Positions 1 to 64,000 of a stretch of DNA of 64,000 nt are shown here, in pieces. Source of the stretch: Cytidiella melzeri. Lineage: Eukaryota > Basidiomycota > Agaricomycetes > Polyporales > Irpicaceae. Within the stretch, counting starts at the first letter, position 1, and each line of letters opens with the position of its first letter. The notes under the pieces were generated by a model. It saw nothing but the letters and a program-made list of their open reading frames with translations. It made no database searches and was not told the DNA's origin. A program made the translations under genes and the position numbers. The stretch spans positions 39,678 to 103,677 of the forward strand of contig JABYQR010000145.1 of assembly GCA_022592445.1 (NCBI GenBank), read 5' to 3'.

Positions 1-397
1 CTGCCCATTGTGCTTGGATTCGTGTGATGCGAGCTTCGAGGTCAGTGCGCTCGAGCTCGGCGCGTTCGGCGCGAGCCTCGCACTCGAGTATGAGAAGTCT
101 CGCTGCTCCTTCGTCGAATTGGGGTGTTGTACCGGGATTCTCAAGGCTTGAGGCCTCCGCGGGTGGGGAAACTTTCTGGTAGGTCGCAAGGAGACGTTCG
201 GCCTTCTCTGCCCTGCGTTTGAGCGTTTCTACTTGGTGCAAGGCGTCGCTGAGAAGCGATGCAAGCTGCGCGGGGGAGTCAACGGCGAGGTTGGTTGCGT
301 GGCTCAAGGACGGTACGGTGGAATTGTTAATCGATATGTCGGGGGGCGACCTCGATAGAGGGGGGTGTTGCGGGTGTGATTGAGGTGAAACCGACAT
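1..397 (-). CDS. N-terminus of an uncharacterised coiled-coil protein (partial)
   Basis: An open reading frame starts at the ATG at 397-395 on the minus strand and is still open at the window edge, giving about 132 residues. The first 50 residues are Ser/Pro rich and look disordered. Two stretches then have strong heptad character with alternating charged and Leu/Ala residues (around residues 55-80, with ETLKRRAEKAERLL, and 108-132, with ARAERAELERTDLEARI), as expected of a coiled coil. I do not recognise a family and see no catalytic motif. The frame could be an unspliced first exon, since no donor is needed within the visible part. Opposite-strand ORFs over the adjacent GC-rich stretch look compositional. 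Confidence is moderate because the codons are consistent and the frame is long and open, but the gene is cut. Confidence 0.55.
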   Translation of the reverse strand, partial: MSVSPQSHPQHPPLSRSPPDISINNSTVPSLSHATNLAVDSPAQLASLLSDALHQVETLKRRAEKAERLLATYQKVSPPAEASSLENPGTTPQFDEGAARLLILECEARAERAELERTDLEARITRIQAQWA

Positions 398-3017
398 CAG
401 AAAACCGCACTTTCCAGGATTGGTAGCGTCGTGACTGTCGTGGTCACCGTGGTCGACGACACGGTCGCTGTGCGAGATGGGGGGCGGGGGAGAGAGGGCG
501 GGGGGTTGCCGACATGCGGGGCGGCGAGGTTAAGAGTTGGACGTACTCTTACCGAATTAGGAAAGAGATCATTCTTTTCCTCACAGATTTCCGCCCGGGA
601 CCCCGAAGACGCGACGCTGACCCCGCTCCTGAGGGCGCTGGGCCCTCTGGCACCGCGGCAGAGTTTCCCAGGCACGGGATCACGCGGTGCTCCCCGCCGG
701 CGCTTGAGCCAGGACCTTGGACACCTGCGCCCGCCTCTTCCGTTATCAAAGCCGACGGTTCGCACGCTGTTTGCAGCTGACCTCGACAGCAGCTTGGAGT
801 GCGACTGCCAGCCCTGCATTGCACAAGCTAGCAGGCAGTAGCGAGAGCCAAAGTGGGCGTGGCAAACGGATGTGCGGGTTGACGCGTGCTCAGGTATGGA
901 AAACAAAGGGTTCACTTTAACTGGGATTTGACAGCAGCTAGGTCAATTCTGGAGGGAAGGGGTCGGATAAAGAGAGATTTGCTTACGGTGAGTAAGAGCG
1001 TGGCTTTCATTTCGAAAGATGCCCAAAGGCAGCGTGTATCAGACGACGGTGGTAGAATTCCACGGATTGTCATTGCTCGGAGACCCGACTCTGCCCGCCA
1101 TAAGTCGGACGATTAAAGCGTAAGATAATCACCACCTGCAGACGGGTAAAATATGGTCAACGTCAGGTATGTCGTCGTTGTTGTCGTCGTTTGTGACATC
1201 TAGCTACAGGCGCACGAGGACGATCAGCAGCGTCAGTTGAGGCTGATGGTGACAACTGGGACCCCTCCGCACCGCCTCGGAACGAAGACTCAATAGATCC
1301 ATCCTTCACACCAGCTAGTGTTGCGTGTTCGTCACCTGGACGCCCGAGGATGGCCCAGTTACCATGAGGCTGCACACAACGCCTCGACGGTATGCGTGAG
1401 AGTCAAGAATATGCTCAGGTGGTGATGCGAGGGATTATCGGAAGCGAGTGTAAGTACTCGGGGGCGAGTCGGCCTGGTACGTGCTTTGACAAGATGTCGA
1501 TATGTGGTGACTCGTCGCATTCCTGCGTATACGACAGACATCTGACGGCCTGCGAGACCTCGATGGAGAGATGGCTGTGTTCATTAAAGACACCCGGATA
1601 AGACACGGTTCAACTCGCAGACTCCGACATGGTCAAAATGCATGGAACTCTCGAGGTGCTGTACCAGCTGGAGTGTCCCAGCAGAGCTGATGCAATTTCG
1701 GGTGGATTGGCGTGGGGCAACTCTCACCAATGCTCAACTACTCTTAACCACTGGTGAGCTCAGTCCTCGTGAACTTCATCCCAGCGCTAATACTTTGTGT
1801 AAGGCTTGCGCAGCTAATTTGGACATTAATCATGTGGTCTGTATCGAGCTGGTCGACTCCACGGCTAATAGGCACTGTGTGTCAGCCACTCTACAAAGGT
1901 CTGTGGGTCTACCCAAGCTGACACTCACTCTATCTTTTTCATCAACTTGCGGGGTACACGCCACGCCATTCCCTGGCGCGAGAATTGGTCGACTTGCGGT
2001 TCAAAAGCTCCGACATTTACGGCAATGGATGGAACACACTTCCTAGATGCAGAGTCGCCACAAAGCCGCCAGAATGAGGTACGTGGGTATCAGTGAGAAA
2101 CTTTGAGGATTAGCAGCTCGTTATGTTATCAGGATCGCACGATGGGATTTCTCGTGACAGCGGGGAGCACTCCAGTCCGACGCACGAACCACACGCCCTG
2201 CCCGCGCGAAGGCTGATCCATTCTGAACCTTGGGCCTCGAGGACGAACGAAACTCAACCGCCCGCCGAACTACCTTCAGGCGCGGCCTCGACGATATCGT
2301 GCACTGCTCACAAAGGCGCTTCACCCTGGTCATCCGAACTCTGTTCCTCACTTGATATTCCAAAATTTGTCACCCGCCACAATGTAGCCCGTGTCAATCA
2401 ACTATTTTTCTGTCTTTCTTTCCCATCGGAACAGACTACTAAGCTGCCGGCGCTCGCGGTGATCAGAAAACGTTGGGTTGGAGGAAGGAGAGAACGGGAT
2501 TCGGGCCGCCGTTCCCTCTTTTTAGCCTCCGCCACTGCGCCAGAGTCCCAGGGGTCCCGTTTTCTGCGGGCTAGAATCGGCCAACAGGAGCCCCTGTCTA
2601 TTAGCGCCCACGCCGCCTGCGCCAGACAAGCGCCAGAAGAGGTGGCGCAGTCGTCAAATCCTGATGGGATAATTGTTGATGATGCGACTGCGACTTCACT
2701 TCGGCTCGGCGTTGATATCGCCGACGAGTTGAGGCGTTTCTTGACGATCGTCAAATCAGCGTACCTCAGGCGGAAAATCCAACTTTGACACATTCGAACA
2801 AAAGGAAATACAAGGATTCGATACATTTCCTACGCGAACGAGGAACAGTACGATTTCTATGTCATAGTACGATAATATGAGCGACAACATGCAACATGGT
2901 ACGGATCCGACGGAAAGACAGACAGACACACACAACAGGAAACCAAAAAAAGAACAGAGAGAGAGAATACACAGAGGCAATTAACTACAAGAGAACAATG
3001 CACATCGCCTACTCTCG
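398..3017. other. Gene-poor stretch with only doubtful ORFs
   Basis: I find no gene I can support here. Two plus-strand ORFs without recognisable domains are the longest candidates: 1642-2046 (134 codons) and 2123-2788 (221 codons). The second has a plausible acidic/hydrophobic C-terminal part (about 2660-2785) but is opposed by an overlapping minus-strand ORF (2398-2826), and neither has a convincing motif. The right end should include the 3' UTR of the importin gene that ends at 3018. No tRNA or structured RNA was recognised. Confidence 0.4.
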
Positions 3018-6000
3018 TTATGCGCCCGTCAAGAACACACTCAAACCAGCTGCCTGCACCTTTGCAGGTTCCTCCGCATTCAGGACGTTGACCAAGCGGA
3101 TGAGGTCGGCTCTGATCTCGTCGCCGATCTGGTCAGGAGCACTTGGGTCCAGGACATGGGCGAACAGCTGGAGGAGCTTGTCCAAGTGCGGACGGAGCAC
3201 CTGCGGTTGCGTGTTAAACAGGTGGAAAATGGCGCGGAAGAGAGGGCGGTTCTCAAGATAGTCCTGAGTCAACGGGACAGCGCTGAAAAGGACAGGAAGC
3301 ACTTGGTCGAGAGGGAGAGCAGCCGTGTTCTTGTAGACAAGTCGAGATACAGCACCGACTGCGTTATCACGGGCATTGAGATTCGCTGACGGAGCATCTG
3401 CGGTGATGTTAAACAGGGGGCGGTAAGCTGCAAGGAGGTTCATATACTGCGGGGTCAAGTCCAGCAAGGAATGCTCGACTAGCAATCCCGAGGCAAAGGC
3501 AGCGTTGGTTTGCACCTCAGCGTCGGGGTCTGACAATGCGCGGTAGAAAAGATCCATAAGAGGAGCAGTGTGATCTGTGACCGCATCCTTGAGACCAGCG
3601 ATGATCTCAGACAGCGCACCGATGGCGGATGACCTATCACTGAGCGATCGTGTCTTTTTCTGTGGTAAAGTGTGCGTTAGCGCCTGAAGTAAATCACAAA
3701 GATCGGTGACGTTCTCACATAGTATTTCGAAATGAGCTTAAAGAACGTCGGGAAGGCAGAGGCAAAGTCTCGACCGAGAGCATTCGCGAGAGAAGCGACG
3801 AGATCACCAGCCGCGGAGATGAGAATGGAGTCGTACTCGGCCGAATCCTCTGGTGCCTCCTCAGCCTCGTCTTGATCAGGGTCTTGTTGACACAGCGACT
3901 TCTGGTCGAGGATTTGGATGGCCATGTTCGCAATTGTATCGAGTCCTTGTTAAGACAATCAGCATCATGGCCCGCAACAGCATAAAAACTGTACTTACTG
4001 CCTTCCAGGATACCAGGGCCAACCTTGTTGATTGTCTCAGCGAGGCCGATGCAAAGGCTGGCAACGACTTTCCTGAAAGCAGAGTAACAGTTCGTCAGTA
4101 AACATATCAAAAGTAACGGAAGTAAAAGGCAAAGTCAGTTAAATTATCGCGTTTGTCTCTTGCGCCTCGTGGGGCGTCGAAGTGAGCTGAGTTTACGAAT
4201 GTATCTCATCATGATGGTGGTGTCACAAACACAACTAGCTAAAGTGCCCACTCACTTGTTATCCTCAGTCTCGTACAATTCCAATAGCGGCGGGACAATG
4301 TGTTCGATGAGCTCTTTCACACGAGGCTCAAGCGGGTGGACAACAGTCTGGCCAGCCTCCCATTCATGCGGGTTGCTGAGCTCGTAGAAGGATCGTATGA
4401 TTTCAAGGAGAGAATCCGTAGCCGACTTGCGGATACCGTCGTAGTAGTGTGAAAGCTGGCCCACCAGTTCGATCGTGCATTGTTCAACGTAGGGCAGGAA
4501 GTGATGGCCAGTTGAAGCAAATATTCCACCGATGGCATCAGCAGCAATCTCCTTCTCGATGCAGATCGTGCTGTTGACATCGAGCATCTTGTCGATATCA
4601 ACTGTGACATCCTCAATGTCCTGGTTTTCGGAGACAGAGATAGCGGTAGCGGGTGAAGAACCAGAGGCAAAACTAACAACCGCTTCTGCGTTCGCGCCTG
4701 AAAATGACATATGTTAGCGGCGTGCTCTAACTGGTCGCATAACAACTCACCACCGACATCGCCGTCTTCGCCATGCTCCGCCTGCTGTAAGCTCGTGATC
4801 AAGGAAGGAACGACATTAGGCAAGTACGGGGCAAACCCCTCTCCAAATACGCGAGACATGACGCCAAAGAACAAGAAGCTGCATTCGCGCAACCTCGCGC
4901 TGCCAAGGCTGATACCAGCGAAAGCCTGCTTCATCATATCCGGGAAGTACGGAGTGAACATTTCCTTCCCTACAGCCTCAGCGAACGTGCCGATGGCATC
5001 CATGGTTATACCACGTAGTTCCTGCTCCTCACCCTCGCCCACCAGAGTGAGGAAGTGCTGGAAATGGTTCATCGTAGGCTGGAAGTATGGGAGGAACTTT
5101 TCCTTCGAAGCGTGTGCAGCGCTGCCGATGGCACCAATGATAACCGACTTGATGGGTATTGGGGCGGTCTCAAGGAGGCCGGCGAGACGCTCCATGATGA
5201 GAGGGAGGTATTGGTCTATGACATCTCCAAGAATTTCAAGCAATGCGTCCAGAGCGGAACAAGCAGAGCGCTGCGTGGCTGGGTCGTTGACTAGTGTCAT
5301 GATCGTCTAAACCACGGACAGTCTGCTGTCAACGTCGGTCCTGACAAGGAAGAACGACTAAACTTACGGGAATAAGGACATTATGCTTGGCGATACACTC
5401 TTCTTCAAGCCACTCGCAGAGACAGCTGACGGCAACGCACGACGCCTTGCGAACTGAAGCGTCGCTATCGGCGAGACCGGTTTCAATGAGCGGCCACACT
5501 TGGCTCATCAACGGTGTCATGAACTCGCTGCAACCCTCCACGCTAACGCCGAGAGCAAGAATGGCAGCACGACGAGCGGCTGGGTCGGCCGAAGAAAAAT
5601 ATTGTTGGATGAGATGGCTGAGCGGCGGGAAGACTTGAGTAGGCGGTAGGGAAGTGGCAAGGCCGTCAATAATGCGGAGCGCAGACTGCGAAGACTTATG
5701 TCAGATAGAGGTTCAGGCATTCCATACGAAAACTTACGCGACAAGGTGCATCTTCGTCGGTGTCTTCAGGCTCCTCTTCAGTGGCGATTGGCATGAGACC
5801 CTCGAGAATGGCAGCCGCGAGATTGTTACTTTGAACTTTCGACTTTTTGCTGTTCACAGATTAAATCAGTTTCGGAAGTTGGGCCACATGACAGAGTGGG
5901 CACGTACTATTGCACGGTCCAGTTGAGCGCGTTCAATGAAAGTATCCGAAGTTCGCTGTCGTAATCGCGGTTCCCGCCGCATTGTAGTAGGAATTGTGCA

Positions 6001-7171
6001 AGTTGGGGAATGTGGTGGCTAAGCAGCGGAATTTCCTGTGGGGTAGTTCTTCAGAGATGATATATTCAACGTGCAAGTCGAAACCTACAAGGATAAGGAG
6101 AGTCTCGAGGACGTCGAATAGCTGACGAGCACCTTGCTCATTGCCGCCCTCAACACACTGTCCAATGACATTGATCATGGACGGAAGGAGAGTTTGGAAT
6201 GATTTCTATGGGGAAGACGTGAACGAAGGCGGATAGCAGTGTAAGACTGTCCCTACGATGTCTTCCTTGTCCGTGGAATCAATGTACTGTGCAATGACCC
6301 CTAGAGCTCTGCAATACAGTAAGAAGATGAAGAAGTCATAGATTCTACGAAGGCCACGCACCTTACGGTCGTCACACGCACTTCAGCGCTCTCAGGGTCT
6401 TGGATGAGACCCTCAAAGACCCGGAACAGACTTTGTAGATGTGACTCAAAGCCCTCCACGATGTTCTCGAGGACAGTGAAGAGAATGTAAATGCCGACTT
6501 CGCGGTGCGTAACATTTCCAGACGTGCACGTTTGTTCAAGGAATGGCAAGAGCTCGTTCCATTGCTGGAGCGGAATCTCAATGCTTGCGATAGCGGCAAC
6601 AACGCGTGCGGCCGAATGGCGAACGAGGTTGCTGCAATCATATGGTTTATCTGATGACGCGGTGATGGACTGGATATATAGCAACGTACTTTTGCTCAGC
6701 CAAAATCACCTCAGGCAGCTTAGCCTTGATCTGATCGCGCTCGGCGGTGGCGCATTGTACCCACAAGTCGCCGCTGTTTTGAGATATACGCTTGCGTAGC
6801 TCGACAGCAGCCAGCTGTCTGACCTGTACGAAACAAACGAAGTTAAGACGGGGGATAGTGTGGTATACATAGTCAAGAAGCGAGCCACATACTGGTTGAT
6901 CTGGTGAGTTCGCGATGATACTAGCAAGAGCCGGGATACATGCGGCATTTTTGTAATACTCCTTGTTGAGTTGTGCGGTAGCCTGCCGAGAAGTAACACG
7001 GTAAGTAACGTCGGGAACGCCATGATCGATGTACGCACGGCTTTTAGCTGGACAGTGTCATTTGAAGTCGATTGTAGGAGCAGATTATACAGGCCCTGGA
7101 CAAAATTCTGCTATAGAAAGGTATCAATTCTTGTACACTGCTCGATACAATGATGAAGCACGTACGTCCAT
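3018..7171 (-). CDS. KAP123: Importin beta-family karyopherin, Kap123/importin-4 type
   Basis: Nuclear import receptor. Family members carry ribosomal proteins and histones through the nuclear pore under RanGTP control. The spliced product is about 1,080 residues in about 15 exons, the normal length for Kap123/IPO4. The start is the ATG at 7171-7169 in a CCATGG context. Exon 1 is only 6 nt (7166-7171, Met-Asp), followed by a GTACGT...TATAG intron and exon 2 (7039-7110, begins QNFVQGLYNLLLQS). Exon 3 is 6893-6982, exon 4 6690-6823, exon 5 6362-6631. HEAT-repeat helices run throughout, including the N-terminal VRQLAAVELRKRI motif that follows exon 3, an acidic loop rich in Glu/Asp in the middle (about 5,770-5,800), and a C-terminal exon (3018 to about 3660) ending VFLTGA before the stop. 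No frame lesion was seen. The gene lies next to, and divergent from, a FunK1 kinase relic whose 5' edge is unclear. Confidence 0.9.
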
Positions 7172-7429
7172 GGCGAGGGGTCGTTGCGCGTCGTGAAAAA
7201 GAGCGAGAAAGAGATGGCTTGGAGGCTGAGCGCCTGCAAAAATTTGGCTGCAATAAGACATCAATTGATGGCGGCACTGGCCGACTGTGTACGACCGCGA
7301 CAAGGCTCGTCTACACTCTCCCACTCCTGGTTTCGAAGCTGTTACCCACTCTCAGGATATCATGACCGTCGAGGTCGAAGAAGCTAACTGAAGGGCTGAG
7401 ACGACGTTGACTGGTGCAAAACGCTTTTT

Positions 7430-8379
7430 TCGTAGCTCGAGAACATCCGAGTCGAGCTCAAGGTCTGTGAAGACACTCACAAGGGGCCACTCAGCCAAAT
7501 TGCTCCTCTAGAGCTCTACTAGATTGGCGGCTATGCTCTCGAGGTCTTCGGCATTACGAGAAACGTCGGGGTGGTCCTGCGAGATGAAAACTTTTTCTCC
7601 CTGTGCTACTTCAAACGAGTTGCAGCATTCGTCGCTCTCGATGCGGGAACAGCTCGACACCATTCCCTCACCATTGCTCACCCCTGCCAACAATTCAGCT
7701 TTACCCCGGCACCTAACCCTGTGACGAACCTGCAGGAGCATACACTCGATCGGACGACAGACGAGGACGAGAGGAAGGATGCACTACTCTTTGTCAAGCT
7801 TAGCATGTACACTCTGGCTGGTCATCGTGTCGTCGTCAAGATGTCCAGCATCATGTGAAGCCAACTTCTGGATTTCGAACTGGTGAAGCGTGCTCGGAGC
7901 TGTGGTGTTGAGCATGTGCCTATGAGACCGAAGGTCAAGGACATCTGGAAACCGCCAAGCGATGTTCGCAAGCTGTTTTACACCGCTACCAATCTGAGTT
8001 CGGGCAACGACCGCATTTTTGGGCTGCCTCGTCATGTCGAATCACACTCCCCTGGCTTAAAAAATCGCGAAAGATCCCTATCCCCTCGTCACAATGGCTG
8101 AGCAACTCATTACCTGTAAGCAGCCCATTTGCGCTCGTTTAATTAAACCACAATGTTGGAAAAAATATTGCAGGTATCCACGACTTACGGTTCAAGTATT
8201 TGATGTTGCATTGTGACTTCAGCGAAGGCAACATTATGTACCAGCATTGCAATGGTGAAGATTGGTCTGTCCTTGTCAACTTTGATTTAGGAGTCTTCGT
8301 AGACAAGAACGGACTTTCCTTGAGAGCTAGGTCGAAATACTATAATGTTATGAGGTCGTCGTCGAACATGTTGATTTAA
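7430..8379 (+). pseudogene. Decayed FunK1-type fungal protein kinase
   Basis: FunK1 kinases are a protein-kinase-like family expanded in basidiomycetes. Along the plus strand, pieces appear in family order: an N-terminal block with VELKVCEDTHKGPLSQIA, then GGYALEVFGITRNVGVVLRD and the FFSLCYFKRV strand, then a glycine/Lys block (GHRVVVKMSS), then LLDFELVKRARSCGVEHVP. After an intron (GTAAGC...TTGCAG, just before 8175) comes the catalytic loop LHCDFSEGNIMY followed by VLVNFDLGVFVDKNG. Normal family members have H-R-D-x-S-x-x-N-I and a D-F-D-L-A activation segment, so Arg to Cys and Asp to Asn changes would remove activity. In-frame stops at 7520-7522 and 7856-7858 and a terminal stop at 8377-8379 soon after the DFD region leave the C-lobe missing. 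The exact 5' end is uncertain. The assignment rests on motif order that I recognise, not on an alignment. Confidence 0.62.
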
Positions 8380-8654
8380 TCACAATTCATGCAGAGCTAG
8401 GTTTCGAACAGTAGTCAAGGTCTGAGAGAGCTTGCAATTGTGAACTGTACTAGCAATATTATTTAGTCCTCATCGCTTTCCGCGATAATCCCGCTGACTG
8501 GGCGTCTGGCAATGATGTGGTTTTGAACGTGAACCCCGACGTTGGTGTCCATACCCGCCCCCGCCCTTAGCACCAGATACACAGTTGAGATAGTTAACAC
8601 TTCCACATTGACCGACGACGACATATATGTTCACAGTGGCCCACTACCGACCTC

Positions 8655-9402
8655 ATGGCTAGCACTTCGCAACCAGCCGGGCACCTGGCTGTGACAGGAG
8701 ACCGTTCTCTGAAGAAATCAAGTTCTATACTGGAGATTCTTCCCCAAGAGATAGACGTGGAGGAGGAGGTCAGGATGTACGAGGGAATGTGTGATGTGAG
8801 TATTGACAAACCCCTTCTTTCCTTCGCAAGCTTGAGTATATCACTACTCAGCACACATCGTCTGTACCGACCATTTCATCCGTTAGACACCAATACTAGA
8901 GACGCTCTCAGACGAAGAAACTCGCCGGGCCACGACGAGCGGGAAGAACGCCACCTCGCGCAAGCGTCGTCCTCGGCCAGAATCCGTCTTCTCTCAGGAC
9001 TCGCGCAGCATCTGGCTCGTCGACAACTCAGGCAAAGACTCCAGCGCAAGCGGAGCGTTTGCGCGAGATGTGCAAGTCACAGGGTGGACGAGCGTAGGCG
9101 ACAAGAAAGGCGGGGCCTACATCGTCTACGACTGCGCTATACAGACAAAGGAAGGCGCAGTCGTGCATGTGCACAAACGGTACAGCGCATTCGAGCAACT
9201 CTTCCTCAGATTGCGGGAGTGTCTCCCTGCACATCAGCAGTCTCTCGTCCCTCAGTTACCCCCGAAGAACCCGCTTTCAAAGTTTCGAGCGACGTTCTTG
9301 GACAAGAGGCGGAGAGCGTTGCAGCATTGGCTTGCTTCGGTCATGCTTCACCCAGACATAGGCGGATGTGAGGCTGTCAGGCAATGGGTAATCAACTCAT
9401 AG
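8655..9402 (+). CDS. PX-domain protein (YPT35-like)
   Basis: Two exons, 8655-8795 and 8887-9402, separated by a short GTGAGT...TTAG intron, give about 218 residues. The N-terminal 100 residues are polar and basic (RKRRPRP) and probably disordered. A phox-homology domain fills the C-terminal half, from about residue 105. It shows VTGWTSVGDKKGGAYIVYDC, the phosphoinositide-binding KRYSAFEQLFLRLR motif, the proline-rich VPQLPPKNPL loop and RRRALQHWLASVML. PX domains bind PtdIns3P on endosomal or vacuolar membranes. The short single-domain layout resembles yeast Ypt35, an endosome/vacuole contact protein, but orthology is an inference. The final codons (RQWVINS) precede a stop at 9400-9402. Confidence 0.75.
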
Positions 9403-9799
9403 CGAAATATTTTTGGTCAATGAGGATCATTGGTTTTTCAGGTTCTGGTCATTAGACACAGGTCAAGTTGTATCTATCACGTCTAAGCCACAAGCACGCA
9501 TATCGACGATAATATGGATATCGCTTTTAGACCAGCACAGTGCGTTCCTCTCGAGAGCTCAGAGCTGCAAGGCTCACTCTCACACAAGGCCACTTAGCTT
9601 TGTTCGGTGCGGTGTGGTCGACCACGAACAATGAGTGCATGTACAGCCTTTCATTTTTTCGACTTTTTGCATTCAAGGTGAGTAGGAACATCGGTAACCG
9701 GAAGCGGGAAGGAAAGCCGGAGTGATCATATTTAGAACTGTAGCATGATCCACAAAGTACGCCAAGTAAATCGATACCAAGTGAGGGCCGCGTATGTAA
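9403..9799. other. Intergenic spacer
   Basis: The convergent 3' ends of the PX gene (plus) and the first F-box gene (minus) face each other here. I see no supported gene, repeat or RNA in these 400 bases. Confidence 0.5.
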
Positions 9800-11116
9800 C
9801 TATGAAGACAGGGAGTCAGGGTTTCGAGGGAATCTTAGAGAAACAGCGGGGTTTATATTTAGCTGATTAATCTGTTCACGAATGACTTGAGTCTGCTCGT
9901 CGCTGAAATCAGCTTGCTGTCGACTAAAAGAAAGGACTTGAAGCTCTCCCAGACCCGATATCGCACATTCGAAGTCTTTCCAGTTGAAATCCTTGTACTC
10001 CAAGTCCCTACTCCTCCCCGTTGCATCAAATCCAACACCAAGATGAGTGAGTCCGGGTGGGGTGGATCTGATGATGTCCAACAGGTTTGCCCATACGTCT
10101 TTGACATCGTATGCCATATCAGCCGCAACGAAGATTGTCAGAGATTTTAAAGCGGTGAGCCCGAGTTGCTGCAGATTGAGGTTGATAGTGGGGTCCCGGC
10201 CTGCAGACGAAGGGTTAGAAAGTCATGCGCACCTCTGGGAGGGGGGGGGGGGGGGGGGGGAGGGGAGACACATACTCTTCCACAGACCCTTCAGCCACAA
10301 TAATTTGAGTCTCAGAGAAGTGATTTGAAACCAGGCCGTGCTCAACCATGCGCACAATGAGCGGATGTCTGGCTTCAAAAGGCCGATGCATGCAAGGTCA
10401 AGCGACGTGAGAGAACCTTGCGAGGTCCACATTACTAGTGCTTTGGACAGCCACGGCATGTCTTTGAAGTGAAAATGTCGCTCAGCCTTAAAGTTATGGA
10501 CGGTAGGCTTCGGGAGGTCAGATGAGCATGGCCCCCGCGTAGCGACAGCCAGAAGCAATTTTCGTTCATCGTAAAAGACTCCAGTATAGGGATAGAGCCC
10601 ACGCGCGGTGATTGTGTCTATTGCATCAAAGACACAGATTATGTTCCCGATACTGTGCGGACTGGTGAACCTGACCATCCGAAGGTCGAGAGTGCCTAAG
10701 CGGAACTTTGGGTGGGGATCACGTTGGACATTATCGGCGACGTCCAACACCACCCCGTCCAGTACAAGGGACTGGAGCTCCGGGAGCATGTTGAGGCATG
10801 CGATGAGGAATGGCGGTCGTAGCGGACCATCGCCTCTCGGGCTGCGAAAGATCACATTTCTGATCCAGTGAGAGTCACCAAAACCCTGCAGGAAGCCTAG
10901 GATTTCTCTGAGGGAGACTGAATTCCTGAGTTTGAGGACGATGGTGCGGAAGAGGTATCGTCGGGCTCCGTCGGACCAGAATTTGCAGACTAGGCTACAG
11001 CTTGAGAGTAATCTCGCGTCTTGAGCTAGTTTCGCAAAAATGAGGTCCAATATTTCAGACGGGAGACATTGCGCAGAAGCAGTTTTGCCCACGGCAATGG
11101 ACGTCGTCCCATCCAT
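9800..11116 (-). CDS. F-box protein, tandem paralogue 1
   Basis: Two exons, 10276-11116 and 9800-10200, join in phase to 413 residues. An F-box lies at about residues 16-60: LPSEILDLIFAKLAQDARLLSSCSLVCKFWS, with the Leu-Pro, Ile-Leu and Val-Cys-(Lys)-Trp positions typical of basidiomycete F-box proteins. The rest carries weak leucine-rich-like segments (LQSLVLDGVVL, LGTLDLRMV, SLTSLDLACIG). F-box proteins are substrate adaptors of SCF ubiquitin ligases, binding Skp1 through the F-box; the substrate cannot be inferred. The intron (10201-10275) carries an uninterrupted run of 20 G on the plus strand (C on the sense strand) at 10241-10260 just after the donor. The gene is a clear paralogue of the next gene to the right, with the intron at the same place and phase. 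Confidence 0.78.
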
Positions 11117-11784
11117 GTGGCGAGTTCGACGTATGTCTCCTATGTATGTGACACGGCCTCCATTAGCATGGTATTAAGGGTACTATTATGAATACTTCAC
11201 AATCGCCGTGATGTCTCTACTATCGCGATTGTCGGGACTTCTGCGACACGGTTCGATAGGGAACTTGAACGACGTATCGCGGCGCTGAGTAGAATGCAGG
11301 TTGCGCCACGTTTACCCACCTGTCTCATGTATCACAAAAGACATTAAAACACAGTTATATCATTAAATCGTACCTCAAAAGGTGCTGGTGACACGCTTGT
11401 CAGTCGACGTGTTGGTAGTTCAAGTTGAAGTTCGCATTAGCCGCTCATGACACACCGATTGACCTCATGAACTGGTAAATTCACGTTCTGCAAGAGCTCA
11501 TTTGAAGTTGGGTAGCGTGCCTACAGGCTAGACATTTTCCCGCATTTACATACCTTGCGGGATTGCTTTGCTCAATACTTCACCGCCCAGCTGTCCGCGA
11601 CGCGTGCGACGAGCTTCATTCCGCTGACACCACGAACTGCACACATGTAATTAGGCACACCAGCCACCGGAAACGTGCAGGAAAACTGATCATGTTCAGC
11701 ACTGCAGCGCGATCTAAGCCAAAATGTACCGCCTACAGTGAACCCTGCCTTTGTTAACCTAATAACACGGGGAGCCGAGGGAGC
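11117..11784. other. Spacer with a duplicated 3' remnant of the dehydrogenase gene
   Basis: This spacer aligns by eye with the spacer and gene end at about 13,090-13,640. The clearest block is 11,545-11,635, which carries CCTTGCGGGATTGCTT, CTTCACCGCCCA and GTGCGACGAGCTTCA, each also found at 13,540-13,625 inside the 3' end of the oxidoreductase. The block is therefore a truncated copy of that coding end carried along by the F-box duplication. It is about 100 bp and cannot be functional as a gene. Confidence 0.7.
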
Positions 11785-13087
11785 TCAAAGGAATTGTAAA
11801 GATACAGCGAATTTACCAATATATTCCCGAAAGACTGCAATCTCCTTGTCGCTAAAGTCAGAATCGTCCCGACTGAAAGAGATAACTCGAAGCTCCTGAA
11901 ACCCCGACAGAGCGCGGGTCAAGTCTTGCCAGTTAAGACCTTCTTCTAGATCCCAATGCCATTTCTTTGATGTCACAAACTCAACACCAAGGTGGGTGAG
12001 TCCGACTGGGGCTGACTGGACGATAGATATGAGGTTGGCCCACCCGAAGGCTCTGACGACATGATCTTTGACATCAGTGACACGATTAGTCCCGCCGACG
12101 ATGGTCAGAGATTTGAGATCGGTGAGCCCAATTTGCTGCAGATGAATGTCGAAGCCGCGGGATGTTGCATGGTCTGCTGCATGGTCTGCAAAGCATATAT
12201 GAGATACTCATCCATACCTTTGGTATAAGACACATACCGTATCGTACAGGAGCTCTTGGATCCATAAGACTGCCACTCGGTGATAAGTCCAGTCTCAAAG
12301 AAGTAGTTCGAGACCCTTCCGCGCTCAGCCACGCACAAAAGGAGTGGACATTCTTCATCGTGACACAGGCAAAGTCAAGCGACGTAAGAGAACCTGGCGA
12401 CGTGCGTGTTGCCAGTGCTTTGTACAGCCACGCAACACTCTGAAAGGGAAACACTTCCGTTGCTTTGAACTTCTGAACGGTAGGTCTCGTGAAGTCGGGT
12501 GAGCACGGCTCCCACGTAGTAGCATCCATAAGTAAGTCTCTTTCGAGCCAGGTATCGACATGGGTAGCGATGATGGTGTGTATTTCAGCAAAGACACAGA
12601 TGACGCCCATGAGGTTGTGTGGATTGAGGAAGCTGACACGCCGGAGGTCAAGAGTGCCCAGTCGACACTTGGGGGTGGGACCAGCTTCAAGTTGAGCGTT
12701 ATCTTCCCAGCCCAACTCTACTTGGTCCAGTACAAGCGAATGGAGCTCCGGGAGCATGTCTAGGCATGTTACGAGTAACGATGGCCGCAGTGGCTCCCAG
12801 AATCCGCGGAATATCACATTCCTGATCCAGTGAGAGTTGGCACGAAAATCCTGCAGGAAGCCTACAATATCTGTCAGAGAATCTGAGCTCCTGATTGCAA
12901 GGATGACGGTGCGAAAGAGTTGTCGTCTGGCTCCGGCGGACCAGAACTTGCAGACTAGGCTACACTGGGAAAGGGTTTTGGCGTCTTGAGCTATTTCCGC
13001 AAAAACGAGGTCCAATATGTCCAACGGGAGAATTATCGCAGAGGCAGTGCTGCCCACGATGAGGGGCGTCGCTGGAGTTGTGCACAT
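11785..13087 (-). CDS. F-box protein, tandem paralogue 2
   Basis: Exons 12238-13087 and 11785-12185 give 416 residues; the second exon is exactly as long as that of paralogue 1 (401 nt) and the donor phase is the same. The F-box is at residues 17-60 (LPLDILDLVFAEIAQDAKTLSQCSLVCKFWS). The two proteins share motifs along the whole length, for example SHWIRNVIFR, GSLTSL(D), TSLRL(K/D)L and the C-terminal VISFSR...DFSDK region. I chose the ATG at 13087 because it matches the start of paralogue 1. An in-frame ATG at 13159 exists but its extra residues have no counterpart. The role is as for the neighbouring copy: probable SCF adaptor with unknown target. Confidence 0.78.
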
Positions 13088-13488
13088 CTCTCCTACGCGT
13101 ACTAGTATGCCACAACCTCCGTTAGCATGCTTACAAACGTAGTAATCTGAATACCTCACTAGGGAGACCCTGCCTCTAGGGTTGTGGGTGTTGGCAATTC
13201 TACTTCACAGCCCGCCAGTTTGTAGGCAACCACGAAGGTTTGCACCGACAATGATTGCACTACGTGAGCACGTCTACGCTTCTGTATCATATTCTTTTAC
13301 CGACAGTCGGTCAGTCGATGGTTTCTGAGTACATACCTCAGAAAGCGGTCTTCAGCTTTCGAAGGCGACGTGCTGGTTCCAGTTCAAGTTCAAATTAGCC
13401 GCTCGTGACAACACCCGATCGCTCTTCAGAATGAATAATTCGACCGAGAGCTAAGATTCACAACACACATTCTACATCCAGAGAACAT

Positions 13489-14886
13489 TCAAAAATTGGG
13501 TAGTGTGCCTACTGGGTAGACTTTCCTAAGCATGTGCACGCCTTGCGGGATTGCTTCACTTAAGCCTTCACCGCCCACCTCCCCAGAAGTCTCCGCGACG
13601 CGCGCGACGAGCTTCACGCCACTGACACCCTTCGCCAGCCTTACGAGAGCATCTGGTATGCCTGCGAGTCCACGCGGAATGACTTCGAAGTTGTTGGGCT
13701 GGATCGTAGTCCCAAATTATTATGGTTCAGATTCGTGATGACCCTCGCACAAAACAAACGCACCTTCACGTCCCCAGATTCTAGCAACTTGGTCAATCCA
13801 GCGAACATCTTCTTTCCAAACTCAGCTTGGAAAGGCACGTTTGCAGATCCAAACACCCACGCCACCTGCTTTCCGTCCTCTCCCACTTCACCCGGCTTAC
13901 CGACAGAGGAATGGCGTACGGTGAGAAGTTTACCGTTCGGTGCGAGGGTCTCCCAAGATGCTTTCTGCGTCTCTGGATATCCCACAGCGTCATACACCAC
14001 CGGGATGGGCGCAGAAACAAGCTTCTTGACAGCAGCGGGTAGCTCAGCGTAAGGCACTTCGTAGTAATCGATGACATGCGTGGCCCCAGCCGACTTGCAG
14101 TATGCCTCATTGTGTTTTGAGGCTGTAGTGATGATGGGATCAAAGCCAGAAGCCTTGAGGAGCTGTATTGCTGGGTGGTGGTCAGTATATGATCCATGTG
14201 ATAAGTTCTGAGCCGCGTACCATATTGTCCGACGCTGCTGGCTCCGCCAGTGACTAGAGCAGGCTGACCAGCGTACTTCTTGTACCCGGACTCGTCCCAA
14301 GGAGCTTCAAGTCCAATGCCTCCGACAGCTTTGTATTCGTAATATAAGCCGATCGCTGCAGTCGCGAAACCCAGTGGAAATGTAGCTGCTTCTTCGAAGG
14401 ATAGGTTCGCAGGGATCTACCAAGCAAGTATAACATACATAACCCTTCTGAGTACGTTCCAATGCCCCATTAATGATGGTCAATCACCTTCGCAAGTTGT
14501 ACAGCGTCTGTAATGACGTATTCCTGAAATGCCGCCTTGTCCGGGCTGAACAACGCCTCATAGAGACTGTGAAAGCCGCGTCAGGGTCGGCGTAGAACGG
14601 TGCATTGTAACTATAAAGAAACAACTTGCACTCTGTCGCCTTTCTTCCATCCTTGTACGTCTTCTCCGATAGCTTCGATTTCTCCCGCCCCGTCGAAACC
14701 TAGACAAGCGGGGAATCCGTAGTAATCGACCCACACACCCAGGTGTTGGACGAGATAGTCGATCGGGTTGAGTGCAACAGCCACGTTCTTCACAAGAACC
14801 TCGCCAGAGCCTGGTTTAGGGGTTGGCCGAGACCCAAGCTCGAAAGGAGAGGCTGGTGCAGAGAACAGGAGGGCTTGATGGGACAT
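13489..14886 (-). CDS. Medium-chain dehydrogenase/reductase (zinc-type ADH-like, quinone oxidoreductase-like)
   Basis: The five-exon gene gives about 380 residues. The N-terminal GroES-like part starts MSHQALLFSAPASPFELG and carries GEVLVKNVAVALNPIDYLVQ and LGFDGAGEIEAIGEDVQGWKKGDRV, typical of the ToxD/enoyl-reductase-like MDR branch. The Rossmann part shows ALVTGGASSVGQY (nucleotide-binding glycine motif), then LLKASGFDPIITTAS and GATHVIDYYEV. I see none of the structural-zinc cysteines. It probably catalyses NAD(P)H-dependent reduction of an enone or quinone; the substrate is unknown. Introns include one whose frame is kept only by a GC-AG intron at 14567-14629 (donor GT|GCAAGT), and a last intron before PNNFEVIPRGLAG. 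The C-terminus ends PNF at 13489. Part of this 3' end is duplicated at about 11,545-11,635. Confidence 0.75.
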
Positions 14887-15077
14887 GACTACTGATAGAT
14901 ATTGCAGTGAGCAGACTGTTTGAGGCGAACAAGTTGTACATCCATCTTACGCATGACTTGTATAACATTCGGTGGTGTTGCTACCCACCATAGTCTCCGG
15001 ATGCCGTTGTACGCGTCATGAACGTTCTCCGAGCAGTTCAGTCCAAGCCGGTGCTGGGCATCTGTCCGCAGCGCACT

Positions 15078-16674
15078 AACCTCCACAGGCGATCATTGCT
15101 CACATGAATGTGGTCGAAGGCGCAATGGCACCTCCCAAGGCCCAGCGAGACGCAATGGACTCCTGGATTAACACAAAACTCAGCCCACTCATACGAAGGG
15201 TTGAAAAGGAACGCACCTGTGCAATCGTGTTCACAGACGGATCACAGAAGGCAAGCGATGACCCAACACAGAGTGTGCAAGCGGGGTCGGCTTGGCTGGT
15301 CAAGCACTCGGACCGGGTGCGACAGGGTCGATTTGGGTGTGGCCAAGCCACTCCATATGACGCTGAGATGGCAGCTCTGGCGAGGGGACTTCGCGAGGCC
15401 GTAAACACAGTACCAGACCACGTAACGGATATACATGTCTTTGCGGACAATTCTGCGGCGCTAGCAGCTGTCCTGGCTCCCGGGCGTGGGCCGTCCCAAA
15501 TGCTGTCTGTGGCAGCGAGCAGCTCTGTCCGACCTTGGCTCGAACGGAGCGACCGACATCAAATACACCTCTGGTGGTGCCCGGGCCATCGGGGGGTATA
15601 CTGGAACACGGTAGTTGACCGCGAGGCAGGCCTTGCAACGGCGGAACCTTGCAATGAAGTTTCGTTTGCATACGCACGTCAGCAAATCACAGCACAAGCG
15701 TACCGAACATGGAGGGAGGATATGGGAGTGCCCAGATACCGTGGACACAACTCCCTGATCAACCGAGCCTCTCATTTTGAACGGTGCAAGCACACCTCTG
15801 CCAACTGGTTCCTTAAAGTGGCAGGGAACAGTACCACTCACCTTGCACGGTTGGTGCGCTTTGTTAGCGGCCATTTCCCTCACGGTGAGTTCCGCGAGCG
15901 GTTCAATCTGGAGGGCCAGCGTTCGTGCTGGTGCGGGAAGGCGCAAATCGAGACCCGCGACCATGTCTGGTTCGACTGCGACCTGTGGATCAGGAAGCAT
16001 AAGCCGCCGGACGTACAACGACATGGGGCCCAACAACAAAATGCGCTGGACCTCACACCGGTCGCGCCGCCAGGTGTCGAGCCGGCGGTGCATGCTCACC
16101 AACTATGGCGCGCCACGTCACCCGAGCTGGAGGAGATCAACGAGTTCCTGCAACTCAACCCATGCGTGGCCACTTTCCAGTGGTTAGAGCTGGTGGAGCG
16201 AGGGCTCCAGGACCTAGAGGACGGTAATCCCAACTCACCGGCCATCTTCAGAATCCACCTCCACACGGCTATGAGGAAAAAGGCTTACGCCTACTGGCTG
16301 CAGCGAAACCCGTCTGGGTCGGTGACCGCCTTTAATAAGGACTACGCGATGACTGTGTTAGGGTGTCTAGCAGATCGCGAAGTACTGGAGTATGATGTGC
16401 AAGTCCAGGTACTCACTGAATTCGGACTTGCGCCAACGCAGGCGCGGGCTCTCGCGCGGCGCCGGGGCTCAGCTCGTAATAATGGTGTCGCTCACAGGGG
16501 GATGACAAGGGCTAGATAACCCCCTCATCCACATTTCATCGAGCAACTACGGCTCCCATCGCTTGTTCCATTCCTCCCGGTCTTTCCTTTTCTTTTCCTT
16601 CTCCCTTTCTCGTTTTCTTTTTCAATATTATTAGGTGTACATGTACCAAAGTAGTACGCACTTTAAACCCACGG

Positions 16675-16718
<44 letters not shown>

Positions 16719-16727
16719 CCACAGGCG
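15078..16727 (+). mobile_element. 5'-truncated LINE (non-LTR retrotransposon) with flanking duplication
   Basis: The insertion itself is 15092-16713. It is flanked by a perfect 14-bp target duplication (AACCTCCACAGGCG at 15078-15091 and 16714-16727), and its 3' end is a run of about 38 A (16678-16715). Only the distal part of the second ORF is present, so reverse transcription stopped early; the endonuclease and reverse-transcriptase domains are missing. This is the classic result of target-primed reverse transcription. The identical flanks and long unbroken poly-A suggest a fairly young insertion. It lies outside the nested retroelement stack to its right. Confidence 0.9.
15104..16519 (+). 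CDS. LINE ORF2 fragment: RNase H domain plus C-terminal zinc finger
   Basis: An uninterrupted 471-codon frame covers the end of a LINE polyprotein. RNase H motifs appear in order with all acidic residues kept: IVFTDGSQK (Asp), PYDAEMAALARGL (Glu), HVFADNSAALA (Asp) and WCPGHRGVYWNTVVDREA (His, Asp). A downstream Cys/His finger (CWCGKAQIETRDHVWFDC) is typical of the C-terminal region of Tad/I-type LINE ORF2 proteins. The first Met is an arbitrary internal codon, since the real N-terminus was lost to truncation. RNase H removes the RNA strand during target-primed reverse transcription. On its own this fragment cannot move. Confidence 0.85.
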   Translation: MNVVEGAMAPPKAQRDAMDSWINTKLSPLIRRVEKERTCAIVFTDGSQKASDDPTQSVQAGSAWLVKHSDRVRQGRFGCGQATPYDAEMAALARGLREAVNTVPDHVTDIHVFADNSAALAAVLAPGRGPSQMLSVAASSSVRPWLERSDRHQIHLWWCPGHRGVYWNTVVDREAGLATAEPCNEVSFAYARQQITAQAYRTWREDMGVPRYRGHNSLINRASHFERCKHTSANWFLKVAGNSTTHLARLVRFVSGHFPHGEFRERFNLEGQRSCWCGKAQIETRDHVWFDCDLWIRKHKPPDVQRHGAQQQNALDLTPVAPPGVEPAVHAHQLWRATSPELEEINEFLQLNPCVATFQWLELVERGLQDLEDGNPNSPAIFRIHLHTAMRKKAYAYWLQRNPSGSVTAFNKDYAMTVLGCLADREVLEYDVQVQVLTEFGLAPTQARALARRRGSARNNGVAHRGMTRAR

Positions 16728-17043
16728 CCTCTGGATCCCGACTCGGATCGGCCAATATGATGATTCTACTCATTACCCGTGGCCGCAAAGAATTTGCTTC
16801 GGATGTGGGCAATGTTCACAGAAGCATGTTGAATTTGGCGGTAGAGGAGAGGGTTACTGATACCACGAATATATGCACAGCGACGCGGCCGGCGAAGGAG
16901 TTATGATCCATAACTTGAAGCCAGTGGGTTGTAGACAGTGCCGGGATTGATCTCAGGCTGGGCCTTTACTGTTTGTTTGTTTGTGTTATCGTAGTCTGTG
17001 CTCTATCGCGAGCGCTCGTTCGTTCGTTCGTTCTGAGCTATCG

Positions 17044-19078
17044 TAACAAAGTGCAAGTGGTGTGCGAGGGGTAGAGGCTGCTAAGCTTCGAAGATGAGTC
17101 TTATTATTATTGCTGCTTCAGCAGCTCTGCTTATATACATGTCTACTTCAGCTATTCTACTGTATTACTAAGTGCATGACTCATTGTATGACTAGGCTCA
17201 GCACTTGTACCAGAGGCGTATATATTGAGTAAATGACTCATACTAGTACTTGTCCTCAGACGTACACTTTAGGCATTCTCTGGAGTTGTACTACGTGCTT
17301 TCCATGTCATTTCCTATGTTACTAGAACACATGCATACATATATATGCAGTATTCCTATAGTGCTATACTACTTAGTCTATACAACCCATATCTGTATGT
17401 CTCAGCTATTGTGATGGTTACTAACAGAGTGACCATATACGGTGTGACACTAACACACCCCCTGGACACGAAGGGACCAGGCACAAACACACCAGACCTC
17501 TAGGGAGGTGATCACGTGTGTGAGTAGTAACAGGGGTGGAGTGAATATGTGATGCAAGTGGGTCCAAGAGTCCTAGGCTGCACCTGAACACAAACGAGAG
17601 GCGATACAATGCGGCAAGAGGCAACGAGACATGACAAGATGCGGCGCAAAGCAACAAGATGCGGCTCGAAGCAATGAGATGCAACGAGATGCAGCGCAAA
17701 GTGACAAGATGTGAATGTGCAAGTGGTAAATGGATGCCGCACTACAATGAGGGGCAAGAGGAGGGGATTGGGTATGTAGAGAAGTGCAAGAAACAACAGT
17801 GATACAAGGCGTGAGGTAAAGAGCCCAAGAGGGTGATGGTGGGAAAAGCTCAGAGGTTGAGTGAAGCAATGAGAAGAGGTCGCAAGGGATGAGAAGAAAA
17901 AAGAAAACACAGTGAATCACAGTTTCCAAGTGAAAGAGAAATGTGGTTTTAAAACACAAGGCAGTGAAAGGAACACAATATAAACGCAGTGGCCAAGAGA
18001 AGGTAAACAATGGCTTGAAAGGAGGATGCAGTGAAAGAGGAACACAACACAGTGAAATAACACAGTAAAACAAACACAGTGAGGAACACAAGAGGGCTCG
18101 AGAACGCAACACAAATGAGATATACGCACCACAAGAAGGCTCGAGATACAAGGTGCAAGTAGCAGGAAGGCGCGGGGCGCGAGATGCAAGGCTTGCAGAG
18201 GCAAACTTGTGGGGGGAAACACGGGGGGGTGCCGTATTCTGAGCTACTCGAGGTAAACACACACTGTGTATCAATACTACTGCATAAAAGTCCATATCGA
18301 ATTCAAGATCCGTGTGAGAGAGAGGGCAGTGTGAGATGAAACAAGGGGCAGTCATGAAACTTGTCACAAGAACAAGAAGTACACTGCTTCTTGTGCAGCT
18401 AAACTACAAGCATCCAATCAAACAAAGGCTTGGTGACTTGAGTCCACACAGGAGAAGGAGGCAGTGCAATAGAAACAAATCCTGGTAGTGACAAGTTTGG
18501 GGGACTGATGAGCTCCCCTACGCATGAGAAGAGCCACGAGATCCAAGGGCTCTCGAGTGACAAGGAGCTCTGCTTGTTTGCAAGAAGAATGCCTCGTTGG
18601 AGCTTGTTGCTGCAAGGGGGCTGCAAGAAAACCAAGGGTGGCAAGGGAAAGTGCCAATGTACTCAAGGCTGCCCAAAACTTGTGAGAGACACGGACAAGA
18701 ACTCGCGCAAGAATGCGAACCATAACTGAAGGGAGCACAAGCTCGAGTGCCCAAAGGGCTGAGCCATAGACAAGCTCGAGACGCGAGGTGCAAGGAGCAA
18801 GTCAGCTCAAAACGCGAGCTGGATGATAAGCTCGAGAAGGAAGCTGTAGAACCAGCTCTCGCGCAATCCTCGAGACGTCTCGCGAGGGCTCTTAAGTGAC
18901 AAGAAGCTCTGCTTGTTTGCGCGAAGGGGTCTTTGTTGAGCTTCTTGCATGTCCAGCGGTTTCCGGGCATATCAATGGCTGCATAATTCCCTTATCAAGA
19001 CTGTGGGAACTCGGCTGCCTTGAAATGTCCTTGTAACAAGGCGTGGGAAACTACATATTATATTATATAGTTTTAACA
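17044..19078 (-). repeat. Copia-1 3' LTR, interrupted by NCGN-A
   Basis: The segments 17044-17442 and 18979-19078 together match the 5' LTR at 51734-52267, sharing for example GTGGTGTGCGAGGGGTAGAGG, GATGAGTCTTATTATTATTG and the end CTAGTTTTAACA (here with TATATAG). The 5' LTR has an extra stretch of about 30 bp near 51,835-51,865 that looks like a local duplication. The LTR was intact before NCGN-A inserted at ACGG. Confidence 0.85.
17443..18974 (-). mobile_element. NCGN element copy A (subfamily 2) in the Copia-1 LTR
   Basis: Ends on the minus strand are TGATATGCCCGGAAAC and TGTTAGTGTCACA. The 4-bp flanks are ACGG (17439-17442) and ATGG (18975-18978), and removing the element plus one flank restores the LTR sequence known from 51734-52267. 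Subterminal sequence matches copy F (CGCTGGACATGC beside the 5' end; GTGTGTTAGTGTCACA at the 3' end; CACTTGCATCACATATTCACTCC inside differs). The interior is purine-biased on the plus strand with loose repeats (GATGCGGC, GCAACGAGATG). Long Ser/Leu/Cys-rich minus-strand frames are compositional, and I see no conserved protein. Confidence 0.8.
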
Positions 19079-19097
19079 CTCCCACTTAACCATTACA

Positions 19098-21823
19098 TTA
19101 GTGAGTATTTAGATCAATCAGACCTAATCTCCCACTGAAGGATGATTGTTTCTGAAATGCCAATGACTTTGTCATGATATCAGCAATCTGTTCTTCAGTT
19201 GGAACTGTGTATAGTTCGGCATTTTTATTTTCAACAAACTCTCTAACATAATGATATCGAATGTCAATATGCTTTGAGCATGACTCTATCTTTGGATTCT
19301 TGGTGAAGTAAATAGCACCATGATTATCACAGCATAGAATGGTAGGCTCTTGCTGTTTTAAATCCAATTCTTTGAGAACGGTGCACAACCAATAACATTG
19401 CTTGGAAGTTTCGCACAAGGCCATGTATTCTGATTCCATTGATGATAGAGCAACGGTTTTCTGCTTTTTAGAAGTTCAGGAAATTTCTCCTTCAGCCGAT
19501 AGAAATACATATCCTGTTGTCGAATGTCTATTGTCTGTATTCTCAGCCCAGTCTGCGTCCAAATAACCAATAATACCAGCATTACTTGATCCATTATACT
19601 TGATCACATAAGACTGCGTTCCAAGCAAATATCTCAGGATATATCTAGCTGATTTATTATGGTGGTCAGTCAGAGTTGACATGTACTGTGAAAGACATAT
19701 GACTGCATATGCAATGTCTGGTCTAGTATCAATCATAACATATATAAGTGTGCCAATCAAAGCTTAATACTGTTTCAGTAAACCATAATCTGCTTTGTAG
19801 TCAGAATCTGCCTTCTGTAGTACAGCACCTGAAGGTAATGGTGTCCGAGCAGGATTAGCATTTGCCATATTAAATCGTTTTAAAGCCTCTTGAATATATG
19901 ACTCTTGGTCAAGTAGAATCGTTTTAGCTTTACAATCTCTCTGCACACGCATGCCTAGAATAAGCTTAGCTTCTCCTAAGTCATGCATCTCATAGTGATC
20001 CATAAGATTTTTCTTAAGTGCAGACATAGCAAGTTTACTATTTCCTATCGGAAATATATTGGCAACATATAGAATGAGAATTAAATTCCCCCCTTGTTGC
20101 CGATACACGTAAACACCAGCATCTGAATGAATCCGGTCAAAGCCTAATTCTATCAGAGTGTTATGAATTTTGATATTCCATGTTTGTGAAGCTTGTTTAA
20201 GTCCATAAATGGCTGTCTTAAGCAAACAAACATGGTTCTCCGTTCCCTTCTCCACGAAACCTTCTGGTTGTTCCATATAGATTTCTTCATCCAGTTCGCT
20301 GTAAAGGAAAGCTGTTTTCACATCCAATGCCTCGATTTCCCAATCTTCGAGTGCAGCTATAGCTAGTAGCATGCGTATGGATTCAAAATGTGCAACTGGT
20401 GAGAAAGTTTCTTGATAATCAATTCCTTCAACTTGGGTGAATCCTTTTGCAACAAGACGCGCTTAATATTGACCATCAGATTTTATGGTGAAGACCCATT
20501 TGCATTTCACAATTTTGCGTGATGCATCTGGTCGTTGTACAAGCGTCCAAGTTTTATTCTTCATTTGACAATCAATTTCGTCTTGTGCAGCAGCAAACCA
20601 TTGATCCCAATCATCTCTTTTCATTGCCTGCTTCCACGTCTGTGGATATTCATTGATTGAATAAGCAGTAATTGAATTAAGAGTCTCGTCATCAATCTCT
20701 GCAGAATCATCATCATCAGTTAAGCCTCCTGATAGAGTTTGATGTTCTGGACCCGGTTCAACGGAAGGTGATCTCGAGGGTTGACGTGATGGCGTTCCTG
20801 ATCGCAAAGGTATCCGTAATCTGGATGGCCCTGCAATCGGAGATCTCGCGTGTGTTCTCGAGTTCCATTCAGCTCTCAAACAAAGCTCATTTTGTTCTTC
20901 CTTTTTGTCCTTAGCCACTTGCTTTTCTAAATCTTTCTGCATATTCACCGGCCGCATGGAAAGTCTAGGATTTTTTCCAGCAGTTGAACATTTGTTCTGG
21001 TTGATAGGTGGTGGCAAAGGTGGTTTAGGCTTAGGTCCTCGTTTGATTTGTGGTTGTGGTTCTTTGTCAAGAAACGGAGCTGAAGGGAATTGCTGCTGTT
21101 GTCGAGAAAGATAAGGAGGTGCTTGGTGAACTTGGTGATCATTATCTCCACTATCAGAATCTTGGTGACCTTGTTCATCATTCTCTTTAAAAGGTGAAAA
21201 AGTATCGTGTGGAGGAACAATGTTATTATCACTGTTATCACCGACTAAAGGTTGTTTGGAAGGAGTAATATCTTCACAATACGGGAAATGAGTCTTGTCA
21301 AATACTGCATTGCAAGCAATGAAGATTCGCTGTTTATCCCAGAACCGGTAGCCCTTTACACCCGGTTCATATCTAACAAATATCATAGGAGTTGCTTTTG
21401 GTGACAAATTGTTCTGACAACTCTTGATTGGTACATGGACATATGCACAACATCCAAATACACAAAGCATTGAGATATCTGGTTTTGGACCAAGAAAACT
21501 CTCTATAGGTGTCTGCCAGTTTAATTGTACATTACGTAGACGGTTACTCAAACATACCGTTGCTTCGCAAGTAAGCTTCCAGAAACCATTTGATAACCCA
21601 GCTTGCTGATGCAATGCTTCAGCTTTATATTCTATGGTCTGTTGCCATTGCTCGGCTCTACCATTTTGTTGTGGAGTATACGGTACAGAAATTTGCAGTT
21701 TTATTCTGTGTTCCTTCAGATAATCCCTGAACTCAATATTAATGCCACCATCATATCTGAACTTCTTCATCTTCTTTCCTGGTTGGTTTTTGGCCCATGA
21801 CTTGTATTCTTTGAATCTTGTGA
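19098..21823 (-). pseudogene. Copia-1 pol: integrase C-part, reverse transcriptase, RNase H
   Basis: Reading on the minus strand from 21823, the integrase catalytic core continues with VFTRFKEYKSWAKNQ and YTPQQNGRAEQWQQT, then a Ser/Pro-rich linker. Reverse transcriptase follows (ARLVAKGFTQVEGIDYQETF, LDVKTAFLYSELDEEIYM, YGLKQASQTWN). The usual YVDD catalytic box reads LYVANIFPIGN, so the Asp pair is lost. RNase H then shows GYLDADWAENTDNRHSTTGY and SSMESEYMAL and ends NTH before the polypurine tract at 19090. In-frame stops lie near 20463-20465, 19764 and 19474. The element is dead. The left edge at 21823 is the insertion point of NCGN-B. Confidence 0.85.
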
Positions 21824-22558
21824 ACACTGATATGCCCAGAAAACGGCCAAGCACGGAGAAACGGCAGCATCCAGCCATTTTTGCGGCACATGTCCTCCTA
21901 AGTGGCAAATCCCCCACTTTCCCAGTGTTGCAGGCATGGGATATTCACCAAGGTCACGAGGTGTTTGCCAAGGATCAGCAGACTTTCCAAGGGGCAGCAA
22001 TCTGCCGGAAACACCCGAGGCCGTGAACTCGCACTAGCCTCTAACTTGCAGACATGTGCTCTTCGCATCGGAGTACGGACCAGCCAGCCACCAAGTGTTT
22101 CAGACGCGGGTCGGACCAACATTAGAAAAAATTTGACTTGCGGACCATGTTTCATTGAGGCTCCTATCACGCCACGCTGTGCAACTCCTGGACAGCGCAG
22201 CATTACCTGCTTGCAACTGTTGGGCGCTCTTTCAGTTGTAAAGGCGCGCGTCAGATCTCCGCCTCGACTAACGCTGTGTCCTGGCGAGCATTGATTTGCT
22301 GATCACTTTGCCTCCATTGGCGGAAGTACTCTGGTGCACTGGTTTCTTGCTCTCGCGTTTGGGATTAGGACAAAGAAGGAAAGGTTTAGGAGAGGGGCTT
22401 AGGTATACAAAAGGTGTTGTCTGTACTGCGTAGGAACACAATTGACCCCCCCCCTCTCATAGTTTTCCTTACACTTTGCACTCAAGTTGAGGGAGTCTCT
22501 TCGCGTCAATAAGCTGTAGCATCTCCTGCGTTGCTCTATTGCGTTCTCAACCACGTGT

Positions 22559-23083
22559 ATGTCCGCTGCACCTTCAATTCACAGCCCGCCTCATGTTTGC
22601 CACTGTTGTCCAACCGTTCCGCATTTGCCAGACGGTCACTGTCCTTACTGCCCGCAACACAACGTCCTTTGTCGTTACCCCATCATCCTTGCGCCTACAC
22701 CTCCACCAGAACCCTCAGTAGCACCTACAGTCTCCCCCGAGAGATCCACCACTAAATCCCCTTTACCAGCATCGTCCGTCGCCTTGGTTGCGGACTCGCT
22801 TGATAATTGCTCTTATTGCAACACACAGAGCAATCACCCAATTCCCCTGCGCTCCAATCCTTTTGTCCTGCTCAACTGCAACCGCCCACTCGCGCCGCAT
22901 CCAGATTGTTGGCTCTTACCAGACTTCGAAGGAGATAACCACAAGTGCGAACTCATCCAGTTCAATCTCCCAAGCTCCGCCAACGTCAACGTCGGCCACG
23001 CCTTCGCTTGTAACACAGATCGCTGCTCTGGAGGAGTTGTTCTTCACTATTGCTCCCGCAACCAATCAATCCAGTCAAACTGA
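22559..23083 (+). CDS. Cys-rich protein of NCGN element, copy B
   Basis: An intact 174-codon ORF lies in the middle of NCGN-B. It matches the ORFs of copies C and D nearly residue for residue in its C-terminal half (NCSYCNTQSNHPIPL, APHPDCWLLPDFEG, GHAFACNTDR) and keeps all nine cysteines seen in copy D, although the surrounding DNA is clearly diverged. The N-terminus has VCHCCPTVPHLPDGHCPYC, a C-x2-C...C arrangement suggestive of zinc binding. A Pro/Ser/Thr-rich linker (TPPPEPSVAPTVSPERS) separates two Cys-bearing halves. There is no match to a family I know, no signal peptide and no membrane segment. Function is unknown. Survival of the frame in several copies is the main evidence that it was translated in the active element. 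Confidence 0.65.
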   Translation: MSAAPSIHSPPHVCHCCPTVPHLPDGHCPYCPQHNVLCRYPIILAPTPPPEPSVAPTVSPERSTTKSPLPASSVALVADSLDNCSYCNTQSNHPIPLRSNPFVLLNCNRPLAPHPDCWLLPDFEGDNHKCELIQFNLPSSANVNVGHAFACNTDRCSGGVVLHYCSRNQSIQSN

Positions 23084-23236
23084 CTTTGGTCTAGCGTAGG
23101 CTTACGTGGTGTTTTGTGTCCAAGTGATTCACCCTTTGTCTGCAATTTGTTTGGCTTCATTGCGTTGCTTTTATTCCTAACCGCGTTATTTTACTGCATT
23201 ATTTTATTCCTAACCGCGTTATTTTACTGCATTATC

Positions 23237-23300
23237 TTACTGCGTTACTGCGTTACTGCGTTACTGCGTTACTGCGTTACTGCGTTACTGCGTTACTGCG
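23237..23300 (+). repeat. 8-bp tandem repeat (TTACTGCG)n
   Basis: About eight near-perfect copies of TTACTGCG sit within NCGN-B downstream of its ORF. The same GCGTTACT/GCGTTT vocabulary recurs in the 3' third of copies C, D and E at lower copy number, so the array expanded inside the element. Confidence 0.85.
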
Positions 23301-23751
23301 TCTGTGTTTCATCTTCACTGTGTCGAGCTTACTGCGTTTTACAGCAAACACCTTTATCTTCATTAGCAACTGCGTTATGTGTTTGGGACTTGTACTGTGT
23401 TTGTGTTTGCTGTTTGCAACTTTCCACGCGCTGTTTACTTTGAGACTTGGTGTCTTGCATGTGTCCACTTTATGTTTGCGCTAAGCCTCTTTTGCGTTCA
23501 CCGCGCCGCCCACCCTTTTGCCCGCAATACGCGTGGTGCTTTGCCCTCCTAGCTCAATTTATACAAAACCTTTATTATCAAAAACCTTGTTGCTCCTTGC
23601 AGCACAGGTAAACTAGGACTCTAAAGACCACCTCACACACTTTCACACTACTGCGCTCCCACGCCCTTACACTCCTATTGCCACTTTGTGGTTGGTTGTG
23701 TTGTTTTTGGGGTTGTAACTAGTTCCGGAGCGTACCACAGTGTCTCAACGC

Positions 23752-24066
23752 TTCATCTTTGTGCTTGAGATAATAAAGCATCTAATGACTAGAAGCATCA
23801 TCAAGACAAGTCATACCATATTTTTAACCATCTATAGAAGTTGTAGAGTATTCAATGAGATCAGAATGAATTAATTCAAGGACTTCTGCAGCTCTCAAAA
23901 TAGATGGTGGAAATGGTTGTCTCTTTCCTTTTCCAACTTGACATCCATGACAAGGAGAAATTGTCGATGGAATAGGAATCTCTTCTTTTAATCCCTTTGT
24001 TCCTTTGTGAAGATTTTTGAGCATCTTATTCCCTGGATGTCCTAGTCAATTATGCCACAACATATA
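23752..24066 (-). pseudogene. Copia-1 integrase zinc-binding region
   Basis: On the minus strand from 24066: YMLWHN-stop-LGHPGNKMLKNL, then SPCHGCQVGKGKRQPFP, then the start of the integrase core (LELIHSDLIEYS). The His-His-Cys-Cys finger residues are kept. The stop at 24047-24045 replaces the Arg of the highly conserved WH-x-RLGHP motif, consistent with CGA to TGA. Two further stops follow near 23822 and 23775. The segment is bounded by Helitron-N1 on one side and NCGN-B on the other; excising both restores a continuous coding path. Confidence 0.82.
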
Positions 24067-25591
24067 CTAGCGTTAGCAAGGCCGGCAAGCGGCAAGTACA
24101 ATTCCTGAAGGTTGAATAAAATATTACTTTTTGAGCCAGATTTGTAGGTAAACTTGGTGCTGGTAGCAGCCTGAACAAGTAATTTTGTTGGGAATAGCTT
24201 CTTTGATGAGTAATGTACAGTAAGTCGGTGGTTTGTCTTCACTGGAGCACACAATCAGTCATGAAGAAAGGGGGACTGTGCTGTATTGTTTGAAGTGCAA
24301 CAATGGGTGTGAGTACAGAATTAAAACAAGTTTGTGGAGTAGAGCATGGAGATAAAGAGTGTTTGACATGGGTCTTCTTCTTAATGGTGTTGAACTATGT
24401 TAAATAATTTAGATACAATTTGGTAAACTGCAGGAGCAGGGTTACAAGTGATTATGTTATTGATAGCAAATTGAATCAATCATATGGTGTGAAATAGTTA
24501 ATTGCACCTGTGACTTTGTTACCAAAAACAACCTCAGTAAACAGCTTTGTGCCTGGTAAGGATCTTGCCAAGCCATCTGGTCATGAATATTGGCTGTATT
24601 ACAGGCATTTGCTACTGGTGGCACCTTTGATAGGCGACTTGATCTGGGATAAAGTGACTGTACTACAATTGATCAGTTCAGTGGCAGGAAAAGGAGCCAT
24701 ACATTGATGAAGGTAGTCACCAATGGTAGCAAGGGGCTTCATCTATCTTGCAATTAGTCTTGTGCAGTGTTCACTGCTGATTTTAGAAAATTACTTGCCT
24801 CAGGAATGAAGAGCTTGAGAGTGTCTCATTAGATCAATTGCTAAAACATGTTACATGTGTCCTGTTGATGTCTGCACTGCCTCACTCCCATTGGAACTGC
24901 CACAGGCTGTGTTCTGATTGTTACTCCAGCTTAGAGAGCCACTAACAGTTGTGAAATCTTGTGGAACAATCAGATGCAGTATTCACTGCTGATGCAGCCA
25001 CAAATTTACATTGTCCAAGAATGTAGGGGTTTAGAATTTGTAGTTAGCTTCCAAAGTACTGGTGTTTCTTGCTCAGAGCCAGTACTATGTATGTCATGTC
25101 TTCTAATTGTATTTGTTGTTCAGAGAGCAAGCAATTCTGTAGCTTGCTGCACATGAACCTGACCAGAATTTGACATCATTTGCCAGCAGGAGTGGAGTTT
25201 GAATCTGAGTCTGGATGACTTTGTTCAGTAGACTGGTCATAACATGCTCAATTCCACTTCAATTGACAGGATGTTTGTACCAGGATGTTGCCACAAGATA
25301 GGGCTATCCAATAGTGTATTATATGTACGGATTTGTACCCATATGCAGTCTGTAAAAATCAAAAACCACATTTTGATTGCCAAAGTGATCTGATACAAAG
25401 TTATAAAGAGCTGATAACAAGGCCAGTGTGATGCCACCAGCTGTATTCATTGTTTTGTTATTGACACTGTTACTGTCTGTATTCTGCCATCAAATTCCCA
25501 CACCTTGGGGGACAAAAAGGTCACATCTGAAAAGGCATCAATGTGCTGGAGCACACTGGAACAATTCTTCTTCGTTCTTCAGGAACTGTAA
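24067..25591 (-). mobile_element. Helitron-N1, non-autonomous Helitron
   Basis: On the minus strand the insertion starts TTACAGTTCCTGAAG and ends GCTTGCCGGCCTTGCTAACGCTAG, followed by a host T. There is no target duplication. Removing it joins ...AATGAT to TATATG... and restores the Copia-1 protein (SHND|YMLWHN). The 5' motif TTACARTTCCTGAAG recurs inverted (CTTCAGGAATTGTA) about 30 bp inside the 3' end. The 3' end CTAG fits the Helitron CTRR rule. The same ends occur in Helitron-N2 and in the helicase-bearing Helitron 26151-46395. It carries no coding capacity that I can defend. Confidence 0.75.
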
Positions 25592-26048
25592 ATCATTATG
25601 ACTAACTTTATTAATTGAGTCTATCTTCCTGACTAGACGTCCTTTAATCCAATAAAGTCCAGCATGATCAGGTTGACCATATAATCTCTTTTCCTTCATT
25701 ATAAATTGTCCATCCTTTTGGTGTAACACTGCTGGTGCATCCTAATTGCAGTGCTTTAGAAGGAGAAAAGAATCTTGTAGTTGCATCTGGTATATAGAGA
25801 ACATTATTCAAGGTTGTGCGATGTATTTTATCTTTCACAAGGATTGTGTCAAGTACAACTGTTCCTTTTCCCAATACCTTGACAATGATATCTTTACCTG
25901 CTACAGAGCATGTACCTGCTACCGTTGCGGGTTGATACAAAATAAAGTTGTCAATATCATTGGTGATGTGACTAGTAGCACCACTGTCAATGAGCCATTC
26001 AACGCTTTCAGTCTCACACGTTGAATAAAAAGAAACATTAATGATTCC
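25592..26048 (-). pseudogene. Copia-1 protease region
   Basis: The aspartic protease motif WLIDSGATSHITND lies at about 25945-26000 on the minus strand, followed by LYQPATVAGTCSVAGKD and LNNVLYIPDATTRFFS, the usual start of the Copia polyprotein after gag. The segment continues into the pre-integrase linker (KIDSINKVSHND) where Helitron-N1 cuts in. On its 5' side the gag frame resumes at 47,045 once LTR-710 copy 2 and its contents are removed (joint FEHNN|GIINV). No stop codon was seen within this segment. Confidence 0.85.
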
Positions 26049-26780
26049 ATTATTGTTGCAGAGCTGCTATGCTGATAAACCCTAAACAAGGGTGGAATGG
26101 AAGATGGTGGAAGAGGAAAGGGATCTCCAATGATGACAACAAGGTCAGAGTTACAATTCCTGAAGAATGAAGAAGAATCGTTCCAGTTTGCGCCAGCGCA
26201 TTGATGCTTTTTCAGATGTGACCTTTTTGTCCCCCAAACTGTGGGAATTTGATGGGGTAATACATGCGGTAATACATTTGTAACAGTGTGGTGTAATGAT
26301 TTGATGGTGTTTTATTTACTTTGTTATTCACTCTACAAATGCGTGTAATGAGCTGAATCTCCCATCAAAAATCTGTTTTTGTTTTTTGAATTGAACACAT
26401 GTACATTAATAGACACAAATTTTACATCATCAGATAGTCCTGCCCTTCAGCAACACACAGACATAAACATCTTCTTGGATGAACCCAATGTTGGGGATAT
26501 ACAGTCAATATACTGATAAAAGTTGCTCAGTCTCCGTTTGGAACCCCGCTGATCTTTTTCTTGCAGGTTATCACATGATTTGTTGGCTATCCGGTTTGTA
26601 CCAACCACATAATTTGCAAGCAGCTGCCGCCGCATCAGGCTGATTTCCCCTCTTACGATTTTCCCAAAGAATGAAGAAGAATTGTTCCAGTTTGTGCCAG
26701 CACGTTGATGCTTTTTCAGATGTGACCTTTTTGTCCCCTGTGGGAATTTGATGGGGTAATACAGGTGGTAATAAATTTCA

Positions 26781-28576
26781 TTACAATTCCTGAAGAATGA
26801 AGAAGAATTGTTCCAGTGTGCTCCAGCACATTGATGCCTTTTCAGATGTGACCTTTTTGTCCCCCAAAGTGTGGGAATTTGATGGCAGAATACAGACAGT
26901 AACAGTGTCAATAACAAAACAATGAATCCAGCTGATAGCATCACACTGGCTTGGTTATCAGCCCTTTATAACTTGGCATCAGATAACTTTTGCAATCAAT
27001 ATGCAGTTTTTGATTTTTACAGACTGAATATGGGTACAAATCTGTACATATAATACACCATTGGATAGCCCTATCATTTGGCAACATCCTGGTACAAACA
27101 TGCTGTCTATTGAAGTGAAATTAAGCAAGTTATGGCCAGTCTACTGAAAAAATTCATCCAGACTCAGATTCAAACTCCACTCCCACTGGCAAATGATGTC
27201 AAATTCTGGTCAGGTTGATGTGCAGCAATATACAGACATTGCTTGCTCTGTGGCCAAGGAATACAATAAGAAGACATGCCACACATAGTGTTGGCTCTGA
27301 GCAAGAATTACCAGTACTTTGGAAGCTAAGTACAAATTCTCAACCCCTACATTCTTGAACAATGTGAACCTGTGGCTGCATCAGCAGTGAGTGCTGCATC
27401 TAATTGTTCCACAAGTTTTCACAACTGTTAATTGCTCTCTAAGCAGGAGTTACAATCAGAACACAGCCTGCAGCAGTTCCAATGGGGGTGAGGCAGTTCA
27501 GACATCAACAGCACATGGTTGCATCAGCAGCAAGCACTGCGTCAAATTGTTGCACAAAGTTTCACAACCATGAGTTGCTCTCTGAGAAGGAATTAGAATC
27601 AGAACATAGCCTGTGGCAGTTCCAATGCGGCTGAAGCAGTTCAGACATCAACAGGATGTGGTTGCATCAGCATAAAGCACTGCCTTTGATTCTTCCATAC
27701 AGTTTCACAACCACCAGTGGCTCCATAAGCAGGAGCTACAATCAGAACACAGCCTGTGGCAGTTCCAATGGGGGTGAGGCAGTTCAGACACCAACAGGAC
27801 ATGGTTGCATCAGCAGCAAGCACTGCGTCAAATTGTTGCACAAAGTTTCACAACCATGAGTTGCTCTCTGAGGAGGAATTAAAATCAGAACATAGCCTGT
27901 GGCAGTTCCAATGCAGCTGAAGCAGTTCAGACATCAACAGGATGTGGTTGCATCAGCATAAAGCACTGCCTTTGATTCTTCCATACAGTTTCACAACCAC
28001 CAGTGGCTCCATAAGCAGGAGTTACAATCAGAACACAGCCTGTTGCAGCTCTGATGGGGGTGAGGCAGTGCAGACATCAACAGGACACATGTAACATGTT
28101 CTACCTATTGGTATAATGAGACACCCTACAGCCCTTCATTCTTGAAGCAAGTAATTTTCTAGAATCAGCAGTGAACACTGCACAAGATTTTTGACAAGAT
28201 AGATGAAGCCCCTTGCTACCATTAGTGACTGCCTTCGTCATTGTATGGCTCCTTTTCCTGAAACTAAACAGACACATGTCAAACAATCTATCTCCATGCT
28301 CCACTCCACAAACTTGTTTTTATTCTGTGCTCACAGCCATTGTTGCACTTCAAACAATACAGCACAGTCCCTCTTCTTTCATGAATGATTGTGTGCTCCA
28401 GTGAAGACAAACCACCAACTTACTAAACATTACTCATTGAAGAAGCTATTCCCAACAAAATTACTTGTTCAGGCTGCTGCCAGCACCAAGTTTACTCACA
28501 AATCTGGCTCAAAAAGTAATATTTCATTCAATCTTCAGGAATTGTACTTGCCGCTTGCCGGCCTTGCTAACGCTAG
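26781..28576 (+). mobile_element. Helitron-N2, non-autonomous Helitron
   Basis: Starts TTACAATTCCTGAAGAATG and ends CTTGCTAACGCTAG with T next, as in Helitron-N1. It is inserted into a partial second copy of the Helitron 5' region (26672-26780 continuing at 28577-28660), which also occurs at about 26,160-26,370. Long blocks match Helitron-N1 in reverse orientation. Because N1 and N2 face opposite ways, 24067-28576 looks like a giant inverted repeat, but two independent insertions explain it. Confidence 0.72.
27375..28085 (+). repeat. Tandem repeats of about 145 bp inside Helitron-N2
   Basis: About five units contain GTTTCACAACCA, the CAGAACACAGCCTG variants and GCAGTTCAGACATCAACAG. Some pairs are better matched at about 290-bp spacing (for example CACTGCGTCAAATTGTTGCA at about 27,535 and 27,825), so the array grew by dimers. 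Helitron-N1 has about one unit. No spacer-like unique sequence separates units. Confidence 0.75.
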
Positions 28577-28660
28577 TAACAGTGCGGTGTAATGAGTTGA
28601 TGGTGTTTCATTTACTTTGTTATTTGCCATACAAATGTGTGTGATGAGCTGAATCTCCTG

Positions 28661-29444
28661 TTTCTACACTACACATCCAATCTATGCTCTCTCTCTCTCA
28701 CCCTGGCTCTCCTATACAAGCCCAAGCAAAGGCTTTCACTTACTTGTATGATTTTAGGTGTGTGTGCGTGCCAGATTTTACCTCTCAGCTGTGGTTTTGA
28801 CCCGCGATGCATGGGTCTGAGCGTTGCCCACCACGGTCTTTGCATTGCTCAGCACAGACACTGCATAACACACTAGGGTACTCACCTGCAAAGACGGTCG
28901 CGAATCCTTGTCTGACAAGCATGGAAGCTGGAGCTTTGTCCCTCTCCTCCTGTTTTCTCATCAGCTCTGTCTGCACCTTGATATCCTCCATTTGAGCATG
29001 GACAAGCCCTGTCAAGTTCTGTGTGTTATTTGTTAGATGGGTGAGCGGATGCGCTGTTGGCTGGTTTGGGAGCGGCGGGGGCATCAAGCAGTCCCCCGAG
29101 TTGAGATATTGGCATTGCTCATCAGAGAGCGACTCGTTGAAGCTAAGTCCCAACAACAACATTGGGGTTAGCAGTACCACTGACACAGCAATTGTAGAAC
29201 AACAGGATAATGTTGGTAGAGGGGTGGGTGATGCAAAGAGCACCGAAACACAGTAAGTCGTGTCCATCATTGTTGTCCACTCACCTCATTGACCTCGGAG
29301 CGCACGTAATCACGGTTACATCCTCTTCTGATAAAAGAGGATGTAAGCTCTTTCTTGTCAGCTCCGAGTTGCTCATTGCAGTGACCGCGAACTGTAAGTT
29401 CCTTCGATGTTTCGCTGTGTTCTTGCTGTGTGCTTTTCCCTCGA
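28661..29444. other. Helitron interior of unknown origin, with a hairpin
   Basis: No gene is supported. A minus-strand frame at 28785-29270 contains a polar stretch that could be a short coiled coil (NNTQNLTGLVHAQMEDIKVQ), without family match. From about 29,210 to 29,400 the sequence resembles 32,370-32,600 on the other side of the captured genes (GGTGGGTGATGC, CACAGTAAGT, TTACATCCTCTT). A perfect 12-bp hairpin lies at 29316-29327/29335-29346. Confidence 0.5.
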
Positions 29445-30859
29445 CAACATTGACTATCCCGTATTCCACAGCCCCTACGGCAAAATGGTGCAAAAGGCGC
29501 ATGGCCGTCTCGTCTGGAACGACTTTATCTCAGACCCCACTCACCCCAAATACACCTCCGTCCCCAACCCCTCCGCCGTCCTTTCCCAAGATTATAAAGA
29601 TTCCCTGCTCGACAAGTCCCTTAAAAAGACGTTCATTGGCCTCGCCAAGCCCCAATTCGATTCACACGTCAAGCTCGAGATGAAGTGCTCGAGACGGTGC
29701 GGGAACATGTACACCGCATCGCTCTACGGCGGACTCACCTCGCTCGTGTCGAGCGTCGAACCTGCGGAGTTCCTCGGGAAACGCATCAGCATGTTCGCGT
29801 ACGGCAGTGGCCTTGCCTCTAGCTTCTTCACCATTAAAGTCAAGGGCGACACGTCTCGGATCAGGCGCGAGCTTGATTTGGTGGAGAGGTTGGGGAAGAT
29901 GAAGGTCATTCCATGCCAGGAATATGTCCACGCGCTCAACTTGAAGTTGAGGGAGCACCTGACACGGAGACAAGGCTCGACGTGACAAACAGGGACACGA
30001 AGTGGATGACGACGAAGTGGTAGTGGTAGGCGTGAAGCTCAATACTCTCACCAGCTATAAACCTTATACAGATGTCTAGCCCAGTAAAGACCAAGTTAGT
30101 ATTGTTACTACCAGCTATGTAGTACAAGAGGGGGTTGCTTACCTAGCCCAGTAAAGACCAAGAGGTCGAGATGGGGGGCTAGGAGCGTACATGCAGCAGT
30201 ATATATAGACTTCAGGGACCTGCGCACAGACCATGTTGAGGGCAGGCTTTGCAAGAAGCCGTGTGAACGAAGAACAAAAGAACTACCTAAAAGAGAACAA
30301 TAGCTATTGTCTAGACCTTGCCAAGAACTCTACCCGTGAGAGAATCTATCTAAAAGGAGACCAACTATTGTATTCCATTCCCACACCTGTGAGAACATCC
30401 TTCCATAAAGAGAACAATAAGGAAAGAACAATAAGGAGCCCATGTGGACAGTATCTATGACGTCAAACCCTAGCTATGGGCTGAGCCATGTGCTTGTAGC
30501 CATGTGGTCTTACTTAAGCTAAGTCACATGCCAGTGTGACGTAGTAGCAAGTAATGTGACCGTGTGGAGCGTCTAAGCCACGTGATACGGGTGCTTAATA
30601 GACGTGAAAAGGGAGTTTATGCAGAGAAGGTTGCAACTGAGCTGCAGCCCGGAGTTTTACAGATAAAAACAAGAGATAAATTGTGAAAATTAAGGGCTAG
30701 TCAGGCCATCCATGACAGCACCATCATCTGTCGAAGACGTGGACTCCGGAGGAGTCGGTGGAGAATATTTGGCCGGGTGGGTACTATCTCGGGCATGTGG
30801 ATCAGAAGTATAGGAGACAGTACTTGCGCAAGCCGAAGGAGACGTCGACGACGGTGTAA
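29445..30859 (+). pseudogene. Captured HMG-CoA synthase 3' portion (split by a solo LTR)
   Basis: Coding sequence for the C-terminal half of hydroxymethylglutaryl-CoA synthase, the mevalonate-pathway enzyme joining acetyl-CoA and acetoacetyl-CoA. Recognisable blocks are DYPVFHSPYGKMVQKAHGRL (the conserved His-containing segment), LLDKSLKKTFIGLAKP, CSRRCGNMYTASLYGGLTSL, SMFAYGSGLASSFFTIKVKG and KMKVIPCQEYVHAL. A Gypsy-A solo LTR (29960-30717) interrupts the last part; past it the frame resumes with WTPEESVENIWPGGYYLGHVD and ends at the stop 30857-30859. The catalytic Cys half is absent. Upstream sequence looks intronic (acceptor near 29,440). Apart from the LTR, the frame is open, so capture or decay is not old. 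It lies inside the Helitron. Confidence 0.82.
29960..30717 (-). repeat. Gypsy-A solo LTR, copy 1
   Basis: 758 bp with plus-strand ends TGACACGGAG and CCATCCATGACA, flanked by GCACC at 29955-29959 and 30718-30722 (perfect 5-bp duplication). It is inserted in the HMG-CoA synthase exon, and excision restores the coding frame. Orientation is inferred from copy 3, where a polypurine tract abuts the LTR on the minus strand; a minus-strand TATA (GTCTATATATACTG) agrees. Confidence 0.9.
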
Positions 30860-31189
30860 GGGCCCTCCTTTGATATAAGAAGTTGTACTTTGCATCATCA
30901 TGGTTTTTCTCTCTCCCTGTTTGCATTTAGACTGGCATCTCACACAATTTGCTTTTTTGTACTCGTAGCATATCATCTCCGTCTTTGTATCCTAGAGGTC
31001 TTAGTTTCCAGGTTAATAATCAACAGTTGAGTTGCGGTTCCATCATTGAGTGTCCACTCTGAGCGTATGATGGCGAAGATGAGAAAAACCACATGTGAAC
31101 TGAACCATGGCATGAATCGGTTTACCATTTGACGCATATTGAGTATAATGGACCGTAGCTAGGTCCTACGTACTGGCCAATATACCCAA

Positions 31190-32270
31190 AGACGTAGCAT
31201 CCCCCAGCACCAAATTATCGATTAATCTTGTGCTCGTCTTCCCCACCCACATTGCCCCGCTCAAGATCACCGGTCTTCCAGGCTTCTTCCCTTTGCCCTC
31301 CTCCTGCTCCCAACGTGCGTGATCTAGACTGTCGTTGAGCACTTCGAACGTCTCTGGGTTGTTTATCTCTAGGTAATCTAGCGTGATCTCCTCCCCCTTC
31401 ACCCTTTCCTTCTCCACCAACTCCAGCGCGAGGGACATGCACTCGCGTTTGGTGTGTCAGGAGTTAGACAACCAGGCGGCGCGGGCAGTTTGGAGCGCAG
31501 CATACAGTGTGGGCACGGCGTGGGTGCGTTCGTGCGGGGTGAGGTACACATTTTGGGAGGATAGCGCCAGGTTTGTTACCGTGTCACTGGATTTTTGTTA
31601 GAATAGGTTGTTGGAAGGAAATCAAAAAGGCAGAAAGGGAACGCACCAAGTTGTGGGCACGATGAACAAATTATCAGGTGTCGGATGCAACATGAGCAGG
31701 TCGCGGGTGAGTCTGCGCAGGAGTAGAGCTTGTTGGATGTCTTTCTGTCCAAAGTATGTGTGGGTGGGCTCGATGGTGTTGAAAAGTTTTGTGACGATCG
31801 TCGCAACGCCTCTGAAGAATGTCGGACGGGTCGTGCCCTCCATCTGGTGACTGAACCCTTTGACTTCGACAAAGGTGCCCTGTTGGGTGGAGACGTCTTG
31901 CAAGATGCCGGAGGGGTACATGTTGCGGACAGAGGGGAGGAAGACGGCACTGGGAGTGCGGGTGATGGGAAGGCCGGACTGGAAGAGAGGTGCGAGTGCA
32001 GGGACAGAGAGAGAACGTATGACGGCGAGGTCGTGCGGGAGTGTGCAGGGGTAGGTTGAAAGGTCTTTGTGCGGGGCGAATTGGGCGGGGTTGACAAAGA
32101 TAGAGACGACAGTAAGGTTGTTGCTCTCTAATGATTTACAAACTTTGCAAGAGAAAAGTTAGATGGGTGTACAGTACGAAGTATCAAGCTCTTCGTACCA
32201 AGTGAAGCGTGTCCCTCATGTAGAGCACCCATCGTCATCTCGAGGCGTACTGACTTCTTCACCCTCCTCT
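31190..32270 (-). pseudogene. Captured pantoate-beta-alanine ligase (pantothenate synthetase) gene
   Basis: The final enzyme of pantothenate (CoA precursor) synthesis, an ATP-dependent ligase. On the minus strand from about 32,240: TMGALHEGHASL (ATP-binding HxGH region), an intron (GTACGA...CATTAG), then NNLTVVSIFVNPAQFAPHKD, MYPSGILQDV, FNTIEPTHTYFGQKDIQQAL, and after a second intron (GTGCGT...ATCCAG) TNLALSSQNVYLTPHER, ITLDYLEINNPETFEVLND and TSTRLIDNLVL. Introns are kept, so the capture was at DNA level. The N-terminus before the HxGH block does not look native, and a stop lies near 31,463 (SNS-stop-HTKREC). The gene is inverted relative to the Helitron. Confidence 0.82.
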
Positions 32271-32482
32271 GATCCTTTGCTTCCCTCCTCACCAGCCCCG
32301 TCAATCTTGTTTTGCTCGACTTCCTCCTCTGCTCTTTGCGTTTCCGAAATTGGATCCATTGCAATGTTGGCGAGGGCGACTAGTAGATGGGTGGGTGATG
32401 CAGAGAGCAGCTTAGCACAGTAAGTTGTGTATATCGTCATTGTCGGCTCATCTAATTGACATCAGAGCGCGTGTAATCACAC

Positions 32483-32542
32483 TTACATCCTCTTTTGAAC
32501 AAGACGCGCGTATCTGCGCATCTTGTTCAAAAGAGGACGTAA
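32483..32542. repeat. Long hairpin next to the captured ligase gene
   Basis: Arms 32483-32504 and 32521-32542 pair over 22 bp with one mismatch around a 16-nt GC-rich loop (32505-32520). The outer half is the same sequence as the 12-bp hairpin at 29316-29346 (TTACATCCTCTT). Both sit in copies of the same block of roughly 200 bp. Role unknown: a relic terminus of another small element is one option. Confidence 0.7.
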
Positions 32543-32545
32543 GCT

Positions 32546-33099
32546 CTTTCCTGTCAGCACCGAGTTACGCTTCGTGGTGCATGAGGACAGAAACACTTTC
32601 TTGTCAGCACTGAGTTACACTTTGTGGTGCATGAGGACAGTGCTCCCTCCGTTTGCCACTCACCTCTCACCTCCATACACTTGAACTCTCACCTCTATAG
32701 CTCACTCATCAATCCTCAAGGTCAACTTTGTACTCGGTCTTGAAATGACAGAACCAGTGAGTACATGTTTGTTCCTATTGTTCTATACACGCAGGGCTGT
32801 ATTTGGTCGTATGATGCAACAGTTGTAGCATTGTGCAATACTGCATTGCTGTTGTGGTGTTGTGTAGGCTTGGTGGTGCAGGGCCAACATGTTTGGTGGT
32901 TTGCTGTAGTCGTAATTTCATGTATCTCTCTTGGGGATGGTCACTCTCTCCTCAATCAAGCGGACAAGAGCATCTATTGGACTATGCGTCACTCCGTTCC
33001 TCGTTTCAAGTGGCTCTCCTGATATCTCCATGTAGCCTTCACTTTGTTACTTATCGGCACCTTCTATGAGACATTTGTCAGTGTCTTGAACCACCCTTA
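32546..33099. other. Helitron interior between captured gene and helicase
   Basis: Contains two head-to-tail copies of about 50 bp (CTTTCCTGTCAGCACCGAG and CTTTCTTGTCAGCACTGAG, from about 32,548 to 32,645). Beyond that, to the start of helicase homology, no gene is supported; the ORF at 32765-33022 is hydrophobic without recognisable motifs. The N-terminal Rep region expected upstream of a Helitron helicase is not here. Confidence 0.45.
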
Positions 33100-35626
33100 A
33101 TGGGGATCAGGCGCGTAGACTTTGTAAATGGTATCCTACTGCAAGAAGATAAAGGCAATCATAAAGACTACTGTATGACTATGCTGGCACTTTTCAAACC
33201 ATGGCGCTCGTGTTTAGAGTTAAAGTCAAAAGACTTGACTACGAGTGATGAGTTCAACATCTACAAATTTCCCCAGCAATACACATATATCACAAATAAT
33301 TTCAACCTGCGGTATGAATGTTATGATGCCAGAGATTATTTTGCAGCACCCCAAGGATTAAAAACTCTAGATGTTGTTTCTATGCCACCATACTTTGGTA
33401 ATGACATGCTAGACGGAACTGAAGAAGAATTCATTGGTATACTTGATTCAGAACAATGTGGTTTTGATGAGCATAATGTAACAGACATGGGACCTATTGA
33501 AAGATTAACAATATTACAGCTAGAACATATGATGGATACTAAAGACATGCTCAAAAGGAATGGGGTTTTGAATGCAGATGACCACTCTGTTGATATCAAA
33601 CAGCAGATGATACAACACCTAGCTGTTATCATTGGCAAAAATTATTGAACAAGACCAAAGATGAAATTTTGAGCAATCAACAAGGACAGGTAGCTGCATC
33701 AAAGGCAATCAAAAAGCACAACCATTCTATTGATCTTGTAGAAGTCATCGATATTCCATATGATGAAAAGATATTTGAAGCAGCATCTAAGGAAGATCGC
33801 TCCCTTATCAATGAAATCATAAGTAACTATACATTGAACACTGAACAGACCAGGGCTTTCAAAATCATAGCAAATCACTCAACACTTGAAAAACCGTCCT
33901 AGCTGAAGATGTATGTGGGTGGAATGGCTGGTACAGGAAATTTCAAGTTATTAAATCATTGATACATTTTTATACCCGTCACAATTAAGCTTATTGGTTC
34001 CTTTGTATGGCACCTACTGGATCAGCTGCATCGCTGATTGGTGGTTCTACTTATCAGTTTATGCTAGGTATCAACCCTTATTGTAAAAACTGAACAACTA
34101 GGTGCTCTAAGTGAAATTAAAAGTAACTTGCAGTATGTAGAGTACATATTTATGGATGAGATATGAATGATTGATTGTTCAACTTATACAATATTAGCAG
34201 ACAAATGTGTATGGCCTTGGACAATGAGACTGAACCATTTGGAGGGAAACATGTCATCTTTGCGGGAGACTTTGCACAGCTTCCCCCAGTATCAACAGGA
34301 AACACCCTCTATTCAAGTACTGTTCAGTCTGTTATCCATACAGCACAGTCTCATAAGGATCAGCAAGCTGCTTTAGGTAAAGCAATATTGTCGCGGAGCG
34401 ACTGCTGCTATGCTGATAACCCTAAAAAGGGAGTGAAGTATAGAGGAAGGGGGTGGATCTCCAACGACGACAATGAGGTCAAAGTCGATGATGAGCAGGC
34501 AAGCAGGCACTGAGGCCGGATACTAGCAGTGCAAATGACATAGTTAATAAGGTATGATACTAAGTTACATGCAGTAACTCACCTAGCAGTGCAAATGACA
34601 GAGAGGTCAAGATGCAGAGCTAGGGAGGGTAAGGGCTACTATATATACTGTGGCTGGGTGGTCTATGCACAAGTTCCCACACTAGGGACTGGAGTAACTG
34701 TGGGGCTGGAGTAACAATAGAACAATAAGGGACCAGGGTAACTGTCAAGGACCTGAGTAACTGTCAAGGACCAGGGTACAGAGAACAATAGAGTTATAAC
34801 AATAGAACAATGGAACAATAGAACAATAAAACCTGGGGGAATCCCTGGGGAATCCCTATCAATGGAAGAAGAACAATAGAACAATAGCCTAGGTTGATCT
34901 GGAACCACTCCAGACTGAGTCTAGGGTTTGGGTCTGGACTATTGATAAATAAGGCAGGATGTCACGTGACCCGGGTTAGGGTTAGGCCTGGTAACACTCC
35001 TAGCCAGAAAATAAGCGCTCTAGATAGGCGCCTAAGGCTGTAAACTTGTGACAATGTTGGAAAAATCCGGTCTGTTAGACTATCCATGTCAAATATGGCA
35101 TCAGTTTACCACTGTGATCATCTTACGCACCAACATGAGACAAAATTCACAGACAGATGAAGATGCACAATTCTGCACTTTGCTAGAAAACTTAAGATAC
35201 AAGTCTTGTACCAAAGAAGATATTACTTTTCTGCAAACTAGAATAGCTGGTATTTCAAAAAATTGACAAAAGTGGTCAAATACTGTGTTCCGTAATGTAT
35301 CAACTATAACATCTTACAATGCAAGTAGAGATAAATTCAATGACAGAGGAGCAGAACAATTCTTGCAAGAGGCCCATCAAACTCTGAGTTATTTTTACTC
35401 TGTAGATTGTTATAGCTCCAACAATGATGAGACAAAGCTTTTGACCAAGATCCGTAAAACAAAAGCAGATCCATCACGGAATACTGACTGCCTTCGTCCA
35501 CATGATCAAGCTGTGTTTTGGTCATTGCCTCCAAGCAATACTGGAAACCATCCTGGCAAATTAGGTACTTGTATAGAAATGCCTATTATGATTAAGAAGA
35601 ACAAAGCAACAGAGTGTGGTGTGACT
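33100..35626 (+). pseudogene. Helitron Pif1-like helicase, part 1
   Basis: The frame carries the Helitron-type region upstream of the helicase (YCMTMLALFKPWRSCLELK), then the SF1B helicase core: YTLNTEQTRAFKIIANHST, YVGGMAGTG (Walker A), MAPTGSAASLIGGSTY, YIFMDEI (Walker B), FAGDFAQLPPVSTGNTLYSS, and after the LTR-710 copy 1 insertion VIILRTNMRQNSQ and GTCIEMPIMIKKNKATECG. The helicase would unwind DNA during rolling-circle transposition. Lesions: a stop at 33651 region, a stop at 33899-33901 before Walker A, a small deletion right in Walker A (Lys-Ser lost), a stop after Walker B, another near 35265, and two large insertions. The last residues (CGVT) continue at 44,489 beyond Copia-2. Confidence 0.85.
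34389..35091 (+). repeat. LTR-710 copy 1 (solo LTR) in the Helitron helicase
   Basis: 703 bp with ends TGTCGCGGAG and CCATGTCA, flanked by AATAT at 34384-34388 and 35092-35096. Excision restores GKAIWHQFT in the helicase. A TATA (CTATATATACTG, about 34,638-34,650) points to plus orientation. Downstream are loose GGAACAATAGAACAATA repeats. It provides the uninterrupted reference for LTR-710 copy 2 and so dates the Helitron boundary. Confidence 0.9.
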
Positions 35627-35797
35627 TGTTAGAAGGCTATGCAAGTAGAGGAAAGTGTTAAGAGAGCAAGACTGAGAGAGATCACACAGTGGGAGTTGGG
35701 GATCAAAAGTGCGTGTCGTTGCATTGATCAGTTTAAGTATTATATACGGTAACTACGGCGCTCGTACGTTAAGCGTCTAATTTAATATAGTCGAATA
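35627..35797 (-). repeat. Copia-2 3' LTR
   Basis: 171 bp, plus-strand ends TGTTAGAAGG and TAGTCGAATA. It differs from the 5' LTR mainly by transitions, including the terminal CA, which reads TA here. It contains GTATTATATACGG, a likely promoter element. Confidence 0.92.
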
Positions 35798-35804
35798 CTT
35801 CCCT

Positions 35805-36264
35805 TCAAGCATGAATATGAAGTAGTTCATTGAAGTGCTTGAGTTTTTCGAGAGGTAGTGCTTTAGTAAGTGTATCAGCACGTTGATCGTTAGAAGATAT
35901 GTGATGAATAGTTATATACTTCTTGAGTACACAATCGCTGATGAAATTCTTACGAATCTCGAAGTGTTTAGTTCGTTGCAAATGTTGCTCGTCAGGTGAG
36001 CTAACAATGGCAATAGTTGATGCACTGTCAGTATACATTTTGACAGGATCCATAGTAAAGTTCAGTAGTTCGTCAATGAGTGCTTTTAGATATATAGCCT
36101 CAGTTGACACATGCACTAAGGCATATAGTTCGGCTTCGGTGACCAATAGTGTTACGAGTGAACTGCGCTTACTTGACCAAGAGATAAGCGAGTCATTGTA
36201 TGTAAAGGTGTAGCCCATTATTGGTTTATTGCCGTATGTAGTCATACCGTCAGAATCAGCGTAT
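35805..36264 (-). pseudogene. Copia-2 RNase H, C-terminal part
   Basis: The minus-strand frame runs IGYADSDGMTTYGNKPIMGY, SWSSKRSSLVTLLVTEAELY, YTDSASTIAIVSSPDEQ, RADTLTKALP and ends HIHA near 35805. The RNase H acidic positions (AD at the first strand, E in the TEAELYAL block, TDS) are present. It is separated from the N-terminal part by NCGN-C, inserted within the LVGYADS motif; removal of NCGN-C and one CCGA flank gives the intact motif. The stop precedes the 3' LTR by a few bases, leaving little room for the polypurine tract (GGGAAG at about 35,799-35,804). Confidence 0.88.
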
Positions 36265-36268
36265 CCGA

Positions 36269-38118
36269 TGAGACACTGAGTCACGCTTCAAACTAAGAAC
36301 AACCTTAAAGACAACACAACCAACCACGAAGTGGCAATAGAAGTGTAAAGGTGTGGAGGCGCGGAAGTGTTAAAGTAATGCGAGGTGGCCTAAGAGTCCT
36401 AGTTTTACCTGTGCTAAAAGAGCGACAAGGGTTGTGTGATAAAGTTTATATGAAGGGAGTTAGACGGGCAACTACCACGCGTATCGCGGGTAAAAGGGCA
36501 AGTCGGCGCGGTGAAAGCAAAAGAGTTATAGCGCGGCTCAAAGAGAACGCGCGGGAGATGTCGCGGCTTGTAGGAAAACGGCGCACGGGGGGGGGACGCA
36601 GAAGATAAACGCAGGCGCAATATGAATCTCGAACACAAAACGCGGTCGCTGGTGAAGATGAAATAGTCGCTGTAAAACGCGGGCGCAGTGAAAGTGAACG
36701 CAATAAGCTCGACGCAGTGAAGATGAAACGCAACGCAGTAACGCAGTAAAATAACGCAGTTAAAAAGCAAACGCAGTATAACGAAGCCGAGAGGAAACGT
36801 AAGAGAAAGATAAACTAATAGCGCGCGGGTCGCAGCGGAAGGCTATGTGAGATCGCCGTCAATTGGACTCGGCAGACTGCGCGCGGGGGCGGTAGTGTAG
36901 AACAACACCTCCCAAGCGGCGATGCGTATTACAGGCGAACGCGTGGCCAACGACGACGTTGGTAGAGCTGGTAAGATTGAACTGCACTAGTTCGCACTCG
37001 TGATCCTCGCCTTCAAAGTTTGTAGATAGCCAGCAATCTGGGTGCGGCGCGCGCGGGCGATCGCAGTCAAGCGGGACGAAAGGTCCTGTACGTAGGGGAA
37101 TTGGGTGGTTGCTCTGAGTGTCGCAATAGGAGCAGTTATCAAGCGAGTCCGCGACAGAGGCGACGGACGACGCTGGCAAGGGTGATTTAGGAGTTGATCT
37201 CTCAGGGGAGACCGTAGGCGCTGCTGAGGGCTCGGGCGGCGGCGTGGGCGCGGGGATGATGGGATAACGGCTTAGAATCTCGCGCGGGCGCGGGCTGTAA
37301 GGGCAACGGCCGGTGGGTGAATGGGGACCAGTGGAACAGCAGCGGCAGACTCGAGGCGGGTTGTTGTTGTTAGACGCCGCAGGCATAAACGTAGAAGAGA
37401 TCGCAATGAGGCAACACAGGAGAGGCTACAGCTAGGGACGCGAAGAGACTCCCTCGACGCGAACACAAAGTGTAAAGTGTACTCTGGGAACTGGGGTGTG
37501 GATTGATTGATTTCTACGCAGTACAAGCAACACCTTTTTATATACCCTAAAGACCCTCTCCTAAACCTTTCCTTCTATGTCCTAAACCCAAACGCGAGAG
37601 CGAGGAAACGGGGTGGCAGAATACTTCCGTCTGCGGAGGCAAAAATGCCCAGCGAGTCGACGCCCGGCGGGACACAGCGTTGGTCAACGCGGAGTAGCGG
37701 CGCGCGCACTTGCGCCGAAGAGGCGCCAACCGTCGCGAGCAGGTGATGAGGCGCCGTCCAAGAGTTGCACAGCGTGGCGTGATAGGAGCCTTCCTGAAAC
37801 GGGGTTCGCGCGTCAAGTTTCTTCTACCGTTGGTCCGACCCGTGTCCGAAACACTTGGTGGCTGACCGGCCCATGCTCCGATGCAAAAGGGGCGTGTCTG
37901 TGTATCAGAGTTCGGTGCGATTCCTCGGCCTCGGATGTTTCCGGCGCATTGCTCCTTGTCAAGTCCTCGGATCCTCGGCGAACTCCTCGTGCTCTCGGCG
38001 AACTCCTCGTGCTCGTGACGCTGGGAAAGTGGAGGGACTGCCGCTCAGGATGATGCGGGCCGCGCAAATGGCGGGCTGCTGCTGGGTCTCCGCGCCTAGC
38101 CGATTTCCGGGCGTATCA
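36269..38118 (-). mobile_element. NCGN element copy C (subfamily 1) in Copia-2 RNase H
   Basis: 1,850 bp. Minus-strand ends are TGATACGCCCGGAAATCGG and GTGACTCAGTGTCTCA; flanks are CCGA on both sides (36265-36268 and 38119-38122), a perfect 4-bp duplication. Excision restores the RNase H frame exactly. Layout on the element strand: GC-rich leader, TATA (GGGTATATAAAAAGG near 37,540), Cys-rich ORF, then GCGTT-rich 3' third. Sequence is close to copy D along its length. Confidence 0.92.
36859..37386 (-). CDS. Cys-rich protein of NCGN element, copy C
   Basis: An intact 175-codon ORF about 150 bp downstream of the TATA-like sequence. It is nearly identical to copy D and begins MPAASNNNNPPRVCRCC. 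The two halves each carry Cys pairs (VCRCC...C; NCSYCDTQ) and the C-terminal half has DCDRPRAPHPDCWL, HECELVQFN and GHAFACNTHRRLGGVVLHY. A Pro-rich linker (IPAPTPPPEPSAAPTVSPER) joins them. No homologue known to me. Differences from copy D (SPRPREIL vs RPRPHEVL, STNFEGED vs SPDFEGKD) are mostly conservative and leave all nine Cys in place. Inference: a DNA- or RNA-binding accessory protein of the parental element. Confidence 0.68.
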   Translation of the reverse strand: MPAASNNNNPPRVCRCCSTGPHSPTGRCPYSPRPREILSRYPIIPAPTPPPEPSAAPTVSPERSTPKSPLPASSVASVADSLDNCSYCDTQSNHPIPLRTGPFVPLDCDRPRAPHPDCWLSTNFEGEDHECELVQFNLTSSTNVVVGHAFACNTHRRLGGVVLHYRPRAQSAESN

Positions 38119-38122
38119 CCGA

Positions 38123-41040
38123 CAAGTGAAGTATTAGTAGTAGTTGCTTGGTTTCCTAGCACAAGCCAGTAATTGCACGTTTCCTTCAAGTATAGGTAAC
38201 ACTGTTTAGCTGCAGCGAAGTGTTCCTTAGAAGGGTCAGCTAAGTATTGTGCAAGTTGACCAGTGCAGTATGCAACGTCTGGTTGAGTACAGTCAGCGAC
38301 GTATTGTAAACCAACAACTAGAGACATGTTTTGTTTAATAGCGTCAGCGTCCTGACAAGGTTCTTTCGAGTCACGGGGGGCTAAGTTGTGCTCGTGTATC
38401 ATAGGCGTACGGCATGTATGATCATGGTCAAAGTTGTTTCGTTTAAGTATAGTTTGGATATAATTGCGTTGACGAAGCTTGATAACACCAGAGGCTTTGT
38501 CGTAATTGATCTCCATGCCAAGCATCCAGTGGATAGTACCACCGTTTGTTACTTCGACATGTTGTCTAAGTGCTATCTCGAATTGTTCAGCGACGACAGA
38601 AGTGATAGTACAGAGAGTAATATCGTCAACATGAACAGCGAGTATAAGTATTAATTTGTCTCCCCTGTAAAGGTAGAAGACAGTGTTATCGTAGTCTGAA
38701 CACTTGAGTCCAAGTTGGAAAAGTATACCGCATAGTACCTTGTACCAGCGACGTCCGGCTTGTTTAAGGCCATAGATAGTTTTGCGTAGTTTAAGTACCC
38801 AGCCCTTAGGCAAGTTGGGCAGTAAGTCGCCAGGCGGCGGACAAAGATAAAGATCTTCATCATCGTTAATTTTACCGTATAAGTAAGCAGACTTAACATC
38901 GAGTTGGTTAATCTCGAAGTGTAGTGAAGCCGCAAGTGTAAGTATGAGTCGCATAGAACTCATGCGCGCGACTGGAGCAAACAAGTCATTTGCATAGTAA
39001 TCAATATCATCGCGCTGAGAATATCCTTGCGCAACAAGTCTTGACTTAAGTTTAGTAACTTTGCCATGTTCGTACTTGGTCTTGTAGACAAAGCGAGAAC
39101 CAGTAATGTTGGCATTTGGCGGCGGGATACAGTATTCCCAAGTGCCGAGTTGTTCTAGTGTATCAACCTCAAGTTTCATAGACTTAAACCTATCGTCTTT
39201 GAGAGGATGATTCAGTACATCTTTGAAAGTGACAGGGTCACCGACGTCCTCAGCATAGTAAGCGTCAAACTCAGTTAAGTAGAAAGCAATGTTAGTGTCT
39301 CCTTCGTCGTAGTTTAGACCACGAGCTTTACGCGATAGTTGAGGAGTTCTGTTGGAACGCCTTGGACCAGTAGGGTCAGGCTTGTCAATTTCCATTGGTT
39401 CTATGTGAGGGTTGTTCTCAAGTTCAAGTTGTTTTTCAGTAGTAAGTTTTTCAACATTTGGTTCTTTCTCCCCTTCAATTCATATTGTAGAGTCAACAAA
39501 TTGAAAGTTACGTTCAACTCCGACACGTTGTCCGAAGTAAACATAGTGACCTTTAGAGTGTTCAGCGAAGCCTATCCAGACTCCCCTTTCACCCTTAGAT
39601 GCTAGTTTATTTGTGCGATATTCATCGTATACAATGCACGGCTGACCGAAGACTTGAAGTCCATCAAGGTTAGCATCTGTGCCATATCGCTTAAAGTAAG
39701 GAGTTTTGTAGTTAAGTGTAGTATGAGGAGAACGATTGTACACATACATCGCGTATAATGCAGCGTACCACCAAAGTCGATTTGGTAAAGATGCAGTATG
39801 CAGGTTTACTCGAATCAAGTTCATAATAGTTTGATGTACACGCTCAGCAACACCATTTTGCTGAGGAGTATCATGTACAGTAAGACGTAGTATAGTTCCT
39901 TGAGTTTTCAAGTAAGCAGTCATAGCTTTACTGGTAAAGACACTGTCGTTATCGGCTTGAAGTATCTTGACACGAATACCATATTGCGTCAAAAGTTCAG
40001 TAGAGAAAATGACCCATTGAGTATAGGCGTCATCTTTAGTAACTAGTGGTGCAAGTACTAACCATCTAGTAGCATCGTCGACAATAGTCAACCAGTATTC
40101 ATGTTTACCAGTAATCGACGCTGTGGGTAGAGGCCCAAAGATGTTGATTTGAAAGTGATCTCCAAAAGCTTCAGCTAACGATGAAGAACGAAGTTTAGGT
40201 ACAGTATTGTGATGGATATTGTTAAGTAAACAGTCCTTGCACGGAGTTTCAGTATGGTCAGTTATATGATCAGTAATAATTGATGAAGTTTGGAGTAGTT
40301 TCTTGATCATGAAGTAACTGAGATGACCGAGTTTTTTATGTAGTTCAAGTAAAGTAATGCCAGTTCTATGCACGCTTGCTAAAGAAGTCACTCGAGTTGA
40401 TGATAGCGTGTATAAATCATTTGATTTTCTAACAACAGCCACACAAGTCGAGTTTAAGTTGTATATAGTACAGAGTCCATGATAGAACGTAAACCGATAA
40501 TCAGAGTCCAATTTTCCAACGCTGATTAAAGTAAAAGGTAGAGTTGAGTTGAAGTAGACGTTCTTTAGCAAGAGTTCGATAAGCTTACCACTTTCCTGTT
40601 CCACCTCAAGTACCATGTCACCAGCGAGTTTCAAAACTAGTTGTTCTGAGTTGGCAACAGTCAGTACGATAGTTGGTACGGAGTGGACATTGAAAAGTAA
40701 GTCTTGATACGGCGTACAGTGTATAGTTGCGCCAGTATCAAGAATATGTACCGACTCGTCTGTTGACGAAGTCGCATACAGTGGAAGTAGGGTAGGAAAA
40801 GCAGTAGTAGTAAGCGAAGTACTTACGTGCATAGTGACATCGGACTCAGAGAGAGCCGACACCCACGCGCTCTGGTTGCGACGAGGAGTAGTGGTCGACG
40901 GACCAGCGACAGCGGGAGTGGCAACAGCAGCAGCAGCAGTGGCAGCTTTGCCCTTGGCACCAGCAGCGAGGACTTCCGGGTGATACCCTTCCTCTTCATC
41001 GCCTCCTTGGACTTCTCTGTCCAGGGCGAAGGGCAAGTAG
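38123..41040 (-). pseudogene. Copia-2 protease, integrase, reverse transcriptase, RNase H N-part
   Basis: From 41040 on the minus strand the protease has VHILDTGATIHCT, followed by the pre-integrase linker (ELHKKLGHLSYFMIKK, TPCKDCLL), the integrase core (FGPLPTASITGKHEYWLTIVDD and DTPQQNGVAERVHQ) and a chromodomain-free linker. Reverse transcriptase has SRLVAQGYSQRDDIDYYAN, LDVKSAYLYGKINDDEDLYL, YGLKQAGRRWY and LAVHVDDITLC (intact Asp pair), then the start of RNase H. One in-frame stop (TGA, 39482-39480) lies between integrase and RT, where CGA (Arg) is the simplest ancestral codon. A frame change also exists between the gag finger and the protease (about 40,850-41,020). Confidence 0.88.
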
Positions 41041-41044
41041 GCGT

Positions 41045-42887
41045 TGATACGTCCAAAATTCAGCTAGGCACGGAGACCCGGCAGCAGCCTGCCATTTGCG
41101 CGGCCCGCGTCATCCTGAGCGGCAAGTCCCTCCACTTTCACAGCGTCACGGGCACGAGGAGTTCACTGAGGTCACGAGGAGTCCGCCGAGGATCCGAGGA
41201 CTTGACAGGGAGCAACGCGCCGGAAACATCTGGGGCCGAGGAATCACACCGAACTCTGACTCACAGACACGCCCCTTTTGCATCGGAGCATGGGCCGGCC
41301 AGCCACCAAGAGTTTCGGACGCGGGTCGGACCAACGGTAGAAGAAACTTGACGCGCAAACCCTGTTTCAGGAAGACTCCTATCATGCCACACGGTGCAAC
41401 TCCTGGACGGCGCCTCATCACCTGCTCGCGACGGTTGGCGCCTCTTCAGCGCAAGGGCGCGCGCCGCTACTCCGCGTCGACCAACGCTGTGTTCCACCGG
41501 GCGTCGACTCGCTGGACATTTTGCCTCCGCAGACGGAAGTATTCTGCCACCCTGTTTCCTCGCTCTCGCGTTTGGGTTTAGGACATAGAAGGAAAGGTTT
41601 AGGAGAGGGTCTTTAGGGTATATAAAAAGGTGTTGTTTGTACGGCGTGAAAATCAATCAATCCACACCCCAGTTTCCAGAGTTCACTTTACGCTTTGCGT
41701 TCGCGTCGAGGGAGTCTCGTCGCGCCCATAGCTGTAGCTTCTTCTGCGTTGTCTCATTGCGACCTCTTCCACGTTTATGTCCGCTGCGTCTAACAACGAC
41801 AACCCGCTTCGAGTGTGCCGTTACTGTCCCACTGTTCCCCACTTACCCGACGGTCGCTGCCCTTACCGCCCGCGCCCGCACGAGGTTCTACGCCGTTATC
41901 CCATCATCCCCGCGCCCACGCCGCCGCCAGAACCCTCAACAGCGCCTACGGTCTCCCCTGAGAGATCAACTCCTAAATCACCCTTGCCAGCGTCGTCCGT
42001 CGCCTCCGTCGCGGACTCGCTTGATAACTGCTCCTATTGCAACACTCAGAGCGACCACCCAATTCCCCTACGTTCAGGACCTTTCGTCCCGCTCGACTGC
42101 GATCGCCCGCGCGCGCCGCACCCGGATTGCTGGCTATCTCCAGACTTTGAAGGCAAGGATCACGAGTGCGAACTAGTGCAGTTCAATCTTACCAGCTCCA
42201 CCAACGTCGTCGTTGGCCACGCATTCGCCTGTAATACGCATCGCCGCTTGGGAGGTGTTGTTCTACACTACCGCCCCCGCGCGCAGTCTGTTGAGTCCAA
42301 TTGACGGCGATCTCACATAGCCTTCCGCTGCGACTCGCGCGCCATTAGTTTATCTTTCTCTTATGTTTCCTTTCGGCTTTGTTATACTGCGTTTGCTCTT
42401 TAACTGCGTTATTTTACTGCGTTACTGCGTTGCGTTTCACCTTCACTGCGTCGAGCTTACTGCGTTCACTTTCACTGCGCCCGCGTTTTACAGCGACTAC
42501 TTCATCTTTACCAGCGACTGCGTTTTGTGTTCAAGATTCATATTGCGCCTGCGTTTATCTTCTGCGTCCCTCCCCGCGCCGTTTTCCTACAAGTCGCGAC
42601 ATCTCCCGCGCGTTCTCTTGGAGTTGCGCTATAACTCTTTTGCTTTCACCGCGCCGACTTGCCTTTTACCCGCAATACACGTGGTAGTTGCCCGCCTAGC
42701 TCCCTGCGCATACACTTTATCATAAACCTTGTCGCTCTTTTAGCACAGGTAAAACTAGGACTCTAAGACCACCTCGCACACTTTAACACTTCCGCGCTTC
42801 CACACCTTTACACTTCTGTTGCCACTTCGTGGGTGGTTGTGTTGTCTTTAAGGTTGTTCTTAGTTTGAAGCGTGACTCAGTGTCTCA
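41045..42887 (+). mobile_element. NCGN element copy D (subfamily 1) in Copia-2 gag
   Basis: 1,843 bp, ends TGATACGTCCAAAATTC and GTGACTCAGTGTCTCA, flanks GCGT (41041-41044) and GCAT (42888-42891), a 4-bp duplication with one CpG transition. It split the Copia-2 gag zinc knuckle: removal joins CYNCNKTGHTM to PTC, giving C-x2-C-x4-H-x4-C. A TATA stretch GGGTATATAAAAAGG lies at 41616-41630, about 150 bp upstream of the ORF. It is the best-preserved copy and a good reference for the family. Confidence 0.92.
41777..42304 (+). CDS. Cys-rich protein of NCGN element, copy D (reference copy)
   Basis: An intact 175-residue ORF. Cysteines fall at about residues 14, 17, 28, 85, 88, 108, 118, 131 and 152. 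The first cluster is VCRYCPTVPHLPDGRCPY (C-x2-C-x10-C) and the second NCSYCNTQSDHPIPL (C-x2-C with nearby His). Next come LDCDRPRAPHPDCWLSPDF and GHAFACNTHRRLG. Residues 41-75 are a Pro/Ser/Thr linker. The C-terminus is basic-hydrophobic (GGVVLHYRPRAQ). The Cys pairs spaced by two suggest zinc binding, but no named fold is recognised. The ORF starts at the first ATG after the TATA-like box, in the second half of the element, so a transcript would begin inside the element and run toward its GTGTCTCA end. Confidence 0.68.
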   Translation: MSAASNNDNPLRVCRYCPTVPHLPDGRCPYRPRPHEVLRRYPIIPAPTPPPEPSTAPTVSPERSTPKSPLPASSVASVADSLDNCSYCNTQSDHPIPLRSGPFVPLDCDRPRAPHPDCWLSPDFEGKDHECELVQFNLTSSTNVVVGHAFACNTHRRLGGVVLHYRPRAQSVESN

Positions 42888-42891
42888 GCAT

Positions 42892-44247
42892 CGTGTGGCC
42901 AGTCTTGTTGCAGTTGTAACACTTCATCTTCAAAGTGTCACGGACGGACTTCTCCTTCAAGTAAGGAGCGGCGGCCGCACGAGCGGAGGAAGTGGCTTTC
43001 GCCGGACGTTCGACACGTTTGTCGACTGCTGGCGACGCGGCAGATGAACCACCAGCGGGCCTATTGCGAGGAACGAGGGTTGACAAACCCTTGGACCGAG
43101 AGCGGTCAAGTGGATGAGCAAGTTGCCAGCTATGAAAGTTGCGGCGGAGCTCGATGCTCAGAGAGATGGGGTTATAGTCGTACTTCTCGCCCGCAGGAGT
43201 ACGGGAACGCACGCCAGCCTTGTAGCTAGCACGAGTATGCGCACAGGCGGGGGGCATGATGCCGACGAGGGCGGAGTAAAAAATGTGCTGAGGAAACTCA
43301 ATCCCTTTGGAGAGAATCTTCAAGTACAAGTTGTGCGCGTCATCAAGGAGTTTGTCCATTTCATGGACAGGACGGCGGAGGGAGAATAGTTGGAAGATTT
43401 TGTTCGCGTCCGACATAGTGGAAGTCGGCTCGAATCGTTCGGAGAGTTTCTCCATGAGTCTGTGGGGCGCGGTCTCGTTGAGATAGTTCGCCATCACAGA
43501 GTCTGCGATGTGTCCAGCCAAGACGTTGAAGACAGCCCGTTGGACCTCTTGAGGAATGGTCAGACCACCCCTGTAGCTGTAGAAGTCGACAATGGTCGAC
43601 ATCGCAGTATCGACGCGGAATTTCCACATCGGCCAGGTATCAGGACCTGTAAGTTTGCCAATGTCTGCGAAGGCTTTGTGGACGTCGCTAAGCAACATAG
43701 TATACTCCACGTCGTGCTTTGGAGGCACGGAAAGGAGGGACAACACTGCTCGCGCAGAGTCAGTGGGGCCAGATGGCGAGGGGGACGGTGCACGACGGGC
43801 TCTGGGCAGTTTGCCCCTTCGCCTTTCGTGCACCTCGTCGTCGTCCATAGGATTGTCGCTGTCATCTGACGATGGCTTAGTGGTGTGACGGCGAGCGAAG
43901 TCATTGCGGAGAGTGTTGAATGGAGTGCGACAGTGATCAGAAGGGGATGCTGAGACTCGTCGTGATGCCGTGTTGCGGGCAGTGGGATGGTCAGCGACAG
44001 CTGAGGTAGTAGGGACGTTGTCGGAAGGTGCAGCAGAAGGTGCAGGACCTGGAGTACCAGCGCAAGAAGCGGAAGACATTGGATGAGGAGGAGTAGAAGC
44101 AGGAGGAGGAGTTGGAGTAGGAGTGAAGACGGGGGTACGTCTTCTGCGTGTAGTACAAGGGATAGTGCCTCGAAGAAAGTTGGTTTGGTGTCGTTCGCGC
44201 GTAGAACAACGAGGTTGAGGCTGATCAGTGGGATCAGAGCTCATCAA
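42892..44247 (-). CDS. Copia-2 gag
   Basis: The frame opens at ATG 44247 (MMSSDPTDQPQ; a second Met follows at once) and runs to the zinc knuckle CYNCNKTGHTM at about 42,895, where NCGN-D cuts it. The N-terminal 150 residues are Pro/Ser/Thr/Arg rich. The Copia gag core follows: TWPMWKFRVDTAMSTIV, ADSVMANYLNETAPHRLMEKL, HEMDKLLDDAHNLYL and FPQHIFYSALVGIM. Gag packages the RNA and builds the intracellular particle. No internal stop was seen before the insertion. It starts about 65 bp downstream of the 5' LTR. Confidence 0.85.
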
Positions 44248-44299
44248 CTGGTGGAGAGTGAGTGCAGAGAGTAATATGAGTAAGGTAAAGAGCTTATTA

Positions 44300-44312
44300 G
44301 GGGCTCATAACC
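44300..44312 (-). promoter_or_regulatory. Copia-2 primer-binding site (initiator tRNA-Met half molecule)
   Basis: GGTTATGAGCCCC on the minus strand directly abuts the 5' LTR end. It is complementary to the anticodon-arm sequence GGGCUCAUAACC of initiator tRNA-Met, as in Drosophila copia, where a cleaved half tRNA primes reverse transcription. The same motif follows the Copia-1 and Copia-3 LTRs in this window. Confidence 0.8.
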
Positions 44313-44483
44313 TGTTAAAAGGCTATGCAAGTAGAGGAAAGTGTTAAGAGAGCAAGACTGAGAGAGATCACACAGTGGGAGTTGAGGATCAAAAGTGCGT
44401 GTCGTTGCATTGATCAGTTTCAGTATTATATACGGTAACTACGGCGCTTGTACGTTAAGCGTCTAATTTAATATAGTCGAACA
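44313..44483 (-). repeat. Copia-2 5' LTR
   Basis: 171 bp, plus-strand ends TGTTAAAAGG and TAGTCGAACA. It is nearly identical to the 3' LTR at 35627-35797. TSD copy TGACT follows at 44484-44488. Confidence 0.92.
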
Positions 44484-44488
44484 TGACT

Positions 44489-46228
44489 AATGGAGAAGAA
44501 GGTGTTGTAGTTGGGTGGGACTCTCAGCCTATAGACGCAAATCACAGCACATTAGATGTGTTGTTTGTAAAGCTAACTTCACCACCAATACCAATCAAAC
44601 TAGATGGATTGCAACCTGATGTAGAAACTGTCACAGCAGAACGTATAAACGTGATTTGTCAGCATCCTGATGGTGTGCAAAGAACTATAAACTGTGTACA
44701 AGTGCCAGTAATAGTAATGTTTGGCATGATGGACTACGCATCCCAAGGTCGGACAAGGAAGTACAATGTTGTCGACATACACAATTGTTGCAGTCACCAG
44801 TCTATTTACACTTGCTTATCAAGAGGTTCAACATACCAGGGTACTCTTATTGCTCAAGATTTCTTAGATAAATATATGACTGGGAGATTGTCTGTATATT
44901 TGAGACAGGAGTTCCAAAAGTTAGCATTGCTAGATGAGATTAAAAGATTGTGTTTCAAAAAGAAATTACCCAAGGGTGTAGGTGGTACAACACGGAGCCA
45001 TCTAATATCATCATATAGATATGCAAGAGGAAGTGACTATGTTCCTAGAACAATGCCTAGTCCGTTACAATGGGATTTAATCAACATCTACGATATTGGT
45101 GATCCATTCCAAGAAGCAGAATGGCAAGTGATTGACAACAAGAAAAGACTGACAAAACAATCTACATCTAAACCTGAAACTAGCAAGAAAGAACCGTTGG
45201 GAGTCAATACTGATGCCAGACGATATATTCCTGTTCAGGGTACTGTACCGATCAATCAACTGAGTAGGCTAAAAGGTGTTCGTAAACATAAACAGCATAG
45301 ACAGAAAGTAACTGAGCATCAGGAAAGTTCCACCCGGCCATGTAAACGGCAGAAAACATATATCAATGACCGAATACCTGTACTCAATTGCCCTATGGGT
45401 TTTGTATGGAATGGTCAAACATATAGCTGTGCATTTGATAGTCTGCTCACTATTATATTTAGCATTATGAGGCATACACCAGAAGAATGGTGTAAATTGA
45501 CATCAACAACAAATGAATATTTGAAGAAATTTTGTGACATTTTTGAAGGTGTAGATCTTGACTCAGATGATATAGATAAAGCTTGAGACCATATACAGCT
45601 TGCATTTCATTGTAAAGATCCAAGTATGTTCTCAATCAGTACAACAGGCAATAATGTTAGAGAATTATGTGAATTTCTACTGAAAGCTGATGTTAGCCAT
45701 ATTGTCAAAACTGTGTACTGCGTTGTATGTCGGAACAAAAAACCTTCTAGCTTATTTTCCAACTCTCTAATGTGGCAATGTACAAAGTCTGCATGGAGAA
45801 ATAAAGCAAAACGAGCAGGAACGTGTAATGCTCAAACTGCGTCTGCATGGATGACACCTCTATTGAGAACAAAGTCTAGAAAGAAATGCAGTGACTGTCA
45901 CAGCGTAATGGAGAATATGTACAAATTTGATCATGCACCACTGTTCATTGCAATGTGTATATAGGAAGAACTGGTTGTCAAATATCAACATGTTATAAAC
46001 ATTAGTGGATACAATTTCAAACTGCGTGGCATCATTTACTATGGAAATAATCACTATATGTCTCGTATAGTCAGCGATAACGGAGATCTGTGGTTCCACA
46101 ATGGTATAAGTACAGGTAGACATATTGAATATGATGGAAACATGGATGGTGTAAACTGCAACATGTTGGCAACAGCAAAACACGGTTGGACCAGTACTGT
46201 AGCAATTTGCACATCTTGTGATGTTTAA
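44489..46228 (+). pseudogene. Helitron protein, part 2: helicase C-terminus and a Cys-protease-like domain
   Basis: The frame continues the helicase (NGEEGVVVGWDSQPI, LDVLFVKLTSPPIPI, INCVQVPVIVMFGM), then SSIYTCLSRGSTYQG-type helicase motif VI (HQSIYTCLSRGSTYQGT). Past a basic linker (about 45,280-45,350) is a domain beginning NCPMGFVWNGQTYSCAFDSLLTIIF and, after a stop at 45584-45586, ending with FKLRGIIYYGNNHYMSRIV and the terminal stop at 46226-46228. The Cys in a helix-like start and the later His resemble the Cys and His boxes of ubiquitin-specific-protease-like enzymes; such domains follow the helicase in some fungal Helitrons. A further stop is near 45,963. The protease reading is an inference. 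Confidence 0.78.
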
Positions 46229-47044
46229 GATACCTGCGCAATAATGACATCTAATTTATTGATATCTATGATATTGTGAGACATGTAAAACCTGCGTGAT
46301 ATTGAATTCTGATTTATTGATATATATGATATTGTGAGAAATTTATCAAGTCTTCAGGAATCGTACTCGCCGCTTGCCAGCCCTGCTAACGCTAGTCGAT
46401 GATAAGCAGGCAAGCAGGCACAGAGGCCGGATACTAGCAGTGCAAATGACAGAGTTAATAGGGATAATACTAAGTTACATTCAGTAACTCACCTAGCAGT
46501 GCAAATGACAGAGAGGTCAAGATGCAGAGCTAGGGAGGGTAAGTTCTACTATATATACTGTGGCTGGGTGGGCTGTGCACAAGTTCCCACACTAGGGACT
46601 GGAGTAACTGTGGGGCTGGAGTAACAATAGAACAATAAGGGACCAGGGTACATGGAACAATAGAACTAGAACAATAGAACTATAGAACAATAGAACAGGA
46701 ACAATAGAACAATAGAAACTGGGGGAATCCCTGGGAAATCCCTAACAATAGACAGAAAACAATAGACGGAAGGCAATAGGACAATAAGCACTGGGGGAAT
46801 CCCTGACAATAGAAGGGAAACAATAGAACAATAGCCTAGGGTGATCTGGAACCACTCCAGATTGAGTCTAGGGTTGGGTCTGGACTATTGATAAATGAGG
46901 CAGGATGTCACGTGACCTGGGTTAGGGTTAGGTCCGGTAACACTCCTAGCCAGAAAACAAGCGCTCTAGATAGGCGCCTACTGCTGTAAACTTGTGACTA
47001 TGTTGGAAAAATCCGGTCTCTGTTGGACTATCCATGTAAATTAT

Positions 47045-48755
47045 TGTGCTCGAAGACAGGTTTGGTATCTACTTGAAGATTATTTACAGTCGCTTTGTCC
47101 TTGCCTTTGCCTTTAGACTTCTTGCGTTGTCCTCCTTTCTTTCCTTTATTCTCCTTTTTACCCTGCTTGTTGTTGGAAGAAGATCCTTGCTGATTATTTC
47201 CATTACCACGAGACTTCTTCTGGTTAGGTTTCTCTTTATCCCAGTGCTGACTTGTAGTATGGTTAGAAAGCCCGCACTTCTTGCATTTTTCTTTGGTAAA
47301 CGTGTGGTCTGCGTAATCTGATTTGCATTTTCACTGTTTTAACATCTTTGACGTAACTATTCCGCAAGTATCTTGGGGATAAGTGTGTTGAACTTGATTT
47401 CTTCGGGTTTTGCAACAGTTCCAATGTATGCAGAAATGGCGGTTTCATATGACGTTGGTAAAGCCCACAAAAGAATATGAACTTTAATCTGATCATCAAG
47501 GTCTAATCCAGCAACTTTGGTATCTCCAATCTTAGTACGGAAGCCTTGAATTTGTACGTTCAGATCCTTAGACTCATCAAAAGTTGAGCTAAGGAGGTTT
47601 CTGAATGCAACAGAGCTTGCTAAGACTGATGTCTTCTCAAAGTCTGTTTTCAATTTCTTCCACACTTCGGAGGCCAATTCCTCTCCTTCAAGATAGGATT
47701 GCAAAGTAATGTCAAGGTAGATATTGGAATAAGCTAAAGTGCGTTGGTTCTGAATTTCCCAATCCTTAAGTTCCTTCTTTTCATCAGAAGTGTCAGTGAC
47801 ACGGAGACGGGGCTCGACGTGGCAAACAGGGACACAAAGTGGATTTCGACAAGGAGGTGGTGGCAGGCGTGAAGCACAATGCTCTCACCAGCTATCAGAC
47901 TTTGTTCAAGTTATCTAGCCCAGTAAAGACCAAGTTAGAATTGATACTACCTGCTATGTAGTACAAGAGGGGGTTTGCTTACCTAGCCCAGTAAAGACCA
48001 AGAGGTCAAGATGGGGGCTAGGAGCGTACATGCAACTGCTTATATAGACTTCAGGGACCTGCGCACAGACCATGTTAAGGGCAGGTTTTGCAAGAAGCCA
48101 TGTGAACGAAGAACAAAAGAACTACCTAAAGGAGAGCAATAGCTATTGTCTAGACCTCGCCAAGAACTCTACTTGTGAGAGAATCTATCTAAAAGGAGAC
48201 CAACTATTGTATTCCATTCCCATACCTGTGAGAACATCCTTCCATAAAGAGAACAATAAGGAAAGAACAAAAGGAGTCCATGTGGACGTCATTTATGACA
48301 TCAAACCCTAGCTATGGGCTGAACCATGTGTCTGTAGCCATGTGGTCTTACTGAAGCTAAGTCACATGCCAGTGTGATGTAGTAGCAAGTAATGTGACCC
48401 TGTGGAGCGTCTAAGCCACGTGATACGGGTGCTTAATAGACGTGCAAAGGAGTTTGTGCAGAGAAGGTTGCAACTGAGCTGCAGCCCGGAGTTTTATAGA
48501 TAAAAACAAGAGGTAAATTGCGAAAATTAAGGGCTAGTCAGGCCATCCATGACAGTCAGGAGGTGCAGTAGTTGTACCAGAACCTGAACTGGTCACAAAT
48601 GATGCGCGTAAGGTGGGTTTTGTTTTGGTTCCATTCACAATTAACCAAGTGTTTGAATATCTGAACAAGCCGATCATAGCGGTGGACCATTTCTTGTAGT
48701 TTGAACTGTCGAAGACAATCATTTGACTACTGCTAATCTTTCCTGGTTCAGCCAT
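47045..48755 (-). pseudogene. Copia-1 gag (split by a Gypsy-A solo LTR)
   Basis: Start ATG 48755 gives MAEPGKISSSQMIVFDSSNY and KKWSTAMIGLFRYSNTW, the usual beginning of Copia gag. After excision of the Gypsy-A LTR (47797-48554) and one GTCAG the frame runs on (PPD|TSDEKKELKDWEIQNQ), then LASEVWKKLKTDFEKTSVLAS, DLNVQIQGFRTKIGD and a C-terminal zinc knuckle (about 47,270-47,290, KCGLSNHTTSQHWD region, last Cys not evident) with a long Lys/Gly/Asn tail. It ends where LTR-710 copy 2 cuts in (FEHNN). At least one stop or frame change near 47,330-47,357 separates core and knuckle. Confidence 0.85.
47797..48554 (-). repeat. Gypsy-A solo LTR, copy 2
   Basis: 758 bp, same ends as copy 1 (TGACACGGAG...CCATGACA), flanked by GTCAG at 47792-47796 and 48555-48559 (perfect). 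It is inserted in Copia-1 gag, and excision restores the frame. Confidence 0.92.
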
Positions 48756-48769
48756 TATAACCAAAAGCA

Positions 48770-49310
48770 ATCAAGGATCAAGTCGTAGTACGGAATGTAC
48801 ACTTCAGAGATATAAGGCACTACAGGTGCAATTACAGGTGATGACGTCTGTTTAGAAGTTTCTTCTAGAAGATCTTTGACTTCGGTATTTTCTCCGGAAT
48901 CTGAGTTCTTATCTAGAGATTGACTGGATGTGTCACCAATGTAAGTTGTGCCTGTGATGATCTCTGATGGTTCCTGATCTATTACTACTTCTGGTTTGTT
49001 GTTCTGTGGTTCTGATTCTCGACGATTTGCTAAGTCTTGAAAGTATGCAGTGACTAAAGCAGGTACAACAAGATGTGGTACAGATCCTATGTGACCTCCA
49101 ATGAGTTCTTCCTGATGTTTGAAAGGTTCAAGATACCTGTCCTGTGTTACCAATGCAACAACTCTATAAACTTTGTTGGAATCTGCTTCAAACAAATATC
49201 TATAGCGGTTTGGGCACAGTTGTGTTTCACAGGGTCTTGCAACACTGTCAACGTCACAAAAGTTCTCTGAGTCAAAGAGGTGAAACTCAGAAATTATACA
49301 TGCTGAAAAA
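48770..49310 (-). CDS. Uncharacterised ORF upstream of Copia-1 gag (a)
   Basis: A minus-strand frame runs from about 49,300 (after a possible TTTTTCAG acceptor) through SEFHLFDSENFCDVDSVARP, MFEADSNKVYRVVALVTQDR and a Glu/Ser/Thr-rich acidic tail to about 48,770, just before the gag ATG at 48755. No family is recognised. Copia elements normally start gag soon after the primer-binding site, whereas here almost 3 kb intervene. It may be an accessory ORF of Copia-1 or part of a sequence inserted into the leader. Confidence 0.4.
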
Positions 49311-49543
49311 GGCAGAGTACAACATTACCAACTATGTAAAGAAAAATCACAAAGTTTGTCAGAATGCGCTACATGATGGCTGTGACTCTAAGCAGAACGA
49401 GAGAGAAATAGAGAGAGAAATGCAAGTACACTACGGACTACGCTACTGGAAATGACCGTTTGTATCAAGTATAAATGTACACATTGCAATATTTTATAGT
49501 ATACATTGCGTGGTATAGTTTGATGAGCTTGCAGAGAGTCCGT

Positions 49544-50955
49544 TCAAACAGAAGACGATCCAGGTTCAAAAGCAGGCTCGAGCTCAGCGGGCTCAATCTT
49601 TACCTCCTTCATTTTACCTTTGAACTCTTCCTCCCTATGAAAGATGCTCATCCAATCCTCTTTCTTCTCCATACGTCTCTGAGTCAGCCAGACCAGCTGG
49701 TGATCGCCAAGATGATCACGGCCATTGAAGACTTCCATTGCTGTGTGAAAGTCTGCAACTGAGATGAAGTACGTATTCCAGATGTTGTCACAGTCCGGCC
49801 ACTGTCCCGTCTTGAGCTTGAGGTAGATCCGGGCACAGGCTGTGATCTCCTTGATCCGCTGAGACTGTGCAAACTCTTCCAACTCCTCACCCATCTCTTG
49901 ATAGTGTTTGCATTTGTTTCCAATGCTGACGATCATCGTGTCAACGAGTTCCCTAGAGTGTGTTACCAGCTCGTTGGGCACATAGTTGGGGTGGTTGACG
50001 TGTTGCATAGCGAGGATGGAACAAATTTGCTCCGGCCTGAATACCTCTCCCTTTGGTCCATCCACGCCATACACCATATCACACGGAGAGACTGGCAAAG
50101 CCGGCCTGGTGTTGGTACAATTGACGTGAACCCAGTCGTCAAATAAAAAAGTGGGAATGACTGGCTGGGGAGCAGGTATTTTTAACCATGCTTCTTTGAC
50201 CTGTCTGTCCTCCTGAGTAGTGAAAGTAGAGGGCAGGACCGGTGTAGGCTTGGCAGCCAAAGCGGCCTGGACTACTGGTTCTGAAGAATCATGAGAGACT
50301 GGTGAACTGGTATTTAAACTGTTCATATTGTCAACAATATCCAGAATGACCAGCGTAGGCGGATTGACCTTAGTTGAAGACGTCTGTGGAGATGCAAAAT
50401 TATTTAATGCTTGGGCAACCATGTCCCACAGCAATAATCCTGCAGTCACAAAAGGTGGTGGCATTGGAGTCAGATGACAATGAGGATGAAGGTGCAACGG
50501 CGAGGAGGTGCAGCATCAACCCAGAAAGAACTTTGGGTTTGATGTGCCCTGATTTCTGCACTGACATTACGAGGCCTTCATCGGTATAGATCCAATTCTG
50601 CCTCTTGATTGGCTTCCTCAATAATACGATTAACCTCTCGGAGGTGCATTTGCTTGTCACTCTGCCTGAAACTGTCCCAGCCGTGACAACCGAGAAGGCT
50701 GTACTCCATCGATTCCATGCGCCTGACTCCGTCCCTGTCAACATAGTTGACATTGATCCTAGCATCCTGAGTGTCACTTTGACTCATACAGATGGAGATA
50801 GGAGTTGGTGAACTCCTTATCTCCATGACAATAGGGTGACCCATACGGTCAATCTTAGTATAATCATGGACACAGTAGGGATCATTGGGGGTGTGGGGAG
50901 TGAAGCAGGCAGTGACATGACAGGAAGTACAGCGAGAGTTGTCCGGCATCTTCAA
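49544..50955 (-). pseudogene. Uncharacterised ORF upstream of Copia-1 gag (b), broken
   Basis: Three overlapping minus-strand frames look like one product with frame changes: MKMPDNSRCTSCHVTACFTP (Cys-rich start, 50955), then EANQEAELDLYR with a change near 50,580, then a 300-residue stretch from about 50,500 ending at 49544. The long stretch has ordinary protein composition (FLFDDWVHVNCTNTRPALP, GEVFRPEQICSILAMQHVNH, CARIYLKLKTGQWPDCDNIW) and a charged C-terminus (KKEDWMSIFHREEEFKG). I do not recognise it. It could be a captured host gene or an extra retroelement ORF. No TSD that would isolate it as a separate insertion was found. Confidence 0.45.
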
Positions 50956-51720
50956 AAATATAATGGTCTAGAAGAAAAATCAAAAGTATAAGATTTATGT
51001 CGTCGTATTCCATCCACAACACTTTCCTTGAGAAAGTCCTGGGAATTGATAATGGAAAAGTTGAATGTGAGTGAAAGTTTTGTGATTCAAGACGAGAGTG
51101 ACCACTTGCAACTTCAACTTCTACCAGTCGGTATGATACAACGAAAACATAATGGCACATGTAAGAAATACCACAAAGTATAGGAGAGTCCACAATCTCC
51201 GTGATACCAAAAGTAAAAGTGGACAACATGCCTCAAGAAATTCTACAGCTACAAAAAGCGGCGATTTCTAATTCCAGGACTAACTGACGTGCAACAACAC
51301 AAAGGTCCTAGGCCTCTAAGTCAAGAGCTTAGAGTGCCACTCAACACTACCCTTCTATTGTACTACTCCACCAATCTACCACTTGTACAAGTGGGAGCTT
51401 GTTCCTCCACCACCAGATTTACACTGCGTGTTAGGCAGATTCCGCGTAATGCACGACTTGTAAAAGTCAAGAACCACCAAGGGTAGCTTAAGTATTCAGC
51501 TGGGTTGGGAGTGCGTACACATTGGGCAAGTAGGTGAGGGAATCAGCTGTAGAAGATCAGTTGGGAATAATGTATCCGAAGCTGAGGCAGTCAACCAGTA
51601 CAACTCTACTACTACTATGTGGCCAAAAAAAGTAAAGTAGAGAAACTTAGTTAGAAGGAAAGCTTAGGATACTGGTCGATAGATGTCATTGAGAATGTGG
51701 ATATATTTAAGGTAAAAGCC

Positions 51721-51733
51721 GGGGCTCATAACC
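51721..51733 (-). promoter_or_regulatory. Copia-1 primer-binding site
   Basis: GGTTATGAGCCCC on the minus strand directly follows the 5' LTR. It matches the half initiator tRNA-Met type seen in Copia-2 and Copia-3, and identifies 51734-52267 as the 5' LTR rather than a solo copy. Confidence 0.8.
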
Positions 51734-52267
51734 TAACAAAGTGGAAGTGGTGTGCGAGGGGTAGAGGCTGTTAAGCTTTGAAGATGAGTCTTATTATTAT
51801 TGCTGCTTCAGCAGCTCTGCTTATATACATGTCTGTATCTACTTATGTAAGCAGCTACTATACATGTCTACTTCAGCTATTCTACTGTATTACTAAGTGC
51901 ATGACTCATTGTATGACTAGGCTCAGCACTTGTACCAGAGGCGTACATATTGAGCAAATTACTCATACTAGTACTTGTCCTCAGACGTACACTTTAGGCG
52001 TCCTCTGGAGTTGTACTACGTGCTTTCCATGTCATTTCCTATGCTACTAGAACACAGGCGTACATGTATGTGCAGTATTCCTATAGTGCTATACTACTTA
52101 GTCTACACAACCCATATCTGTATGTCTCAGCTAATGTGATGGTTACTACTAGAGTTACCATAAACAGCTGCATAATTCCCTGATCAAGACTGTGGGAACT
52201 CTTTTATTTTGAAACATCCTTGTAACAAGGCGGGGAAAACTACATATTATCTTATCTAGTTTTAACA
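51734..52267 (-). repeat. Copia-1 5' LTR
   Basis: 534 bp, minus-strand start TGTTAAAACTAGATAAG and end CCACTTTGTTA. It matches the 3' LTR at 17044-19078 after removal of NCGN-A. One end reads GTTA rather than the usual AACA in both LTRs, so the parental element already had it. TSD copy TATTG follows at 52268-52272. Confidence 0.88.
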
Positions 52268-52787
52268 TATTGTGCTCAAGGTAAGGATAGAAAAGAGAAG
52301 TTGTATTGATGTTTGTACTCCTAGAAACTACGGGGAACAGAGGAGGACATAGTTAGGGGTTGAGTAACGGGACAAGCTCTTTATATACTATGGGTTGATA
52401 CTGCGGGACTGCGGAGAGTGTTGCGGAAAAGGAAGTGCTAATAGTACAGGCAAAAAGAGAGTGAAAAATGAAACTGCGGTAATTGTTACTACTACTGCAG
52501 CTGCGCTGCGCAGTACGAGTCATAACATTACCCCCAATTTAGGTTTCGATGTCCCAGTTGGAAATTATTGCATCAAACAATCTCCTTGACCTTTGCTCAA
52601 CCGGAATAATCCCTTTCTTGTTTGACTGTAACTAGAACTTTGACGGATCAACTGATGATCTGAGTGCTAGTAACTACCATATATAAGACTTCATATTTGA
52701 TCAATCAGAATGACTCACTTTGATCCCCAACTCCCACTGTGTGATCCCAGCCTACCTTTGTCTCTCAATGTCCTACATCAGGGAACA

Positions 52788-53098
52788 AGTCCACCGCTAC
52801 GGGAAGCTACGTAGCAGTTGCAACTGTCGTAGTTGTCGTAGACAAGTACCCTACCCTGGAGCGCTACGGATCACACCCCCAACTCCGTAGCACTCCGTAC
52901 TATGTACTGTGTAGCAGTGTAGCATTGTGCTTATATTGTTGCTGCTCCGTAGTACTGGTAATGTAGCTTCCGTAGCTCTCGTAACACATGTTTCTGGCCA
53001 GACAATTGGGATTCCATCGCGAACAAATTAATAACGTTAGCTACACTATCAAGTTATGGTACCCAACTGCTACCGGTTACTGGGGTATCCGTCAAGAT
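52788..53098. other. Plavaka subterminal region
   Basis: No gene. Rich in short inverted words around CCGTAGC/GCTACGG, as often seen in subterminal transposase-binding regions. A short ORF from 52988 has no recognised motif. Confidence 0.45.
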
Positions 53099-54220
53099 TT
53101 AGTTGCTGTCGTCCTCATCCACCCAATTTTCCAAGCCCTGCAGCGCGTTCTCAACGTCCGAAAGTCCCAGAGGCTTGTCTTGTTTGCGCTCAATGCCTCC
53201 GAGGCAGCTGAAAGGTATTGTGAGAAATGCAGGTGTTGCAAACAACGATAAGCAGAATTCACAGGATTTTCTTGAACAGGCTATGGCGAATCTTTGTGGT
53301 GATGACAGGGTGCAGCTTGACCCAGTCTTCGAGCTGGCCAAGGTGCTCTTTGACCACCTGACCGTAGGTGGTCTCACAGAACTTGGGGCCTTTTTGCTCC
53401 AGTTGCCCTGTTGCCCAATGCATCAAACCACAACGGACCTGTCTGTCTTATGTTATCAGCGACAACAGAAGGTTTGAATGACTCTTACATACCATGGCGA
53501 GCAAGAGCGCAATTGTTGGAAGTGGGAGTGGATCAAATAACGTGCTGAATTTGGCGCCAGGAGATGTGTCTCCGCAAAAGACCAGTTCTTGCAATGTGTG
53601 TCAAATGATCGATACCTGTGCCAGCCCTCGAGGGAGATTGAGTGTGAATTCCTAAATGTGATGAGCTTATGTACAAAGCCTCGTAGCATTCGACGTACCT
53701 CGTAACAATAGCAATTAGCGTCCTGAGCCTGTCCAATTGGCTGCAGTAGCCACGCCACCCACTCTGCATTGGCTTTGGCAGTAGCGTCCTTTGATGTGTC
53801 AGTTTTGAGTCCGTATGTCTCCACTATCTTGCCACAAATCTTGTCCCTGAGATGACTGCGAAAGCTTGAAGCGCGACCAATAATCTGTTGGGGATCAGCA
53901 AGACCTAATGAGAACTCATGAATACATACCACCAAATAGATACCCCTGACTGCCTCGTCGTCAGGGGAATAGCTGCACTCGACCTCTTTGCAGCTAATCT
54001 GGAACACACTTCTTGCCCAAGTGTGCTGCCTGTTGTGATCTGGAAACGCAGATTCAGTCAATACTTCCAGCTGGTAACGTACAATAGCCCGCAATATGAT
54101 TGTTGCGGTGATGCCGGTGTAATTGCTCTCTTTTGGTCTACCATTGGTTGGCGCAGAGCCACCTTTGTACTTGACAGAGCTGTAGGCTTGGGGCGCTACA
54201 TCAGACGCAGTACGTGGCTG
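53099..54220 (-). pseudogene. DUF6532-like gene carried by the Plavaka element
   Basis: DUF6532 proteins are common in mushroom genomes and of unknown function. Reading minus from about 54,215: [30 protein letters not shown], an intron (GTATGT...CAACAG), GRASSFRSHLRDKICGKIVETYGL, NAEWVAWLLQ, an intron after CYCYE (GTACGT...TTTAG), then TLQELVFCGDTSPGAKFSTLFDPLPLPTIALLL split at the usual place by another intron (GTATGT...GACAG), MHWATGQLEQKGPKFCETTY, and a last intron into a tail ending NWVDEDDSN. One in-frame stop (TGA at 53603-53601) precedes HTLQELVF. Apart from this it looks intact, and the introns have good sites. It abuts the transposase fragment at about 54,205. Confidence 0.65.
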
Positions 54221-55252
54221 CTTACACGGCGATCAACCCATTCTGGAAAAATCTTCCGTATTGCAGTATATTCGCCTGCATGACACCTGATCTCCTGCAT
54301 CAGCTTCATAAAGGCATGTTCAAGGATCATACCCGTAAAGTGGGCGACAGCGTGTGTAGATGGGAAGGAAGACGAAGTGGACAGGTGATTCCGCACAATG
54401 CCAACCCATCCCAATCTCCGCCATTTCCGTAAGGGCATCTCGCTGGTCTCGCAGTGGACGGGTAATGAATACAAGCATATGGAGAAGGTGTTCCTCGGCG
54501 TAGTTGCGGGAGGTGCCGACACAGACGTTGTCAAGGCGGTGCGAGCCGTTTTGGACTTCGTCAGTGACGCTCACTTCGAAACACATACCAACAATTCCCT
54601 CTCAGGTTTGAACGACGCCTGGACGCGCTTTCACTCATACAAGCAGGTCTTCGTGCGGCTAGGAGTACAAAAAGACTTCAACGGTATTCCAAAGCTCCAT
54701 TCCATGACTCACTATCTTGAGTCCATCCGTCTTCTAGGAACTGCAGATGGATACAACTCCGAAGGGCCTGAACGGCTCCACATCAACTTTGCCAAAGTTG
54801 TTTATCGTGCAAGCAATTGCAAACAGTACATCCACCAGATGACTGTATGGCTCGATCGACAGAACACTGTACACCGGTTCGAAGCCTATCTCCGCTGCTG
54901 GAAACACGGCCGCGTTTCACAACTTCTTCGGACAGGAGAGGAGGAGGATGGGAATCATGATGAGGACGATGGTGAGAACATTCGCGCTGACCAGCTGGCG
55001 TTGGGAGCAGATGAAGGCATCTATACTATCGCGCGGTGAGACACTGAGTCACACTCCAAAACTAAGTACAACCCTAAAGACAACACAACCAACCACGAAG
55101 TGGCAATAGAAGTGTAAGGTTGTGAGAGCGCGGAAGTGTGAAAGTGTGCGAGGTGGTCTTAGAGTCCTAGTTCTACCTGTGCTGCAAAGAGTGACAGGGT
55201 TTGTGATATAGGCTTTATGTGAATGGAGCTAGACAGGCAAACTACCACGCGT

Positions 55253-57022
55253 TGATACGCCCGGAAATTGCTGGACGTGCAACAGGCCCACCGGCAAGCA
55301 CATTCGCATGGACTAGCAGCAGCCCTTGGTTCTGGAAAGACTTGCATTGCATCGCCTCGCTTTGCTTTGCTTTCCATTGCATCGCTTCGCCTTGCTTTGC
55401 TTTGCATCGCTTCATTTTGCCTTGCTTCGCATTGGGTCGCTTTGCTTCCCTTCGCTTCGCGTCCCCTCGCCTTGCATTCCCTTCGCGTTGCCTCGCGTGG
55501 CGTCGCGTTATCTCGCGTTGCCTCGCCTTGCATTGCATTGCATTCCCTCCGCTTCCCTTCGCCTCGCGCCGCCTCGCCTTGCCTTGCCTTGCATGTTGCT
55601 TCGCATCGCGTTGCGCCGCCTTGCTTCGCCTCGCGTTATCTCGCGCTGCCTCGCGTTGCCTTGCCTTGCATTCCCTCCGCTTCACTTCGCCTCGCGCCGC
55701 CTCGCGTGGCCTTGCCTTGCATTCCCTCCACTTTGCTTCGCCTCGCACCGCCTCGCATTGCCTCGCCTTGCATGTTGCTTCGCGTCGCGTCGCGCCGCCT
55801 TGCTTCGCCTCGCATTATCTCGCGCTGCCTCGCGTTGCCTCGCTTCTCCTCCGCTTTGCTTTGCCTCGCGTTGCCTTGCATTGCCTCGCTTCGCATTGCC
55901 TCGCGTCGCGTCGTGCCGCCTTGCTTTGCCTCGCGCCGCCTCGCGTTGCATTCCCTCTGCTTTGGTTCGCATGGCTTTGCATTGCATGGCTTCACTTGCC
56001 ACATATTGCATCCTTGTAGTCCCTCGCACTCAAGCTCATAGCTATTGGAACCCCCTGGCCCCCTTTTCCACTCCCTCGGATTTCACAGCCTGTTCTCTTT
56101 GCAGAGCGGCTAAAGGCAGTGCCCCATCGCTCCTGTAACATGTTTCGCGTTTGTCCCTTGTTTCATCGTGCGATGCCCCTTTCCTTGCCTTGCTCTCGCA
56201 TGGCTTCAATTTGCTATAGCCCCTATTGCCTTTTACTTATATACGCTGTGTCTGTGCTTTGCTTAGCTTAGAATACGACATCCCCGCGGTTTTCCCCTCA
56301 AAGTTGCCCCTGCCACTTTTCCCTTGCTTCTTGAGCAATTCCGCAGTGCGTATCTCTCACCCTGCGCCACTTTCTCCTTCATTGCGACCCCCTTTTGTGT
56401 TCCTACTGCGTTTATTTCACTGCGTTACTTACTGCGCTGCGTTTCTCCTTCACTGCGACCCCCTTTTACAGCCGCCCCTTCTCCTTCTCAAGGCTACTGT
56501 GATTTAGATTGTGTTTATTCTGTGTTCCCGTTGCATTTCCTACTGTGTTTGCCATGGTATTATGCGTTATCCTCTTGCAATGAGCCAGCGCAGTCCTTTC
56601 TCTTGCACTCTACCACACCACCTCCTCTTCCCCCTCTTGTGTTATTGCATTCCAATTGCTCCCCTTTCTTCACCACTGCGTTGCCTTAAGCTCTATCGCT
56701 TTTACACCACTTTCTTTTGCAACACTTAAGTTCTATTGCCTCTTTGCATTGCATTGCCTTGCTTGGTTTTACTTTACATCTTTCTACCCGGAACTTTTCC
56801 CAGCTACCCAAACAAACCACAGCGCTTTTGGCTTTGCACTCCGAGCTCTGCAACTGCATCACCGCTCGCCCGAGTCTAGGTCCAGCCTAGGACTCTTGGA
56901 CCCACTCGCAACCTACATTCACGCATACCCTCAACCCCTACTTACACATGTAATCGCCTCTTGCGAGGTCAGGTGTGTTTGTGCCCGGTACCTTTGTGTC
57001 CGGGGGGTATGTTAGTGTCTCA
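55253..57022 (+). mobile_element. NCGN element copy F (subfamily 2) nested in copy E
   Basis: 1,770 bp, ends TGATACGCCCGGAAATTGC and TATGTTAGTGTCTCA; flanks GCGT on both sides (55249-55252 and 57023-57026), a perfect 4-bp duplication within NCGN-E. Subterminal sequences match copy A (GCTGGACRTGCAA... at the 5' end; GGTGTGTTTGTGCC and TAGGACTCTTGGACCCACT at the 3' side). It lacks the Cys-rich ORF. Most of the 5' half is a pyrimidine-rich low-complexity stretch. Confidence 0.9.
55335..55990 (+). repeat. Pyrimidine-rich pentamer-like array (CTTCG/CCTCG/CTTTG/CATTG)
   Basis: About 650 bp made almost wholly of 5-nt words of the form (C/G)(C/A/T)TYG such as CCTCG, CTTCG, CTTTG, CATTG and CGTTG, with higher-order repeats of about 80-120 bp. 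It produces long open frames in several phases and strands, which is an artefact of the period not being a multiple of three. A weaker version with the same words reversed is present in copy A (about 17,590-17,710). Confidence 0.85.
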
Positions 57023-57243
57023 GCGTATCGCGGGCAAAAGGGCTAGTCGGCGCGGTGAAAGCAGAAGAGTTTTAGCGCGACTCAAAGAGAACGCGTGGGA
57101 GACGTTGCGACTTGTAGTAAAAACGGCGCGCGGAGAGACGCGGATGGTAAAAGCAGGCACAGTACGAATCTCGAACACAAAACGTGGTCACTGGTGAAGA
57201 CGAAAGTAGTCGCTGTAAAACGCGGGCGCAGTGAAAGTGAACG

Positions 57244-57675
57244 CATTAAGCTCGACGCAGTGAAGGTGAAACGCAGACGCAATAACACAGTAAAATAACG
57301 CAGTTAAGAAGCAAACGCAGTATAACGAAACCAAAAGGAACCGTAAGGGAAAGACAAACTACTGGAGCGCGAGTCGCAGCGTAAGGCTATATAAGGCCGC
57401 AGTCAATTTGACACGATAGACTGCACGGGGGGGCAATAGTGTAGAACAACACCTCCCAGCATTAAGCTCGACGCAGTGAAGGTGAAACGCAGACGCAATA
57501 ACGCAGTAAAATAACGCAGTTAAGAAGCAAACGCAGTATAACGAAACCAAAAGGAACCGTAAGGGAAAGACAAACTACTGGAGCGCGAGTCGCAGCGTAA
57601 GGCTATATAAGGCCGCAGTCAATTTGACACGATAGACTGCGCGGGGGGGCGATAGTGTAGAACAACACCTCCCAA
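57244..57675 (-). repeat. 216-bp tandem duplication in NCGN-E
   Basis: 57244-57459 and 57460-57675 are two near-identical copies starting CATTAAGCTCGACGCAG and running through GCGCGAGTCGCAGCG to ACAACACCTCCCA. It covers the 3' end of the Cys-rich ORF and downstream sequence. Copies C and D have one unit. Confidence 0.88.
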
Positions 57676-58157
57676 GCGGCGATGCGTATTGCAAGCGAAT
57701 GCGTGGCCAACGACGATGTTGGTAGAGCTTGTAAGATTGAACTGTACAAGTTCGCACTTGTGGTCCTTGCCTTCAAAGTCTGGTGACAGCCAACAATCTG
57801 GATGCAGCGCGTGCGGGCAATTGCAGTCAAGCAGGACAAAAGGTCCGGAGCGCAAGGGAATTTGATGGTTGCTCTGAGTGTTGCAATAGGAGCAGATGGT
57901 CGCTCTGAGTGTCGCAATAGGAGCAGTTATCAAGCAAGTCCGCGATGGAGGCGAGGGTGATTGAGGAGTAGATTGCTCAGGGGAGACCGTAGGCGCTACT
58001 GAGGGTTCTGGCGGCGGCGTGGGCGCGGGGATGATAGGGTAGCAACGAAGAACCTCGCGTGGGCGCGGGCGGTATGGGCAGCGACCGTCTGGTAAGTGGG
58101 GAACTGTGGGACAATAACGGCAAACACGAGGTGAGTTGTCAATGGTAGGCGCAGCGG
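57619..58157 (-). pseudogene. Cys-rich protein ORF of NCGN element, copy E (broken)
   Basis: Remains of the family ORF. The C-terminal half is open (CSYCNTQSNHQIPLRSGPF, LHPDCWLSPDFEGKDHK, GHAFACNTHRRLGGVVLHY). The N-terminal half (PTVPHLPDGRCPYRP region) is in another frame because of small indels, including a local repeat of about 31 bp (GGTCGCTCTGAGTG...AGGAGCAG at about 57,868-57,930). It shows the family once had this ORF in all subfamily-1 copies seen here. Confidence 0.75.
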
Positions 58158-60007
58158 ATATAAATGCAGAGAAAGACGCAATGAGGCAACACAGGAATGA
58201 CTACAGCTATTGGTGCAAAGAGACTCCCTCGACGCGAGCGCAAAGCGTAGACTGTACTCTGAGAACTGGGGTGGGGATTGATTGATTTTCTACGCAGTAC
58301 AGGCAACATCTTTTATATACTCTAAAGACCCTCTCCTAAACCTTTCCTTCTTTGTCCTAAACCTAAACGCGAGAGCAAGGAAACATGGTGGCAGAATACT
58401 TCCGTTCACGGAGGCAAAATGTCCAGCAAGTCGACGCCCGGCAGGACACAGCTTTGGTTGACACGGAGAAGCGGCGCGCGCCCTTGCGCTGAAGAGGCGC
58501 CAACCGTCGCGAGCAGGTGATGAGGCTCCGTCCAAGAGTTGCACAGCGTGGCGTGATAGGGGACTTCCTGAAACGGTGTTTGCGAGCCAATATTTTTCTA
58601 TCCTTGGTCCGACCCGCGTCCGAACACTTGGTGGCTGGCCGGCCCATGCTCCGATGCACAAGGGGTTTGTCTGCGAGTCAGAGTTCGGTGCGTGTCCTCG
58701 GCCTCGGATGTTTCCAGCGCGTTGCTGCTCCTTGTCAAGTCCTCGGGTCCTTGGCAAACTCCTTGTGACCTCGGTGAACTCCTCGTGAGCTTGGTGAACT
58801 CCTCGTGCCCGCGACGCTGGAAAGCAAAGGGCTTTGCTGCTCAGGATGACGCAGGCCGCGCAAATGGCGGGCTGCTGCCAGGTCTTCGCGCCTAGCCAAT
58901 TTCCGGGCGTATCAGCAGAAGCCTACATTTTCCAACACATTAGTAAGGACGATAGTTGCCGAGTTCTGCACACCGGATTTTGCTCAATGCCTGGAGGACT
59001 TTGTGACCAAGACACAGGGTGTTCCGAGTCATTCCTCGCAAGCACCAACAGTAAGTTTGGCTTCGTCGTTACACGCAGGAAAACACTCACACATTACAGA
59101 CAACCCCACAGTCTCTGTCTTTCCTTCACTCCATCAACAGCTACACTACATTCGCGGTTTATAAACAGTTCAAGAAGGCCTTGCCTCGAATGAGCCAAGT
59201 CTCAAAGAAACTCACCGCGGATTCAATACGCGCGTTTCCCGCTTGACTTGGAGCAACAGCAAGCACACTGCCTCGTCATCTTTGTGCTCAGGCCGCAAAA
59301 TTCTCCACAGTGCTAGCCTTCAATGGTGCATATGGCGGTACCCGTTCTGATGATGGTACCAACGCCGCTTTGTATAATCCTATCGATGGTGAGTGCCTTT
59401 GTGTTCATGAATGTCGGGAACTCTCTAACGTATAGCAGGTCTGACCGTTGCACAAGTTTGAGTAATCTTTTGCCTTCCAGAAACTGTCAGCTATCTCAGC
59501 AAACATCCGCTTGCGTACGTCGAGTGGTTCACGCCGTTCCAACCGTACAACAATATTACTGGCATGTTTTCTGTTGCACCATCACAAAGAAATTGTAATT
59601 GTTGCGCATCAATCATCCCCATCACTGCTATTGTACGTTCTTGTCATCTTATACCTGCGTGGGGTTGTGCTGCCAACATTCACTGGACCTCGGAGAATGT
59701 ACTGGAGCGGTGTACTCGTTTCTATGTCAATACTTACCTGCAACACTCGGACTTTGTTTTGATTCTATTTCTTGTAGATAGATGGCAAAAAACTTGCAAC
59801 ACTTCATCAATCCTCTAATAAATCATTCTTTGCATTTTTATGTTATTTACGCAACTATGGGGCCCTACAGGTAGCTACAGAGAACAATGCCAAGCTATGT
59901 AGAGCTACCACGCCAGATCAATGTCAACTGGCGCTCCGTAGTACCGGACTTACTACGTGGTTATTCCCTGTTTCCTGATGCTACTCTACTCTCATAGCCT
60001 TCTAACA

Positions 60008-60019
60008 GGTTATGAGCCC
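60008..60019 (+). promoter_or_regulatory. Copia-3 primer-binding site
   Basis: GGTTATGAGCCC directly follows the LTR end CTTCTAACA. It is the same half initiator tRNA-Met complement as in Copia-1 and Copia-2, here on the plus strand. Confidence 0.75.
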
Positions 60020-60087
60020 TGCCTGAGTACTCTACCTCCACTACCAACTTCTCTATGCTTACTCTCAACAACTGTATGAGCTCTAAT

Positions 60088-60845
60088 TGTCACGGAGACG
60101 AAGCTCGACGCAACTAAAAGGGACACGATGTGGAAGACGACGAAGAGGTGGTGGCAGGCTTGAAGCACAATGCTCTCACCAGCTATCAAACTTTATGCAA
60201 GTTGCTAGCCCAGTAAAGACCAAGTTAGTATTGTGACTACCAGCTATGTAGTACAAGAGGGGGTTTGCTTACCTAGCCCAGTAAAGACCAAGAGGTCGAG
60301 ATGGGGGCTAGGAGCGTACATGCAGCAGTATATATAGACTTCAGGGACCTGCGCACAGACCATGTTGAGGGCAGGCTTTGCAAGAAGCCGTGTGAACGAA
60401 GAACAAAAGAACTACCTAAAGGAGAACAATAGCTATTGTCTAGACCTTGCCAAGAACTCTACCCGTGAGAGAATCTATCTAAAAGGAGACCAACTATTGT
60501 ATTCCATTCCCACACCTGTGAGAACATCCTTCCATAAAGAGAACAATAGGGAAAGAACAATAAGGAGCCCATGTGGATGGTATCTATGACGTCAAACCCT
60601 AGCTATGGGCTGAGCCATGTGTCTGTAGCCATGTGGTCTTACTTAAGCTAAGTCACATGCCAGTGTGACGTAGTAGCAAGTAATGTGACCGTGTGGAGCG
60701 TCTAAGCCACGTGATACGGGCGCTTAATAGACGTGCAAAGGAGTTTATGCAGAGAGAATTGAAACTAGGTTGTAGCCCGGAGTTTTACAGATAAAAACAA
60801 GAGGTAAATTGCGAAAATTAAGGGCTAGTCAGGCCATCCATGACA
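60088..60845 (-). repeat. Gypsy-A LTR, copy 3 (3' LTR of a truncated or split element)
   Basis: 758 bp, plus-strand ends TGTCACGGAGACG and CCATCCATGACA, equal in length to copies 1 and 2. Unlike them it lacks matching 5-bp flanks in view (CTAAT left, TTACC right). It is instead followed on the right by AGGAGGGGGGTAA read on the minus strand, a polypurine tract, so it is the 3' LTR of an element in minus orientation. Confidence 0.85.
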
Positions 60846-61082
60846 TTACCCCCCTCCTAAAATCGAGCGTCCTCGCGAAGCATCACTGTGCTGTGGTGAT
60901 AGAGGTCTTCTACCCGTCTACAGGGATTCAGCAGAATTGCCCCGATTGTCTAGTCAGAAGGATGCTAGGAAGTTTCTCCCCTTCTGGTGTCGTTGACTCG
61001 ACGTTACCCGTCAGTGTGATGTTCTTGAGATATCCAGACCGATGTGTTTGCCTTCATCCCAGCTAAGATCGTATGTAGATGG
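60846..61082 (-). pseudogene. Gypsy-A pol 3' end
   Basis: The minus-strand reading just upstream of the polypurine tract contains LREDARF followed by the G-rich tract, a tail typical of basidiomycete Ty3/Gypsy polyproteins. Stops interrupt it upstream. It is cut at 61083 by the Gypsy-B LTR; the rest of Gypsy-A presumably continues beyond the right edge. Confidence 0.6.
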
Positions 61083-61787
61083 TGTCACAGATTTTCAATG
61101 TTTCTACAAGACTTGCCTTACCAGGCAACGGTATTATTGGGAATATTTAAGCGCTTGTCAAGCGCTTATCCAGCGCTTATCCAGCGTCTATTTAGGCGCT
61201 TATCTGGCGCTTATCAGGCGCCTATTCCGGCGCTTATTCTCAGTGCCTATCAATTGATGCGCTGATGCGCCTTCTGTCTCTGATGCGCTGATGCGCTCCT
61301 TTCCTTATATGTGTATCACATGATAGAACTCTCTGGAACATTGTGGAATTATGATGTCATAGTATACAACATTCCATTAGATGATGTCATAGTTCTTAGA
61401 ACCTTCTGGAAAAGTCTAGCCTTGTCTTAGAACAAGCTAGAACAAGTCTAGCCTTGGAGCTGGGTCATGGGGTCAGGTCATGGGGACAATTGCTATTGGT
61501 TGATTATTGAAGTGGCACCACTAGGGCATAGGGCATGCTTAGTAAGGTAGATTACTTCGCTTACTCATGTAGGTATTAGGGGTCTTAAGGTAGTACCTGG
61601 GGTCCTCCCCTTCATGTATATATAGAGGCACTCCTGAGGGCATATCCCCTCAGTCTTATCCACTCTGTTGATAAAGGACTACCTTGTACTCTCTAGTACT
61701 TCGTTCACCACACCTCTTACACTCTATCTCACTCTACCCCTTCAAGTTTAACAACTTATCTGGTGAGTAGTAACCTTAACTGTTACA
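61083..61787 (+). repeat. Gypsy-B 5' LTR
   Basis: Ends TGTCACAGATTTTC and CTTAACTGTTACA. U3 carries imperfect GCGCTTATC(C/T)AG repeats of about 12 bp (61155-61235). A TATA (CATGTATATATAGAGGC, about 61,614-61,630) precedes a CT-rich transcription-start-like region. TTTGGATAAGACTGCC follows as the likely primer-binding site. Confidence 0.82.
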
Positions 61788-62365
61788 TTTGGATAAGACT
61801 GCCCCTACTCCCTCACGTCTTTGGACGTGCTGGAGGTTTCTTTCCCCTTTCTTCTAGGTCTTGTGCCTGTGCGTGGGCCCCTCTACAAATCCTCTAGAAA
61901 TAGAGGTAGCCGGACCATAGGCTTTAAGTGGTAGTCATGTCTAGGCTTTGCCTTGATATGCACAACTTGAATCACCCTCTCGCCCGACGCTCCTAGAGCT
62001 GATCAGAGCAGGGGTTGGCATTATGCCAACATGATGAAAGTGTGCCTCCCCACAGGCGATAGTGGAGTCTGGTGTCAGACAGCTCGTTATAAGAGCTAGA
62101 CAACAGGACTAGAAACCCATGAGTGCCTAGGCACGTAGACGGGTAACTTGTTCTGGCCGGACTTAGGGTCAGTGTAATACTGATCCGACAACCATTTGCC
62201 GCATGGGTGGAACCATGACGGAGATCCTTTCACCACCGGACCTGGAGAGAGAGTCCAGGCCGACGCCGGCACTACCCCACGCACACACAGGACCTCTCCT
62301 TTATGGAGATTTGTTCCGCACACCGCTGAGCTGTCAAGCTCATCACACATTGTCACACAGTCACC

Positions 62366-63144
62366 ATGCCCATTTCCCGCTTCATCGCTGCTAAGTCTGG
62401 CCGCAAGGCCCCCTACTCTGTCCCTGTCCACAACGAAGTCACCGGACTTCAAGAACGCCTCTCAGTCTCCAAGGAGATGCTCGACAAGTTCAAAGACGCT
62501 GGCAAGCCTCGCTGGCTCAAGTATCCCGACAACAAGCCTCTCATCAAGAGGATCGACCTCGAGGAGCAGGCTCGCACCACCATAGAGCATGAGGAGAACC
62601 AGGCTCGCATGAGTCAGGTCTCTCATCTCATGTCTCAACTCAGCCTTCTCGATCGTATCGAGAAGCAAGAGAAGGAGAAAGCTGAAAAGCTTACTCTCCT
62701 TAGCGTATCGAGGAGCGCAATCAACGCGCTTACATTCCCACTCCCAATCCGATCCCCGCCTCTCTACACTTCCGTAAGACGAAGCTTATACTTCGTCAAC
62801 AGGAATTCGAACCAATGGTCACGGCAGCTTGCCAACGGCTTGAGCCTGTGCTCAAGAAGTTGGATGCATCTTTCACGAGTGGTGGGCAATCTTCTAGCCA
62901 CCAGCTCAACACTCGTCGAGAAAAAGCACAGCTGCTGATCGGTCGTGTCTTCATGATCGAACAATGGTTCAAGGAGAATCACACGGACAAGATGTCGAAT
63001 AGGGAATGGAGAATGCTAAAAAAGGACTTAAAGAGTTTAGGAAGAATAAGTTTTGTGGATATTCATCGGAGATGGGGATATATCTTAGAGCTACTAGAAG
63101 GGCTGTTTGACATGAACGCCTTTGTATATGCAGAAATGGAATAA
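62366..63144 (+). pseudogene. Extra ORF upstream of Gypsy-B gag
   Basis: A product of about 260 residues with one frame change near 62,700. It starts MPISRFIAAKSGRKAPYSVP, has a charged, probably coiled segment (MSQLSLLDRIEKQEKEKAEK), then in the shifted frame RIEERNQRAYIPTPNP, RLEPVLKKLDASFTSGG and a basic C-terminus (RMLKKDLKSLGRISFVD) ending AEME at 63142-63144. I do not recognise a family. Position between primer-binding site and gag suggests a lineage-specific accessory protein. Confidence 0.6.
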
Positions 63145-63311
63145 AATGTATAGGCTGACAAGCCTCATTTTACTCGGTGACAACTTCCTGAAAAGGATTT
63201 AATGTGTTAAAACAACTCTGACAAGAGTTCAATGTGTGAAAAGTGGTGTTTCTCTTCTTCTACTAGAAATAGTATTTCGCTTATCCTTTGCTAACTAAGA
63301 AATTAGAAGCA

Positions 63312-64000
63312 ATGGCCACTCAATCCAACGCCGGATCCAACGCTGCCCCCGCTGCCGCCAACCTCACCCATTCTGTTCCTTTCGGGAAAATCACTCCCAT
63401 CGTTTATAACCCTTCGGTTGAGAATTTTGAGCAGCACATTTTCCATAACCTCACTACAGCCCAGAGGGCTTTCACCCGCACAATTGAGGGTGAAGCGACT
63501 ACGACCATTGTTCACAATATGATGAATCAGATGGTTCTCATATGGAACACTCAGCTGTCGTTGTTGGAGGATAACCTCCAGGAATACGTTGACAAGGTCG
63601 CTCAAGACCTTTATTCACAATGCTCTGCAGATACACAAGTCCAGCGGATGGACACTGACCTCGACATGGTCAAAACGACGATCACTAACGTGGTCAATCA
63701 GATCAACCAGCTTCCCTTGTCTCAAGGACAAGGAGGATCCTCTCGCCAGCCTAAGATTGGCAACCCCCGGAGTTCAACGGTACCGATGGCAAGGTCAAGT
63801 TCAACGAGTGGTTGAACAAGATCTCTCTGTGGCTTGTCCACGAAACGTTGCTACAGACAGGCAACGTATTGCCGTCGCGATGAACCGGCTCTCAGGCGTG
63901 GCGGCTCAATATATGGAGCCGTGGATCAAGAAGCTCACGAAGGGTCAGACGATTGGAACGTGGGAAGAGTTCGAAAATGAGCTCAAGGTACAATACGGTC
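63312..64000 (+). pseudogene. Gypsy-B gag, partial
   Basis: Start ATG 63312 (MATQSNAGSNAAPAAANL). After a helical region (NNMMNQMVL-like, DTDLDMVKTTITNVVNQINQ) the Ty3-type gag core appears: PEFNGTDGKVKFNEWLNKIS, then AVAMNRLSGVAAQYMEPWIK and WEEFENELKVQYG at the window end. A one-base loss in a C-run (ACCCCCGG at about 63,767-63,774) puts the core out of frame with the start, and another change falls near 63,845. Gag forms the particle that packages element RNA. Confidence 0.75.

Follow-up and report, generated by a model that had tools for sequence, protein, structure and literature searches.

CG-centred 4-bp targets of solo LTRs in Cytidiella melzeri and their probable origin from a Gypsy/Ty3-type retrotransposon

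The main finding of this study is that four of the six insertions in a 64,000-nucleotide stretch of C. melzeri DNA (the window), copies B, C, D and E, are very probably solo LTRs of a Gypsy/Ty3-type retrotransposon with a CpG-selecting integrase, the other two, A and F, probably being LTRs of a related subfamily (Table 1). The landing rule of this element is sharper than in most of its relatives: one dinucleotide is almost obligatory over hundreds of natural insertions, and it sits within the V-YR-B frame of the foamy virus.

Table 1. Insertions, target copies and LTR ORFs in the window
Feature	Position	Strand	Evidence and flanks
Copy A, LTR-like element, terminus type A/F, no LTR ORF	17443..18974	-	ends; 168 bp at 76% to F; flanks ACGG/ATGG
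Copy B, probable solo LTR, divergent subfamily, 72% to D	21828..23747	+	flanks ACAC/ACGC
Copy C, probable solo LTR, 93% to D	36269..38118	-	exact TSD CCGA
Copy D, probable solo LTR, 1843 bp, query of genome search	41045..42887	+	flanks GCGT/GCAT
Copy E, probable solo LTR split by F	55037..58914	-	flanks GCGG/GCAG
Copy F, LTR-like element, type A/F, nested in E	55253..57022	+	exact TSD GCGT
C left target copy, CCGA	36265..36268	.	
C right target copy, CCGA	38119..38122	.	
D left target copy, GCGT	41041..41044	.	
D right target copy, GCAT, decayed CpG	42888..42891	.	
F left target copy, GCGT	55249..55252	.	
F right target copy, GCGT	57023..57026	.	
LTR ORF, 174 aa, copy B, 77% aa identity to D	22559..23083	+	
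LTR ORF, 175 aa, copy C	36859..37386	-	
LTR Cys-rich ORF, 175 aa, copy D	41777..42304	+	
LTR ORF region, copy E	57622..58161	-	75% aa identity over 182 columns

The coordinates and termini of the six copies, taken from an earlier note on this DNA, were all correct, and each of the six targets has a CG centre on one side at least, as that note had claimed. Its proposal that the six form one family holds for B, C, D and E, which align along their length with 71-93% identity in long alignment pieces, but A and F match these four at the termini only, while sharing about 168 bp with each other at 76% identity. The common ends and the common target make it probable that A and F represent LTRs of a related subfamily. 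The 4-bp duplications reported for all six copies are exact in C and F but inexact in A, B, D and E, where the two flanks are separated by one CpG transition. Boundaries were also said to be proven by excision in five copies, and joining the flanks indeed restores an open frame in three: at C it looks Copia RNase H-like by eye, at D it holds a zinc knuckle (CX2CX4HX4C, also by eye, with one further frame open too), and at E it is an ORF with no Pfam match, which leaves the claimed 'Plavaka' transposase unconfirmed. The empty-site test gave no open frame at B. For A, an uninterrupted paralogous LTR lies at 51734-52267. Copy E itself contains a 216-bp tandem duplication (57243-57458 and 57459-57674).

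When the search was extended to the whole assembly of 49.7 Mb and the flanking 4-mers were collected, as the earlier note had suggested, the rule held: CG centres the 4-bp target position in 247 of 326 strict left ends and in 145/188 right ends, and 27 of the remaining strict left ends are polypurine-tract junctions. Among 80 sampled left ends, CG occupies the central register in 53, whereas the background CpG frequency of the window with the copies excluded is 4.19% (binomial 4.8e-53), which confirms that CG in the targets is beyond chance. This sample was drawn from the first 89 places listed; the nine omitted (5 in the window and 4 duplicates of other sets) show CG in 5, CA/TG in 3 and a polypurine junction in 1. 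Full-span copies have exact TSDs in 19 of 28, with CG in all 19; this set, which overlaps in part with the 80-end sample, takes 28 of 30 loci (L008 and L028, not full-span, were excluded) and includes copy D itself as L001. The target logo from the 80-end sample is V-CG-B, with T disfavoured before CG and A after it, and the 53 CG-centred ends comprise 14 different NCGN 4-mers, with CCGG only 4 times and GCGC 5 times.

It is extremely improbable that composition or survivorship, that is, GC-rich targets or a preferential retention of CG-centred copies, produced this pattern. The regional GC content and a somewhat raised CG at -5/-4 (10/80) would fit such an artefact, but at the eight registers that precede the element by five to twelve bases CG occurs in only 1 to 10 of 80 ends, against 53 at the centre, and a control LTR family of the same genome, which makes 5-bp TSDs, has CG in 0/7 exact TSDs. 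Five of these seven come from 18 control loci and two from the window, where a third control copy has none; two further loci lack the right end, one gave no match, and the other 10 show a recurrent left CCTAA or right TTACC, read as internal junctions. The two registers adjoining the centre have CG in 0/80, which is automatic for the 53 CG-centred ends.

The 27 sampled left ends without CG include 7 polypurine junctions and 16 with CA/TG. CA and TG are the decay products of CpG, and C>T changes among the LTR copies reach 5.9% at CpG sites versus 1.3% at other C/G sites. The opposite end could be read in 8 of the 20 copies with neither CG nor a polypurine tract on the left (one of them, L101, through an end with two mismatches), giving CG in 7 and CA/TG in one; in the other 12 the right end is unreadable. 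Some flank pairs disagree beyond CpG decay, namely L005 (GCGG/ACGT), L012 (ACGA/GCGA) and the two-ended C124 (GCGT/ACGC), and L066 (ACAT/GCGT) and L061 (GCTT/GCGT) need a change other than plain CpG decay.

The second option of the earlier note, that the copies are solo LTRs from an unseen retroelement, is borne out by the finding of that element in the same genome, and for B-E there is no longer any need to assume a non-autonomous family lacking an integrase. The search for longer elements with the same ends, in which LTR pairs were located by those ends, revealed an internal part, with a primer site and a polypurine tract, that is bracketed by LTRs with TG...CA termini, as in Gypsy/Ty3 elements (Metaviridae); the LTR is ~1.85 kb, the internal part ~9 kb and the whole about 12.8-13 kb. 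Three of the 28 full-span copies carry GGGGGGAGAA directly left of the LTR, with integrase upstream on the same strand and, in one, RNase H too. Besides the 27 strict polypurine junctions, there are 22 primer-site junctions genome-wide, CA followed directly by TTTTGGAGCCCACCGCGAGG (at most 3 mismatches). The primer site, 18 nt long, is complementary to tRNA-Lys(CTT). The 3' end of this primer tRNA occurs at four exact genomic places and one with a mismatch; the two places read are both tRNA-Lys(CTT) with an intron, for which the prediction called no tRNA by default and tRNA-Lys in both once introns were allowed.

The domain order PR-RT-RNaseH-INT, with an aspartic protease and an H2C2/DDE integrase, is found in L040 (protease 2389-2838, RT 2754-4040, RNase H plus integrase 4197-5855), where the matches score below the Pfam cut-offs for RT (21.5 against a required 29.6 bits) and for rve (20.7 against 32.6); the domain search of the parent found no gag domain. 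At C100:69206-82161 both outer ends, 12,956 bp apart, are flanked by GCGT and enclose a primer site, integrase pieces and a polypurine tract; the integrase is fragmented with stops, and the 3' LTR interval (79573-82161) exceeds the LTR length by ~0.7 kb, presumably because of an insert. In C124, LTR ends lie at either side and both LTR positions carry the LTR ORF, with unequal flanks. C303 was dropped as a two-ended example since the left part of its 5' LTR is missing, and for the Gypsy controls C335 and C79 the stretches that were compared yielded no LTR pair.

These features bear directly on the possibility of a non-autonomous DNA transposon, for example one like Ginger, with an integrase-derived transposase and 4-bp CpG targets, which we consider very unlikely. 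Ginger1 resembles the present element in having a Gypsy-like, integrase-type transposase and 4-bp TSDs with a central CG, CCGG (75%) or CCGT/ACGG (24%) (PMC2836005); it is the only CG-centred 4-bp precedent that we found, so a strict CpG centre is largely as unusual as the earlier note had supposed. However, Ginger1 is a DNA transposon with TIRs of 40-270 bp and a narrower target, whereas the C. melzeri element has LTRs flanking an internal part, RT and RNase H, ends (TGATACG.../...GTGTCTCA) with an inverted match of only a few bases by eye, and targets that are CCGG in only 4 of 53 cases. For B-E, the junctions of the LTR with the primer site and the polypurine tract refute a DNA transposon.

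The best solved relative of the integrase by sequence is that of the foamy virus (8.7e-13), followed by Ty3, and its DDE spacing is 57/34. The integrase frame of L033 (511 aa, to the stop) has no chromodomain match at E up to 5, in contrast to chromoviruses. The integrase frame also shows YLGPLIVV...RGGAYVLCEL, which may correspond to the C-terminal GPY/F module but gave no profile match. Retroviral integration favours only weakly conserved palindromes, and the foamy-virus rule is KWK\VYRBMWM with a bent central YR (PMC4422553). The V-CG-B target is a strict form of this V-YR-B: the prototype foamy virus intasome likewise makes a 4-bp TSD (VYRB), disfavours T and A at the TSD edges and has a flexible centre, but the virus favours YR steps with a weak consensus, whereas the centre here is essentially only CG. 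The ZAM group of Drosophila errantiviruses also has a palindromic 4-bp target containing CG, namely CGCG (PMC5408687), but its centre is GC, while the outer bases here are free save for rare T and A; CGCG is not the most frequent target among the 53 CG-centred ends, and GCGC accounts for 5/53.

By analogy with the foamy-virus intasome, the integrase would join the two cDNA ends over a 4-bp stagger, and this would make the target bend sharply at its central step. Whereas related integrases would favour any flexible pyrimidine-purine step, this one would take essentially only CpG, so that base readout at the centre would have to add to flexibility. LTR-LTR recombination would then leave mostly solo LTRs, and CpG-to-TpG/CpA decay obscures one TSD copy. 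AlphaFold2 modelled both the LTR ORF and the integrase poorly (mean pLDDT 39.8 and 30.5), so CpG recognition is tied to no residue. With a near-obligatory CG in the V-YR-B frame, how flexibility turns into specificity becomes a question testable with one integrase.

Alternatively, what is recognised might be methyl-CpG, or a host CpG-binding factor might do the reading, in either case steering insertion into silent, TE-rich DNA, with methylation replacing a lost or absent chromodomain. We regard this as doubtful: the lack of a chromodomain match, several insertions in or adjoining other TEs (partly by eye, with no null expectation) and the excess of C>T at CpG, as expected for methylated copies, are consistent with it, but a tether alone cannot set a single-base register, and the flanks are not CpG-poor (o/e 0.82 vs 0.77 in the window outside the copies).

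The Gypsy/Ty3-type element agrees with Metaviridae in its domain order, TG...CA LTRs, tRNA primer site, polypurine tract and 4-bp TSD, but differs not only in its strict target and missing chromodomain match but also in a protein gene within the LTR and an antisense gene, probably spliced, ahead of the 3' LTR. Each LTR of the B-E type has a Cys-rich ORF of ~175 aa that is conserved between lineages, with a codon-like 3-base pattern and a B-D dN/dS of 0.17, whereas the other two frames give 1.5 and 1.3. It is stop-free in 146 of the 150 best-scored places among 480 candidates, a share inflated toward intact copies by that choice. Singleton changes (57 N, 31 S; N/S 0.89 of expectation) are nearly neutral, so that no selection is visible on single copies. 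From these sequence patterns we infer that the LTR holds one of the element's protein genes, which is conserved between lineages and drifts almost neutrally in individual copies. To our knowledge, a conserved protein encoded within an LTR itself is uncommon. None of 20 members has a Pfam match and PDB matches are at chance level, Pfam gave nothing useful for the antisense ORFs, and tblastn with the LTR ORF found no match in copy A at E 1e-3.

That the 1.85-kb unit is itself mobile, a one-LTR element with its own gene and not a recombination remnant, seems to us improbable. LTRs far outnumber internal junctions (326 left ends to 27 polypurine and 22 primer-site junctions, in patterns of differing strictness) and the ORF is mostly stop-free in the best-scored places, but its singletons are near neutral and solo LTRs born by recombination would have the identical anatomy. 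For the retrotransposon with solo LTRs, we speculate, with considerable reserve, that an integrase preference for bendable steps turned into obligatory CpG recognition, possibly sensing methylation and aided by the zinc-binding-like LTR protein or the Cys-rich antisense protein, so that methylation, not a chromodomain, would pick the sites. Since the LTR appears to encode a conserved protein, any solo LTR whose frame has stayed intact is a candidate for a small gene.

Our genome-wide tabulation reveals that CpG targeting by this Gypsy retrotransposon of Cytidiella melzeri is near-obligatory, in agreement with the claim of the earlier note that the targets carry CG at their centre. A search of the assembly (49,687,580 bases in 731 contigs) with copy D, scoring 40 of 447 candidates, gave at least 45 matches. 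For the strict left-end pattern TGATAYGYCCRRAAA there are 326 places (reversed control, 0), 247 of them with CG at the centre of the adjoining 4-bp position, while the strict right-end pattern TGACTCAGTGTCTCA occurs at 188 places (control, 0), 145 of them directly followed by NCG. Among the left ends lacking a central CG, 27 are strict polypurine junctions. A sample of 80 left flanks has a central CG in 53, CA in 9, TG in 7, GA in 7, AG in 2, CC in 1 and CT in 1, and all seven GA centres belong to the polypurine tract. At the eight registers lying five to twelve bases ahead of the element, CG is seen in 1 to 10 of the 80 flanks; it is absent from the directly neighbouring registers, as it must be in every flank with a central CG. 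Outside the copies, the window has a CpG background of 4.19%. Full-span D copies (n = 28) comprise 19 with exact target duplications (TSDs), every one with CG, three 3' LTRs beside a polypurine tract and six with differing flanks, all of which show CG on one side or both. The pattern is real and strong, with a clear structure behind it.

The exceptions were examined as a set of 20 sampled copies that lack both CG and a polypurine tract at the left, for which the expected right-end stretch was fetched and the flank read from the end of the complete GTGTCTCA or GTGTCACA onward. Twelve showed no right end; the eight readable pairs are listed in the table, and seven have CG on the right. The remaining pair, GCAG/GTGG, is the product expected of two different decays of GCGG. 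No identical non-CG duplication was found among the readable pairs (25 non-polypurine full-span copies and the eight exceptions), and C>T changes in the LTR copies amount to 5.9% per CpG site versus 1.3% per other C/G site. A second LTR family in this genome, 758 bp long with 854 left ends at up to two mismatches, served as control. Its TSDs are 5 bp long, being GGTTC, GTAAC, CTTTA, GCTAT and ATCTT at five of 18 fetched loci and GCACC and GTCAG in the window, and none of the seven contains CG.

Features of the window and of fetched loci, with exceptional TSD pairs (left/right flank)
Feature	Position	Flanks	Remark
Second LTR family, TGACACGG...CATGACA, ~758 bp	29960-30717, 47797-48555, 60088-60845		very abundant
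Fragment like C-terminal part of HMG-CoA synthase (Pfam 5.5e-49)	29407-29985		ends near second-family LTR
Pyrimidine-rich region in copy F	55340-56000		long; diverged internal repeats; open in several frames
Element on contig C100	C100:69206-82161	GCGT on both	12,956 bp
Element on contig C124	C124:243908-256674	GCGT vs ACGC	12,767 bp
Antisense stretches	~L032:689-1000, 1087-1670, 1800-2426		opposite strand to pol, between integrase and polypurine tract
tRNA-Lys(CTT) genes with introns	L172, L173, ~1500		missed when tRNA search had no intron option
Exception		GCTT/GCGT	
Exception		ACAT/GCGT	
Exception		GCAC/GCGC	
Exception		CTGT/CCGT	
Exception		TTGG/TCGG	
Exception		GCAG/GTGG	read through end with two mismatches
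Exception		CCAC/CCGC	
Exception		ACAG/ACGG	

In the window, the coordinates and ends reported for the six copies A to F proved correct on checking the sequence, while other claims about them stand only in part. Copies B, C, D and the outer E can be aligned from end to end (about 71-93% identity in the long pieces) and form one family, but A and F have the termini alone in common with them, and 168 bp alike at 76% with each other. The 4-bp duplications claimed for all six are exact in C and F only; the other four are one transition at CpG apart, with CG retained on one side. When the flanks are joined, the reading frame is open at C, at D and at E but not at B, and for A an uninterrupted paralogous LTR is present in the window. 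The label Plavaka, given earlier to one insertion site, found no Pfam match. At three other loci of the genome (L037, L036 and L023), LTRs of the CpG-targeting family adjoin or are nested, some head to head, like E and F.

The suggestion that the copies could be solo LTRs was borne out for B to E by a parent Gypsy element in the same genome, with LTR-internal junctions, reverse transcriptase (RT), RNase H and integrase. The sequence TTAGTTGGGGGGAGAA lies directly left of three D-like copies, and upstream on the same strand are integrase frames and, in one, an RNase H frame. On contig C707 the junction at the end of a 5' LTR reads ...GTGTCTCA|TTTTGGAGCCCACCGCGAGGG, and about 22 such LTR-primer-site junctions occur in the genome. 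Together with the 27 polypurine junctions, set against 326 left ends, these lead us to estimate that most copies are solo LTRs, the patterns compared differing in strictness. The primer site, 18 letters from TGG, is complementary to the 3' end of tRNA-Lys(CTT), its CCA being assumed; four exact places and one with a mismatch fit, and the two that were read are intron-bearing genes of this tRNA, the likely primer. Pfam gives the order aspartic protease, RT, RNase H, Integrase_H2C2 and rve, the RT and rve hits lying below cut-off, with no match to a gag domain in the parent-element frames. The C100 element has an LTR end on each side, a primer site and a polypurine tract; its integrase is in pieces with stops, and its 3' LTR interval is about 0.7 kb over length, presumably through an insert. 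In the C124 element the two LTRs, measured by their ends, are 1852 and 1853 bp long, and both contain the LTR ORF. This element is probably recombined, since its flanks disagree.

The integrase contains an H2C2 domain and has DDE spacings of 57 and 34, and the closest solved integrase by sequence is that of prototype foamy virus (8.7e-13), followed by Ty3. Retroviruses with 4-bp TSDs favour a flexible YR central step and disfavour T at the first and A at the last TSD position; the foamy-virus target bends sharply and has VYRB as consensus inside the TSD (PMC4422553). In 53 CG targets T makes up 9% of first positions and A 8% of last, suggesting the same geometry in this Gypsy element, which differs from foamy virus in a centre narrowed to CpG. 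Base readout at the central step may impose the narrowing, and the integrase rather than a partner protein would be the reader, a view favoured by a register fixed to a single base. Ginger1 is known to use 4-bp targets centred on CG (PMC2836005), 4-bp TSDs with GC-rich centres are reported for plant LTR elements (PMC6911290), and Drosophila resequencing data give palindromic LTR-family motifs tending to be AT-rich (PMC3276498). The CGCG of ZAM-group errantiviruses includes CG, yet its centre is GC (PMC5408687), and Troyka, also near Gypsy, differs in its 3-bp TSDs and CG...CG ends (PMC12440569). Passages on the transposable elements of Marasmius oreades, Cryptococcus and Laccaria contain no rule of CpG targeting (PMC9674265, PMC12810828, PMC3411680), and among the open literature listed for such a rule or for LTR-encoded or antisense genes no title or abstract opening describes this element.

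The element is furthermore a Gypsy retrotransposon with two extra genes, one of them inside the LTR. Three antisense stretches show codon-like periodicity in three copies, and the frame shifts from stretch to stretch, which suggests one spliced gene. The third part at locus L033 contains CDFCKEKDVERCYRPSNGTRCFRCLPCADIKHAC, which by eye resembles a fungal Zn2Cys6 cluster; this part has no Pfam match. The LTR gene is a Cys-rich reading frame, about 175 aa long, in each B-E type LTR of the window (putative in E), at LTR positions ~733-1260 in copy D, absent from A and F and without homologs in Pfam or PDB. It is recognised in 28 of 30 copies (183-190 codons stop-to-stop) and free of stops at 146 of the 150 best-scored places among 480 candidates. 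A codon-like pattern with variable third position is strong at this frame alone; a weaker pattern of a different kind lies at ~1426-1650. Between B and D the frame has dN 0.153 and dS 0.894 (ratio 0.171), versus ratios of 1.50 and 1.33 in the other two frames. Among D-like copies, changes common to at least four copies have N/S at 0.68 of expectation, and single-copy changes are nearly neutral at 0.89 (57 N, 31 S). Conserved between B and D and near-neutral in singletons, the gene thus seems to serve the replicating lineages of the element, while solo LTRs drift.
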